A DNA stretch of 64,000 nucleotides from assembly GCA_030272155.1 (NCBI GenBank), contig CP126202.1, positions 1,798,001 through 1,862,000 on the forward strand, read 5' to 3'. Positions 1 to 64,000 of this stretch are shown here, one piece after another. The position numbers and the translations under genes are program-made. Each line of letters begins with the position of its first letter. Position 1 is the stretch's first letter. Origin of the DNA: Tetradesmus obliquus (taxonomy: Eukaryota > Chlorophyta > Chlorophyceae > Sphaeropleales > Scenedesmaceae). The notes under the pieces are model-generated. The model did no database searches. It saw nothing but the letters and a program-made list of their open reading frames with translations, and had not been told where the DNA came from.

Positions 1-466
1 GTGGAGCTCCCACATGTACAGTTGTTCAGAAGGGGGGGGGGGTGTTGCCAGTGGCATGGGTCAGGCCTGCCAGGCCATGCCACACTGGCAGTTGAGTGAA
101 GAGACACAGCGAGCACCGGCGCTGTCCGTGCTGCTGCATGGCGACCTATTGCTTGTGAACTGTTTGTTGATTAGCAGATCTGCGGTCCGAGCAGCGGCTC
201 GTGTCGTGCTATGGCGCGAGTGCCTGTGGTTCGCATCTCGAGTGACACTGATGACAAGCATTCTGGCTGAGATCCCTGCCGGTTAGGCACCACCCACTTG
301 TGGTTCTCGCTGACCTGTCCAAAGTTTCACTTGTAAATGTGGCGAAGTTCACGTTGCTGACACAGGACCCCATAAAAGCTGCCTCTTACTTTTATTGACC
401 ACCATAGATAAATGACAACAGTGCATGTTTCAGTGCCACAGTCGGACTCTGGCCAGCATACATCCC
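1..466. other. No gene seen; downstream of CobB-BtuF
   Basis: Holds a run of ten G near position 33. No open frame has coding character and no clear poly(A) signal for the minus-strand gene is present. Confidence 0.5.
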
Positions 467-2196
467 TCAACCACTGGCAGCTGACTTATGGAATGGCTGC
501 ACACTAACAGGGCGCCAGCTGACAGCCCCCTCCTCCGACACAGAGAGCAGCTTTAGCACAAGCGAGCCGTGTTGCTGCTGCTGCTGCTGCTGCTGTTGCT
601 GTTGAAATCCATCCTCACCGCCATCTCCACTACCGCAATTGCTACTGCTGCTGCTGCTGTCACTGCACCCTCCATACAGCAGCTCTGCCAGCAGCTCCAC
701 CCCATCCCACAACCTAGGGCCTGGCCTGCTGAACAGGCCATGGTCAACGACATAAGTTTGACCAGATCTGACAGCTGCCAGGGCAGCAAAGCCAGGCTGC
801 TGAGTCAGCAATAACACATCAGGCATGGCTGCTGCAGGGCTGCGGCTGCAGGGCGACAGCAGCAGCACGTCCGGGGCCCATGCAACAATCTGCAGCAGCA
901 AACGTTTTGCCAAGACAAACAGTAGCAATGGCAGCAGTGGCAGCAGTCGACATGTTGAAATGAAAGTCACAGAAAGCCAAAGACAAGCAGCTTGGCTGTG
1001 CAACAGCTCAAGTTACAACTGTGCAGGCAAGAGCTTGTTGGAACTGAGCCAGGGGTGCTTGCTTCATTTGAACTGCTGAAGGCAGTGTTTAGCAAGCCTA
1101 CAAACTGTAGAAAGCCGGCTCATTGAAGGTTGGCCAACAGGCTCACCTGCTGCCATGTGATGCGATCAGGGCTGTCACCCGGCTGCTGCCCATAAGCGTC
1201 AGCAGCGCCCGCTGCCGCCTTCACATTTGGCATGCGACTAAACCCTGCACAGCTGCCGTGCAGGGAGCTTGTCTGACACCCAAGTCACTGCAAGAGATCA
1301 TATCTGAGATCATAACTGCTCACCTGCTGCCATGTGATGCGAGCAGGGCTGTCACCAGGCTGCTGCCCAGAAGCATCAGCAGCGCCCGCTGCCGCCTTCA
1401 CATCAGGCAGCCACTGCCCACCAAGCACCAGAGGGTTTAGCCCCTCCAGGGACAAAACCCTGGGAGGCTGGAGCCACACACGCTGCTGCAGGGGCTGCTG
1501 CTGCTGCTGCTGGTGGTTCTGGTGCTTGTTGCAGCCTTGGTTGATCGATGCCAGCTCACTACTGCTGCCGCCGTCATTAGCGGTGCCTCCACCGCAGCTA
1601 CTGCCGCTGCAACAACTGCTTTCAACACTATAGGTGGCACCAGCCGCTTTTGTGCCTGGCAGCATATAAGCACTAGCTGTACATGCAGCAGTGACAGCAG
1701 CAGCAGCAGGGCAGGCTGCAGCTACCCTGGCTGCCACCTTTACCAGCCTCTGCTGCAGCTGCTCCACCAATTCAACTGCTGCCTCAACTGCGCCTGCTGC
1801 ACGCCCAACTGCCAGAATGCTGTCTAGAACCTCCGCCAGGGTTTTGGGGTGCAGCACTAAAACCTGTGTGGTGCTGTGGTTTAGGCCCGCCTGCTGCAGG
1901 GCTTTGCAGACTAAGCTGCAGTTTGCGTCACATGTGCCGCACGCATCCTGCAAGGCACATGATGACAGCATGGAGCATAACAAAAACAAAGGATGTCAAT
2001 GTAATGACATGACATGAGCCTTTTCTGGCTCCTTTTGTGGGTGGGCCTGTGGCCCTACTTTGGTAGCTGGTGAGGTGCACAGGAGTCTTCACTGCAGAAG
2101 CACCACACTCTCAGCTCATGCAGTTGCTGAAGCAACCAAGGAGTTCACGCTGTGAGTCAACACTGTTGCGCCTGTTGCTAGCTGCTAGCTAGTCGC

Positions 2197-2227
<31 letters not shown>

Positions 2228-2447
2228 CACCAGCCCGCTGCCGTGCTCACACTGTTGTGTGACAACTTGTGTATGTTACTAACAACTAACAAGTCCTGCC
2301 ACTGCCGGTGCTGCTGCTGCTGCTGCTGCTGCCGCACCTGTGTCAGCACCAGGCCAGGCCGCTGCTGTGCCAGTAGCTGCGCGTCAACCTCAAAAGGGCT
2401 GCTGCCTGACGCCTTGAAGCCCTGCAGCCAGCAGCAGCAGTAGCGGC

Positions 2448-2492
<45 letters not shown>

Positions 2493-3289
2493 AATATATG
2501 GATGTTCAACCCTTCAGCGCCGGCTGCACTGCCCTCCCTCTCTTGCTCAAACAGGGCTGCAGTGTACTCTGCAGCACCAACAGCAACATGCTGAGGTGAC
2601 CAGGGGCACATAAACATGCACGCAGGTAGTACTCCAGTTTAATGCACATGCAAAACAAAAGGATTCGTAGCAGTCTCAGCTGCATGTTCAAGTACATCAG
2701 CTGTGGCTCGTCCCAACGCAAACACCAACCTGCATTGCAGCCTCGATCTCATCTGATGTCATCGCATCAACATCAATCAGCGACCGCACTGCCACAGGCT
2801 TGCCTCGCGCTTCAGGCGGGTAGTCACAAAACCCTGACACACCAACCACCCGGGACCCTAAACCCAGGGCATACAGGATCTCGGTACCGCTTGGCAGCAA
2901 CGACACAATCCTGTCACTCCTGCTGCTGCTGCTGCTGCTGCTGCCGCCGCCAATTTGTACTGCATGGCTTGGCGTGCTGCTGCTGCTAGCCTCACAGCTG
3001 CGGCTGCAGCATAGACAGTTCTGCACACTTACTGCTGCAGCAAAGCTGCTGTTGCTGCCAGCAGCAGCAGCAGCAGCAGCGGCATGCTGAGGTGGCAGCA
3101 GCACCTCCCCGCTTTCTGCTGTTGCAACGCTGCTGCTGCAGCACTGTTCAACAAAGGCAGCAGCAAGCGCAGGGCAGCCCCCAAAGTGCAGGTGCACATA
3201 GCTTGCAAGCACATTGCAAATGCTGTACCCTTCGGGCTCTGGCTCAGCTCCTGGCAGCACCTTCAGCAGCTGATACGTGTGCCGCAAGC

Positions 3290-3328
<39 letters not shown>

Positions 3329-4035
3329 GCTGTGTGTCCGTGGAGAGTGCTACAGGTACTGCTGCTGCCGCTGAACCATCTGCGCTGTTGCTGGCTGCTG
3401 CTGCTGCTGCTGCTGCTGCTGATGCCTCCTGAGCCACAACCTCACTGAAGTGGTACAGCTGCCCCCGAGCTGTCACCCCAGCAGGAAACAGAGGGCTGGC
3501 ATCTAACACCTGAACCTCAACATACCCCATCTTCATGCCTCCCATGCGGATGCTGAAAGGCAGCACACCAGCAAGCGGCACCAGCTGCTCCTGCTTTTGT
3601 TTGAATGTGCTGCTGCTGCTGCTGCTGCTGCTGCTGTCAGTGCTTGCTGCAACTCCAGCGTCTGGCTGCTGCTGCTTTGGGCTGCATGTTGATGCCTTAC
3701 CGTTTGCAAGGTTGCTGCTGCTGCTGCTGCTAGGCTGCTGCTGCTGCAGCACCCCTTTGCTCAGGTATATCAGCCCCCCACACTCCGCATACACCACCCC
3801 TCCAGCAGCAGCAAATGTGCGCAGCTGCTGCAGCAGCGCTGCGTTGCTGCTCAACTGCTGCAGATGCTGCTCGGGATACCCCCCACCCACATAGACTCCA
3901 GAAATGCCAGCTGGCAGTGAAGCATCTTTCAGGGGGCTGAAGTGTACTAGATCAGCACCTGCTGCTTGCAGCAGCGTCAGGTTGTCATGATAGTAGAAGC
4001 AGAAGGCTTCGTCACGCGCTACTGCTATCCTGCAC

Positions 4036-4079
<44 letters not shown>

Positions 4080-5648
4080 GCTGCCATTGCTGTCAATATG
4101 TGCTACGGCTTTCGCGTGTTCAGCAGCACTGCATGTTGGCACTGGTACAGCAACATCATCCGGAGACTCAGATTGCGTAGCTGCGGGAGTTTCTGCATCA
4201 GCTGCTGCTGCTGCTGCTGCTGCTGTTGCAGGGGGTGGCGGTACAGCTGCTGTTGCTGCTAGCTGCAGCAGCAGCTCCAGGTCTGTGTGCTGCTGCACAA
4301 GCCTGCCCAGCCGCTGAACATACTCAGGCACCTGCTGCTGCTGCTGCTGCTTCTTGTCATTTCCCAACTTATCCTGCTGCTGCTGCTGCTGCTCGTGTGG
4401 CATGGTGAGGCCCAGGTGCCGCTCAGGCACAGCCACAGCCGCATCCTGCAGGCAGCAACGCAAAGCAGGGCTGGTTCTTTCACAGAATTGCAGTCTGCGA
4501 CACACTCATGTGCATCCCACGGAAGCAACACAGCAGCTTATGGTGATGTTGCACGCAACCAGCAGCTCAGTGAGACCAATTTCCATGTGCTCTGTATGGC
4601 CCTGCAGCTCTCTGCTCAGTGCAAGCCAGCCAAATGTCAGATTGTTTTCCACCGCATCACAAGGCTGCGTTCTAGTCCTATGTGTAACGCTGCAGTGAAT
4701 GGTGAAGCACAATCCCAACAGCTCTGAGCGCAGCAAGTGCAGCAGCCAGCTGCTGTGGCGACCCCACTAGTGTACTGCCTACCTTGGGTATGCATCCGAG
4801 CACCTGTACTGCTGCCAGGCCAACTGCACCACGCGGCTGCTGCTGCTGCTGCTTGTTCTCCTGTGCAGCAGCTGCTGCTGCTGCTGGTGCTGCTGCTGCT
4901 GCCAGCGCCTCCTTCAGCCACACCCCATGTGCAGCACTGCCCACTTTGTTCAGCAGCAGGCCCCTCAGGTTCAAATCCTGGTCAAACTCTGCGTAGCCTT
5001 TGACCAGCGCTGCTACAGACCGTGCCATGGCCCAGCAGTCAACCACCAGCACCACTGGAGCACCCAGCCACTTGGCAATCTGCAGCAGCAGCAGCAGAAG
5101 CACCAGCAGCAGCACCAGCAGAAGCATGCACAGAAGAGGCAAATGACATAAGCATTGGCGCATCTGCGCACTTACCAGAACTCAAGACATAACACCTGGC
5201 TCTCAGCACAAGCACCTGCTGCATATTCAGATGTACCACAGCGGCAGCAGCTGCTGCCAGCCACATAGCAGCCTGCCTTCCAGTAACCCTGCTGTTGCTG
5301 CTTGTCAGTTGGCATCATACAAAGCAGTACAAGCAGCTCTGCTGTTTCCCGCAGGCTGCAGGAAAGCAAGCGGCTACCTGTGCTGTCCTGCTGTCTGCAT
5401 GGAACCAACAGTGCTGTACAAGCAGCTGTTTCCTGCAGGCTGCAGGGAAGCACGCGGCTCATCTGTGCTGTGCTGCCGTCTGCATGGAACCAACAGTGCT
5501 TTACAAGCAGCAAATTCCTGCAGGCTGCAGGGAAGCATGCGGCTACCTGTGCTGTGCTGCCGTCCTCGCTGCTGCCGTCCCTGCTGTCAAACAAGCCCAT
5601 CACTCCCTCCACCACAGCAATGTCAGCATCTGCGGTGTGCCTGCACGC

Positions 5649-5687
<39 letters not shown>

Positions 5688-7073
5688 CTGTCACATGCAG
5701 CATTCATGACCACATATGATGCCAGCATCTACAACGCATCATCAAAAAATAAGGTTGCTCCAGGAGCAGTGGCTCAGCCCATGTGTCACTTACACCAAGC
5801 CGTTGTGTTGCTTTGACCACGCTCATGTCATGTTTGACCAGGCATGGGTTTGCTTGCTCACCTACGGAAGGTGTCCAGCACCTGCTGATGTGTCTATAAC
5901 AGTATTTATGCACTCGGCCTAGCCATTTGTCGCGTCAAATGGCTAGGTGCTTTTGTGTTAGTTTGACCAGGCACATGTCATGTCTGACCCGGCGTAAGTG
6001 TGCTTGCACACCTGTGGAAGGTGTCCAGCACCCGCTGACGTGTCAGCATCCAGCCATGTATAAGATAGCATGAGAGTACTGGTTCATGTGCAACACTTTG
6101 GGGACTACACCACTGGTTGAAGCCTTGAAGCCCAAGAAGGCCGAGTAATTGAACCATAAAACCCGCATCTCCCTTTCCAGACATGACTATTAGCCAGCCG
6201 AACAGGACCAATACCTCCGTGCTACTGTTCGCCGGATTACATACAGTAGTCGATTTGTCTCTTTTGCTGGCTCACCTGTGGAAGGTGTCCAGCACCTGCT
6301 GGCTTCACTTCAAATGGCTAGGTGTTTTTGTGTCGCTTTGACCAGGCACTTGTCATGTTTGATCAGTCACATGTCATGTTTGACCATACCTGTGGAAGGT
6401 GTCCAGCACCTGCTGACGTGTCAGCATCCAGCCATCAAGGTTGATGGAGGGCCGGCCAGTAGCTGCAGCGTGGTGCATAGGGTCTAGGAAGTCAGGCCCA
6501 ACCTTGAACCCTTGCACAACAAGGCCTTGCTGCCTGCAGGAAAGATGTTGGTGCAGCATTTCAGAGGATAGCATGCTAGGATGTGTGCCCCAACAACGCA
6601 GCATCTACAGTTTTGCGGCTGTGGTGTGTGTATGCTTGTTATGGGAGCCACTGAGCTGCGGCTGCGGGTGCACTAGTGTGCCTATGATGCGTTGATAACT
6701 TGTGCATGTGCTTTGCACTTGCACGTAGATGCTCCTGATGAGCCTGGTTGTATTGTTGAATGCCAAGGTGCCAAGCAGGGCTGTCACGTAGCACAGCAGC
6801 CACAACAGCAGCAGCAGCTTGTGCCTGGCAGCTGTTGAAAAGTGTGGATTTCGGCAAACTTCTAAAACTGTGATATCGATAGGTTGCCAGCCTGCAACCA
6901 TATCTTTGCAGACATGCCTTGTTGGTCTTAGCTTGTGAAGTAATGCCTGCAGCAGCAGCAGCAGTACCACTGCCATGCTGCAGTGCAGCACACCTGAGCG
7001 CCTGCATCACTCCCGTCGCCAGCGACGTCTTCCCCACGCCACTGTGCGTGCCCGCAATCACAATGACCTTCAT
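467..7073 (-). CDS. CobB/CbiA-type cobyrinate a,c-diamide synthase fused to a BtuF-like corrinoid-binding domain
   Basis: Eight exons, all in phase: 6994-7073, 6390-6533, 5547-5640, 4783-5079, 2730-4445, 2338-2421, 1324-1947, 467-889; about 1153 residues. The N-terminus has the P-loop GTHSGVGKT (residues 8-16), then FKVGPDFLDPMHH and VVEGVMGLFD, then a VVLVVD/LLLNKVG block, as in CobB/CbiA ATP-dependent amidotransferases. Exon 5 has the PERHLGL motif and a class I glutamine amidotransferase domain with the putative nucleophile Cys in YAECGG (about residue 440) and YVHLHFG near its end. The family motif RGHEFHYS is changed to RGQLYHFS. From about residue 722 the protein becomes BtuF-like: VSLLPSGTEIL, then RPGLVLTQ, CGTCDANC, PDVLLLSPC. 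The known family reaction is glutamine-dependent amidation of the corrin a and c side chains; BtuF proteins bind corrinoids. Long poly-Gln, poly-Ala and poly-Ser runs interrupt the catalytic domain. A further in-phase intron near 2900-3040 inside exon 5 is possible. Substrate and location are unknown. Confidence 0.85.
1131..1223. repeat. Partial copy of the end of CobB-BtuF exon 7
   Basis: About 90 bases closely match the donor end of exon 7 at 1321-1413, including the CAGGTGAGC-type splice site. The copy lies in the following intron, 190 bases away. Confidence 0.8.
2448..2490. repeat. CAG microsatellite in CobB-BtuF intron 5
   Basis: (CAG)n on the plus strand, i.e. (CTG)n on the transcript, 27 bases upstream of the acceptor of exon 6. 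Confidence 0.9.
5373..5546. repeat. Copies of the end of CobB-BtuF exon 3
   Basis: Two additional copies, about 85 bases apart, of the exon 3 donor end (real donor at 5546/5547) plus intron sequence. Both contain the same ATGGAACCAACAGTGCT-like intron segment on the plus strand. Confidence 0.8.
5650..5687. repeat. CAG microsatellite before the CobB-BtuF exon 3 acceptor
   Basis: (CAG)n on the plus strand; the transcript has (CTG)n ending about 10 bases before the splice acceptor. Confidence 0.9.
5858..6300. repeat. Copies of the end of CobB-BtuF exon 2
   Basis: Three partial copies (near 5861, 6010 and 6271) of the exon 2 donor end, whose real version is at 6388-6430. The longest, at 6010-6058, still encodes GWMLTRQRVLDTFHR. 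All sit in intron 2 and share flanking TTTGACC-rich sequence. Confidence 0.85.
5918..5947. repeat. Perfect 12-base inverted repeat
   Basis: Arms 5918-5929 and 5936-5947 (CCTAGCCATTTG and its complement) around a 6-base loop, inside intron 2 of the CobB-BtuF gene. The right arm with its flank recurs near 6306. Confidence 0.75.
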
Positions 7074-7499
7074 GGCTGCCTGATTGCTGCCTTATAACGC
7101 CAATGCAGCACCGTCCTGTGTTTGGTGCGTCCGTCGCAGATGTCGCACTCTATCGCGCAGAATCCGCGGCATCGACGCATATGATCATTGAATTTGCTGT
7201 CATGTACACGTTGCTAGCTGAGCGACATCAATCCTTGACACCGACAAGCAGCTACTGCCAACCAGGTGACTGGTCAGTGACATGGCGTGGCATATCTTCC
7301 CACGTCGTCCGATTCTTTCATGTATAACCGCGTTAGTATAATCGTTTTGCACTAGCACATTCCACCTCACAGACAACAGGCAGTCACCATGGCAGGGGAG
7401 GTGCAAAAAGTGTTCAATGTTACCTGGATCTGTTGACCAGTGGCAAATTTCATCTGAATCCAATGCACTACACCATCTCATGCCAGGCTGCTGGCCACT

Positions 7500-8204
7500 T
7501 CAATGCACCAACAAACCAGTTTCAGTAGACCTGCCAAGGGCTGCCATCCGCAGACCCCTGCAAGCTCCTGCACTCAAGTATAACATGTTCCCAGCCAGCC
7601 AAAACCAACACAAGGCCACCGCAAACATCTCCTCACATTGCGTTGCTGCCTCTGCTGCGGCCATGCAGGATCCCAAAAAGCCATTTGTATGCCAGGCCAT
7701 GTGCAGGCCTGGAGCTTTTTGGCCCCGCACGGCGTGTATTGCAATGGCTGCTGCAGCGGCATGCCCAGCTGACACCCCAGACAGGGCCAGTATGCAGATA
7801 TATGCTGCAGCATCCGCCCACAGCAGCCATGCACACAGAGCATGCAACAGCTGTCCCCTCCTGACCGACTGAGCACGCCCATGCGTTGTGCGTTCAAAGC
7901 CGTTCGCCACCCGACACAGACACCAAGCAAGCAACATGCACACCTGCAAAAGCAGTGCACCGGTTTCAGCTGGCAAGGCCAGCACACCAGACACTGCTTT
8001 GTACACTACATCTGCCTGGCCAATGTAAATGCGCCACATATGTACAGCAGCCAAACTCAACTCAACTGGAGATTGAGCTGAGTTGAGAGCCGCAGGCCGC
8101 ACTAAAAAGGCACAGGCACACCCAGCCATGTACACCGTGACCCAGTGCAGCAAGCAGCAGCAGCGCACTGCACAGCTGCTGCTGGTGACACCGTCCAGTA
8201 GCAT
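7500..8204 (-). CDS. Possible hydrophobic membrane protein, unrecognised
   Basis: An uninterrupted 234-codon reading frame without low-complexity repeats. It is rich in Leu, Ala, Cys and Trp, with about four or five hydrophobic stretches that could span a membrane (for example around LLLQVCMLLAWCLC and ALCWFWLAGNMLYL). A second Met at residue 26 could be the start. I recognise no family and see no intron signals. It lies between the mannanase gene and the CobB-BtuF gene on the same strand. It may be a chance frame in GC-rich DNA, or one exon of a larger gene. Confidence 0.3.
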   Translation of the reverse strand: MLLDGVTSSSCAVRCCCLLHWVTVYMAGCACAFLVRPAALNSAQSPVELSLAAVHMWRIYIGQADVVYKAVSGVLALPAETGALLLQVCMLLAWCLCRVANGFERTTHGRAQSVRRGQLLHALCAWLLWADAAAYICILALSGVSAGHAAAAAIAIHAVRGQKAPGLHMAWHTNGFLGSCMAAAEAATQCEEMFAVALCWFWLAGNMLYLSAGACRGLRMAALGRSTETGLLVH

Positions 8205-9221
8205 TCACGCACTAAATTGCCGCATTGTTGATCCGGTCCAGGGGCCATAGAGTGTGCAGCATTGCAGCTCTGTAATGGTTTTTATATGACACCCACCCCA
8301 CCCCACCTACACCCTAGCCCCCCAAGCAGCACTACTGCATCACCTGTGTGCCCGACCTACATGGCATAGTATACTGACGTGCCATGCATGTGCATGCGGT
8401 GCATCATCAGTGCAGTAAGCCAGGCATTCACCGGAACTGCAGAACAGGGCACACACGTATGCAGGTGGCTTGCACTGCATCCAGATGCAGTGAGATATGC
8501 AGCCATGCGACATGACAGGCTGGCACGTTGCCTTTGCTTGCACCACACAGGTAGTGCTGCTGCACCTTCCGGGAAGAAGGTGCACAAGCCGCACAGCCGC
8601 AGGCATGCGACAACAGACTAACAGCATATATAGAAGTTCATGCGGCTCCTCAGAGAGCTGCGGCTGCTGTCCCGGCACAGCAGTGCACACATCCAGAACC
8701 CCACAGCCCCGCCTGCTCCCCAACCCTGGCACCAACAGAGTCCCCTGCACTGTGCCATTGCTGCACTAGGGCCAGCAATGTCCAGTGCTGTTCATGGTGC
8801 GCATCCCCAACCCCCGCCCGTGAAACAGCAGATGATCCTGAGCGCTGCTCTCGGCACAGAAGCACAAATGGGCCCAAACACCAGTGGCCCAGCACACAAG
8901 TGCTGCTGAATCACTCTGCATTGCATACAGCCGCCTTGCTCCATCACAGAAACTCGCCACACAACACAAAGACGCCACTTCCGGCTTTTGGCACATCATC
9001 CAAGCCAATCAGCCGCATTGCTTTGGGGCAACAGCCTGAACACACGCCTGCGGACACACTGCACAAGACTTCACACATAATGTCACAGCCGTTGCTGCCA
9101 AGCTGCGTTTAAACCGACCTGGCAGCAGCTTCAGCTTGCGGCACTCCATTAGAACCAGCCAGGCAGTCGCCAAGCTCCCGCCAGCTGCGCCAATTCTCAG
9201 ATCAAGCAAACCGCAAGCCAA
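8205..9221. other. Intergenic, nothing recognised
   Basis: Short overlapping frames on both strands, Cys/His-rich and without splice-consistent joins. A CCCACCCCACC-type C-rich stretch lies near 8290. Confidence 0.45.
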
Positions 9222-9283
9222 GCTGCTGTTGCTGCTGCTCTTGCTGCTGCTGTTGCTGCTGCTTTTGCTTTTGCTGCTGCTGC
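9222..9283. repeat. Imperfect CTG tract next to the mannanase stop codon
   Basis: CTG/TTG/CTT-type triplets directly after the stop in transcript direction, where they read as CAG-like. Confidence 0.85.
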
Positions 9284-12200
9284 TTACGCAGACCTGCGCA
9301 GCTTCTTGGCGGACGGCGTGGTGCAGCCCTCAGGGAAGGCACCAGTGCCGGGCTTGCAGCAGGCCGCCTTGGTGGGGAACACCAGCGCCTTGCCAGCCTT
9401 CAGGTCATCAGCCAGCTTGCTGCCAATGTCATCGGCCTTAGCGGGCGCCTTGGCAAAGTAGGCGGTGGCTGCTGCCGGCACGTTGGCGCAGTTGCGCTCG
9501 CCGGAGGCCTGGTCCAGCGTGCCGAACCACGCGCCCAGGTTGCACTCAGGCCTAGGGGGCACGCTGTTCATCTTGCGCTTCATGAACTCGGAATGGTCCT
9601 GGATGACAGCCATGGTGGAGTCGGAGTCGTCCACGCCGTACGGCCCGCGCGCATCCTGGCCGTCAAACACGGGGATAGCCAGCTTCCAGAACAGCGAGCC
9701 GGCGATCGGCTGCTTGCCGTCGATGGCCTTCTCAACGGATGCATAGGTGGACTGGTAGATGGGGTCGCGCAGCTGCTGGATCATCCACTCGGTCTGCTGG
9801 TCGGCGTTGAGCTTCTTGCCGAACTCCTCAAACATGATGGGCTTGGAGCCGGAGGAGAGGTTGGCGCCGGCAGTCATGTGCGACTGCACCCACTTGTCCA
9901 GGAAGGCGGGGATCTTGTCCTGCAGGGGCAGAAAGAAAAGGAGTTGGCGGCAGCTTGTAAGCTTCGATCCAAAGGTTCTGGACAGTTGCGGAAGGTTGTG
10001 TGGCTGGCGCACAAGTTCCTGCAAGCTGTGCACAACGACACAGACCACGGCATGCACTGCTGACCTGTCACACTGCCTGCATCTGCGGACCCCAAGGCTG
10101 CCCTGCTAGCTTTGCTGCCGACATGCAGCACCGAGCATCTGCGCGCACCTGGGGGAGCATCCAGTTGTCAGGCCACGCGTGCACGGTCGCAAAGTCGATG
10201 TTGGGCAGGTTGGTGTTCATCACAAAGTCCTGGCCCAGCTCGCGCGCCCACGCCTGCGGGTTGTACTGCATCAGCTGCGGCGTGCTGTCGCCGTAGAAGC
10301 CCTCCGAGCCAATGGTGATGAGGTGGTTGGGGTCCAGGCTGCGCACGTGCGTGGACATCTCAGCCAGCCAGTTCTGGAAGCGCTTGTTGCAGTCCTTGTT
10401 GGACGCCAGCCACGACTCGCAGCGAGGCTCGTTGATGAGGTTCCACGCAATGATGGTGGGGTCGTCGCGGTACACGCGCCTGCAGGAAACACGAAGACAG
10501 ATGAAGGCCTGAGGTCAAACCAAAGCAGCATGCACAGGGTTCTCAAGATGCTGCTGCTGTACAAAAGGACAATGTGCTGCAACTGCCAGCAACCGGCTAC
10601 AAGTGCTCCCCTACAAGGCATGCCAGCAGCCCTGCCTGCAGGACTGCTGCTCTGCCAAGCTCTGCTCACCCGTTGATGCTGTTGTTCCTGTTGACGAGGA
10701 ATGCCACGTGGTTCTTGTAGAACTTCTTCGCGTCGGGGTCCGAGAAGAACAGCGCGTGGCGCTCCGTCTCGTAGCGCTTCAGCTCCTCGCCAGCGGGGCC
10801 GGTGCCGTAGATGGCAGCGGTGGGGTCGCCCACCAGGTCCTTGAAGGGAGAGGCCAGCGTGCGGTTGGGGGCAGTGGAGGACCTGTAGAAGTGAAACAAA
10901 CAGCACACGATGGTGATGCAGGGGAGTGATGCAGGATGATGAGCAGACGGCGTAGCTGGCCTGCGCTAGGGCAGCCATGTCTGTGCACGCGGGGGTTGAA
11001 CATAGGACCTTTGCAGGAACCCTCCAGCTGCTGTAAGAGCATCACTGCTGCCATCAGTTGCTCGCCCTGCACCGCCTGCCTCACGTACCGCTAGCAGCAA
11101 CACCCAGCAGCCGCACCGCCACTCACCAGTCCACGTACTGGTCCACGCCGTTGTAGTACTTCCAGTTGTCGATGAACGACAGGATCACCTGCAGGCCGTA
11201 CTTGCGTGCCGTCTCCAGCACAAAGTCCAGCGACTTGAGGCCACGCTCGTCGTACTTGCCGGGAGCCACCTGCAGGACACACCATTGCAGGAAACAACAA
11301 GCGCAGCAGGGAAGGGGTCAGGGCTATGTTGCAGCTGCTTGCGAGGCTGCTGCAGCATGTCAGTGATGCACAAGAATGAAGCGGTTGCGTATGTTGCATA
11401 TGTTGCTGCTGTTAAGTATGTTGCGCTGTGCTGGTGCTGCTGCAGCTGGCTCAGCAACCACTGCGAAGCAGTATGCTTGCACGCATAGGCGTTTACAGGC
11501 AGAAACACGCCGGACCAGACCTAAAGGTGTGGCAACATGTGAGCTGCTGCGCTGCTGCCTCTCCTGCAAGGCGCACCTGGAAGGGGTACAGTGCTGTGGT
11601 GGTGTGTGCCCACATGCGGACTGTGTTGATGCCGCGTGCTGCAGCCGACCGCAGAGTGTCGTCAACAATCTGTGCTCCAGACCGGTCACCTGCACAATAA
11701 AATGTTGACAACGTCAGGAGCAAGCACCAATAACACATCAGGGATCCTTAACAGCAACCCAAACCATTGTCCCAACAACTGCCTGCGGCAACAGCTGGGG
11801 TTGTACCAACAACTGGAAGCCACAGATGCAACTGACGTAACAGGCTGCTGGCAGCTGCATAAGGTGCGTTTCTAAATCAAAGGCTTGTATAGTTCGCTGG
11901 CGAGCAACTATGGGAGTCCGGTGCACCCATTGCTGCTTGGCGCTCGTGTATCAGCTGCTTGCCGCGGCAGCCACGCGGTTGTTGCTACTGCTGCACTCCT
12001 CAACCACTGCGGCAAAGGCTCCTAGCATGCTGCTGTTGCTTGCAGGAATCCCACCAGACATGCAGCAAATCACCATCAAAGACAGTGAAACAGAAACGGC
12101 ACAAGAATGCTGCTGCAGCTAGTCCATGCACTGTTTGGCGCTGCACAGCGTTGTACGCACCGACTGTCTCTGCACGACGGGATACCATTGCTGCTTCTAC

Positions 12201-12847
12201 CAGCTCATATGCGTTGAAGCCAGCCGTGTAGTAAGGCCTGCAGAAGCGCTCAAACTGTGGGAGCAGGGAGACAGACGACAGTGCAGAGCAGGTCAGAAAA
12301 GCAGCAGCCTGAGCTAAGCTGAGGGGCAACTGTTTGGCAGTGACCATCAGCGACTGCTGCGATGAATGCGTGAGCGCCGTAGAATGTCTTGTCACAAAAG
12401 ACATCAACCATATATGATTCATGCGTGCGAGCAAACCCAGTGCAAGAATGGACTGGCAAGGAGCGCGGGCTGCGCAACGATTCAGTGACACTGAAGCACC
12501 CAAGCAGCCCTCTGAAGCGCCTTAAAGCTCACCGATTTGTCCGTGACTTTCAAGAATGACTCTTTCTGCTCCTCCTTGGTCACCTCCTCATCGGCAATGG
12601 GGACAAAGTCCTTTGACAGCTCCGGTCCAGTGATAGCTGCCTCCAGCGTCTCGTACTTCTTCCCGCTTTTGCCAGTCACTTTCATGACGACGATAGGCAC
12701 AGCGATTGGGATGGCTAGCAGCAAACCAATGGCCAGCACAGCAAAGAAGCGTGGTATGTGCGGACTGGGTGGCTTCTGCTGCTTCTGCGGAGCCTTAAGT
12801 GCTGCTTTCTGTGGCCCTCCTTCCATGTCTGCTGCAGGGGCGCTCAT
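9284..12847 (-). CDS. Membrane-anchored endo-1,4-beta-mannanase, glycoside hydrolase family 5 (subfamily 7-like)
   Basis: Seven exons in phase: 12533-12847, 12161-12254, 11577-11689, 11127-11269, 10670-10882, 10149-10479, 9284-9919; 614 residues. The short N-terminus is followed by one hydrophobic segment (about residues 33-55) without a cleavage-like site, suggesting a type II membrane anchor. The GH5 barrel follows: NTVRMWAH, LSFIDNWKYYNGVDQYVDW, then AWNLINEPRC with the acid/base Glu, HAWPDNW, and IMFEEFGKK with the nucleophile Glu. The C-terminal tail has paired cysteines (CCKPGTG, PEGC). Plant and algal relatives hydrolyse mannan backbones, so a role in cell-wall remodelling or external mannan use is likely. 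A paralogue lies upstream at 16750-23257. The exon-4 donor after VDQYVDW is shared, whereas the preceding intron positions differ. A CAG-rich tract follows the stop codon in the transcript. Confidence 0.9.
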
Positions 12848-15800
12848 TGTGCGAGGCCAAGACTATGCAAGTCTTGCTGCTCAACGCCCGGTGTGGCGCC
12901 TGGCAAGTGCGCCAACGACACCGGCGCTTTAAACTTCAACTATGTAAATATGTTTGAAGTTTTGTTCAGCCTAGAACCAGCAGACGTAGCAAACACCGGC
13001 AAGTGCAGGGCGTCGTGCGGGCAACTGCAGGTGAGAGGCACCTTAGGTGTTTCAGCTGTGTGATAAAAGAAAGTATAACGTGTTGAGTCCAACTCAGCGA
13101 GCGTGGAGTGAAGGAGAAGGCCTCCTGAGCACCTTATGCGCAAAACCTGTTAACAGCTCAGACTGCGTGTCACTTCTCAGGCTAGCTGCGCTTGTTGGAC
13201 GATTGGTATCTATGAAAGAATTTCAATTATCATTGTTGTTTGTTTCGTGCTCCCGTGGCCCCGATGCAATCCAGCTGGCGCACCAACTGTTCAGGGCAAG
13301 GCTGCACCTGCGCAATGATGTTGAGTGAGCTGTTAAAGTGGACGTCAGTCGTTTATTCTTCTTACATTCAAAAGGTTCGATTCTGAGCATGTTCAACGAC
13401 AGCAGGTACCTACCCGACGCTGGCAACCGTGGCCTGGGACTAGCACCTGCCAGCACCCACCAGACCCAACTGTATTTTCCGGTGGACAGTCTCGCGCAGC
13501 ACTGTATGTCGTACTTTGTCGGGTAGTCCACACATATATACATCAGTGGCAAGGCATTGGAAGTGTACAGCATTGTTAATCCAAGGACAATTGCGCATGG
13601 CAGCTGGCATGCAAAGCAGTGCTGCGAATCGCCAGCTGTGGGGTGAGAGGAACCTAAGGCCAGAGGATGAATTTTAGAACTATTGTTACAAATCTCGCAA
13701 CCCAGCCAACAACATGCTGTGACGCTGTTTGCAAAGAAGCGGTGCTGTCAGGACTGAGCTGTATAGCACTGGCTGTCAGCACATTTGCGGACTCCTGCAA
13801 GCCCAGCCCAGGGTTTGAGTGCAAGACAGCGGACACAACATAAGCAAGACACTGGGAGACTCCCTACACTATCAAATGCATGCTACAGGCTTCCGCAGTG
13901 CAGGCAGATGCCAATGTTTGCTGAACTCCACATGCTCAGGCCCGGACAGAGAGCTTCAAAGAAACTTTCCTGACGCTGGCTGATGTGATGGCTCGCTTTT
14001 CCATGCTTTGACGCTTTGTTGTACTGCCAGCTGACAGCTCTGAATGCGACATCACTCGAGAGTGCCCTGTTGTGTCAAGCATAAGCACCATGATATGCAC
14101 TGCACAATAGGCAGCATACCGTTTGCAGTGCTGCACCGGGCCAAGAACAGCACATCGTGAGACCATGCTTCACATTGATTGCGTATTCCGCCGGTGTGGG
14201 GGTACCTGCAGCCATTTAGACCCAACTACTCCTCTATCCAAGAGATGCATCCTGCCCTGTCGCTGCTATTCTGGCAAGACAGCTGTGTTATATATAAAGG
14301 TCGCAGCGTAATACTGCGGTGCCGTTGCATGCCGGCAGCACAGACATCTGTGCAAAAGGATGTGCAGGTTACAGTTGAATCCGAGTCGTCATTGCCAAGA
14401 TGTGGGTTTGTTACCGTAACGTGATGGCATCACAACCAGCAAGCAGCCGCTGCTGCCAACATGCCGCTGCTGCCGCCATAGCAACGTGCGCTGTGCAGGC
14501 ACCAACTATATACCGTAGCACAGAGCTGCTACAGCACTGCCGGCACCTTGCCAGCCAACTGCACTGAATGCTGTCACGGCTCCGACAGCTCGATGCACGC
14601 TGCTGCCTGGCAACAGCAATTGACCAGTTTTACTGTATATGCGGCAGCATCATGTGGCACCATGCGTGGCGTGCAAATGATTTGGTTCTGTTGGCAACTG
14701 TTATACTTGCAACTGTTCAGTGACAATGCAGCAGCACAGGCTGCTGGCCATTGCAACTGCAGCACATGGAAGCTGCTGCTGCACCGCAGCGCCCAGCACA
14801 TATGGTGCCCAGCCCTCTGTGCATGCCACAAGACGCTTCATGATCAGAGCACTTGCATACCAGCAAACACTTCAATACCAAAGCATATGTGTACCACGGA
14901 ATGCTTCCAAACCACAGCGTCTGTGCACCGCATCTCATGTACAAGCCTTGCCACTGGGTGAAGGCACAACCAACAACACAAGGCTATGGCATAAACCAGT
15001 AACAGCGGTCTGTACATGTCATCAACACTGCCATCGTCCACCACGAGCAGACATACCATATGCAGTGAGTAGTGTAGGCTGCAGCAGCCATGTGCACAAC
15101 ATGGCGTGCCACTATTACACACAGCTGCTGCTGCGGCAGCAGCACATGCCACTGCAGCTCTTAACAGATGGCACAACATGTGTTTGCCAGGCGTTTATGT
15201 TATGTGTCGTGACACAGAAGCTGAGCTTCTGCCAGCGACACGCAGCCTGGCCTGTTGCCGTTGCTATCAGTTCACAAGCTCATGTGCCTTTCCAGACAAT
15301 GAGCTTGACTGCACAAGACTGAAAACCAGCAACTAGGGCTCTGCAGCGACACCAAAACATGCACACCTGCTGCCTCAAACACTCCCCTGCGCTGCCGCGC
15401 AGTCAGTATGGAGTGTTGCCAGTGCCCACCAAAACATGTGACACACAAAGCCCTAGGCATGCCACTAAGCACTGCTGCTGAAACCCTGAAACCTCATCAC
15501 CATGCACACAGCCCTGAAACTGAAAGCTGACCCTGTAACAACTCCACCTGTGCACAATATGATTGGGTCGAGTCTCATGTCAAAGATCACATCCAACTGC
15601 TGCAGTGCGGCTAATCTCTGTGCATGCCGAGCCAAACATTCCGCCTGACAATGCATATACAGCCACCGCTGCGCCTGTAACACAATAGCAGGACACTTGG
15701 ACGCCTGCAATGCCGAACCCCACGCAACCCAAATGTGCACGCCAATCCAACTGCAACTGTACCCGACGTCACAGGGTATGCCGACAGTCGATGCACTATG

Positions 15801-16536
15801 ACTGACAAGCAGGCAGCGCAACACCTACTAGCGCCACAAGAGACAATGCAGCCAGCATGCACCCTAACAGCCCTACACCCTGCATGCTCAACGTGCTACA
15901 CCAGCCACATGCAACAGACCACACTCAACTCCGTCACCGTCTGCTGCCACGATGCACATGGAAGTGCTGTTGCATCTGCCAAATGCTGCCATATGTGGTT
16001 CTGACACTGGCAAAATGCTTTGCTGCAGCAGATCTCAAACAAAACTCACACCGCAGTGCCCCCACGCAACGCCTGTCACGTAGCCACCACGCCCCAGCTG
16101 TACTACACCTGTTCAAGGGTCATTCATTGTTTGATGCAGCCCTTCCCACCGACTATCAGCATCTGCAACACGCTGCTGCAGCTGTCACTGCCGGGCACTG
16201 ACATGCCACATCACTGAAGCACAGCCCAACTGGCATGATGCAACACTTTTAAGCATCAGCAGCAGCAGCAGCAGCAATGCTTGAAAGCTTCAGCACTGCT
16301 GCTGCTGCTGCTGCTGAGTCAGCTGCTGGGTGCCTAGGCAGTCCAGCCCCTGGGGCAGGCTACCTGCATAATGGCAATGCATTCCCTCCATGGGTCGCAC
16401 TGCCCGCCGGCTGTTGCGCCTGTCCGTTGACTGCTGCTGCTGCTGCGGCTGGCAGCTGCTGCAGCTGCCAACCGGCCGGCTGCTGCGCCTGTTGACGGCT
16501 GCTGCTGCTGTGGAGGCTGGCAGCTGCGGCCGCCTG

Positions 16537-16577
<41 letters not shown>

Positions 16578-16724
16578 GGAGGCTCACGTGGCGCTCACAT
16601 GGTGCACCCCACTGCAGTTTCTCTGCCACCCGTCACTGCCACGCCACTACACCCCAGCCTCGCCAAAACCACCTGTCCCTCACCCACCGCTGCAACACAC
16701 GTCATAACAATGTAACATGTTATA
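12848..16724. other. Intergenic region between the two mannanase genes
   Basis: Nearly 4 kb without a supportable gene. The part near 12850-13050 should hold the promoter of the downstream mannanase. CA-rich sequence lies at about 14500-16100 and CTG runs at 16430-16575. TATATATAAAG near 14289 is a TATA-like motif with no gene assigned to it. Confidence 0.5.
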
Positions 16725-16729
16725 TTACA
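16725..16729 (-). terminator. Poly(A) signal TGTAA of the upstream mannanase gene
   Basis: TGTAA on the minus strand 21 bases after the stop at 16750. TGTAA is the common green-algal polyadenylation signal; spacing and context make use plausible. Confidence 0.55.
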
Positions 16730-16749
16730 GTCATGTAACACCAAGCAAC

Positions 16750-19700
16750 CTACACGTTGCAGCCCTGCGGGTACGCGCCCAGGCCTCCCGCCCTGCAGCA
16801 GTCCAGCCGTGTAGGGTACACCTGCACCTTTCCACTGTACAGCGCCTTTGCATATGCCATGCTCACTTCACTCAACTCAAGCTCTTCTGCTGTTGCAGTG
16901 GGGGTGCCGTCAGGGCCATACAGGTTGTAGTATGCCAGAGAGACCTCGGGTGCATTCACACAGCCGCGCTTTGCTGCGCTTGGTGCTGCAGATGCGAACC
17001 AGGCGCCGAGCTTCTTATCGGGTGAGGCCGGCAGCACGCATCCGGGGCGGGGTGGGATAGCATTGACTAGGCGGTGCATTACGTTGGCGTGTGTTTTGAT
17101 GACGCCCATGGTGGAGTCGTCCAGGTCAACACCATAGGGGCCTGCAGCAGCAGCAGCAGCAGGCGAAGGGGAAAGATGGTAAAGTGTGAGCGTCCAGTGA
17201 AAGCACCCGCTGCAGGATCATGCCAACAAGCACAGGAGACGCCAGATGCAACTGCAACCACTGCCAGGCTTCAATATCAATATCAAATCTTACGAGATTC
17301 TGCAGTCACATGTTACTAACACAAATTGTAACAACAAAAGAACACAGCAACTCACCCTTGGGCAGGCCCGGCACGGCCCACTTCCAATACAGCCTCCCCA
17401 GCAGCGGCGTGTCCTCCTCAACCGCCTTCTGCACCGCATCTCATTTTCCCCTAAAACATGTCACGAACAAGCTGAATAACAACAACAATAACACACACTC
17501 ACCCTTGGGAAGGCCTGGCACGGCCCATCCAGTAGAGGCTCCCCAGCAGCGATTTGTTCTCCTCAACCGCCTTCAGCATAGCATCTCATTTCTAGGCCCC
17601 AAATCATGTCACCAACACGCTATATGACAACAACAATAACACATGCTCACCCTTGGGCAGGCCCGGCACGGCCCACTTCCAATACAGGCTCCCCAGCAGT
17701 GGCTTGTTCTCCTCAACCGCCTTCTGCACCGCATCGTATGTCGCACCAAACTTGCCACTAACAAGCTGTATAACAACAACAATAACATACACTCACCCTT
17801 GGGCAGGCCCGGCACGGCCCACTTCCAGTACAGGCTTCCCAGCAGCGGCTTGTTCTCCTCAACCGCCTTCTGCACCGCATCGTATGTGGCACCAAAGACG
17901 GGGTCGCGCAGCTGCCTGATTGCTGCGGTGTCATCTGGGCTGTCCAGCTTTTTTCCAAACTCCTCGAACAGCAGTGGCATGCCGATGGACTCTGCTGCCT
18001 CAAGGTGGCTGGCAAGCCACTCGCGCAGGAAGCCGCCCTGCTGCTCGTTGGGGCTGCGAGGAGAATTGTGAAGTAACAGTGAGAATGTGTGTGGGCGTCA
18101 AAGCGCTGAGCAAGGTTGGTGCCACGGATGGCGTGGCAATGTCAGCCGCTGGGAGGGTCTGTCGAAATGCACACACAGGCATCAGTTGTACCACACACAT
18201 GTTTGTAGGATGTCTGTTTGTGCTAGCGTCCAGTCACGTCTATGTGCCCTTGCCACCCACACACATGTGCCTAGCATGCAGGTGTTTCCACATGTAGTCA
18301 AAGTCAATGCTAACTCACATCTCCCAGTTGTCGGGCCAGGCGTGTGCCACCGCAAAGTCCATGTGCCTGTTGTCGTCCACAAAGTTCTGGCCGGTCTGCG
18401 CTGCCCAGGGCTGAGGGTTCTTGCCCTGGTTGGCGTCACCCTGGCCAAAGAAGCCCTCGGAACCTGCGGTTGATAAAGAACATATGTTTGGATATTAGCC
18501 GTTGACCTGAAACCTGCAGATCTAGATCAAGCATTGGAAAGAGGCTGACATATGTTAAGTCGATTCAAGGAGTGGTGCTGAGGTGGTCGACGTCCTGATT
18601 TGCCAATGGAGGAACACCTGTAGCACGACGCTGAGTCAAACTGTTGCTGGCCGTGCGCAGCTGCTGCTGCGGTTGCTGCTTGCTCTGTGTGCAGCTGCAT
18701 GTGCTGCTGCTGCTGTTGCTGACCGTGCGCCCAACCTGCTGCTGCTGCTGCTGTCACTCACCGGATGACACCACGTGGTGCTGCTGTTGCTGACCAAGTG
18801 CCCAACCTGCTGCTACTGCTGCTGCTGCTGCTGCTGCCAGCACTCACCGGATGACACCAGGTGGTTGGGGTCCTTGCTCCTCACATAGTCACCCATCTCC
18901 TGCAGGCACAAACAGTAGCAGCGGCAGCAGCAGCAGCAGCATGTGAGTGGATGCAGTGTTTGCATCACATAGTTACCCATCTCCTGCAAGCACAGCAGCA
19001 GCCAGTAGCACAGCTGCGTGTGAGTGGGTGCGATGTGACGGTTGCCACTGACATGTGTGCACGCTGGCGTCACTAGAGCTGAAGACAATTGCTGCCGTGC
19101 AATCCAGATAACCTTGCTGCAGCTTGCCAGCAGGCACTGCTAGCAATGAAGACCTTACTCTTTGCAAACCAAAGGGCTAGCAGTAAGCCCTCGGGATGAT
19201 GTGACACCCCACCTTGAACCAGGATGACAGCGCGCCGGAGCACCATAAGTGGCTGGCATCATTTTATTTTTCACCATCCAGGCTGCGCACCGCAGAAACC
19301 TGACCGCTGTAAAGCAGCAGAAACCCACCTTGAACCAGGATGACATTGCGCCGGGGCACCATGAGTTGGCAGGCATCCATGTCTCGCAGCGCGGCTCATT
19401 GATCAGGTTCCAGGCGAGGATGGTGGGGTCGTTCTTGTAGAGCAGGCCGTTGATGCTGTTCTTGCGGCCTGCGTAGAAATAACATGGGTTTTGTTATGTG
19501 TGGTGTTATGTTTCACTTTGTGGTTGATCAGGTTCCAGGCGAGGATGGTGGGGTCGTTCTTGTACAGCAGACCATTGATGCTGTTCTTGCGGCCTGCATG
19601 GACACAATATGTATGTTGTCATTTGTGGTGTTATATGTTACTTGGTGGTTGTTGAGGCTTCCAGGCGAGGATGGTGGGGTCATGCTTGTACAGCAGACCA

Positions 19701-20428
19701 TTGATGCTGTTCTTACGGCCTGCAGTGTGACGACCCACATCATCAATGTGTTCGATCTGAGTAACTGTTGATGTGTTGCCTAAACAGGATAATACAGTGA
19801 ACATAAACATTTCATCAGTATGGTGATTACCCACCCGTGATGGCGTCCACGTGGTCCTTGTACAGCGCCTTGCAGGCCTCCTCCTTGAAAAACAGCGCGT
19901 GGCGCAGTGTCTCGTACTCGTTCTGGGCCACAGACCGCACCTGCAAGAAGACGGGAAAATCAAGGCAAAGAAACATAACAGCAGCATCAGCATCAGCACA
20001 TGTATGTGAAGAATAGCGCGTGGCACGGCGTCTCGTACTCGTTCTGAGCAATCCAGCGCGCTTGGCGCAGCATAAGAGAGAAGGATAGAGACAGCAGATG
20101 AGGAAGTGAGGCCATATGGCAAAGCTTCAGCAGATCATATGCTGTCTCCTGCTGCTGCACAGCTGCGCCTCAACGTCCGCTGCACCGCGTGCGCCAGGCC
20201 GCACCACTTGTCCTGTGCTGCTGTACACAGCTGAACTATGTGCTGCTGTCTGCTGCTGTGCGGGCGCCAGTTCGTGCACACCGTGGTGCCTGTGTGCAAC
20301 AGACATCGCGTGCTGCTGTCTGCTGCTGCTGCACCGTTTGCTCCACTTGCTGCGCACCGTGGTGTCTGTGTCGCCTCCGTTCTTCTCCTCGAAGCGGGCC
20401 ATGGTTCTGCCTGGGCCACACCTACAGC

Positions 20429-20465
<37 letters not shown>

Positions 20466-20980
20466 TTGCGCCCGCACAGCAACCAGCTGGACTAGCACCA
20501 TGATCAGAGCATATCTGCATTTGCAGAGGCGCAAATGCAGGCGCTTGGGGCGTGCTGCTCAAATGACCACCTGCTAAAAACCTTCTTGTGGTACATGTCC
20601 CTCCTCAACACCCACACACACCTGCCTCAAACACCGCTGCAACCACCCAGTAGCCGCACCGCCACTCACCAGTCCACGTGGTCCACACCCGCTGCAGTAT
20701 ACAGTATCACAGCTGAGCCCAAACACTGAACGAAGGGCTGCTGTTGCCACTCACCAGTCCACGTACTGGTCCACACCGCTGCAGTATACAGTACAAGCCC
20801 TGTTGCAGAAGCTTCCCAGCCTTAGTAGGCCATTGCCACACCAGCAGCCGCACCGCCACTCACCAGTCCACGTACTGGTCCACGCCGTTGTAGTACTTCC
20901 AGTTGTCGATGAACGACAGGATCAGCCGGATGCCGTGGCGGGACGCAGAGTCAACCACATAGTCCAGCGCCTGCAGTAGT

Positions 20981-21014
<34 letters not shown>

Positions 21015-22258
21015 GCAGCACAGTTCTTGTCATGGATCAGCCGGATGCCGTGGCGGGATGCAGAGTCGATCACATAATCCAGCGCCTGCATGCAAGGACA
21101 GCACACACTTGTTGTCATACGCTGTTTCTACATGATGTGCCCATTGACCAGCCATGATGCGTGCTTCTGCAGGCCAAGTTGAAGCGTCACAGGTGCACAC
21201 AAGTTCACACAGCAACATTATAGCAGCCGTGTTATTTATTTTTATAACACCAGGGCTCACCTGCAGCCCCTGCTCAACACACATTTTATGGGTGCGCACA
21301 TTCGCATTGTTCATGCTGGGCTGTCCATCTTTACACATCTGCCGTGCTGACACTACGCGAACGTTAAACTGGGTGTTTAAAGCACACGGGCTCACCTGTA
21401 GGCCCTGCTCGTCAAATTATCCAGGTGCCGTCTGGAAAGGGAACTGCTCGCTGATGCTGTGTGCCCAGGTGCATGCGTAAAAATGGTGCAATTCACAGTT
21501 GACCTGTGCCCTGAACCAACCTCATTGTGTGCTTGTTCAGGGGCGCTTGCAATATTACATGACCAGATAATACACGCAAACACTAACAGCAGCGTAACCA
21601 TGAAATCCATGCACAAAACGATGCAATCGCGCACCTGCAGGCCCTGCTCGTCATACTTGCCGGGTGCCGTCTGGAAGGGAACTGCTCGCTGATGCTGTGC
21701 GCCCAGGTGCGCGCATTGCTGTCACAACTTGGAGCTGACCCATGCCCGAAGTAAGCACAAAGTGTGCTGCTCTATGCCATTTGACGTTTGATATGAAAAC
21801 AGGTAAACACAAAACCCATGGTATACACAAGGGCGCACCTGCAGGCCCTGCTCGTCATATTTTCCGGGTGCTGTCTGGAAGGGGAACTGCTCGCTGATGC
21901 TGTGCGCCCAGGTGCGCGCTGACGTCATGCCCATGCTCGCAGCGTTTTTGAACACAGCATCCACGTCACTCTTGCGGCCGGCTGCAGTTCACAACAGCAA
22001 GTAAAGCGAGAACTGGTCAGTATTGTTCAGGACAGCGTGCTGTGTGCTGGTGTGCATGCAGCAACGAGCGTGCTGCTGCTGTTGTTAAGCTCCTGCTAAC
22101 ACATATGCATTGATGCCAGCATCCCCCCACCCGCTGCACCGCAACATCATTCCGTTGCTGCGCTGTTTGATGTGCGCTCTGCTGGTGCTGCTGGCGCTGC
22201 AAGTCTGTGTTGCAGCTGCTGGCGCTGAACGACTCCTGCGCTTGCTGCCCCGCTGCTA

Positions 22259-22292
<34 letters not shown>

Positions 22293-22381
22293 CACTCACT
22301 GGCTGCCATGGTGGTGAGCTCGAAGGCATTGAAGCCAGTAGGGTAGAAGGGCCTGCAGTTCTCATCGAACTGCAGCCAGCA

Positions 22382-22422
<41 letters not shown>

Positions 22423-23257
22423 GGTGAAAACGCAGAAGCCCGGCAATTGAAATGCTGTCATGACACCGCAGAACGGTTAGATACACATGCGTTATTGCCT
22501 TGTTTGTCCTGTACACGCTCTTGCGACGTGCGCGCATTCGTCTAGGGGTGGCTACCCGCAGTGCAGTGTTACCCCAGGGGGGTTGCTGCTGTGGCAAGTC
22601 CAGGATGCAGTGACACACCAACGCCGCACAATTCAGGCAGCGCGTTCAAATCGCATAAACATGATAGGCAAATTTCGATAGCGTTTGCTGCGTTCGAGAG
22701 CCCTGCGTCGCTGCTGCCGTAATTGCCGGGAACAGTAATGGATGTCTTGCCACTGCAGCTGCTCGCACCTGGCCATTCGCGATCTTCACAAATGGCGTCC
22801 ACTTCTCGCTCTCGAACGTTTTCTTCGCCACTGCGTCCTTGGTCTTGTTCAGAGTGCGTGTGGGCACCTTGAGCGTGGTGTTTGACGTGGTGAGCTGCCC
22901 ATCAGCTCCAACGAAAGAGTTTGGATCCACGTCGCTGCCTGTCTGGCTGTTGATGCCACGCGAGTTGGAGTTGGCCAGCTGAGTCCTGCTCTGATTGTTT
23001 TTCTGCGAGGCCACCGCTGCAGGCACCACGATGGCGGGAAGAAGCACGAAAAGCAATCCTAGTCCTGCAAGAGCTTTGCCCTTGGGCGTTGAGAGGAGCT
23101 GCTTGCTTGCTGCAGCGGCACCAGCAAGCTTGCCGGTCTTCGCTGCTGCTGCAGGCTTCACGGGGTCTGCTGGGATGTCTTGCACGACAACTTGTAAGTC
23201 CGAAGACGACATTTTGGCTGCTTGTTTGACTCGCTCGCCTGCAATGTCCCCGAGCAA
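16750..23257 (-). CDS. Membrane-anchored endo-1,4-beta-mannanase, GH5 (paralogue of 9284-12847)
   Basis: Eleven exons in phase: 22769-23257, 22300-22369, 21839-21981, 20864-20970, 20358-20421, 19835-19940, 19329-19468, 18848-18899, 18319-18463, 17797-18053, 16750-17141. This gives 654 residues from the first Met, or 639 from the Met at 23212, whose MSSSDLQ start looks equally good. A hydrophobic anchor lies at about residues 62-84. GH5 landmarks are ARTWAHS, LILSFIDNWKYYNG, AWNLINEPRC (acid/base), HAWPDNW and LLFEEFGKK (nucleophile), followed by a Cys-containing tail like that of the neighbour. It has four more introns than the paralogue, and several contain tandem copies of adjacent exon ends (separate entries). 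A TGTAA signal follows the stop. Function is expected to match the neighbour; substrate preference cannot be read from the sequence. Confidence 0.88.
17355..17755. repeat. Three copies of the end of mannanase exon 10
   Basis: Copies start near 17355, 17502 and 17648, spaced about 146 bases; the real exon end begins at 17797. Each carries the CCCTTGGG donor region and about 85 exonic bases, followed by an AACAACAATAACA-like intron spacer. Confidence 0.9.
19203..19256. repeat. Copy of the end of mannanase exon 7
   Basis: About 54 bases matching the real donor end at 19326-19380, with substitutions, placed in the downstream intron. Confidence 0.75.
19510..19725. repeat. Two copies of the start of mannanase exon 7
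   Basis: Copies at about 19516-19595 and 19655-19725 match the acceptor side of exon 7 (19395-19470), including GCGGCCTGC at the splice site. They lie in the upstream intron. Confidence 0.85.
20660..20790. repeat. Copies of the end of mannanase exon 4
   Basis: Two short copies (near 20665 and 20752) of the CACTCACCAGTCCACGT donor region; the real one is at 20857-20890. Confidence 0.75.
21030..21090. repeat. Copy of the start of mannanase exon 4
   Basis: About 57 bases match the acceptor side of exon 4 (20917-20975). It lies in the upstream intron, beyond a CAG tract. Confidence 0.8.
21255..21700. repeat. Three copies of the end of mannanase exon 3
   Basis: Copies near 21257 (short), 21393 and 21633 match the exon 3 donor end at 21836-21915. 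The two longer ones keep nearly the whole SISEQFPFQTAPGKYDEQG coding segment. Confidence 0.85.
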
Positions 23258-24081
23258 CTACTGGTTCCCCCGCTTCAACGACAAGCAGGTTGACCTGTTC
23301 GGCCTGCAATCAGCAACGTGACATCCTCTGGTTTGACCAAACGTGTGTGGCGTTGACTGCGCTGCAGAGGCGTCTTTGCGGAAGCACCAAACGACTGGGC
23401 GCCCTGGAGGTGACAGGACAACAACTGAACGGCCCCGGTGACACTGATGGCGGAAGGGCACAAACACGGATGAATGAGATGTGATCGCTGAAAAAGTCTA
23501 ATTTCACCGTCTGGGAGCACGTCACCGACCCTTGGAGTTACAAGTGACGCTTGCCCGAGAGCCGGTGACCATACTCTTCAGGCCTCAACGTCGCAAAATT
23601 TGCCTCAAAACCCATAGAAATAACGATGCAATGATGTTTCGCAGCCCCGCATGCCATGAAGGTAACATGTGTGGGTGGGTTGCAGCAAGAGGGTTGGGGC
23701 TCCCCTGCATGCTGTAGGCGCCACAGCAACTGCTCATCCAGGCAACACGCTCCATCGCAAACAGCTGGATCACTGGTTGAGCATCATCATACAACGAACA
23801 GCAGTGCGGGGCGCACTGCACGCGTGACAGACAGGAACATACACATGTCGGCGCAGCCCTGTCCAGCCTGGAGTCAGCCTGCGGCAGCTCCAGGGAGAAT
23901 GTTTGACCTAACCTGTCTTCTGCTGCAAGCAGACAGATGGCAGCCAAGCCCAAGTAAAGCCCTGCAGGAGTCAAGTCACTTGAAGGAGGCCACAACACAC
24001 CGCAAGGATCGCTGGAAATACCCAAACCACTGCCTGAGACGGCACTTTTTTCACTGCACAAATACCCACTGTGGCACAATC
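23258..24081. other. Promoter region of the upstream mannanase and end of the C78 gene
   Basis: No coding sequence supported. It separates two minus-strand genes. Confidence 0.5.
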
Positions 24082-27000
24082 CTAGTCGACCAGCCTGTCT
24101 TCTGCCGCAATCTTTTTGAGCGAGTCTCGCGCAGGGCCTGCAGGAACCAGCCCAGGGGCTACGTACAGCACCTGGTACTCGGGCTTGCGTGACAGGCTGG
24201 CCATGCCCCGCTTCACTCGCCGCTGCCAGCCCTGCTTGTCCCTGCACAGCGGTGACAAGAGGGACACATTGCAGCGACAGTGAGTCCCTCATGTAAACAC
24301 ACAATTCGTGAGTGGTGATGTACAGCACCTGGTACTCAGGCTTGCGCGAGAGGCTGGCCATGCCCCGCTTCACCCGGCGTTGCCAGCCCTGCTTGGTCCT
24401 GCCATTGTGTACAGCAGTGAGAAAGGCGTGTATGGCAGTAACCGTGAGTAGTGACGTACAACACGTACAAGTAGTACGCACGCTTGCATGAGCGGATGGC
24501 TAGGCTGCAGTTCAGTCACCGCTGCCAGCCGTGCTTGGCCCTGCAAAGCAGCAGTGAGAAAGGCGCGCGTTGCAGCAGCAGTGAGTTGTGATGTGCGGCA
24601 CCTGGTACTCAGGCTTGCGCGAGAGGCTGGCCATGCCCCGCTTCACACGGCGCTGCCAGCCTTGCTTGGCCCTGTGATTGTGTACAGCAGTAAGAATGGC
24701 GTGCATGGCAGCAAACGTGAGTACTGATAGCAGCACGCAGTAGTGGTGTTTGGCACCTAGTGCTCAGGCTTGTGTGCAAGGGTAGGTAGACCGTGCTTCA
24801 CTCGCCGCTGCCAGCCCTGTTTGGCCCTGCACAGCGGTGACAAGAGGGACACATTGCAGCGACAGTGAGTCCCTCATGAGCCTGTCATCGGCTCCAAAAT
24901 GGGCTGTGTTCCCGTCATGTAAACACACAAATCGTGAGTGGTGATGTACAGCACCTGGTACTCAGGCTTGCGCGAGAGGCTGGCCATGCCTCGCTTCACA
25001 CGGCGTTGCCAGCCCTGCTTGGCCCTGGAAAGACAGCGTGTGTGGCAGTAGCAAGCACGGCGTGGCGGGTAAGGCGGTTGCGCTTTGCAGAGCGCAGTGC
25101 AGCTACAACAGGTCGCATAACCCAGGTCCCCCCGGTCAATGACTTCTTTGCAGTCCCATGGCTTTGTGCAACTCACCTGAGGGAGCCCAGCAGCTCAGCA
25201 GCAGGCATCCCAGGGTCCAGGATCACCAGGCTGTACTCAGCAGCAGCAGCAGCGCCGCTGCGCGCCTCAGCGTGCGGCGGCAGGCAGCGCTCGATGCCCA
25301 CCACGGTGCGGGAGTGGCCCTCGTGCTGCAGGTACAGCGGCGGCTTGCCTGCAGGGAGATAGTATGTCGGAAAACAGGTAGCAGCAGCAGCAGTGCGAGC
25401 ATGTAGGTGCGGGAGTGACCTCCGTGCTGCGGGTACAGCGGCGGCTTGCCTGCGGGCAGCAGCAGCAGCAGTAGTGGGATCATGCGGCTGCAGGAGATGC
25501 TAATTATGCGCAGACTTTGCACCCTGCTACAGTAGTGGCGTGCACAGCTTGTATGAGGAGCCACTTGAAACAAAACCGATGCAGGCGGGGGGCTGTGTCG
25601 CTGCACGTGTGAAAGGCATGCACATTGGCGGGCAACACATCAGCACCAAGAAAAGAGTGCACATGCTACAAATTGTCAGACTTACTGTGCAAAGCGCATG
25701 TTGCAAGACAGATTTCACTGAAGATCATCATCGGCAATCACACTGGTTTAGGCGGCACTGTCCTTGTCAGCACACGACTCACCAGTCACAATGACAGAGC
25801 TGCGGCGTGGCATCTTCTGCAGCCCGCCGCCGCTGCTGCTGCTGCCTGCAGTGGCATGCACAGCAGGCAGACCCACTGCTCCATTCACTGCTGCTGCTGC
25901 TGCGGGTGGGTCAGCTGTAGACAGCCAGCCAGGCTGCTGCTGCTGCTGCTGCTGAGCAGGCACTGCCCTCCTTTGACTGAAGTAGGCCCAGATCCACTCA
26001 GCCATGCGCCTGTGCCTGCTGGGGTCTAATGGCTGACCGACACCACCTGCTGCTGCTGCTGCTGCTCTGGTGCCACCCTTGTTGCTGCTGCTGGGATCCG
26101 CGCTGCTGCCTACCTGCCCTTGCTGCTGCTGCTGCTGCTGGTGGTTGCCGCGGTCCACATACGGCAGGATACTAGGCTGCCCTCTGCCGCTGCCGCTGCT
26201 GCTGCTGCTGCTGCCACTGCCTGCACCAGCTCCTCTACCCCTGCCCCTGCTCCTACCACTGCTGCTGCTGCTGCCCCTTCCAGCTGGCCCGCTGGGCCCA
26301 GCCTGTCTGCCAAAGGCCCTGAATGGCGAGTGCTGCTGTGCCTCAGGTGACTGCCTGCAGCTGCTGCATACATCGTAGTTGGGCGTTTGGTAGCTTTTGT
26401 AACGAATGCCAATGATGGGGCCCTGCTGGCATATGTTGCAGGCAAAGCCTGTGTGGATGGTGGCTCCCGAGGCATCTTCTGCTGTTGGCGGCGCTTTGCC
26501 TGTGCAGCAATGAAGTAAGGAATGTTGAAGGGTTGGAAAAATTAATTGGTTGTTGTGGCAGAGTGTGGTGCAGAGTTGTGAGCGCAGGCAAGGGTTGCTT
26601 GGCACCTCCCTGACTGCTGTGCCTGAACCCACAGCTGAACCGCGGCGGTTGCCTGATGACAGCAACCGCCCCTTGCAGCATACAACACAAACTCAGCATG
26701 ACTCCCGTCCCAATCAGCATCCCATCAGTGATTGTCCGTATTAAACCTACACCAACAAAGATGCTGGCCCACACACAACACAGCACTGTCTGCCCTGCCA
26801 GGGCACCACAGCAGCAGTGCCACAGGTGCATATGGAGCTTGACATGTTTTGTAATCTATGATCGTATCTATTGATTGTTGAAGGACTTAAAAGGCGCTGC
26901 TATACCACCGATACGGTTGCTTTGCTTCCACAGGCCGTTCGCTGCTTCATCACGTCGTGCGCGCTTGCAGCCAGTACGCGCAGCAGCAGGTGAAACTCGG

Positions 27001-28874
27001 GGTAGCAAACACGTGCAGCAACGCACGGACGCAGCACAGACTGGCTGAGCTGCACCGTGCTGTCCTCCCTGCTGCTTACAGCATCCGTGGACACAGACTC
27101 TGCTCTCAGCGTGATCAAGTCATGCGTGGCAAAGCCGGGGGCAGTGCCAGCACCTGTCGTGCTGGATGCGATGCTGCAGCTGGAAGCAGCAAAGCTGCCA
27201 GTGAGTAGCACCGCAGCTGCAGCAGCACTACAATTCAACACAGTACACTGCATGCTGATCATGCACGCCAGTGTGCTACGTGCTTTGCGAGTGTGCTACG
27301 TGCTTCGTCGCAACAGAGGCACGGAAACATCACCCTCATCACAAGGCGCAATATGTTTGCAGCAGCGGTGTTGGCACATGGCTGCATGCCCATCCTCAGG
27401 CAGAGTCTCCTTGCACACGCAGCACATACCACCAACGTCACAGCAGCATCAGCTGAGGTACAATTCGCTGTTGCAGAACATACCATTAACAGCAATATAA
27501 CATTCATATATTGTTGTTTATGCACCCACAGACTGAGGGCTGGCTGGAGCTGCTGCAAGCGCCAGGCACCCACTGGAGGCTGGTCTTCACAGCAGGTGGG
27601 CTGCCACACCCTGGCTTTGCACCTGTGCTGATGCAGGACACCACACCCTTGCATGCGCCACACCCTTGCATGCGCGTGGTTGATGCAGGACGCACTGTGT
27701 GTCCTGCAAGCAGAGCCATACTAATTCAAACCTCAGCCATAGTTTAGAAGCAGTACAACACAGAGGCAAGCTGGCTTGCCTCCTGTGTGGTATGCAGGTT
27801 TCGGCCGCGGTGTCACAGGATGTGGGCCTGTTGAACAAAAGTGTCTAGCTGCAACTGCAAGCAGCTACTTCCTGCATACAAGAGACAGCTGCACTTGCAC
27901 CTGTCAACCAAGGAGCGCGCCGACGAAACAAGATGCGACAGCCATAACTGCTGCTGCTGCCGCTGCTGCTCGGTCAGATGAGAAGCAGGTGCAGGCTGCC
28001 AAGAAGAAGCAGCCCAACAAGGGAGGCGTGTACTTCCCCATCGCTGCATGCCAGGTGGGGGCAGCATGGGTTCAGAAGTTTAGAAAATGACAGTTGGCAG
28101 CATTGCACAAAGTGTTGTTTGTGCAGCAGCCGAACCCATGGGCCCACCAAAGGAAGCCTCCCACATTACGCCGATGTTAGACAACCTCGGCATTCCCTGC
28201 ACTGCTCCTGCTGCCGCCGCAGACATTTCACGCGGCGCAGGCGGACTTTGAGAACAGCGTGTTCCTGGGCCCCACCAACTTTCTGACCTCTGCATTGCTG
28301 CTGCTGCTGCTGCCGCAGAAATTTGACGCGGCGCAGGCCGACTTTGAAAACGGCGTGTTCCTGGGCCCTATTGCTTCGCTCACCTTCAACGGCCCGTATG
28401 CAATGAAGGGCAAGCAGCTCACATTTGATGTGGTGAAGATGAACATCGGGCTGGGGCCGTGGCGCTTCAGCATCCCTTTCAAGAAGGATGCGAAGGGCAT
28501 CGCTGAGATGGACCCGCAGTGAGTTATGGATGTGTTGTTGTGTGCTGTTTGTCTTATATCGCTTCCGCAGCAGCCTCATGCAGTCCCACCACAGCGCAGC
28601 CACAAATCAGGGCAGGGCATGGAATAGGATACTTATGCTGCAGCTACAAGACCGGTGAAGTTTGTAGAGACCTGCAAAGCTTGTGTGTTTGTGGCAGTCG
28701 GTTGCCTGGTACTGATCTGTCAAGTTCTCAGCGTTGCTCTGGCAATGCACTTAGGGCACTTGGCCCACTGATATTGCCGCTGCTACTGCTGCTGCTGCAG
28801 GGTTGCCAAGAAGCTGCCGTTCTTCCTGTATGCATACATTGACAGGGACATCGTGGTGGCTCGGGGCTTACTGC

Positions 28875-28905
<31 letters not shown>

Positions 28906-31900
28906 ACTGCTGCTGCTGCAGGGATGCCAAGAAGCTGCCGTTCTTCCTGTATGCATACAATGACAGGGACATTGTGGTGGCACGGGCCTCACTGCTGCTG
29001 CTGCTGCTGCTGCTGCAGGGATGCCAAGAAGCTGCCGTTCTTCCTGTATGCGTACATCGACAGGGACATCGTGGTGGCGCGGGGCAGGAGCGGCGGCCTG
29101 GCAGTGTGGCAGCGCGCCAGCAAGGATTGGGAGGCAAAGGCTGGAGTGCTGGCAGTGTACAAGTGATTTTAGTAGAGTTTGACTGTTGACAGAGAGTTTG
29201 CATATAGCATGTAACTGTGATTAGATGGTGGAATTGAAGGCAGTTGAGGTATGTGTGTGGTTGTTTGGGGCGGTGTGGTGTCAGGCTTGCCCCAGGCTTC
29301 AGTTGATGCAAGTTTGGCGCAGTTTATTTGCAAATCAAATCAATTGATGACGTGATGGTGTTGATGTCGTTGTGGAGGAACTGCGCATGCATACAGTCAG
29401 TCAAACTACAACACAGAATTCTTCGATGATATGCAGTGCAAGTGGCAGCCTTTTGACAACCATGGCTTGCTTGGTTTGAACGCCCTTGTGAGACAGGGTT
29501 GGATTGCGGTTTTGCTGGGGTGAGCATGCTCCTTGTTTCAGCAGAGACACAGGAGCAGCACCAGAGCTGCTAATCATCATTGAAATTGCTTGCATTACAC
29601 ATCATATGCGTGGTAGGCGAATGCGGCAGCAGCATTGATTTTGGCCGGGTCTGCTGCCATCTGTTTTGTTCGGCAGATTCCAAGTGTCTCGAGCATTCAC
29701 AAACAAACGGTGGTACTGTGATTGTAACTTTTGTGTACAGTAATCGCACTCCATGAGGGCGGCCGGGGCGAAGCTGCGCAAATTCCAGGCGGACACGGAC
29801 CTAGAACTGTTCGCAGTCAGCCCCGCAGACGCAGCAGCCGAGGCTGTTTCAAATAGAGACAACCAGGTATACTTCGGCAAAGGAGCAATATCTTTGCGGG
29901 AAGGTGAGCACATCATAACCCCGGCCAACCACCCGGGAGCAGTACAACAGTTCCCATCACTCCAGCCAAGACAGTAGCAGTTCACCAGCTGCAACACGCT
30001 TCCGGACAGCATGCATGCCATGCAAAGCCTTACCATCACTAAGTAACGTGACAAACGATACCAAAACGGGCTTGCAGGAGACGTTGTGCTGGACTGTGGG
30101 GCCAATGTGGGCTCTTTTGCACGCATGGCAGCGCCAGTCATCGGCCCCACAGGCACAATCTACTGCTTGGAGCCCATGCCGGATGTCTGCACTGCCCTGA
30201 AGCTCAACATCATCAAGTACAAGGAGTGGGCAGACCAGCGGAAGCTGAAGGTGGCAAATGTGGAAGCCATCTGCGCAGGTGCTGCTCATGCTGCTTGCAG
30301 GACAGCCATTGGGTCGTGTGCCAACCAAAAAAGACAGCGGCATGGGACAACAGCAGCAGCACATGCAAGCGGCAGCCGCATAGCATCGGTGTACATGCGT
30401 CTTGAAGCCATGTTTTGAGTAGCGTTCGGCTGGGAAAAGAGTTGATGTATGTAAGCTCCACAGGCCGCACTGCTTTGCAGCACTTCATGTGGTTGCTGCT
30501 GCAGTGGCTGCTTGCAGCCGCCCAAATGCCAGCATTTGCAGCAGCAGCTTCTCAAGAACAAAAGGCACCTGTTGCTATTCCCCTGCAGGTGTTGGTGACG
30601 AGGGCAGCCAGCCGGAGCGCGAGTTTGCATACTACCCTCGCCTCACAGCCATGAGCAGCATGTACCCGGATGAGGCGGATGCAGCGCAGGCCACTTTCAG
30701 CCTGGTGCTGCACCGACCGCAAAGCTTCTCACTGCTGGAGGATTGCGGCAAAGCAGTTGCACGGTGAGCTGCAGGCGCGCACGCATGGGCACAGGCAACT
30801 GCATGCATCTTGCGGAGGTGAATTTGACGACAGAACTAGAGAATGATTAGGAGAGACAGAATACATACAGTCAGGCGGATGAGCGCAGGCCACTTTTAGC
30901 CTGGTGCTGCACCGGCCGCAGAGCTTCTCACTGCTGGAGGACTGCGGCAAAGCAGTTGCGCGGTGAGCTGCAGGCGGTCGCACGCATGGGCACAGGCAAC
31001 TGCATGCATCTTGTGGAGGTCAAGTTGATGACAGAACTAGCGGACGATTAGGGGAGATAGCTTACATACAGTCAGGCGGATGAGTGCAGGCCTCCTTCAG
31101 CCTGCTGCACCGACCCCAAAGCTTCTCACTGCTGGAGGATTGCGGCACAGCAGTTGCACGGTGAGCCTTCAGCACTGACGTGCATGAGAAACATTGCAAC
31201 TGTATGCATCTTTTGGGGGCAACACACGAAAGCAGAAAGGTCAATTTAAGCAGGGAAAGGCAGCATGTACGCGGATGAAGTAGATGCGGCGCATGCCACT
31301 TTCCGCTTGGTCCTGCACCGGCCGCACAGCTTCTCACTGCTGGAGGACTGCGGCAAAGCAGTTGCGCGGTGAGCCGCCGGCAGTTGCATCGCCACATCAA
31401 ATCACTACGTGTGTGCTCAGGACATATCGGATTCCAGCAAGTGAGATGGCTTGAAAGAGATAGTAAGGCAGGTGCGATGCAGCTGTAGACCATAGTGTCC
31501 CAGCTGTGTCTCTACAGCCTTGATGCTGGGTATCCTCACCTGCTGCTGCTGCTGCTGCTGCTGTTGCTGCCGCTGCTGCATCAGCAGCTGCTCGCCACAG
31601 CTGTACAAGCTGGTGCACTCGCTGTTCTTCCGGGCGCTGCTGCTGCGGCCCGCGGAGAAGGTCATGTGCCCCATGGTGACCGTGTCGCAACTGATACGGC
31701 AGTACAACATCAAGTGAGTTTGGGTGTGTGGCTGCACATCAGCGTACTCTGCTGCTGCTGCCGCTGCTGTTACTGCTGTTACTGTAGCAACAAGGTCATC
31801 GGCCATACTGTGATGGCCTGGCAGTTGGCTAGTTTTGTGGGATTGGTGGCGATTGTATGCTTTTTGCAGAGCTGCTGACCAGCAGGAACAGCAGCGGCTC

Positions 31901-34900
31901 TCTGTTGCGACCTGTGCAGCATGGCAGGGCAGGGCAGGGTCACAGCCAGCCTGGTGGCTGCAAATCGGGTGGTTAAGAGCTACAGACAGAGATGTCCGCA
32001 TATAATCTGAGTGCATTTACTGCTGCTGCTGCTGCTGCAACGGCTGCAGGGAGGTTGGCCTGCTGAAGATCAACGTGGAGCGGGCAGAGTGGGACGTGCT
32101 GGCAGGCATCCAGGAGCAGGACTGGCCCAAGGTACTGATTCAAAGAATAAGCAGCTGAGGAAGCACTGCTGTAACTTTGAAATGCAACTTGCAAATTGTG
32201 GAGCATGCTGACCGTGTCCATCCTGGTTCAGCTGTCTGCACCTGCACTCGATGCTGTGTGTTATCATTGCGTGCAGGTGCGCCAGGTCAGTGCGCAGGTG
32301 CACGACATCCGCGGCCGATCGGAAACACCTGCGCTTGATGTGTTTGAAGGTTCAACAGACTATCTGCACCTGCATTGTGTGCTGTGTTGCCGCCCGCAGG
32401 TGCGTGACATCCGCGGCTCATTAGTTTCAACTGTCTGCATCTGCACTGTGTTGTTGTCGCTGCCCGCAGGTGCGCCAGGTCAGCGCACAGGTGCACGACA
32501 TCCGCGGCCGCGTGGGGCACCTGGCAGTGCTGCTGCGGCGGCGCGGCTTCCAGGTGACAGTCTGCCAGGAGCCGCGCTTTGCGTCGTGCAACCTGCACAT
32601 GGTGTATGGCTGCAGGCCATAAACACCAAAGGCGGTGTACCCTTGGGGCTGCAGCAAGTAACGGCTGATACTGCTGCTGATGTTTATGCTGCAGTCGTGA
32701 CAGCAGCGCTAGCTATATATCAAGTTATTTGGTTGCTGTGTAGAGGGATCCCTGTGCCAGAAAGGGGTATGAAAATGGCTGCGCTTTCAGGTGGCCGTCT
32801 GCCAGGAGCCGCGCTTTGCTCGTGCAACCTGCACATGGTGTACGGCTGCAGGCCAGGGCAGTGAAAATTCCGCTGACACTGACGGTGGTGATCGCGGTGT
32901 TACAGTGACGCTGCTGGCATGACGGCCGGCATGTCACATTGTTGTTTATGCGTGCTCGCTAGCAATGAATGATGTGGCGAGCAACCTGCATATGGTGTAT
33001 GTACGGCTGCAGGCCGCAGCGGTTACGGCTGTGCAACTGTATGCTGATGCTGCTGATGGTGGTGATGGTGTTTGTGCAGCAGCCATGACCGCAGTCCATG
33101 CTTAAGCTGTTGTACGTCACCCACAGTACAATGCCACCACCGTACAATAGTAGAGGGCACTAGTGGGGCGGTGGGCCTGCACATACGTATGGCTTCTGAA
33201 ACCGCAGCACATGCTTTCACAGCGGCCTTGTCTGTTTCACTGCTTGGTGGGCCACAGGGCTGCAGTTGGGCCCTAGGCTGGAGCTGGACTGCAGTCCCAC
33301 AGCACGCTCAGCATGAGGCTTGGGCCAAGAAGCAGCAGGAACAGCTTGCACATTGTAGGGGCTGTGGACACTAGCTCTGGATTCTGTGATGCAGAGGCGC
33401 AGCATGCTAGAGCGGTTGTGACTTGAAACTAGTGAGTTAGCAACCTGAGGCGAACTAGGCTGCAGCTGTTGAGCATGTGTGGCAGTACCAACGTGCTGCA
33501 GCAGCGCGCAGATCATTGAGTACATTGTGTTGATTATTTCGTCTAGCCCACCGCTGGTGCACAGCAGGCAACCTAGAACTGCTGTTGCTTGTGCTGAATG
33601 TGCACCTGATGTGCTACCTTGTGTTCTAGCTGCGCATGCATTTGTGTTGACAGCAAGCATGCAACACCTTATAGATAAGTAGCGGTAAGGCATGCTGGTT
33701 CTGCTTGCAGTGGGGCCTGCGCATACAGGCATATGTGAGATGTGTGGCATGTGTATCCAAGCCAGAGAGTTGCCGCATGCTGGAATTAAGCTTCCAGGCT
33801 GGTGTTTTCATGTGTGCACCTTTCTCTCTCTCTGAAGTAGGGCGCGGCGCCGTAGAGTAATTTCTGTGATAGGTGCACATGGCGCTCGTGCTGCGGATAT
33901 TGCGTACATGAAGCCCCGCAGGCTGCCCTGCAGCGCTGGCTACCAACCCAGGCAGACCAAAGTAGCTGCACCTGTAACCATACAAGCCCGACAAGGCTAA
34001 TCAGCAAACGGTGTCTACCTTAACTTCAGCTAACCCGACAGCTTGAAAGAAACACTCACCTAGGAACTTCACCAGCTGTGCCCTGCAGCCGAAGTAACGC
34101 AGCAGTGCGGCAGCCTCCGTAGTGCCCACCCACTTCCTGCTGCAAACATAACACAAATACAAACTACTACGCAGCCATAGCTCACCTGAAAACTCAACTA
34201 GCTGCGCCCTGCATCCAAAGTAGCGCAGCAGCGCTGCCGCTTCAGTGGTGCCCACCCACTTCCTGCTGCACTGCACGCTGCCGCCAAACATGGCGGCACC
34301 GCCTGGGTCGAACCCCGCTGCCCAAGCAGCCTCCAGCCAGGCCTGCAGGGAGGCTGCAAAGCAGTGCAGCAAGCAGGCGGGCGTGGCAACAAGGTCAGCC
34401 ATAGACATGTGTGCTAATACTACCCTTGCACAGCAGTTCTCCGTTTGAACAGCACCACACACCTGAGAACAATGTGCAATGAAATTGACTAAAGCCAAAC
34501 ATGGTGGCAGCCCCTGGGTCGAACCCCGCTGCCCATGCTGCCTCCAGCCAGGCTTGCAGGGAGGCTGCAAAAGCAGGCAAGAGTGCGGCAGACAGGCAGG
34601 AGTGCGGCGGCGATGTTTATAAGTGCTTCGGTATGCATGGGCAGCGAACAAGATGCATACACAGCTCGCGCGACGGTGGGTACTGTGCAATCAAAGCCTG
34701 CAGCCAAACATGGCAGCACCACCTGGGGAAACCCCGCTGCCCATGCTGCCTCCAGCCAGGCTTGCAGGGAGGCTGCAAAAGCAGCAGGCAGGTGGGGAAC
34801 GCAGGAGCAGTGATTACGGACTGTGCAGCATCTATCTGCACATACTAAAAAACCTCAACAGTGTGAATTGTATATGTTCTGTTGGTGACGTGCAACCCTT

Positions 34901-37720
34901 CAAAGCCCATGCAAGTTTCCCTGTTGCAAGCACAACACAAATCAAACACGTCTGCACCCGCTCAGCAATGTTAGGTACGGAGCCGCAGCCGCCAAACAGC
35001 GCCGCCCTTACAGCAGGCTCCCCGCGCAGCAGCTGGTGGCTGGCCTGCATCGATTGCCGGATCCCCAACATTTGAACTTACATGTTACCTTACAAGTTGT
35101 CAATGTGCACCCCTCCAAAGCTCTTAGCATCCCGTCTTAACAGGCTATTCAGCGGTCCCTCAATTCTGGCATTTTCTTACGCGTCATTTCATTCTAGCCG
35201 TTGCGGAACCGCTGCAACTGCACATATTGCATGATAATGGCCAAGTGGAGGAATTCTTCCACCGCTGAATAGCCTGTTAAGCAAACCCAAATTAACAAAA
35301 AAATCTGCACCCACTCACCAACATCGGGTACGAAGCTGCGGCCGCCGAACAGCGCCGCACTAACAGCATCATCGCCCCGCAGCAGCTGGTGGCTGGCCTG
35401 CATCTGTTGCGTGCTTGCCAAGCGTGCAAAATGACCCAAGGAGTGTTGTTGTTATTAGTGGATCCTTAAAAAGCTCATTGCATGCTGAACAACCCAGACA
35501 ATCCATCAACGCCCACTCACCCACGTCAGGCACAAAGCCGCAGCCGCCAAACAGCGCTGCTCTTACATCAGCATTGCCCCGCATCAGCTGGTGGCTGGCC
35601 TGCATCTGTATGTTGCGGAAGCCACAGCCCCAGCCGCTGTCTGCTTGCCCAGCGCCGCTGTGAAAGCCCACCGGCCCTGCATTGCAATGTAACAACAGCA
35701 GTGAGTTGCGGCCAAATGATTCGAAGTCTGCATCTGTATGTTGCGGAAGCCGCAGCCCCAGCCACTGTCTGGTTGGCCAGCTCCACTGTGAAAGCCTACA
35801 CTTCCTGCATTTGCACGCAGAGCACAGTGGTTTACAGGAATGGTCAGTTGATGCTTGCATCTGTATGTTGCGGAAGCCGCAGCCCCAGCCGCTGTCTGCT
35901 TGGCCAGAGCCGCTGTGGAATCCAACGCTCCCTGCATTGCAATGTAAAACAGCAAGAAGTGCATCGAACGTTCAATTGAGGCTTGCATCTGTATGTTGCG
36001 GAAGCCGCAGCCCCAGCCGCTGCCAGGCTGACCAGCGCCGCTATGGAAGCCTACACTACCTGCATATGCAGCCAGCACCGGTGTGAACAGTTTGAAACAA
36101 CAGTGCATCTGCACGTTGCGGAAGCCGCAGCCCCAGTCTGCGTCAGCCTGGCCAGAAAAGCTGTGAAAGCCTGCACTTCCCGCATTTGCACGCAGAGCAC
36201 AGTGGTTTACAGGAATGGTCAGTTGATGCTTGCATCTGCATGTTGCAGAAGCAGCAGCCCCAGCCGCTGTCTGCTTGGCCGGCGCCGCTATGGAAGCCTA
36301 TACTACCTGCATGTGCACCCAGCCACAGAGAAAACAATTTAAAAAGCTGGGATAACGTTGTACCCGCATGTTGCGAAGGCCGCAGACCCTCGAAGCAGGA
36401 TTGCAGCAGCTGCAATCTAAAACCAGAAACTCCCAAGCAAGCAGCTGCTGCAGCAGATGCCACATCTGACAACACACCACGTACAAACAGCAATGCTGCA
36501 GCCGTGTTGACAGGCAAGCTTCCCTGACAGGAGCACCACGCTGTGTGGCTTGGGCTGCGCCTCGAGGCAGGACTGCAGCAGCCAAAACACACCTAACAAC
36601 CACACCAGCAGCTGGTGCGGGCGGCCAGATCGAAAGGCAGGACAAACCAAGCTCACACACTCACCGGACAGCAGCACCACACTGTGTGGCTTGGGCTGTC
36701 CTCAAAGCAGGCCTGCAGCACATGCCTGACATTTGACAACGCACTAAAAAATGGCAGACCGGCAGGCTCATTGGCAGGCAAACGCGACAGCGAAGCTTGA
36801 CACGCAAGCTTACCTGACAGCAGCACCACACTGTGTGGCTTGGGCTGTGCCTCAAAGCAGGCCTGCAGCAGCGGGATGACATCAACGCTGTGCAGCTCTG
36901 CATGGCCATCAGGCTGCTGCAGGGTGGCGAGCTGCCCAGGCACGATCGGCAGCCGCTCCTGCGGCCTGCAGACAAGATAGTGTTGGGTCAGGTGCGCATA
37001 GAGTTGGTGAGGGATTCGCCAACAACCTGCAGGCGTGCGAGTGGATGGCCCGCCCTGACCGGATCAGGTCCACCAAGTACATGTGACTTGTGCTGCAGAA
37101 CCACATAGCTTGTGACCACGTGTCCCCTTTAAGTACAGCCGCCGCACCTGGCCTGCTGGCGCTGCGGGTTGCTGGGGAACTCCACCCACCAGTGGCCACA
37201 CAGCAGCACGAGCTTGTTCAGCTGGTGCATGCACACCAGCCCCACCTGGTGTGTATTCCAATTCTGCACCCTTGCACTTGCACAGGTACGTTGCTGCTTT
37301 CAACCTTCACAAGCAGCAGGACCCCGCCTGTATCAGGACACGCTGTCTTGACTGCCAATAAGTGCTTCTCCAGCAGATTTTGGACGGCTTATTGATGCGT
37401 AGCAGACTCACCTGGGCTGCTGCCGCTGCGGGTTGCTGGGGCACTCCACCGACCAGTGGCCCGCCTGGCCGCAGCGGAAGCACTTGCCGGGCCGCTGCAC
37501 ACAGGCATATTGGCAGGCAGATGCAGCTGAGAGGAAAGAGGAAAAACAGGCAGATGCAGCTGAGAGGCAAAGCTGAGAGGAAAGAGGAAAGACAGCAGCG
37601 CACAAGATGGGCAGCGTGCTGCCATGCTGCTTGCGCACCGAGTCTGCACACCTGCACTGTTACACAGCGCCTGCAGCACTGGCAGGTTGCAGTAAGCCAG
37701 GTCCAGGAGAACATGCAGAT

Positions 37721-37772
<52 letters not shown>

Positions 37773-38521
37773 CCTACACTGCAGCTGTAGCCTCTACCTT
37801 GTCAGAGAAGCCAAACTTCATCTGCAGCTGCTGGTGCTCCTGGTCCACGTCCTGCTGCTGCAGCTCAAACTGCTGCTGATCCATCTCCTGCAGCCTGCAG
37901 CAGCAGCAGCAGCAGTAGCAGCAGCAGCAGCAGCGACAGCATCATTGTCACAATGTTTGATATGCATGCATGCATGCGTGCGTTCCTGCAATTTGCACAT
38001 ACCTGCTGCTGGTGTCCTAGTGGTGCAGCTGTGCCGCTGTGCCAACCAGCAACAGCAACAAAAATGATATTCCTGACGCAGCTGCAAATTTCATCAGGCT
38101 GATGCACACTGCTGCATGTGTGCAGCCATCTTCTTGTGAAGATACGCAACAGCATGCGTGCAGCCATTTCTTGCGAAGGTACGCACACATTCAATCTGTT
38201 AACGTGACAGTGCAGCAACTACGCTTGCCTGTGTGCTTCCTCGTGCGAGTCCAGCTCATGCAGAGCCAGCAGCGCCCCACAGCCAGCTGAGCAGTAGACC
38301 TTCTGCTCGTCTGCATCATCTAGGTAGCCACCTTCATCGTCTTCTTCATCATCGTCTATATGTACAGCCGCATGCTGATGCTGCAGCTGCTGCTGTGACC
38401 GCTGAGCTGCTGCGGCTGCAGGAGGCTCATCTTCAAAGTGCAGGGCAACATGCACTTCGATTTCGCTTTGTGAGCAGAACAGAGAGCAGATAGGGCAGCT
38501 AACTAGGTCATCATTATCCAT
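24082..38521 (-). CDS. Peptidase family C78 (UFSP/ZUP1-like cysteine protease) with zinc fingers, containing nested genes
   Basis: Nine exons in phase: 38229-38521, 37798-37894, 37412-37494, 36814-36965, 35521-35676, 34186-34353, 25783-26499, 25177-25348, 24082-24241; 665 residues. There is an N-terminal C2H2-like finger (CPIC with H...H, residues 9-30), an acidic stretch, and a CCHC knuckle (CFRCGQAGHWSVEC). The catalytic core has GWGCGFRNIQM (Cys about residue 226), EAAWAAGFDPGG, KWVGTTEAAALLRYFG, a Gly/Ser-rich insert, WIWAYF, PLYLQHEGHSRTVVG (His) and LVILDPG (Asp). C78 enzymes cleave UFM1 or, in the ZUP1 branch, K63-linked ubiquitin; N-terminal C2H2 fingers favour ZUP1. A degenerate ZZ-like motif sits in the insert and lacks its middle Cys pair. 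Intron 1 starts with GC. The 7.7 kb intron 6 holds two plus-strand genes. Several exons have multiple tandem copies, so exon choice at 35521-35676, 34186-34353 and 24082-24241 is my judgement: these copies continue furthest. Confidence 0.8.
24320..25030. repeat. Five upstream copies of the C78 protease last-exon start
   Basis: Copies at about 24325-24400, 24490-24545, 24598-24675, 24765-24832 and 24950-25028 match the terminal exon start at 24165-24241. Three keep the frame KQGWQRRVKRGMASLSRKPEYQV with a usable acceptor; two are decayed. Confidence 0.9.
25410..25455. repeat. Copy of the start of C78 protease exon 8
   Basis: Matches the acceptor side of exon 8 (25303-25352), the segment that encodes the catalytic-His motif, with a few changes. 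Confidence 0.75.
26761..29166 (+). CDS. PAP/fibrillin (plastid-lipid-associated) family protein, nested in the C78 protease intron
   Basis: Six exons proposed: 26761-26825 (tentative), 27035-27200, 27532-27595, 27978-28054, 28319-28518, 29019-29166; 239 residues, near the usual family size. The core reads WLELLQAPGTHWRLVFTA, KGGVYFPIAACQ, FENGVFLGPIASLTFNGPY, LTFDVVKMNIGLGPWRF, PFFLYAYIDRDIVVARG and GGLAVWQR, which resembles the lipocalin-like PAP/fibrillin domain of plastoglobule and thylakoid proteins. The first exon is uncertain. Another candidate, at 26936-26989, encodes a basic Ser/Ala/Arg-rich stretch that looks like a transit peptide, but I could not join it in phase with a normal-sized intron. 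Exons 5 and 6 are preceded by one and two tandem partial copies of their 5' ends. TGTAA lies 44 bases after the stop. A plastid location follows from the family, not from direct evidence. Confidence 0.65.
28215..28275. repeat. Copy of the start of PAP/fibrillin exon 5
   Basis: A partial copy of the exon starting at 28319. It keeps the GCCGCAG acceptor and the AAQADFEN coding stretch. Confidence 0.8.
28800..28990. repeat. Two copies of the start of PAP/fibrillin last exon
   Basis: Copies at 28799-28863 and 28920-28987 match the real exon start at 29019. Each is preceded by a (CTG)n run ending in CTGCAG and keeps the KKLPFFLYAY frame. Confidence 0.9.
29210..29214 (+). terminator. Poly(A) signal TGTAA of the PAP/fibrillin gene
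   Basis: TGTAA 44 bases after the stop codon, on the coding strand. It marks the probable 3' end of this nested gene before the methyltransferase gene starts at 29753. Confidence 0.55.
29753..32622 (+). CDS. FkbM-type SAM-dependent methyltransferase, nested in the C78 protease intron
   Basis: Six exons in phase: 29753-29903, 30078-30278, 30589-30763, 31588-31713, 32050-32131, 32470-32622; 295 residues. Exon 2 has the SAM-binding motif VVLDCGANVGSFA followed by IYCLEPMP, as in FkbM methyltransferases. Later blocks are FAYYPRLTAMSSMYP, TVSQLI and LLKINVERAEWDVLAGI, also typical. The family methylates oxygen atoms of varied small molecules or glycans, so the substrate here is open. The acceptor of exon 4 is a CAGCAG (NAGNAG) site that could add one residue. 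The exon 3 donor end is repeated three more times downstream, and the exon 6 start has two decayed copies upstream. It lies 586 bases after the PAP/fibrillin gene, on the same strand, inside an intron of the opposite-strand protease gene. Confidence 0.85.
30875..31375. repeat. Three copies of the end of methyltransferase exon 3
   Basis: Copies at about 30875-30968, 31074-31165 and 31270-31375 match the real end at 30676-30768, including the CGGTGAGC donor. Spacing is about 200 bases. Confidence 0.9.
32279..32430. repeat. Copies of the start of methyltransferase exon 6
   Basis: Two partial copies (32279-32320, and a shorter one at 32400-32422) of the acceptor side at 32464-32510. Confidence 0.8.
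32785..33020. repeat. Copies of the methyltransferase 3' end beyond the stop
   Basis: A copy at 32785-32852 of the coding end at 32556-32620 and a shorter one at 32975-33015. Both lie past the stop codon at 32622. Confidence 0.8.
33021..34061. other. Part of C78 intron 6 beyond the nested genes
   Basis: The longest frame here (33217-33750, minus) lacks family features. A CT-rich stretch is near 33820. Nothing else seen. Confidence 0.5.
34062..34140. repeat. Copy of the end of C78 protease exon 6
   Basis: Encodes RKWVGTTEAAALLRYFG again with a GTGAGTG donor, downstream of the chosen exon 34186-34353. It could be an alternative exon end. Confidence 0.85.
34490..34775. repeat. Two copies of the start of C78 protease exon 6
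   Basis: Copies at 34500-34570 and 34692-34775 match the AASLQAWLEAAWAAGF region. The upstream one has lost two bases and shifts frame. Confidence 0.85.
34965..35400. repeat. Two copies of the 3' part of C78 protease exon 5
   Basis: Copies at about 34967-35055 and 35328-35403 match the QASHQLLRG...AALFGG segment of the real exon (35521-35606). One keeps a GTGAGT donor. Confidence 0.85.
35735..36310. repeat. Five upstream copies of the catalytic-Cys exon of the C78 protease
   Basis: Copies at about 35735-35812, 35866-35935, 35988-36062, 36110-36182 and 36238-36310 match 35608-35680. Spacing is about 120-135 bases. At least three keep an intact GFHSG...GWGCGFRNIQMQ frame after a TGCAG acceptor. 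Confidence 0.92.
36370..36725. repeat. Copies of the end of C78 protease exon 4
   Basis: Copies at about 36660-36720 and 36525-36585, with a shorter one near 36370-36405, match the donor end at 36811-36873 (QACFEAQPKPHSVVLLSG). Confidence 0.85.
37143..37200. repeat. Decayed copy of the zinc-knuckle exon end
   Basis: Matches the exon 3 end at 37412-37470 but the last zinc-binding Cys reads Phe, so it would not make a working CCHC knuckle. Confidence 0.75.
37722..37770. repeat. CTG microsatellite in C78 protease intron 2
   Basis: 49 bases of pure TGC repeat on the plus strand, just after the exon 2 donor; the transcript reads (CAG)n. Confidence 0.92.
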
Positions 38522-39005
38522 TCTGACTGTATTTGGTTGTGATAGAATAGGCTAGCAGCAGCAGCAGTAGCAGCAGCAGGTCGGCAGTGCTGTCCTTTGT
38601 GTGTGATGGTACAACACAACATATGCACCAGCTCAGCACACGTTATACGGCTTTCTGCTTAGATATAGATGCTATGCGCTGGAATCCAGTTGCATTAGGC
38701 GTTTGCGATGATTCAAACAGCTGTAGCAACATCAAAGACTGGGGTTTTCTTATCATTGAACACTTGCACAGACAAGCCCGCAGGGGTGTAGCACCTGTAG
38801 TCAATCGTGGCGTTTGAGCGAGAACTCTAGCTTTGCTATCGTCGTGAACGCTTGCGCATTTGGATCAAGATGCTACCGCTAGCGTTTGGCGTGTCGATGC
38901 TGCACATCCCAAACTTGCTTTTGGGTAAAGACTATCTAGTTCGAACGACACACGCAATGGCAGTGAGCTTGTGCCAACCATACCGGGGCAGGTGAGTACA
39001 GCAGG
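38522..39005. promoter_or_regulatory. Divergent promoter region
   Basis: 484 bases between the start of the minus-strand C78 protease and the plus-strand small protein. No clear TATA box. An ATG at 38870 opens a 41-codon frame ending in TGA just before 39000, which could be an upstream ORF. Confidence 0.35.
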
Positions 39006-39757
39006 ATGCTCCAACATTCGGTTCTGCAAATTTTGTCCCCTCGGGGCCTGCCTGAGGCTGATCTCCGCTTTTACTGCCCTTCACGGCAACCTACTGTCGA
39101 CTACGATCGCAAAACAGCAAGCGCTACAAGCAGATGGTGGGTCACCCAGCACAGTCAGCGCAGCAGTTGCACCTTGGCACTGCAGGTGCATCTCCAACAT
39201 GTTGTCTAACACATCCCCGTGCTTGCGCAGCAAGTGGTTCTGTAACGCAGGTTGTGTTCACGGGCAGTAACTTCTGCTGCACATGCAATAGCTTCAAAGC
39301 CTCGTGTGGCTCTGGCAAGTGCCCTTGCAAGCAACAGACCACAGCAACAACCTGTGAACCAACAGGGCTTTGTGTGCAAACACCATTTTTTCAGGTTGAC
39401 TACTACCAATGGAAGCTGGAGCGACGCTACGAGCGCAGCATGACATACAAGGTAGGCCACACTCTGCAGGAGCAGCGGCACCACCCACCACTGCTTGCCA
39501 CAGGAACTTGCTTTCTAGTACTGCTCGCTTGCTGTTGTCAGCAACAAATGCTTGTTGACTGAGCACGCCGCAGCTTGAGGCTCCTCACCGCCCTCTGCTG
39601 TTTGTGCTACTCTTGCTTTTCTTCAAATTGCTGCTGTGTGGGTGCTGGGCTGCAGAGCACTGCCTTCTGCCATGATGCGCTGGTGTGGTGGACTGTGCTG
39701 TACCAGCTGCTGCGGCTGGCACAGCTGGCAGAATCTATGATGAGTGGCATGCGCTGA
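39006..39757 (+). CDS. Small unrecognised protein, three exons
   Basis: Proposed exons 39006-39185, 39395-39451 and 39656-39757, all phase 0, giving 112 residues. Support is the presence of good donors and acceptors (a TTTTTTCAG acceptor before exon 2 and TGCAG before exon 3) and a coding look free of repeats: LRFYCPSRQPTVDYDRK, YYQWKLERRYERSMTYK, ALVWWTVLYQLLRLAQ. The last part could be a short membrane or amphipathic helix. The last exon's end, including the stop, is copied three times downstream with CAG/CCG tracts. I recognise no family. It diverges from the C78 protease gene, whose start is 484 bases away. An alternative upstream frame with a Cys-rich stretch joins exon 2 without splicing. 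Confidence 0.38.
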
Positions 39758-40012
39758 GGCAGTGCTGTTATGACAGCAGCAGCACCAGCAGCAGCACCAG
39801 CAGCGGCAGCAGCAGCAGCAGCAGCAGCATGCCTGCTGTTGTACAGCTGGCAGAGGCCATTATGAGTGGCATGCGCTGATGCAGAGAAAGCTGCCGCCGC
39901 CGCCGCCGCAGCAGCAGCCGCAGCAGCAGCAGCAGCATGCCTGCTGTTGTACCGCTGGCAGAGGCCGTGGTGAGTGGCATACGCTGATGCAGAGAAAGCC
40001 GCCGCCGCCGCC

Positions 40013-40061
<49 letters not shown>

Positions 40062-40132
40062 GCCTGCTGTTGTACCGCTGGCAGCGGCCATGATCAGTGG
40101 AATGCGCTGATGCAGGGAAAGCCGCCGCCGCC

Positions 40133-40180
<48 letters not shown>

Positions 40181-40190
40181 CTGGCCATAT
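39718..40190. repeat. Array of the 3' end of the small protein gene with CAG/CCG tracts
   Basis: The last coding segment (CTGGCAGAATCTATG...TGA) is repeated three times at about 39840, 39950 and 40073. Each copy is followed by GATGCAGAGAAAG, a CCGCCG run and a growing CAG run of up to about 50 bases. Unit length is about 110-125 bases. Confidence 0.9.
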
Positions 40191-41708
40191 GATGCGCCTG
40201 CAGTCACCCGTGCCGTCCTTTCATACTTGTTGCGTCACTGCCAAGGATGGATCTTACTTCAGCAGAGTGTGAGTGTTCCATACATCGCAAGTTTTGTGCC
40301 ACTACCCCGCCTTTTGTATGCACGTGCCAAGCATGGGCCCAGTGGTGTAGCATGCATACTTCCCAGCTGATGTGGCCCCTGGCATGCCAGGAGACGTTTG
40401 AAAAGAGTTTGAGTGTTGACTTGTAGGCTGCGCAGTAGCACAGCTAGCGCCAGTTTTGCAGTGTAGGAGGTGTGCGCTGGAAGAGTCAATCGACTGCGTT
40501 CAATGTACCATACTTTTGTCTGCAGATGCAGCAAGTTGTACAACAGAACACATCAGCTGCCAGCCTGCAAAGGCATTTGTAAAAGTAGCACCTGTTCCAT
40601 GTTGTGAGCAAGTACATGTTTTGAAAACTTGGTATGGCAGCATCAGCATGGCAACGGCCAGCCTGCATGCGCCTTTGAGTTTATCAGCTGACAAGCATCC
40701 TGCAGGGCGGCAGTTTAGACAGCAGCTGATGCAGCAGGCACATTGGATAGGGTGTGTTTGGCATGTCTGGCCCTATTGTATAGGGTGTGTTTGGCATGTT
40801 GTGTTGCTTGCGCCTGCATGTATGTGGTGCATCGAGTTCAGCTGTTGCTGGCGGCAAAAGTCTTTTGTGCTGGCAGTGTTGCGTTGGTTGTTGCAGACGC
40901 ACCCGTCGGCATTGCTATACATGCATACCCACCTTAATGGATTAGGATGGCCACGCTTTTAGATGCCAACAGCCACTTCAGTAAAGCTCAAGCATGTCAT
41001 TGGGAACCAACAGCACAGTTCTTCGTGCAGCTCTGATGCCTGCATCTCACCCTGCTTGCATCTGTGTGGAAGTGGCAGCACAGCTGTCACGTATGGTTAG
41101 GAGCATCCAATCAGGCCTTGCCAATGTGCTGCTGTTTACCGCCTGAGGTGTTTCGTTCTGCCAGGCTGTGTTCATGCTTGCTTGCCTGTACCCTGGCCTC
41201 TATGACTGCTTGGTCATGCGCTCTGTGCATAGTAGCAATGCTGTCACGATTTATACTTCATCCATCCATGGTTTGTGCAAGGCAAGAAATGCTGCCTGAT
41301 GCTGAGTCACCATATGTGTCATATGGAGGCTTCAGGCTGTAGCCTGATAGGCATGCGCTTAGTACCGACAGGCTGGGCAACTGTTGGTTGACGCAGTTGC
41401 GTTGGCCTAGGCTGGCACCAAATGCTTCAGCAGTGGCCCAGCTGCTTTGAATGCTCAAACCCTGTTATATGATTTGTAACAAGCCCTGGCACGTCTGCTG
41501 TTGTTTGCAGATTCTGCTGATGGGCCTTGTTGAGGTTGGTGGATTGTTGCGGCTCGAAGAGTTGTGGGCAAGACTATCGCGGAGAGCCAAGACGTTGTTG
41601 AGTAACCCCTGTAGTGCCTTCTCACATCAGTGTGAACATCTGCTGCTTTGGTAAACCTTGTTCAGCAGAAAATATGTATTTGATTGACTATTGACGGCAG
41701 CAAGAAGC
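40191..41708. other. Intergenic, nothing recognised
   Basis: Between the small-protein 3' array and the large low-complexity gene. A TAGGGTGTGTTTGGCATGT-like unit repeats at 40746-40800. A frame at 41506-41654 is hydrophobic/basic but unsupported. Confidence 0.45.
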
Positions 41709-44376
41709 ATGGCTGGCTGCAGCTCGGAGCTTTCGATGGAGAAGCAGAAGAGTGGCAAGAAAAAGCTGGGGAGCTGGCTCAAAAAGCTGGTGCAGCACAA
41801 GGACAAGGGGCTCGATCACCAGCACAGAGATTTCAGAATTTCTGAGCTGCAGTATCTCTCACCGCTGAGCGCCCACAGTAACCGGAAGAAGCAGCACTTG
41901 GCCACGCAGCAGCTAGCAGCACGTCATGCGCAGGATGATTGTGGACAACAGCTCGCCTCATCCGATCAAGAGGCCAGCCAAGTGGCCAGGTGCGTGCATG
42001 CTCCGCAGCAGGTCCCGTTGACTCGTACCAACCTTCAAACGCAGCAGCAGCTGGCCACCTGTGGCGATCAACGGCTCACATTGGATGCATGTTGCCTTGT
42101 GCAGGATTGAGGACCAAGGATTGCTGTCTAGCTACGCGTCTGAGCACTATGGCAGCGAGTGCAGCCTGTCAGAGTCTGTCAGGGCTGCCACTGCACACAT
42201 GGCAACGCTGCGCAGCCTGCTGGTCAACCACATAACAGAAACACAAGAGGCCAGGACTGTAAATGGCAAGCTTACGGGCCCAAACCTTTTGGAGGCCCTG
42301 CAGGAGCGCCAGCACCAGCTTGCAGGTGGGCAGCTGATTTGCCGCTTCATTTGCAGCAGCATGTGTCACCACGTCGGACATTGTCAGCCCTGCCATTTGA
42401 GCAGCACCTGCAAACATGCATCTGCTCTGCCAGCGCAGATCACCCTGCACGTATGTAACGTAAAGCCAAAGCACCCATCCTCCACTGCGCGTGCCTGCCA
42501 ACGCACACCACAAGCCATGTCATCGTCACACATGCAACCCTGCTTGCTGCTGCTGCTTGCTGTCCTGCAGGCGCGACAGCCAGCCGCAGCAGCAGCAGGC
42601 CCTGCAGCAGCAGCCGGCACCCGCCAGGCAGCCCAGGCACAGCAGACAGCCGCGTGCAGGCCCTCATGGCAGACCAGATGCAGCTGCTGGACCTAGTTGG
42701 CACGCTGATTGATGACCACAGGCGCTGCCTGCTGGAGCAGCAGCGGCTGCGGGAGCAGCTGGCGGCCATGCAGCAGGCGCTGCATAGTGAACGGCTGGAC
42801 AAAGACAGGGTTGCAGCGCTGGCTGATGTCAGGTGGGTGAGAAGAGAGGGAAGTTGGGTGTGGGTCCTCGCACCATTCAAGACGATATGAGCCACAGCAG
42901 GATGAGCGCAGGGTTTCGGATGTGTTTCTTGCAAGGCAAAGGTAGGTCCTGGCCGGGCTGTGTCACAGCTATATCAACAGCTGCTGTAGCTGCATGTATG
43001 CGAGCAGTTGGCGGCGATGCAGCAGGCGCTGCACAGCAAGCGGCGGGACAAGGACAGGGTGGCAGCGCTGGCTGACGTCAAGTGAATGGGGATTTTGCTG
43101 CTTGCAGGAAGAGCTTGCTTAATGCACTGTCTAGTGTGTAATGGTTGGCCCTACACATGCAAATTGCACTGATTCTTGCTTTTTCATGCTTTCCTGCAGG
43201 CTTAAGGAGGCCTCCAGGGCACAAGCGCAAGACTTGTAATTGAAAAATCACACGATGGTTATATCCAGCGCTCGATTTGCATACCGATTGCGCTGACACT
43301 TGCTTTTTGCGTTTTCCTGCAGGTCCGAGGAGGCCTCCAGGGCTCAGGCAGACCTCGCGGCCGCATCAGCAGCAGTGCAGCAGCTGCACACCAAGCGAGC
43401 CATCAGCAGCAGACGCATCCAGCTTCCCCCGGCAGACCCGGCAGCAGCAGCAGTAGTATACCAAAACAGCCACCAGGCCGGTGGTGGTGAGAGGCAGTCT
43501 GTGTCTGTGCTGAGTGATGTTGAGCAGGAGTGCAGCAGCAGCGCTGCAGTGCAGCCGGTCAGCGGCAGCGGCCGGGGTGAGGTTAGGCGGGAGGATGGCT
43601 GGCAGTTAAAAGCTGCAGGTGAGAGCGGCGGTGCTGGTGGTGCGCTAACTACAGCGTGCCTAGTTGTTGGGACGGCGTGTTGGTCGGTTGAGTATAGCTG
43701 GTTGTGACAGGCAGTGCTTGCATGAGTGCATGCAGGCCCTGGCGTGGATACAACGTTGTTCTGAACAAGATGCTTGTGTTGCTGCCATCCTACCCAACAA
43801 CGCCTGCTAACGCCTGTACCACTGCCTGTGCGTGGATTGGCAGGTGCTCCCATCGATGCCAGCACACAGCCTCTGGCAGCAGGCGCAGCAGCAGCTGCAC
43901 CGCTGGGCGCCAGGAGCAGCAGCAACAGCAGCACGCAGGCGCGCCGCACAGCAAGCAGCGGCACTGTGCAGGCGCGCAGCAGCAGCGGCAGCAGCAGCAG
44001 CAAGGGCGCAAACAGCAAGCTTGCAGGCAGCCAAAAAGCTTCATTTCCTTGTGGCGCTGCCAGCAGCAGGAACAGCAGCAGGCGGGGTGCGGCGCCGCCT
44101 AGCGCAGCAGCACCCTCAGCAGCAGCAGCAGCAGCACCAGGCCAGCGTGTGCGGCAGCGAAGGCTGTTGGGTGGAGGCTCGCAGGGCAGCAGCAGCAGCG
44201 GCGGCGGCGGCAATTCGTCAAGTGTTGACTCAGCAGCTGGTGCGGAGGCTGAGACACACCAGGCTGGCACAGCAAGCAGCGGCAGCAGCAGAGGCAGGAA
44301 TGGTGATGAGGAGCAGCAAGCTGCTGGTGACGCCTCTGTGCATGTGCAGCTGGTTCAACAGCAGCAAGGGCATGTA

Positions 44377-44411
<35 letters not shown>

Positions 44412-45093
44412 CTCGGCTTTGAACCCAGCAACAGGGCAGCCAGTTAAGGAAGCAGCAGCAGCGGCAGCAGCAGCAGCAGCAGCGCCTTCTGCAGCAGCGA
44501 AGCTTGCGCAGCGGCAAGCCTCCGCACTCGAGACGCTGCTGCTGCAGCGGCTGCACAAGGGCAGCACAGCAATAGGCTTGCCAGATGCCCTGCAGCAGCA
44601 GCTGCTACATGCCAGCATTGACACAGATACCTCCTCGCTATCGATTGCGCTTGCTGGAGCAGATCCTGATGCTGCTGCTGCTGCAGCCGGGCTTACAAAG
44701 CAGCAGCTGCAGCAGCTGCTGCAGCGGCCATGGCGGGGGATGCAGCCGGGTGGCATTGTCAGCCAGGATGCATCACCAGCAAAAGCTCCAGCAGCAGCAG
44801 CAGCAGCGGCTGGTGTGGGGCTTGAGCAGAGGCCGAGGCGTAAGCAGTGGGAGCGACCTGGAAATGCTGCAAATATAGCGACAGTAGAGCCAGCAGCAGC
44901 GCTGGCAGCAGCAGCAGCAGCAGCAGCAGATGACAGCAGTGAATCAGAGAGTGACAGGGAGACTGCAGAGGATGGTGTAGCAGCAGATAGTGTAGCAGAG
45001 GGCAGCGACACTGACTGGTCAGATGACAGCAGAGCAGCAAGCAGCGGATCTGACAAAGATGACGCAGATGACGATGACGATGGCAGCAGCACT

Positions 45094-45124
<31 letters not shown>

Positions 45125-46223
45125 CAGACGGCAGCGAAGCAGCAGCTCCGCGGCAGCAGCAGGGCCGGCAGGACCTGACAGGCAGAGCAGCAGGACCGGC
45201 AGCAGCAGCTGGCGCTGGCAAGCGCCACGCTCAGCAGCAGCAGCAGCAGCAGCAGCGCGTGGCAGGCAGCCCTCACAGTGCTGCTGGCATGCGCAGCAGC
45301 AGCAACGGCAGCAGCTGGCCTGCCATGCAGATCTCCCTTCTGGCATCCAACTCAGCAGCCCTAGCAGGGCTCCAGCCGCCTCAGAATAATAACAATAACA
45401 GCCTTGTTATAACAAGTGGCGTGAAGCCGTCGCCATGTAAGCAGCGGCGGCTGAAGCAGAGCAGTAGGAGCCGCAGCCAGCCTATTCAGATCTCCTCATC
45501 GCTCGAGTCAGCAGAGACGCTGTCAGTTGCTACTACAACTGCAACTCGACATGCAGTGGGTTCAGGGTTTGGCAGCCGCAGCAGCAGCCTCGCAACCGCA
45601 GCCAGCTGCCTGCACTGCGGAGCAGATGCAGCAGCATGTACTTGTGGCTGCTATGAGGCTTGCAAAAGACACAGCAGGGCCAGCGGCAGCAGTAGCTGCG
45701 GGCAGCAGCAGCAGCGCAGCAGCGCTGGCAGCAGTAAGACAGCAACAGCAGCAGCAGCAGACAGGGTGGGCAGCTCTGTTGAGACGCTAGGCTCCTCCAT
45801 GTGCAGGAGAAAGCTGGGGCTGGGGCCTGCGGCCCCTGCTGCTGCTGCTGCTGCTGCTCCTCAGGCTGGTGAAGTGTCAGCCAGGCAGCAGCGGCAGCGG
45901 CAGCGGGTGACTCCACAGCAGCCCCAGCAGCAACAGCAGCAGCAGATGGGGCTGCAAATGCAGGAGGTAAGCAGCGGCACTGCAGATCCTCAAGCAGTGC
46001 ACAGCCACAGGCCTCAAGCAGCAGCAGCAGCAGCAGCCAGTGCTTTTGACAGTGACGACGAGCTGTCGAGTGCCTCTGACCTAGCCTGCGGCAGTGTGGC
46101 TTCTGCTGCCACTGGCTGCACCACCCTCAGCAACTTGGCTGGAGTGGATCTGCAGGCAGCTTCACAGGCAAAGCCCAGACCTGCTATTGTACCTCGCCTG
46201 GGCTTGCCTCTCACTGGCACAAC

Positions 46224-46261
<38 letters not shown>

Positions 46262-46992
46262 TGAAGTGCCAGGACAAGCCGGCAGCAGCAGCAGCGAGGC
46301 CAGGCAGCCAAGGGGAGAGGACAGCAAACAGGGCCCTGCTAATTGCGCAGCAGTGTGACATGGCACCGCTGATGTCACAGCCTGGCAGCAGTCGCAACAG
46401 GGGAGGGGTGAGCACACCACGCTCACAAGTAGGCACTCCCAGAAGCACTGCAAGCGGCTCAGCAGCAGCAGCAGCAGCGGATGCTGGAGGAGGGGCAGCA
46501 GCAGCAGCGCGGCAGCAGAGCTTCACTGCCAGGCAGCAGCAGCAGCAGCTTAGTGCGGCACAGGCTGCTGTAGCACCAGCAGGTGGCAGTACAACTGCTG
46601 CTGCTGGCAGTACAACTGCCACATCATCGCCTCGGGGTAGCAACAGCGCCAACAACTCTAGGCGCTGCTCAGCTGCAGGCAGTACAAATGGCGGTACAGT
46701 CGCCCCCAGCAGGGCCGGCAGTACAAATGGTGGTACTGCTGCCAGTAGGGCCAGCAGTACAAATGGCGGTACAGGTACTGCTGCTGGGCAGTACTGGGGG
46801 TCAAGTGCGGGCTCTTACCCAGCTAGTGCGGAACCTAGCAGGCAGCCAACCCCTACAGGGGAGCTTCCAGCTGGTTACATCTATGTGCCAGCTGCTGCTG
46901 CTGCTGCTGCGCTGCCAGCGGCTGGTGTTACTGCTGCTGCTGCTGCTGCTGCCGGCGAGCCGTTTGGGCCCCTGGTGGTCCAGCAAGAGCCT

Positions 46993-47028
<36 letters not shown>

Positions 47029-48751
47029 GGTGGGGGTGTTGATGCAGCTGCTGCTGATGCCAATGAGGATCCAGCAGCAGCAGCAGCAGCAGCAGTGGCG
47101 GATGATGCAGCCAGTGAGGGCGCAGCCAGCAGCAGCTGCTGCAACAGCAACCACGCGCTGGAGTTCTACCAGCCAGTCCCAAATGCCCAAGCAGCAGCAC
47201 AAGTGCTGACAGTAGGCACTCCACGCAGCACAGGCAGCGGCACCCCTCGGGGCCTCACCCCTAGTTCAGCTGCTGCTGCTGCTGCCAGCTCTTTTATGAC
47301 GATGCGCCCTGCACACATGTACAAAAGTGTGAGCACAGTATACGCCATGTATAGTCCTCTGCGAGGCGGGCTGAGGGCCCTGGGGCAGCCAAAGGGAGCA
47401 GCAGGGGGTGCTGAGCAGCAGCTGCAGCAGCAAGGATACGGCTCAACAGCAGCAGCAGCGATAGGGCTAGCTGTAGGAGAGCCAGGAATGGATGTGCTTC
47501 CAGGGCTTGGTATGGGAGAGGTGGCTAGTGGCAATGGGAGTGAGCACCATTGGCATGCTTTGCTAGGCACAGTACCAGAAGAAGAAGGTGCAGCATGGGT
47601 GGCAGCTGTGCAGCAGCAGCAGCAGCAGCAAGAGGAGGGAGTGGTTGAAGCAGCAGCAGCAGCAGTGGGTGGAAGTCCAGAGGCTGGTGTATTGAACGGC
47701 AGCAGCAGCAGCAGTCCTGAGGAAGCTGGCAGCAGCAGCAGCAGCTCCTCCCAGCAGCAGCAGCGCAGTGGCTTTGACGGGCTCGTGCCAGCAGCAGCAG
47801 CAGCAGCAGCAGCAGCACCGCAGCAGGTGCTGCCGACTCTGCAGGACTTCCGGCAAGAGCTGCAGCAGGAGGAGATGCAGCGGCAGCAGCAGCAGCAACA
47901 GAAGGAGAAGGATGTTGTTGACAGAGGTCCTCTATTTAGGCCTGGCAGCACTTCCCCTGTCGCTGCTCGCCGCAGCGCTGTGCGAGTGAGCAGGCAGCTG
48001 CTTGGCAGCATGCAGCAGCAGCAGCAGCAGCGTGCGTCGCTTCCGCGTCTGATAACAGCAGCAGCTGGGGACAGTGATGGTGATGCTGCTGATAGTGCAG
48101 GGGGCCAAGCAGTAGGCCCTCTCACTGCATCCTCTCCCACGCGGCGCAGGAACAGCATCAACATCATTAGGGCTAGCGCGGGCAGCAGCAACAGCACCGC
48201 AGCTGCGGCGGCTGCACTGCAGCAGCAGCGGCAGCGGCACCAGCAGCATTCGCTGCGGCAGCACAGGGAACAGCACTCCCTGAATAGCAGCAGCAGCAGC
48301 AGCAGGCCGAGTGGCGTCAATGCGCGAGTGGAGGCTGCAGCAGCAGCAGTGGCGGCTCGTGTGGCTGCAGTGGCTGCTCGCAGTAGCAGCCGCCAGCAGC
48401 AGCAGCAGCGAGATGAGGCTTCAGGAGACGAGCAGCAGCAGTCTGAAGCAGTAGCTGCAGCAGTGCAGCCTTCTGGTACCAGGGCGCAGCAGCAGCAGCA
48501 GCGGGATGGTGGCGGCGGCAGCAGCAGCAGGACACCGCTATCCACCAGCCAGCGGCAGCAGCAGGCGCGGCAGCGGCGGCAGCAAGCAGAGGCGCTGGCA
48601 GCAGCGGCAGCAGCCGAAGCTGCTGTTGCCCGCAGCCGCCGGGGCAGCCGCAGCACATCAGGCGGCAACAACAACAACAGCAGCAGCAGTAGGCGCACAT
48701 CAGCAACAGGGGGTGCAGGACACACTCCCAGGGCCTCAGCTAGCCGGCACT

Positions 48752-48787
<36 letters not shown>

Positions 48788-49173
48788 CTCCTGACAACCA
48801 GCTTGTCACTAGCTACCACAACCCAATGGTGGCACTGGAGGATGCCGGCCTCGGTTCAGCAGATGAAGAGGCGTTACTTAGCGCTGGTTTAGTGCCAGGG
48901 TTTGGCGCCGCTGCACTGCGGCGCAGCAGCTGCTCGCCGGAGGCCTCTGGCCCTGCTGCTGTCTCTGCCGCTGCTGTGCCTGCACATATGACGCCGCTAG
49001 CTAGGGAGCGAAGTAAGGGCAGTAATGCTGCGGGCGGCCGGGAGCAAGGCGGTTGTGGAGCTGAGGGTGTTGAGGGGGAGCAGAGCAGCGGGGCAGGCGG
49101 GCAGCTGCACTGGAACCCGCTGTATGACCCGAATGCGATGGCGTGCTCCCCCATTCCTGGTTACACCATGTAG
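41709..49173 (+). CDS. Very large low-complexity (Ala/Gln/Ser) protein with a short coiled coil, unrecognised
   Basis: Five exons in phase: 41709-41989, 42105-42325, 42571-42832, 43323-43618, 43844-49173; 2129 residues. The N-terminus is basic (EKQKSGKKKLGSWLKKL). Exons 3-4 encode a heptad-like region (LLEQQRLREQLAAMQQ), probably a coiled coil. Exon 5 is 5.3 kb of nearly uninterrupted poly-Ala, poly-Gln, poly-Ser and Gly runs. Sparse complex islands include an acidic Ser/Asp patch, a GSTNGGT-type tandem repeat near 46670-46780, and a distinctive C-terminus, QLHWNPLYDPNAM, that ends the protein. That C-terminal unit occurs twice more after the stop. The whole exon is open for 1777 codons, although CAG repeats favour open frames. 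The five-exon phase consistency and the complex N-terminus argue for a real gene. A scaffold or disordered nuclear protein is a guess. Confidence 0.7.
43000..43245. repeat. Copies of exon 3 end and exon 4 start of the large low-complexity gene
   Basis: 43005-43085 copies the exon 3 end (42757-42835). 43191-43232 copies the acceptor side of exon 4 (43313-43355). Both lie in the same intron. Confidence 0.8.
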
Positions 49174-49189
49174 CTGCCATCAGCATGTT

Positions 49190-49620
49190 ACCACTGAAGC
49201 CAATGCTTCCACCCTCTACATCATGCATTGGCCATGCTGTGCCCCAAGGGCGGTGTTGCTGCGGGCAGGGGCACATGGGTGGTTGTGGGGCTGAGGGTGT
49301 TGAGGGACCGGTGGGCAGCTGCACTGGAATCCGCTGCATGACCCGAATGCGGTGGCGTGCTCCCCTATTCCTGGTTACACCATGTAGCTACCATCAGCAT
49401 GTCACCACTGCAGCTGAATGCTTCCGCTCTCTGCATCATGCATAGGCCATGCTGTGCCCCAAGGGCGGTGTTGCTGGAAGGCAGGGGCACATGGGTGGTT
49501 GTGGGCTGAGGGTGTTGAGGGCGAGCAGAGCAGTGGGGCAGGCGGGCAGCTGCACTGGAATCCGCTGTATGACCCCAATGCGATGACGTGCTCCCCCATT
49601 CCTGGTTACACCATGTAGCT
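49190..49620. repeat. Two copies of the terminal coding unit and stop of the large low-complexity gene
   Basis: Units ending near 49388 and 49618 repeat the final coding segment (GQLHWNPLYDPNAM...GYTM, stop), plus about 100 bases of following sequence, after the real stop at 49173. Confidence 0.9.
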
Positions 49621-51147
49621 ATGATCAGCATAGCACAACTCGAGCCAAGTTTTACCACCTCATTATACACTGTTCAAGGTAGAGGGTGTGCTGGGGCTAT
49701 TGGTATGTTAAGCAATGGGACGATGGCGTGCTTTTGCCCACTCCTGTTTTGAACAGCAGATCGCTGATGGGGCCGCTGCCGTGGCTGGAAACAACACAAA
49801 CTCACCCTTTACAACAAAGACTTGCGGAGTATGATGATGCTGGTGGTGCTGTTGCTATGCCTGATGGGTCAACAAGATAAGCATGGCGGGCACGGAGAAA
49901 TCAAAAATACCTGGGCGCCAGTGTCGATCAAACAATCAACCGCTTTGTTAGCGGGGCCTGATGGTTGTTACTGCAACGCAGCTGTTGCGTTATGTTGATG
50001 CAGTGACACAATGCTGCCCAGGGCTCCTGTTATGACCCTTGCATGGTACGCCCTGCACACTGTGTTACTGTGTACGTACTGCTCGGACCCTCATGAGCGG
50101 AGTAGCGGCCGCTGGGCTGTGCCTGAGGCAGGTTTTCAGTCCTGAGATGGTTACAGTGAGTGTGTGCAAGGAGTTTGCAGATGTATTATACTGTGTTGCA
50201 TTATCGTGCAGCTGCTGTTGTATGTGTGTGATGAGGTGTGACGCTTGCTCGATATTACTGGACACTTGACAAGCTCAGGGCGCGGCTGTGAATGTGACTT
50301 CTGTGCTGGCAGCCGTGTGTGTGACTGCTGTGCGCCTCGTCTGCGTCACTCCATTGCTCGTTGATGCCAGCGCTCCTGCTGTCTTGTAATGGTTGCAGGG
50401 GGCGTGATTACCTGGCGGTTGCACCCTGGCAGCGCACCTGAAAGCACAGTGGGGTTTCACCTTGAAACTCTGTTTGGGCAGCTGCTTCTGCAGAGGTACA
50501 GTTGCAGCGGTCCGTCTGCTGCACTTCGTGAGACTGAAAGACAGCGCATTTGTACTAATATATTACCTTTTTTTGCGCTGAACTCTGCCTGGCACGCCCA
50601 TCACGGTGTTTGTTCTTTGAACTTCAAATCGTTCAAACTTGTGAAGTGACAAACACATCTCCGAAACGAACGCGGGGCGTTTCACAGTCGAAGTCGATGA
50701 TGGCGTCTAAGACGCAGTTTCTTGGGTCCATACGCATGCAAACACGCTGACGTCTTGCAGCCCGCCCTCAGAACACGGAAAAAGTGGCTTGGCCCTAGCT
50801 CAGATAACCTGCACGATACGCACACAACGCTGATAAGTACCATCTTTTGACATATTTTCCTGGGATCAGTTGCCGTGCGAAGCATCGCCCCAGGTTGGCA
50901 GCAGCACCCAGCACACCCACAGCAGCAGACAGTGGAAGGCCAGAGCCTTCTGTAGTCCGTTGCTACCGCAGCCAGCAAGACTGCATAATCAATCAAAAAC
51001 TCAGTTGTTTTGTCAGCGATTTTGCAAGCGCTGTAACAGGAACTGACCTCTCACATGCTGCCTGTGCAGGCCTCCACAACAGCAGCAAGTACTTGCAGGA
51101 GCAGCGGTCCGTTTGCGAACCAAACCCTGTAATACAACTCTGCCAGC
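49621..51147. other. Intergenic, promoter side of the lysine-rich gene
   Basis: No gene supported. GT-rich and T-rich stretches near 50150-50600. The last 100 bases should hold the promoter and 5' UTR. Confidence 0.45.
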
Positions 51148-52637
51148 ATGAGCAGCCGTGGCACCCGTGGTGGTGCTAAGCGCAAGGCAGAAGAGGTAGC
51201 TGTGCCTGCTGCTGCAGCAGCAGAGGCAGCTGCTCCAGCTGCAAAGAAGCGCTCCAAGGCCGCAGCAGCAGCAGCAGCACCTGCGCCTGCAAGCAAGCAG
51301 CCAGCAGCAGCTGTAAAGGAGAGCAAGAAGAAGGCTGCAGCACCTGGTAAGGAAAACAAGGTACAGAAGGCTGGCCCTGCAGCAGCAGAAGCAGCAGCAG
51401 GAGGAGGTGGCAAGGTAAAGAAGGCAAAGGCCAGCCCTGCGCCACCAGCAGCAGCAGGCAAGGCCAAGCGCAAGCAGCAGGCTGCCGCGGCTGCAGCCCC
51501 AGCAGCAGCAGCTGCCACCAAGAAGAAGCCAGCAAAGAAGCAGGCCACCGCTGCCGCAGCAGCAGCAGCAGCCGAACCCAAGAAGCAGCCGAAGGAGAGC
51601 AAGAAGGCAAAGAAGCCCAGCAAGAAGCAGCAGCAGCAGCAGGCTGAGGAGCAGGATGAGGAGCAGGATGAAGATGAGCAGCAGGATGAGGAGGAGGGGC
51701 CACAGCAGCAGCCGGTGCACGAGCAGTTCATGGCACTGGTTGCGGAGAAAGAGGCAGAGCTGGGCAAGCACTGCATCGTGCTGGGCCAGTTTGATGGCGA
51801 TGAGGATGAGGCCACCATTGAGGACCTGATGGGCCTGCAGAAGGTGTTTGTGCCGGAGCAGGTGCAGGACGACTTCATCGAGGTGAGCGTGAGGGTTTGT
51901 TCCTGCTGCTGCTGCTTCTGGCTGCTGCAGCTGTGGAGCGAGCTGGATGACGTGGGCAATCAGAGAGGCATAACCCGCACATCCTCATACTTGCATCACT
52001 CACACCTCAACCACAACTTTGCTGCTGCTTCTGGCTGCTGGCTTCTGGCTGCTGCAGCTGTGGCGGGAGCTGGACGATGTGGGCAACGGCAGCATGCACA
52101 AGCCGCATTTTCTCAAAACGCCGCAACACTGACACCTTGATTCGTCCGCTGCTGCTGCTGCTGCTGCTGCCGCCGCTTGTTGTAGCTGTGGAGCGAGCTG
52201 GACGACGTGGGCAATGAGAGCGAGGATGAGGGCGAGGATGAGGACGAGGACGGCAGCGACGGCCTGGCAGCATTCATGAAGGCATTCATGGTGAGCTGGC
52301 TGCGGTGCAAAGTTCAGCAGACTGCCGATTTGAGGTGTACTGGCTGTGCTGATTACTGCCTGCGGAAGGGCCTGCTGTTGTTTGCTGCGGCACAGACTGG
52401 CTAGCAACATAACGGAATACGGTCTGGCTGCCTTTACGAAGGCCATTCAAGGTGAGCTGGTTGCATCCATGATGTGTTTGCCTGGCGTTGTGGTGACGTG
52501 CATGCATGCTTGCGATTGTTGTCCAAGGGTTTTCCTTGGGTCTGCAGCAGTTGCAAGAGCAGGGCTTGAAGGGCCCGCACCGTGCATGGTGGCCAACCCT
52601 CAACACTGCAGTATCGCACGCAACCTCAACTGTGTGT

Positions 52638-52698
<61 letters not shown>

Positions 52699-52787
52699 GC
52701 AAGTTCCTGGGCACGCAGCACAGCGGCCAGATGCAGGCCATCCTCAGCAGCCACCTCAAGGCGGTGGACAAGGCGATAAAGTGAGTC

Positions 52788-52826
<39 letters not shown>

Positions 52827-53413
52827 ATGGCAGCAGATGCAGCAGCGTTGTGCCGCTTGAGCAGATTCACGTGAACGCACCCCCAACTCGTCACGTGACA
52901 GCACTCCCACCCACACGTAGCAAACTTCATGTGCACATGCTGCTGTGCTGTGCGTGCAGGGCCAAGCTGTGGCAGACGGGCTTCTGCTGGTGGCCAGCCT
53001 CGGCAACAACCTCCATTGCACAGCCTGAAACTGTTGATATATTGTGTTCTCAAGCACATGCTGTTTTTTTGTTTGTTTGTTTGTTTGCGTTGTGTGCAGG
53101 GCCAAGCAGTGGCAGGCGGCCTTCTGCCGCTGGGCAGCCATCGTGATGGCAGCACGCAGGGAGAGCCACTGGTGGGAGGACACAGGTGAGAAAGCAGCAG
53201 CAGCAGCAGCAGTAGCAGTAGCAGGCAGCAGCAGCAGCAGTTTGATGTATGTGCATGTGAAGCAGCATGCCTGTTCAACATGGCAGCCTGAGCAGCAGAC
53301 GCGCGCCTTGCATTATTCCGGGAACTGTGCAGCTGGCATTCTGCTGTGAACACCCCGTGGGCTTCCTGTTCATTCAGCTGCCACCTGACGCTTGTACTGC
53401 ATCTTTTTTCTGC

Positions 53414-53457
<44 letters not shown>

Positions 53458-53687
53458 GCAGACAAGCCTGCTGCTGCCACGGTCATCTACAACAAGCTGC
53501 GGACGCAGTGGGGCAAGCTCAAGGAGCGCAGCGATGAGGTGAGCCATCAACAGATGTAATCGGCTTTTGATAAAAATGGTTGTGGTGCTGGCATGCGATC
53601 AGTTTATTGGTGCTGTTTGTGCATGGTTGCTTGCAGGAGCTGGGCGGGCTGGTGACGGAGGGCAGCGGCTGCCCAAAGGCGGCACTG

Positions 53688-53728
<41 letters not shown>

Positions 53729-54083
53729 GGCTGTACACCTGCAAGCTGCAGGAGCTGGGTGGGCTGGTGGCGGAGGGCGCTGGCTCATGTTGATGCTGAC
53801 CTTGCTGCTGATGCTGCTGCGGTTGCTGTCGCTGCTGTGTCTCAATTTTCAAACTGCAGGAGCTGGGCGGGCTGGTGGCTGAGGGTGGCGGCTGCGCCGA
53901 GGAGGCACTGACTGCTGAGATTGCTGCTGCTGAAACTGCTGCTGCTGCTGATCTGAATTCCTGCAGGAGCTGGGCGGGCTGGTGGCTGAGGGTGGCGGCT
54001 GCCCCAAGGAGGCGCTGGGCGGCTACCTGAGCGGCATGGCTGAGGAGATGCGCGGCATGGACTACGAGGTGGAGGACGCCTAG
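51148..54083 (+). CDS. Lysine/alanine-rich probable nuclear protein with acidic stretches, unrecognised
   Basis: Six exons in phase: 51148-51882, 52186-52290, 52698-52780, 53100-53185, 53462-53538, 53967-54083; 400 residues. The first 190 residues alternate Lys-rich and Ala-rich segments, like histone H1 tails or nucleolar proteins, and hold several possible nuclear localisation signals (for example AKKRSKA). Acidic Glu/Asp/Gln runs follow. A complex conserved-looking part then reads FMALVAEKEAELGKHCIVLG, LWSELDDVGN, FLGTQHSGQMQAILSSHLK, WQAAFCRWAAIVMAARRE, VIYNKLRTQWGKLKERSDE and a final exon ending in YEVEDA. I do not recognise this domain. Introns carry partial copies of exons 2, 4 and 6 and long CTG tracts before the acceptors of exons 2, 3 and 5. 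A TGTAA lies about 455 bases after the stop, a possible distal poly(A) signal. Confidence 0.78.
51925..52100. repeat. Two copies of the start of lysine-rich protein exon 2
   Basis: Copies at about 51925-51965 and 52050-52092 match the LWSELDDVGN start at 52186, each after a CTGCTGCAG acceptor. A copy of the exon 2 end lies at 52415-52452. Confidence 0.8.
52640..52693. repeat. CTG microsatellite at a splice acceptor
   Basis: About 18 CTG units run directly into the CCAG acceptor of exon 3 of the lysine-rich gene. Confidence 0.92.
52950..53010. repeat. Copy of the start of lysine-rich protein exon 4
   Basis: GTGCAGGGCCAAGC...TGGCAG matches the acceptor side at 53094-53140 with several substitutions. 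Confidence 0.75.
53066..53089. repeat. (GTTT)n tract before an acceptor
   Basis: T-rich run with GTTT units 10 bases upstream of the exon 4 acceptor of the lysine-rich gene. It is a conventional pyrimidine-rich tract, unlike the CTG runs at neighbouring introns. Confidence 0.85.
53636..53935. repeat. Three copies of the start of lysine-rich protein exon 6
   Basis: Copies at about 53632, 53744 and 53855 (spacing about 111 bases) match the last exon at 53967. All start after a GCAG acceptor and keep the ELGGLV frame. Confidence 0.9.
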
Positions 54084-55284
54084 AGAGCTTGCAGGAACGG
54101 TGCAGCGCCTGCAGGAACAGGAGAGTTTCCCTGCGTCATGCGTGCAGCGCTGGGGCAGCGGTGCCGTTAAAGTGAGAGTCATTGTGCTGCACCATTGCTC
54201 TGAAGCCTATGGCGGCCTGAGCGGTGTTGCCAGGAGTTGCGTGGCATAATCTTGAGGTGGAGGATGGAGGAAGCGCTTGCAGGATCTGGGCGCAGCGCTT
54301 GCAGGAACAGGGCAGCGCTTGCAGGAACAGGGAAGCCCTTGCAGGACGCGTATAGGGCTGCAGGAATGCTGCAGATGCAAGTCAGAGAGGCCTGTAGCGC
54401 TGCTGGCAGCGGGACCTGAGTTGCAGTAACAGAGTTGTGTTGTGCTGATTCAGTCAACAAAGTGTGTGTTTCCCCAGGGACCGCTGCCTGCGGTGGAGTT
54501 TGCATGGTTATCATGAGCATCAAGGTGGTGATGACCATGTAACAGTGGACTTGTGGCCGGGCAACATGCTTCACAGAAGCCTTGACAGCCTTGTCAGCCT
54601 ACGGCAATCATCAGCATCACGTTACCAAGCAAGCCGCAGCCCCAGCGCCTGCGCCAACACCCACGGCACGCAGGTTTCATAGTCACGTTTTATCACCATT
54701 TGTACTACAGAAAATGCAGCACTACAGCAGGTAACAACCGAAAAAGAAGGTGCAGCACTGGATCTCGCAGGCCACTGCAATCCCCTCCTTGTGCTGAGTT
54801 TGGCAGGGACCACTGCGACCGCCCAGACACACGAGCAGAGAGAGCTGCTGCCAGCAGCAGCGACTGGCACTGCAAAACGGACGCCCTTGTGTTGGAGCTC
54901 ATCAACCAGTGCATCACTGTTGCGCCATGTGATGCCCAACAGTAGTAGGCACCAGCTCAACTTGAGTGACTGAGTCACAACTTTGTGAACTCGAGATTGG
55001 GCACATGTGCTACGGCAGAATGATTGCAACAGCGCTGTTGCCACTGTTACCAGCAGTAAAAGAAGTTTCATCATGATCAAAGGAAGAATGGCTGATTACG
55101 TTACGGAACACTCTGGAACTCACAGCTCACTGGGCTCACAAGGCTTGAAGCCCTTCAACAGTATCCACCCACAAACAGCCGCCACCATGTGGCAAACACA
55201 TGTTGAACACCAGCCCCACAACCTGGACTGTTGCGCACACAGACCCAAACCTGCGACTGTTCCACAGCAGTTTGTACAAATTCT
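54084..55284. other. 3' region of the lysine-rich gene and intergenic
   Basis: 54280-54350 has short tandem copies of GCGCTTGCAGGAACAGG. The rest shows no supportable gene. Confidence 0.5.
54539..54543 (+). terminator. Possible distal TGTAA poly(A) signal
   Basis: First TGTAA after the lysine-rich protein gene, about 455 bases past its stop. The distance implies a long 3' UTR, so this is tentative. Confidence 0.3.
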
Positions 55285-55725
55285 TGAAACGCCGTGCCGC
55301 TACACGCGCAGCCACGATGCGGGCATCACGCCCACCGTGCCTGCCCGGTTGGCACGCCGCATCCTGCTCATGCTGCTTGCAAGCAGCCCTTGACAGGGCA
55401 CCATAGAACTCCCTGTCGAGCTGCGCTATGCCTGCAACACGCGGTACACACCAGTCCACACACCTTTGACAGGTTGAATGTTGCACACACGCCAATGTCT
55501 GGTGCCTTTCTTTAAACAGTCAAACGTGTGACTTTGCAGCCCAAGCAAACATATTGCTGCTACACCCGCAACCACGATGCAGGCATCACACCATGCGCAT
55601 CCTGCCTGTTGGCGCGCCGCATCTCTGCCTCGTGCTGCTTGCCAGCCGCCCTCAGCAGTGCGCCATAGAACTCCCCGTTGAGCTGCGCTATGCCTGCCTG
55701 CAGCACTTCCCTGTGGTGCATGATG
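55285..55725. repeat. Two copies of the C-terminal exon end of the 288-residue protein
   Basis: 55557-55725 repeats 55830-55990 almost exactly, including the stop codon; 55290-55440 is a more diverged copy. Both lie beyond the stop of the minus-strand gene. Confidence 0.88.
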
Positions 55726-55829
55726 TGCAGCTGCCCCAGGGTACCTGCATGGTCCAGGGCCTGGATGTCATGCAGCAGCCGGACACAAAGCGCAACAGCG
55801 CTGCCATGCCCCAAACAGGCACCTCGCCA

Positions 55830-57575
55830 CTACACCCGCAACCACGATGCAGGCATCACACCATGCGCATCCTGCCTATTGGCGCGCCGCATCTCTGCCT
55901 CGTGCTGCTTGCCAGCAGCCCTCAGTAGGGCACCATAAAACTCCCCGTTGAGCTGCGCTATGCCCGCCTGCAGCACCTCCCTGTGGTGCAGCTGTCCCAG
56001 GGTGCCTGCAAGGTCCAGGTCCTGGATGTCGTGCAGCAGCGTGGTGAAGTGGGACAGCACCAGCGGCAGCTCGTCTGGGCAGGTGGCTGCGAGGCGCTCC
56101 GGGGTCTCTGCAGGGGGGCAAGGGCAGGGGGTAATGTTTGACAACGTGAAGGTGAACGTGCATCCTTTGGGGTCGAGGAGGTGGGAAGAGGTGTATGGGC
56201 AGATTGCTGCAATAGTCGGCTGCGGGGCTGCTGGCTTGCAGCAGCACCTTATATACAGTGCCTTGCTGATGGCTGATGGCTGTTGTCTAGCAGGCAATCT
56301 GCTGGAGCGACTTCAACACCACCTGACAGCAGGCTGCAGCTTGCAGGATGCACTGCTTCAGCGCCTGTGAAGTCTAGAACAGCCTGAAGTTATGCCTGCT
56401 GCTAGGAGACGCTGGCAGTAGTTGGCATGGCCCAATGGCTGACTGTATGCTTGTACATGTTTGTATGCTTGTACATGCTTGTACGTGCTTGCACTGCTGC
56501 GTTGCACCTAGGGATCCCATGCTTGTAGGACTCACTTGGTGGGAAGCTGAACGAGCCTGCAGGGTTCAGGTCCACTGCCCCACCCCATGCTGGGCTAGCA
56601 GGGCGCTGCTGCTGCTTTTGCTGCTGCTTTTGCTGCTGCTGCTGGTGCGCATCCGGTGATGTGGATGCCTTGCTGGTTGCTGCTGCCTCCTGCTGCGTGT
56701 CTGATGGCGCTTCGAACAGCAGCTGGGACCTCATGCTGAGGTATGTGGGGCTGTGGCTGCTGCTGCTGGTGGCGCTGGGGTTGCTGCTGCTGCTTCCGAG
56801 GCGCTGCTGCACCTGCTTGCACCTTCTGAGGATGCTGCTGATGGTGTCGTGCACGCCAGCATACTCTGCAGCAGGGCAGCAGTGTTGCAGACGTAAACGA
56901 TAGCTGTGGGTTTCATGTTATGCTGCAGATGCTGCCGGTTGAGCTGCGTGGCTGCTGGGTTCGGATGCAGCAATGCAGTTTCAAGCAGTTACGGCACTGC
57001 AGCTGGTCACTGATTCATGCCAGTGGTTGCTACAGAGATGTCAGCCCCTGGCTGCTGTGGACGTGTCAGCCAATGTTGTAGCTGCTGCTGACGCATTGAC
57101 CAGCAGCAGTTCAGCAAATCCCACCAACCTGAGTGCAGTTGCTTCTTGCGCTCTTCAACCATCTTTTCCTGTTGCAGGCAGCAGCATGCAACGAGAGCAA
57201 CATCAGTGCAGGAGCATGACACTTGGTGGAACCGTTGATACTGTCATGTCATGGCTTGGGTTCTGGTATGCACCATGCGCTGTCGACAAGGTTTGACTGG
57301 ACGCATCACACACATGCATCCTGCAAAGTCCTGGCAGTGGCTGCAGCACTGCTCACCCGCTGCTGGCTGTTCAGGCTGCCTGCCCTTGCTGCTGGTCCTG
57401 GCAGAGGTGGCTCGGGCACCCTGTGCTTCCAGTCGGCGACCACCCAGGCAGGCCTTTTGCGTGAATGAGGGCTGCGGGGAGGCCTGGGGCTTGCTACATG
57501 GCTGCACACTGCTGCTGTACGGGAGTCGAGCAGGGGCCTCTTGTCCACCTCGCTGCGAGTACTTATTGGCTCCAT
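55830..57575 (-). CDS. Unrecognised 288-residue protein with helical N-terminal region
   Basis: Four exons in phase: 57357-57575, 57129-57168, 56536-56865, 55830-56107. The start MEPISTRSEVDKRPLLD is followed by a proline/basic region. The 40-base exon 2 encodes EKMVEERKKQLHS, which joins exon 3 (EYAGVHDTISSILRRCKQVQQ) into a likely coiled coil. A Gln/Ser-rich linker follows, then a helical C-terminal part (LPLVLSHFTTLLHDIQDL, GIAQLNGEFYGALLRAAGK). The tiny exon and matching phases support the model. The C-terminal exon end is copied twice past the stop codon (55285-55725). I recognise no family; a vesicle-trafficking or adaptor protein is only a guess from the coiled-coil look. Confidence 0.62.
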
Positions 57576-58201
57576 AGCAACCAAATACAGTTTAACGCTG
57601 AACTTAAGGTTAATGGTACTCTAATGAACGATAGACTCGACGCCTGCTTCGCGTAGCGTGTTTTGGCGGGTCAATCGCTGCTTTGACATCAAGAGGCTCA
57701 GGTGCTGCACAACTACAAACACAACTGCTTCAACAACTCATTGAAAGCATATATAACTGCTGAGTGCCTAAATGAAGTGCTATTTCCTTGCGGCATTGCT
57801 CACCAAACCCTGCTTTCGTTGTCATCATCCTAAGCCAGGCTTAGCCTGGTTTTCGCAGTTACATTTCTTACATTTAGACTTATTTGTTACCTGTTTTGAG
57901 TGTTTTGTTTTACTTGCATGTCTACGCACTTGTCCCACCCAGTGTCACCGCGACACCAGGACAGGAGGCTGCAAGGGTCCAGTATACGATGGTGATGGAC
58001 AAATCTACACGATTTCACGATTTTAATGCGTAAATAGGTAGTCACCAGCTTGTGAGTACACACTTCAGTCACAAACCGCCGTGTACTTCTTCCCGCCACG
58101 ATGAACGCAGCAGCGCAAACAATCGTTTCTACACTAAATCAAAAGCTTTAGAGCTCCTGCAGAGTTATCCGCAGTCTGTGTCTTCAGAGGGCGTCGTCGT
58201 G
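57576..58201. promoter_or_regulatory. Divergent promoter region
   Basis: 626 bases between the start of the minus-strand 288-residue protein and the plus-strand transporter. AT-richer than its surroundings; a CATATATAAC motif near 57748 could serve as a TATA-like element. Confidence 0.35.
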
Positions 58202-59618
58202 ATGGCTAGCTCCATCAAGCGTCATGATGCTGGCCAGCAGCAGCAGGAGCAGCAGCAGCTGCATCGCGCGAATCTCACAAACTGTCAGTTCGCGTGTTTA
58301 GCCCTCACCCTTTCGTTGGGAACAATCAGCCAATGGTATGACTATACAGGTGAGCAAGCGCATCGTAATTGGCGTTCCAGCCAGCATCAGTGCAGCGTGC
58401 CTGAGGCAGGAGCAGCCCATCTACTGCCAGGGCAAAATGCATATGACTACACACCAGGAACATACAAAAACAGCAGCAGCAATTGCCGCAGCTGAATGCT
58501 TAGCAGATAGCACAGATAGCACTGCACCCTGTGCAACACACGGCCTGCGCAGCAGCCAGCACTCCACAAGAGCACTGTGAGCAGGCTGGTATCCTTGTCA
58601 CATGTTTCGCCAGGTCAGCCTTGCTGAAATGCCAAAGCCACACAGCTCGCTTGCTGATGGCATGTGCCAGCAACTGTTGTATACTTTCTTCCTCCGCCTG
58701 CACGCGCAGTCCATTGCTCATCCTGTTACTGTCTGCTGCGCTCTTCCTGCAGTCTACACTCAGCTCAGCACCACACTTGCAGGAGTCTTCTTTCCTGCAA
58801 GTGACTGGATCACAGCACACCTCAGCTTCTATGGTGTGTATGCAGCAGGCTTCCTGGCTAGACCCCTCGGAGCAGTCTGCTTTGGCCACGTGAGTGCAAA
58901 AGCAGCACGGTGTGGCGGCATATTGTGGCAGCAACAGCCAATGCCAGCATCAGCAGCAGCTGCATCATCAAAGCAGCGGTGGCGGTGGCGGCAGCAGCAG
59001 CAACAGCAGCACCCGTCCAGCAGCTGCTAGCTGTTACACTGCTCAAGCTGTTCACACACAACACACACCAAGACACCGTATCAGCCACCAGCAGCTGTCA
59101 GACTGCACAGCTTTGTTATGTTTTTTTACAAAAGCATCTGATATGTTTCACCATACAGTCAGAAGCAACCGGCTTAAGGACATGCTCTTTCATCCTGTCG
59201 TATGCTCGTCTCAGGTTGCTGATGCCTTCAACAGGCGTGCCTCAGTGGTCACTTGCATGTGGGTGACGCTTCTATGCTGCACTGTACAGTCTGCAGTAGC
59301 TGACCCTGATATTTGCGCTCTATATGCGTGCCGCAGATTTTTGATGCTTACAGCAGGCGCGCCTCTGTGGTGACCACCATCTGGGTGACGCTTCCATGCT
59401 GCACACCGTACAGTCTGCAGTAGCTGACCTCAACACTCGCGCTCCATTTCCTCCATTTTATGCTGCAGGTTGCTGATGCTTACAGCAGGCGTGCCTCAGT
59501 AGTGACCACCATGTGGGTGACGCTGCTGGCCACAGTCGGCATCGGCTGCCTGCCGACCTACCAGCACGTTGGCGTTGCAGCACCCGTCATGCTGCTGGTG
59601 CTGCGCTTTGTGCAGGGT

Positions 59619-59655
<37 letters not shown>

Positions 59656-60679
59656 GTACAGCAGCAGCAGTTGGCAGCAGGAGCTGGCCGTTGCAGCGGT
59701 AGCAGATACATCAGGCAGTGTGATCAGCAGCAAGCAGCATGTTGCGGTGGCAATGAACCTCGTTTTGCCATGTGGCAGCAGCAATATCAGCATCACCAGT
59801 AGCGGCTATCAGGCAATGCTGGGAGCAGATGTCTCGGACTGTCCGCAGCACACAAACACCATCAGCATCAGCTGTGCTGACAATAGCGAAGTGTGAAGAC
59901 GCAGGCAACACAACCAAGACAACAAATGCCCTTCAGTTGAAAAACAACCAGCAGCTGCAACGGCTATGGCTCATGTTTTGCTGCTATTGCTGATGTGGTT
60001 TGCCGCTGGCTGCTGTGCTGCAGGCATGTCTGTAGGAGGCGAGGTGAGCTGAGCTGAGGGCAACAGCTGCTCTGAGCAGCAGCATCAACCGCAGTAGCAG
60101 GCATAGCTGCAGCATCTGCAGCAGCCACAGCCGTAGCCGCAGCAGCACCACAGCAGCGATGTCCACAGGTAAACACGGAGCAGCAGGAGTACCAGTGAAT
60201 ACATAGGATGTGGTGCCGATGTTGCACTGCATGAACGAGGAACATTAATGCCAGCAGACTCCAGTACCACTGGCGTGCTTGCTGATGCTCTACTTTTTGC
60301 TGCTGATGTGTGCAAAACTGATTTTCCCTTGTTCGGCTGCTGTGCAGTATGGCGCTGCTGTTGTGTACTTGTTTGAAGCTGCTCCTGTAGGCAGGAAAGG
60401 CCTTTGTGCATCACTGGCCCAGCAGGCAGTAGGTGCGTGGCGCTCTGGAGTGCACCTGACTGATATAGATATTCTTCACAATACCAATGCACTGGCAGCA
60501 GCACTCAGCCTGACGATTGCACAGCTGCTTAAAAAACTGCAAGATCGGCTGCAGTTGCCTGCTATGGGTGGGTGAATGCATTGCCTGCTGTTATTGCTCA
60601 AATGCACATGCCTGGCAGGCGCTGTTGTTTACCATGCACTTGTCAATTCCATGTCGTGTTGACAATGCACATGCCTGGC

Positions 60680-60720
<41 letters not shown>

Positions 60721-63700
60721 CTGTGCTGCATGCAGCGCCGGGCATCATTCTGGGCATCCTGGCCTGCCTGGGAGTGCTGCACTTCTGCACACCAGGTGAG
60801 CGGCGGCAGCAGCAGCAGCAGCAGTGACAGCAGCAGCAGGGGCAGCAGCCCCAGTGACGGCAGCTACATCACCAGCAACGGCAGCAACTAAAGCAGCAGT
60901 GGCAGCTGCGTCAGCAATCGCAGCGGTAGCAGCAATGCAGCAACTGTGCAGTGCATTTGCAGCAGACAGCCCTGCTTATACACTGGCGTGTCGCCTCAAA
61001 CCTCATCCAGTGCCCGTCAACATTATGTGTGCAAGCCCGGGGTCCGCCTTCAGCATCATCCTGTCTCCGTTCACGCACGTTGCCTGCCATCAATGTGCAT
61101 TGCAGGCCAGCTGCTGCTGGGGCTGGCGGGTGCCCTTCCTTGCAGCAAAATTAGCAAAATAATTCGCCCTGCATGTTTGCACCCTGCTGACACTCAGTCT
61201 TCACCATGGCTGCCATTGTGATGAACTGCAGGCCAGCTGCTACTGTGGGGCTGGCGCGTGCCCTTCCTTGCTGCAGCCCTCGCAGCACCTTTCGCTGTGC
61301 TGCTCCGCGCTAGTATGGTCGAATCTATTGAGTTTATAACCTCCAAGCGGCAGCACGTGCTGCAGCGCGTGGCGGCGACGGCAGCAACGCGCGTCGCCGA
61401 TACGTTCGCGACGCAGCGCACGACGTCGGGAAAGCTGATGAGTCGCCGACAGATCCAGCGGCAGCTGCAAAATGTAACAAAAGTGGTGCTTTCACCAAAC
61501 AGCAGCATACAGGAAGATGATGACGTGGCAGATGATGCATCAAATGGCGAGGAGCATCTGGATGCACATGCAGCTCCTGATGGAATGGAGGGGATGTCAG
61601 CGCGGCGTGCGCGAGGGGTGTCAAATGCTGGCACCGTGTGCAGCAGCCGCGTGCACGAGCGGGTGTCGGAAGGAGGCAGTGTATTCGGCCGTGCTTCACA
61701 TGGCGGCGGCAGCTGCCATGCAGCAGCAGCAGCAGCAGCAACCGCTGAGCTGCCGCTATCAGCCAGGCCCTCAGATGATGACGATGCAGGGGACAGCTAC
61801 AGCAGAGGATGCGCTGCAGATGATGCGCATCAGCAGCCAGGCACAGCAGCAGCAGCAGCAGGTGCGCTAAAGCGCTGCATAACATCGGACACAGACAGAG
61901 CAGTAGCTGGATCCGAGCGCACGCCAGGCACTCCCCACACACCCTACTCCCCATTCAGCCTTACTCAGCCACTCTCACCACAGACTGCTGCTGCAGCAGC
62001 AGCAGCAACAGATGGTGGAGGTGCAGCAGCACCCAGCCAAAAAGCAGAGCTAAAGCTATGGCTAGACGAGTCAGCTGCTATAACAGATATCGGCTGTGAG
62101 ATGCAGTACGTGGCTCAGCTGGAGCTGGCTGGATCAAAAATAACAACGCATGTGCCGCTGGCAGTGCTGGCGCGGCAGCACAAGCAAGTGCTGTGGCTGC
62201 AGTTTTTCCTGGAGGCGAGTTATGCTACAACCTTCTACATCTTCACCGGGTGAGTCGCAGCATTAGCTTCGTCAGTTTCCAGCGTGATAGCGTTTGTTGC
62301 ATCGACGGTGCGGCACACAACAACTGTTAGCTGCAATGCTGTAGCAGTGTCACTGCTGCAGCGTGGCGTGTGACGTTGAGTTGGAGTGGAGTTGAGGTGG
62401 AGTTTTTCCTGGAGTCCAGTTATGCTGCAACCTTCTACATCTTCACTGGGTGAGTTGAGACGTCGATTGAGACGTCCGTGGTAGGCTGCTGCAGCATGCA
62501 CACAGTAGAAATGCACGATTGTGTCAAGTCCTGCGGCGACTTTCTACGTCTTCACTGCTTCTGCTGCTTTGATGTCTTCAACACGCAGCTGGCTGCCCTC
62601 CTACCTGCGAGCCACCACCAAGCTCCCGCCCCAATCCATCATGTGGGCCCTACTGGCCGGCGTGACCCCCTTCGCTCCTACAACGTCTGCCAGCTGCTCT
62701 TGTACTTCCCAATGCTGCGAGCTACTTACTCACCCACGCTGGCCGCCGCCGCCGCTGCTGCTGCTGCTTTTCTGTTTTGCAGTTGGCTGCCCTCCTACCT
62801 GCGCGCCACCACCAAGCTCCATCCGCAGTCCATCATGTGGGCCCTACTGGCAGGCATGGCCCTCTTCGCTCTTGAAACGTCTGCAAGTTGCTCTTCCTCT
62901 TCTCACTGTTGCGATGTACCTATCCACACACCCTGGCCGCCGCCGCCGCCGCTGCTGCTACTGCTGCTTTGCTGAATGCAGTTGGCTGCCCTCCTACCTG
63001 TGAGCCACCACCAAGCTCCCGCCCCAATCCATCATGTGGGCCCTACTGGCCGGCATGGCCCTCTTCTCTCTTACAATGTCTATTAGTTGCTCATATCATC
63101 GTCCGCTGCTGCGGTGCACCTACTCATCTATGCTGGCCGCTGCTGCTGCTGCTGTTGTTGTTTTGCTGAATGCAGTTGGCTGCCCTCCTACCTGCGAGCC
63201 ACCACCAAGCTCCCTCCTCACTCCATCATGTGGGCCCTACTGGCAGGCATGGCCCTCTTTGCTGCAGCAGCACCCTACGGAGGCGTCTTAGTGGACAGGG
63301 GCCTCCCAAAAGTGTGGGCCCTGATGGGCCTGAGCCTTGGAGTGGTGGCAACAAGCATCCCAGTCATGTTTGCGCTGAACGCGGGCTCCTTTGTGTACCT
63401 GATGGTGCTGCTGCCGGCCATGCTGGGGGTAGCTGGAGTGATGGGAGGTGTGCTGAGCAGCATTGGGCCGCAGATGTACCCGGCGGCTGTGCGGGTAACC
63501 GGGTTCACTCTGGGTGAGTGCAGCGCAGGAATTCATTGCTTGTGCGGCAGTGCATTTGCTAAGTTTCCTTGTTTCGGTGTTTGTTGGGTACCTGATGGTG
63601 CTGCTGCCGGCCATGCTGGGGGTAGCTGGAGTGATGTGAGATGTCTTGAGCAGCATTGGGCCGCAGATGTACCCGGCGGCTGTCAGAGTCACTGGCTTCC

Positions 63701-64000
63701 CCTGGGTGAGTACGTGGCTGCCTGCCATGCACGCCTTGGCATTGTGCGCTCTTGTACAGTCTGTGTTACTTCTGCTCATTTACTCTGGGATGTTCCGTAC
63801 ATGCATTTTGCACCTGAGGGTGCTGCTGCTGTGCATGCTTGGGGTGGCTGGGGCCATGGGCGGCGTGCTGAACAACATCCTGAACTTTGCCGTTGCTGCT
63901 GCAGGCCACAGTCTTGCTATGTCAGCGTGGGGAGGCCTGTCCCCCTTCATGGTCTCAGCCATTGTGCTGCTGGTGCAGCCCTCCGCACTGGCAGCAGGCC
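58202..64000 (+). CDS. Major facilitator superfamily transporter, metabolite:H+ symporter (MHS/ProP) type, partial at right edge
   Basis: Nine exons seen, in phase: 58202-58349, 58753-58889, 59469-59616, 60024-60043, 60348-60432, 60736-60795, 61232-62249, 63176-63513, 63905 to the window end. About 683 residues are visible. The MFS loop 2-3 signature GHVADAYSRRAS is split by intron 2. RFVQGMSVGGE, typical of the MHS branch, is split by intron 3 and uses a 20-base exon. FLARPLGAV, YLFEAAPVGRKG and LLWGWRVPFL are further MHS blocks, and FGHV and PSYLRA-type segments continue into the second half. Between helices 6 and 7 (exon 7) sits an insert of about 300 residues with Ala/Gln runs, far longer than in bacterial relatives, presumably cytosolic. 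Bacterial MHS members move osmolytes, dicarboxylates or shikimate with protons; the substrate here is not deducible. Introns are full of partial copies of exons 3, 7 and 8. Confidence 0.85.
59210..59395. repeat. Two copies of the start of transporter exon 3
   Basis: Copies at about 59213-59275 and 59333-59395 match 59465-59525 (AYSRRASVVTTMWVTLL). Confidence 0.88.
61100..61160. repeat. Copy of the start of transporter exon 7
   Basis: Matches the GCAGGCCAGCTGCT acceptor region and the LLWGWRVPFLAA coding segment of 61228-61280. Confidence 0.8.
62400..62565. repeat. Copies of the end of transporter exon 7
   Basis: 62402-62456 repeats the AATTFYIFTG end with a GTGAGT donor; a second, more decayed copy lies near 62535-62565. 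Confidence 0.82.
62585..63090. repeat. Three copies of the start of transporter exon 8
   Basis: Copies start near 62589, 62783 and 62981 (spacing about 195 bases) and match 63176 onward (LPSYLRATTKLPP...IMWALLAGMALF). Each is followed by a similar intron with a CCGCCGCTGCTGCT run. The third has TGA in place of an Arg codon. Confidence 0.92.
63585..63890. repeat. Copies of the end of transporter exon 8
   Basis: 63588-63720 repeats the exon 8 end (63395-63520) but carries an in-frame TGA; 63812-63880 is a more diverged copy. Confidence 0.85.

Follow-up and report, generated by a model that had tools for sequence, protein, structure and literature searches.

The window, a stretch of 64,000 nucleotides of Tetradesmus obliquus contig CP126202.1 (assembly GCA_030272155.1, positions 1,798,001 to 1,862,000), holds two neighbouring GH5 genes (A and B), a peptidase C78 gene and a transporter-like gene among its predicted genes. 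These gene models are self-trained predictions made without RNA evidence, in which some echoes were called exons. An initial annotation of the window had described about 29 places at which the edge of an exon is tandemly echoed in the adjoining intron. Comparing the window with itself, with microsatellites masked and with pairs at offsets under 1.5 kb defined as local, we found 95 direct local repeat pairs in 40 clusters, from 1141 to 63878, which cover 19% of the window. The same comparison gave no inverted local copies. Three of three dinucleotide shuffles contained no local pair (one had a single non-local pair). The echoes as such are confirmed.

Tandem echoes of exon edges along the window

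A predicted splice junction, counted as contained if the repeat extended 8 bp or more to either side of it, lies within 28 of the 40 clusters (17 on the minus and 11 on the plus gene strand), close to the number first claimed. Seven more clusters, at 18755, 19208, 20919, 51917, 53632, 61101 and 62198, have a duplicated exon edge that we recognised from alignments or from the exon-side scan. Collapsed units in the window have a median offset of 157 bp (quartiles 121-245); most offsets fall between 80 and 260 bp, and 100-140 bp is commonest. Across all loci, the exon parts of 119 pairs are a median of 92% identical (5-95% range 83-100%). Within the window the unit is arbitrary local sequence and not a dispersed element. 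There are only seven distant pairs, six of which link the two GH5 regions while one is a CAG-type repeat, and we found no dispersed intronic copies in the window such as introner elements produce.

In the first 27 kb all echo loci are on the minus strand. Donor-side echoes lie at 1141..1409 (offset 177, 93% identity) and 5324..5564 (about three copies, offset 85-89), with a donor-side array of several copies at 5803..6435. Contrary to the claim that almost every gene is affected, the interval from 8 to 16 kb, including the first GH5 gene, is without any pair. GH5 gene B has donor-side arrays at 17309..17896 (unit 146-148, about four copies) and 21247..21919, donor-side echoes at 18755..18865 (offset 86), 19208..19377 (offset 116), 20240..20371 (offset 70) and 20643..20895 (three copies), an acceptor-side echo at 18881..18994 (offset 84), an acceptor-side array at 19399..19724 (unit 125, the exon and two echoes) and a duplicate of part of an exon near an acceptor at 19886..20049 (offset 121). 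An acceptor-side echo at 20919..21090 (offset 115) has unit boundaries that can be read by eye. At 24163..25037, a short exon with both its splice sites forms an array of about six copies, some of them decayed, and a further acceptor-side echo follows at 25305..25453 (offset 101).

The plus strand then has a local duplicate within a predicted exon at 28218..28368 (offset 96), an acceptor-side array adjoining CTG tracts at 28775..29085 (unit 121), an array at 30655..31388 (unit ~200), an acceptor-side echo at 32227..32510 (offset 193-199) and a mainly intronic duplicate adjoining a donor at 32546..33015 (offsets 157-237). Beyond the C78 loci described below, the minus strand carries an array at 36507..36872 (offsets 141-290), a donor-side echo at 37137..37461 (offset 264) and, by CAG/CTG tracts, a tandem duplicate lying mostly in a predicted exon at 39721..40120 (unit 108-123). 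Donor-side copies resume on the plus strand at 42729..43084 (offset ~250) and, as an array, at 49015..49648 (offsets 231 and 446), acceptor-side echoes at 51917..52220 (offsets 127 and 255) and 52951..53139 (offset 140), and junction-containing duplicates at 43163..43349 (offset 124) and 52259..52464 (offset 160). A four-copy acceptor-side array at 53632..54017 (unit ~107) is followed by tandem duplicates lying mostly between genes at 54026..54331, both on the plus strand, and by a minus-strand array at 55295..56040 (unit ~260-270). The remaining loci are on the plus strand: acceptor-side arrays at 59201..59527 (unit ~122-132) and 62555..63263 (unit 194), an acceptor-side echo at 61101..61275 (offset 126), and donor-side echoes at 62198..62455 (offset 200, in the transporter-like gene) and 63391..63878 (offsets 193 and 415).

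The extra copies decay, with possible exceptions in the C78 gene

The initial annotation saw the echoes as caught at many stages of decay, and our comparisons support this. Indels in the exon parts shift the frame in 21 cases and preserve it in 2 (89 pairs). GT or AG is intact in the echo of 85 pairs out of 100, about as expected from the first ten exon bases, which are 93-94% identical; among these pairs we found no preferential retention of splice dinucleotides. The units include intron: intron-part homology exceeds 95% of controls in 48 of 95 pairs. It is undetectable in the other 47, which counts against our main reading. As a measure of decay we took the ratio of intron divergence to first- and second-position divergence, which has a neutral value of 2. 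The ratio is ~3.8 for exon-selected pairs (63 whose intron extension is 30 bp or more) and 1.34 for intron-selected pairs (95% interval 1.05-1.79, 47 pairs), falling either side of 2 depending on the side used for selecting pairs. Taken overall, the surplus copies decay like neutral DNA.

A minority of the echoes could nevertheless be duplicate exons with a function, whether as alternative or as mutually exclusive exons, held under coding selection. Differences by codon position are overdispersed relative to one common ratio (p = 0.007, 53 independent pairs), and in seven of these pairs, against 2.4 expected, change is confined to third positions. The two strongest cases are both in the C78 gene, on the minus strand. 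One is the donor-side echo of a C78 exon at 34055..34270 (offset 126), an exon that also has two acceptor-side echoes at 34278..34796. Over the 64 bases compared in the donor echo, 11 of 22 third positions have changed and none of the 42 others. The other case is a large array at 34920..36389 (offsets ~128 and multiples), which includes five open copies of a motif-bearing C78 exon start (~35620-36195). Four of these differ among themselves at 30 third positions against 10 first or second positions (sum of 6 comparisons, each of 20 codons), a bias not expected between two neutral copies, and most copies in the array preserve frame and protein, unlike the echoes overall. Splice sites are also retained in several copies of the six-copy array at 24163-25037. 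Against this, frameshifts prevail among the indels and splice dinucleotides are not preferentially kept; the last codons before the donor of the 34055 echo differ in amino acids, and its exon, 80 bp by hand count, would shift the frame as an added cassette. Among the five C78 copies, the outermost one also shows less bias (17 first-, 13 second- and 25 third-position differences in 4 comparisons). Judged by their codon positions, some of the third-position-biased C78 copies may be real exons, and we hold the wider reading, of a functional minority, to be possible though doubtful.

The preference for splice boundaries is mostly geometric

Donor-side echoes had been said to lie downstream of the exon and acceptor-side echoes upstream. 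Our main scan looked intronward by design, with a scan in the opposite direction as control. Among 951 edges, 86 have echoes intronward only, in keeping with the rule, while 36 have them in the opposite direction only and 33 in both. The opposite-direction echoes may reflect echoes having been called exons.

A process aimed at boundaries, such as breaks coupled to transcription or splicing, or an RNA-templated step, would copy preferentially at splice sites. Of the 95 window pairs, 60 fall at junctions (41.9 +- 5.6 by random shift), as do 43 of the 61 window units classed as junction or intron (a number reached in 4 of 300 shifts), and many pairs lose similarity within ~6-25 bp of the splice site on its intron side. 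On C12, to which the window belongs, 61 of 89 junction or intron units (69%) contain a junction, against a random-shift null of 55 +- 6% (3 of 300 shifts as high). However, when we simulated uniform duplication filtered by selection, without targeting, the junction share already came to 56-65%, which the C12 share exceeds by 0.5-2.4 standard errors. Wholly intronic units are common (28 of 89), intron homology runs deeper in about half of the pairs, and on C1-C3 there is no excess at all (9 of 37 pairs, 14.4 expected). The comparison with chance that the initial annotation had proposed gives a real but modest boundary excess on C12 and none on C1-C3. Units wholly inside exons are few, 3 of 104 on C12 (5.9 expected by shift), in line with our main reading; intergenic units number 12, about half of the 25.1 expected, which counts against it. 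The preference for boundaries is mostly geometry. Targeting is not needed to explain it, some bias beyond geometry is possible given the small excess on C12, and a boundary-aimed process is, in our estimation, unlikely.

Echo density is regional and runs with CTG/CAG tracts

Echoes are carried by 93 of 321 exon edges (29%) on C12 and by 13 of 540 (2.4%) on C1-C3. This 12-fold difference shows a strongly regional density and not, as had been proposed, a property of the genome. Between loci, duplication coverage correlates with the density of CTG/CAG tracts (Spearman 0.78, n = 23), also within the 17 C1-C3 loci (0.61). That the regional concentration runs with tract density is the most interesting part of our findings.

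The units could arise by recombination or slippage among CTG/CAG tracts that lie dispersed, as these between-locus correlations and the few arrays that adjoin tracts (28775, 39721) might suggest. Yet the units are not enriched in CTG tracts: the counts are 15 of 67 in the window (20.0 expected), 11 of 37 at other C12 loci (8.9 expected) and 2 of 25 on C1-C3 (4.5 expected), though masking may hide some tract-bounded units. The correlation is also absent among 4-kb bins of the window (rho 0.07). We consider this origin of the units improbable.

Predicted introns show no in-register signature of birth

The initial annotation offered the echoes as a record of intron growth or birth by duplication of segments bearing AG/GT. 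Growth by tandem duplication is supported; birth fails a register test, in which the upstream exon end should resemble the intron end and the intron start the downstream exon start. Over 471 predicted introns this signature is at chance. Two introns stand out, each on a different one of the two measures, and both proved to be echo arrays misread as introns by the gene finder, one a triple donor echo on L038 and the other the five-copy C78 array.

In favour of birth from AGGT-bearing exon sequence, a suggestive comparison of paralogues shows echoes in all six GH5 gene B introns that lack an exact match in neighbour A, compared with one of the three shared introns (p = 0.083, hand count), and two B introns lie ~21-36 nt from an A intron. 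But gene A may simply have lost introns, and the order of echoes, which we read in one B intron (at A codon ~317), runs from donor echo to acceptor echo, the reverse of what the birth model requires. With the register match at chance, birth by this route seems very improbable. As for an assembly artefact, tandem copies are a classical assembly problem, but the pairs are not assembly duplicates, because the middle half of them differ at 5-11% of exon-part sites, only 9 of 119 reach 99% exon-part identity and the copies contain stops and frameshifts, and we dismiss this explanation almost entirely.

Discussion

We think it likely that most echoes are tandem duplications, small and in direct orientation, which form within and near genes without boundary targeting. 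They would mostly be ordinary duplications that lengthen introns, not the work of special splice-site machinery. Such duplications would be frequent, and we infer that they are born, most simply, by fill-in and end joining of staggered-end breaks or paired nicks. Selection would remove those that damage coding sequence. A unit over one end of an exon would survive, as the exon stays intact on the outer side while splicing removes the surplus copy with the intron; this would explain why donor echoes lie downstream and acceptor echoes upstream. Each surviving boundary-crossing copy would lengthen an intron and then decay, mostly neutrally.

The duplications are probably products of break repair. 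CST/Pol alpha-primase fill-in followed by end joining of breaks is reported to yield small tandem duplications (PMC8355091), which are likewise direct copies that need no flanking repeats and offer a route to genome growth. They were described in mammalian cells with induced overhangs as small as 43 bp, whereas the units of this alga are mostly 100-250 bp, old and decayed. In potato RdRp, an intron was gained by a tandem duplication crossing an intron-exon boundary (PMC4974935). One exon-intron boundary is crossed there, as in 28 of 40 clusters here, but that single duplication made a new intron, while the dozens in the alga lengthen existing introns, with no new one demonstrated. A Rogers-type model, as summarised in the same paper, has AGGT exon duplication supplying both splice sites; it shares tandem duplication inside genes with our data and differs in the register signature, which the alga's introns show at chance level. 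Near intron pairs in Drosophila have been attributed to intron sliding or tandem duplication (PMC2891723), and the GH5 neighbours, in which introns lie ~21-36 nt apart and one gene carries echoes, resemble them, although in the GH5 pair either position could be the older.

Tentatively, C12 at 1-2 Mb, together with scattered loci elsewhere, might form a compartment in which small tandem duplications arise at a much higher rate, or are removed much less effectively, together with growth of CTG/CAG tracts. Boundary-crossing duplications there might lengthen introns, perhaps shift intron positions or seed new introns (as in the echo-rich gene B introns without exact A counterpart), and leave near-identical exon sets under coding selection (as in the C78 peptidase). 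The contrast between contigs would let mutation be separated from selection.

With about three in ten exon edges duplicated, there is a direct record of intron growth and of the decay of surplus copies, which also bears on whether a duplication is ever turned into an intron or an alternative exon. A duplicated exon edge beside a splice site mimics intron birth and is mainly the residue of duplication and selection. Echoes also mislead gene prediction, as seen in our own gene models. The introns of Chlamydomonas and its relatives are described as conspicuously long and as lacking the usual peak of short introns; that their length is under selection is put forward there only as a hypothesis (PMC8226300). 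The group covered by that source excludes this alga, in which the median predicted intron is similar, at 239 bp.

Gene models and content of the window

The window (C12:1798001-1862000) comes from a 17-contig genome totalling 104,662,953 bases; T. obliquus GCA_030272155.1 is tabulated at 104.70 Mb, 17 contigs and 56.5% GC (PMC12571836). As our first self-trained gene finder drifted to tiny exons and fused genes, it was replaced by a self-trained two-strand model with a minimum exon length, which was used for all later counts. Its last training round, on the window and the loci sampled from the same genome by then, satellite-like loci included, held 50 genes and 487 exons. The predicted splice consensus was CAG/GTGAG at donors and CTGCAG/G at acceptors, and the median predicted exon and intron lengths were 121 and 239. 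Two satellite-like loci, L013 and L021 (local repeats over 67% and 76%; lower GC of 0.49 and 0.48), were left out before the counts, as was L017. Loci L040 and L041 are without predicted exons, and L042 and L043, added after the edge scan described below, gave 0 duplicate pairs and 0 predicted exons.

By Pfam, the first of two neighbouring GH5 genes, gene A, matches PF00150 on one exon, and the second, gene B, was assigned through its similarity to gene A. A peptidase C78 gene matches PF07910, and a transporter match of one further gene is weak and below cut-off. In a CbiA/CobB-like gene (2730-6532, minus strand), a glutamine amidotransferase exon (PF07685) precedes one with a weak, below cut-off likeness to periplasmic binding proteins (PF01497); the gene is possibly a fusion, or two genes joined by the gene finder. 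At gathering threshold, Rfam matched nowhere in the window.

Exon-edge echoes are real

The initial annotation had described echoes, extra tandem copies of an exon edge with its splice site and some intron, in the introns of the window, and these proved real. Self-comparison found 95 local direct pairs (copies offset by less than 1.5 kb), covering 19% of the window, and no local inverted pairs, while three shuffled windows yielded no local pair. The pairs merge into 40 clusters, 28 of which contain a predicted splice junction by a strict rule. Querying with at most 60 bp from the exon side alone of each predicted edge, we obtained intronward matches scoring at least 40 for 63 of the 207 edges in the window. 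Over all loci scanned the count was 119/951, against 0/951 with random other loci as control; these rows are not independent, as one duplication can yield both a donor and an acceptor row. The alignments show the end of the exon, its splice site and the beginning of the intron recurring together. At 20919-21090, an acceptor echo, the unit is readable by eye as intron, acceptor, 52 bp of exon and then the start of the next copy. In this stretch of a green algal genome, small tandem duplications have left a genuine record that is locally very dense and of an ordinary kind.

A short exon, together with both its splice sites, is repeated in tandem at 24163-25037; the roughly six copies have decayed to different degrees, and the one tested had no Pfam match. 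A protein-kinase profile search of the whole genome (at least 149 matches; 115 of 744 candidates scored) proved too insensitive as a counter of echoes, about three neighbouring matches overlapping on the profile by eye. A literature search of titles and abstracts, with subscription journals mostly outside its coverage, returned nothing on boundary echoes in this alga among the matches listed.

Boundary preference is modest and probably reflects mainly geometry and selection

If echoes are commoner at exon boundaries, as had been proposed, then junction-containing pairs should exceed those obtained by shifting pairs round the sequence. This held in the window (60/95 versus 41.9 ± 5.6 expected; 0/500 shifts as high) and at other C12 loci (31/56 versus 18.8 ± 4.7; 1/500), but not on C1-C3 (9/37 versus 14.4 ± 4.0). 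With arrays collapsed into units, and exon-internal and intergenic units set aside, C12 had 61 junction and 28 intronic units, a junction share of 0.69 (shift 0.55 ± 0.06; 3/300 as high), and C1-C3 had 8 and 5, or 0.62 (shift 0.58 ± 0.12). Intergenic units on C12 were rarer than expected, 12 versus 25.1. The boundary preference of duplicates is only modest.

A less likely explanation is that duplication is aimed at boundaries. In our simulation, duplications fell evenly across 11 echo-poor C1-C3 loci, with C12 unit lengths and wholly exonic ones discarded; the surplus copy then decayed neutrally while the true exon changed only at every third base, irrespective of its true frame. With intergenic units and those with more than one junction excluded from the ratio, 60-62% of units spanned exactly one junction at birth, or 66-68% with several-junction units added, as the observed class has them. 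After decay and detection, 56-60% were junction-spanning, or 57-65% including pairs visible only through their exon part. The observed share of 0.69 lies 0.5-2.4 standard errors above the simulated values, so a small junction excess is possible; aimed duplication is nevertheless not needed, as uniform duplication with selection by itself reaches 56-65%. The boundary pattern can be accounted for mainly by geometry and selection.

Collectively, these data probably reflect small tandem duplications without boundary targeting, combined with selection, the surplus copy being spliced out with the intron. From the direct orientation of the copies, their unit lengths of about 100-250 bp and the fact that tracts are not required, we infer that staggered breaks may be filled in and joined to give small direct tandem duplications, a route shown to yield small duplications in mammalian cells (PMC8355091). 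Successive surplus copies in a chain would lengthen the intron. Two parts lie beyond this explanation, namely the regional concentration of echoes and the coding-like copies in the C78 gene.

Echoes are concentrated regionally

Echoes had been taken for a property of the genome, but in the loci sampled they are spread unevenly: 93 of 321 edges bore echoes on C12 (six loci including the window), compared to 13 of 540 on C1-C3 (21 loci) and 13 of 90 on C4-C15 (10 loci with edges, of 12 sampled by then). Tested per locus, C12 differs from C1-C3 (p = 0.0003), with p = 0.23 for C4-C15 versus C1-C3. Duplicates cover 19% of the window, 16% of other C12 loci, 2.9% of C1-C3 and 9% of the small C4-C15 loci. 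Further along C12, at 3 and 4 Mb, two small loci lack duplicates but lack predicted genes as well, and the C12 excess is thus established for 1.0-2.0 Mb only.

CTG/CAG tracts of at least 5 units are dense in the window (16.7 per 10 kb) and vary among loci along with duplication density. Duplicate coverage correlates with tract density (rho 0.78, 23 loci; 0.61 within 17 C1-C3 loci). Duplication mediated by the tracts is unsupported locally, since they are not enriched within units, and when the window is divided into 4-kb bins, tract density does not correlate with coverage. We consider a shared regional cause likelier than tracts creating the duplications.

Intron birth is not evident in the echoes

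The initial annotation had also suggested that introns arise here from duplicated AG/GT segments. Under this AGGT segment model, the intron should end like the upstream exon and begin like the next exon, both in register. Among the 471 predicted introns that reach 80 bp, this signature was at chance, with one outlier per measure and none on both, and both outliers are misread echo arrays. At the first, locus L038 (2074-2450), in a gene presumably resembling VPS41, the donor edge occurs three times over, the two further echoes lying downstream and the last copy carrying an in-frame stop, so that the gene finder sees a mock intron birth. The second (35677-36059 of the window) lies within a five-copy array of the C78 gene, where an acceptor echo was miscalled as a donor. 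Elsewhere, a boundary-crossing duplication creating an intron is described in potato (PMC4974935), and novel intron positions through sliding or duplication in Drosophila (PMC2891723).

The introns of GH5 genes A (9294-12847) and B (16290-22370) are unequal in number and placed differently, with near pairs about 21-36 nt apart, and echoes occur in gene B only. By hand count from exon ranges, all six gene B introns that gene A does not match exactly have echoes, compared to one of the three common to both (p = 0.083). This contrast suggests that echoes may be linked to younger or shifted introns, but intron loss in gene A would explain the difference equally well.

Surplus copies age overall as neutral DNA, with coding-like exceptions in the C78 gene

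Of 119 pairs, the 100 whose junction gap was at most 3 were retained. Identity does not vary systematically with offset (rho 0.12, p = 0.24, n = 100), and GT or AG is retained in 85/100, about as expected from loss at the neighbouring exon rate. Intron-part homology extends past the splice consensus in 48 of 95 pairs. If the surplus copy is neutral, intron divergence should be twice that of first and second codon positions; the ratio was about 3.8 in 63 pairs chosen by exon side and 1.34 in 47 chosen by intron side, two choices that bias it oppositely. As intron-side choice reverses the excess of intron over exon divergence, we attribute that excess to ascertainment and not to coding constraint or gene conversion. 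In the 89 retained pairs with identity of at least 0.85, exon-part indels were frameshifting in 21 cases and in-frame in 2. The surplus copies age overall as neutral DNA, and their proposed decay stands in general, but not for the C78 copies, most of which change mainly at third positions.

Variation in codon-position differences among 53 independent pairs exceeds expectation (p = 0.007), and the two strongest coding-like cases are both in the C78 gene. As two neutral copies should lack third-position bias, a minority of echoes may be real, alternative exons. This reading, favored by the overdispersion and the C78 copies, deserves to be taken seriously, although the predominance of frameshifting indels makes it the less likely one. 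An allelic or hybrid origin was also considered for copies with synonymous changes only. In the C78 donor echo at 34055-34270, 11/22 third positions and 0/42 others are changed in the part compared, and amino acids do differ in the codons adjoining the donor. Upstream on the minus strand, at about 35620-36195, another exon start occurs five times in tandem; every copy is open, and the encoded peptides are nearly identical. The inner four differ at 30 third versus 10 first or second positions (summed over six comparisons of 20 codons), and the outermost is less selective for third positions. All five contain the peptide WGCGFRN, which may be active-site-like.
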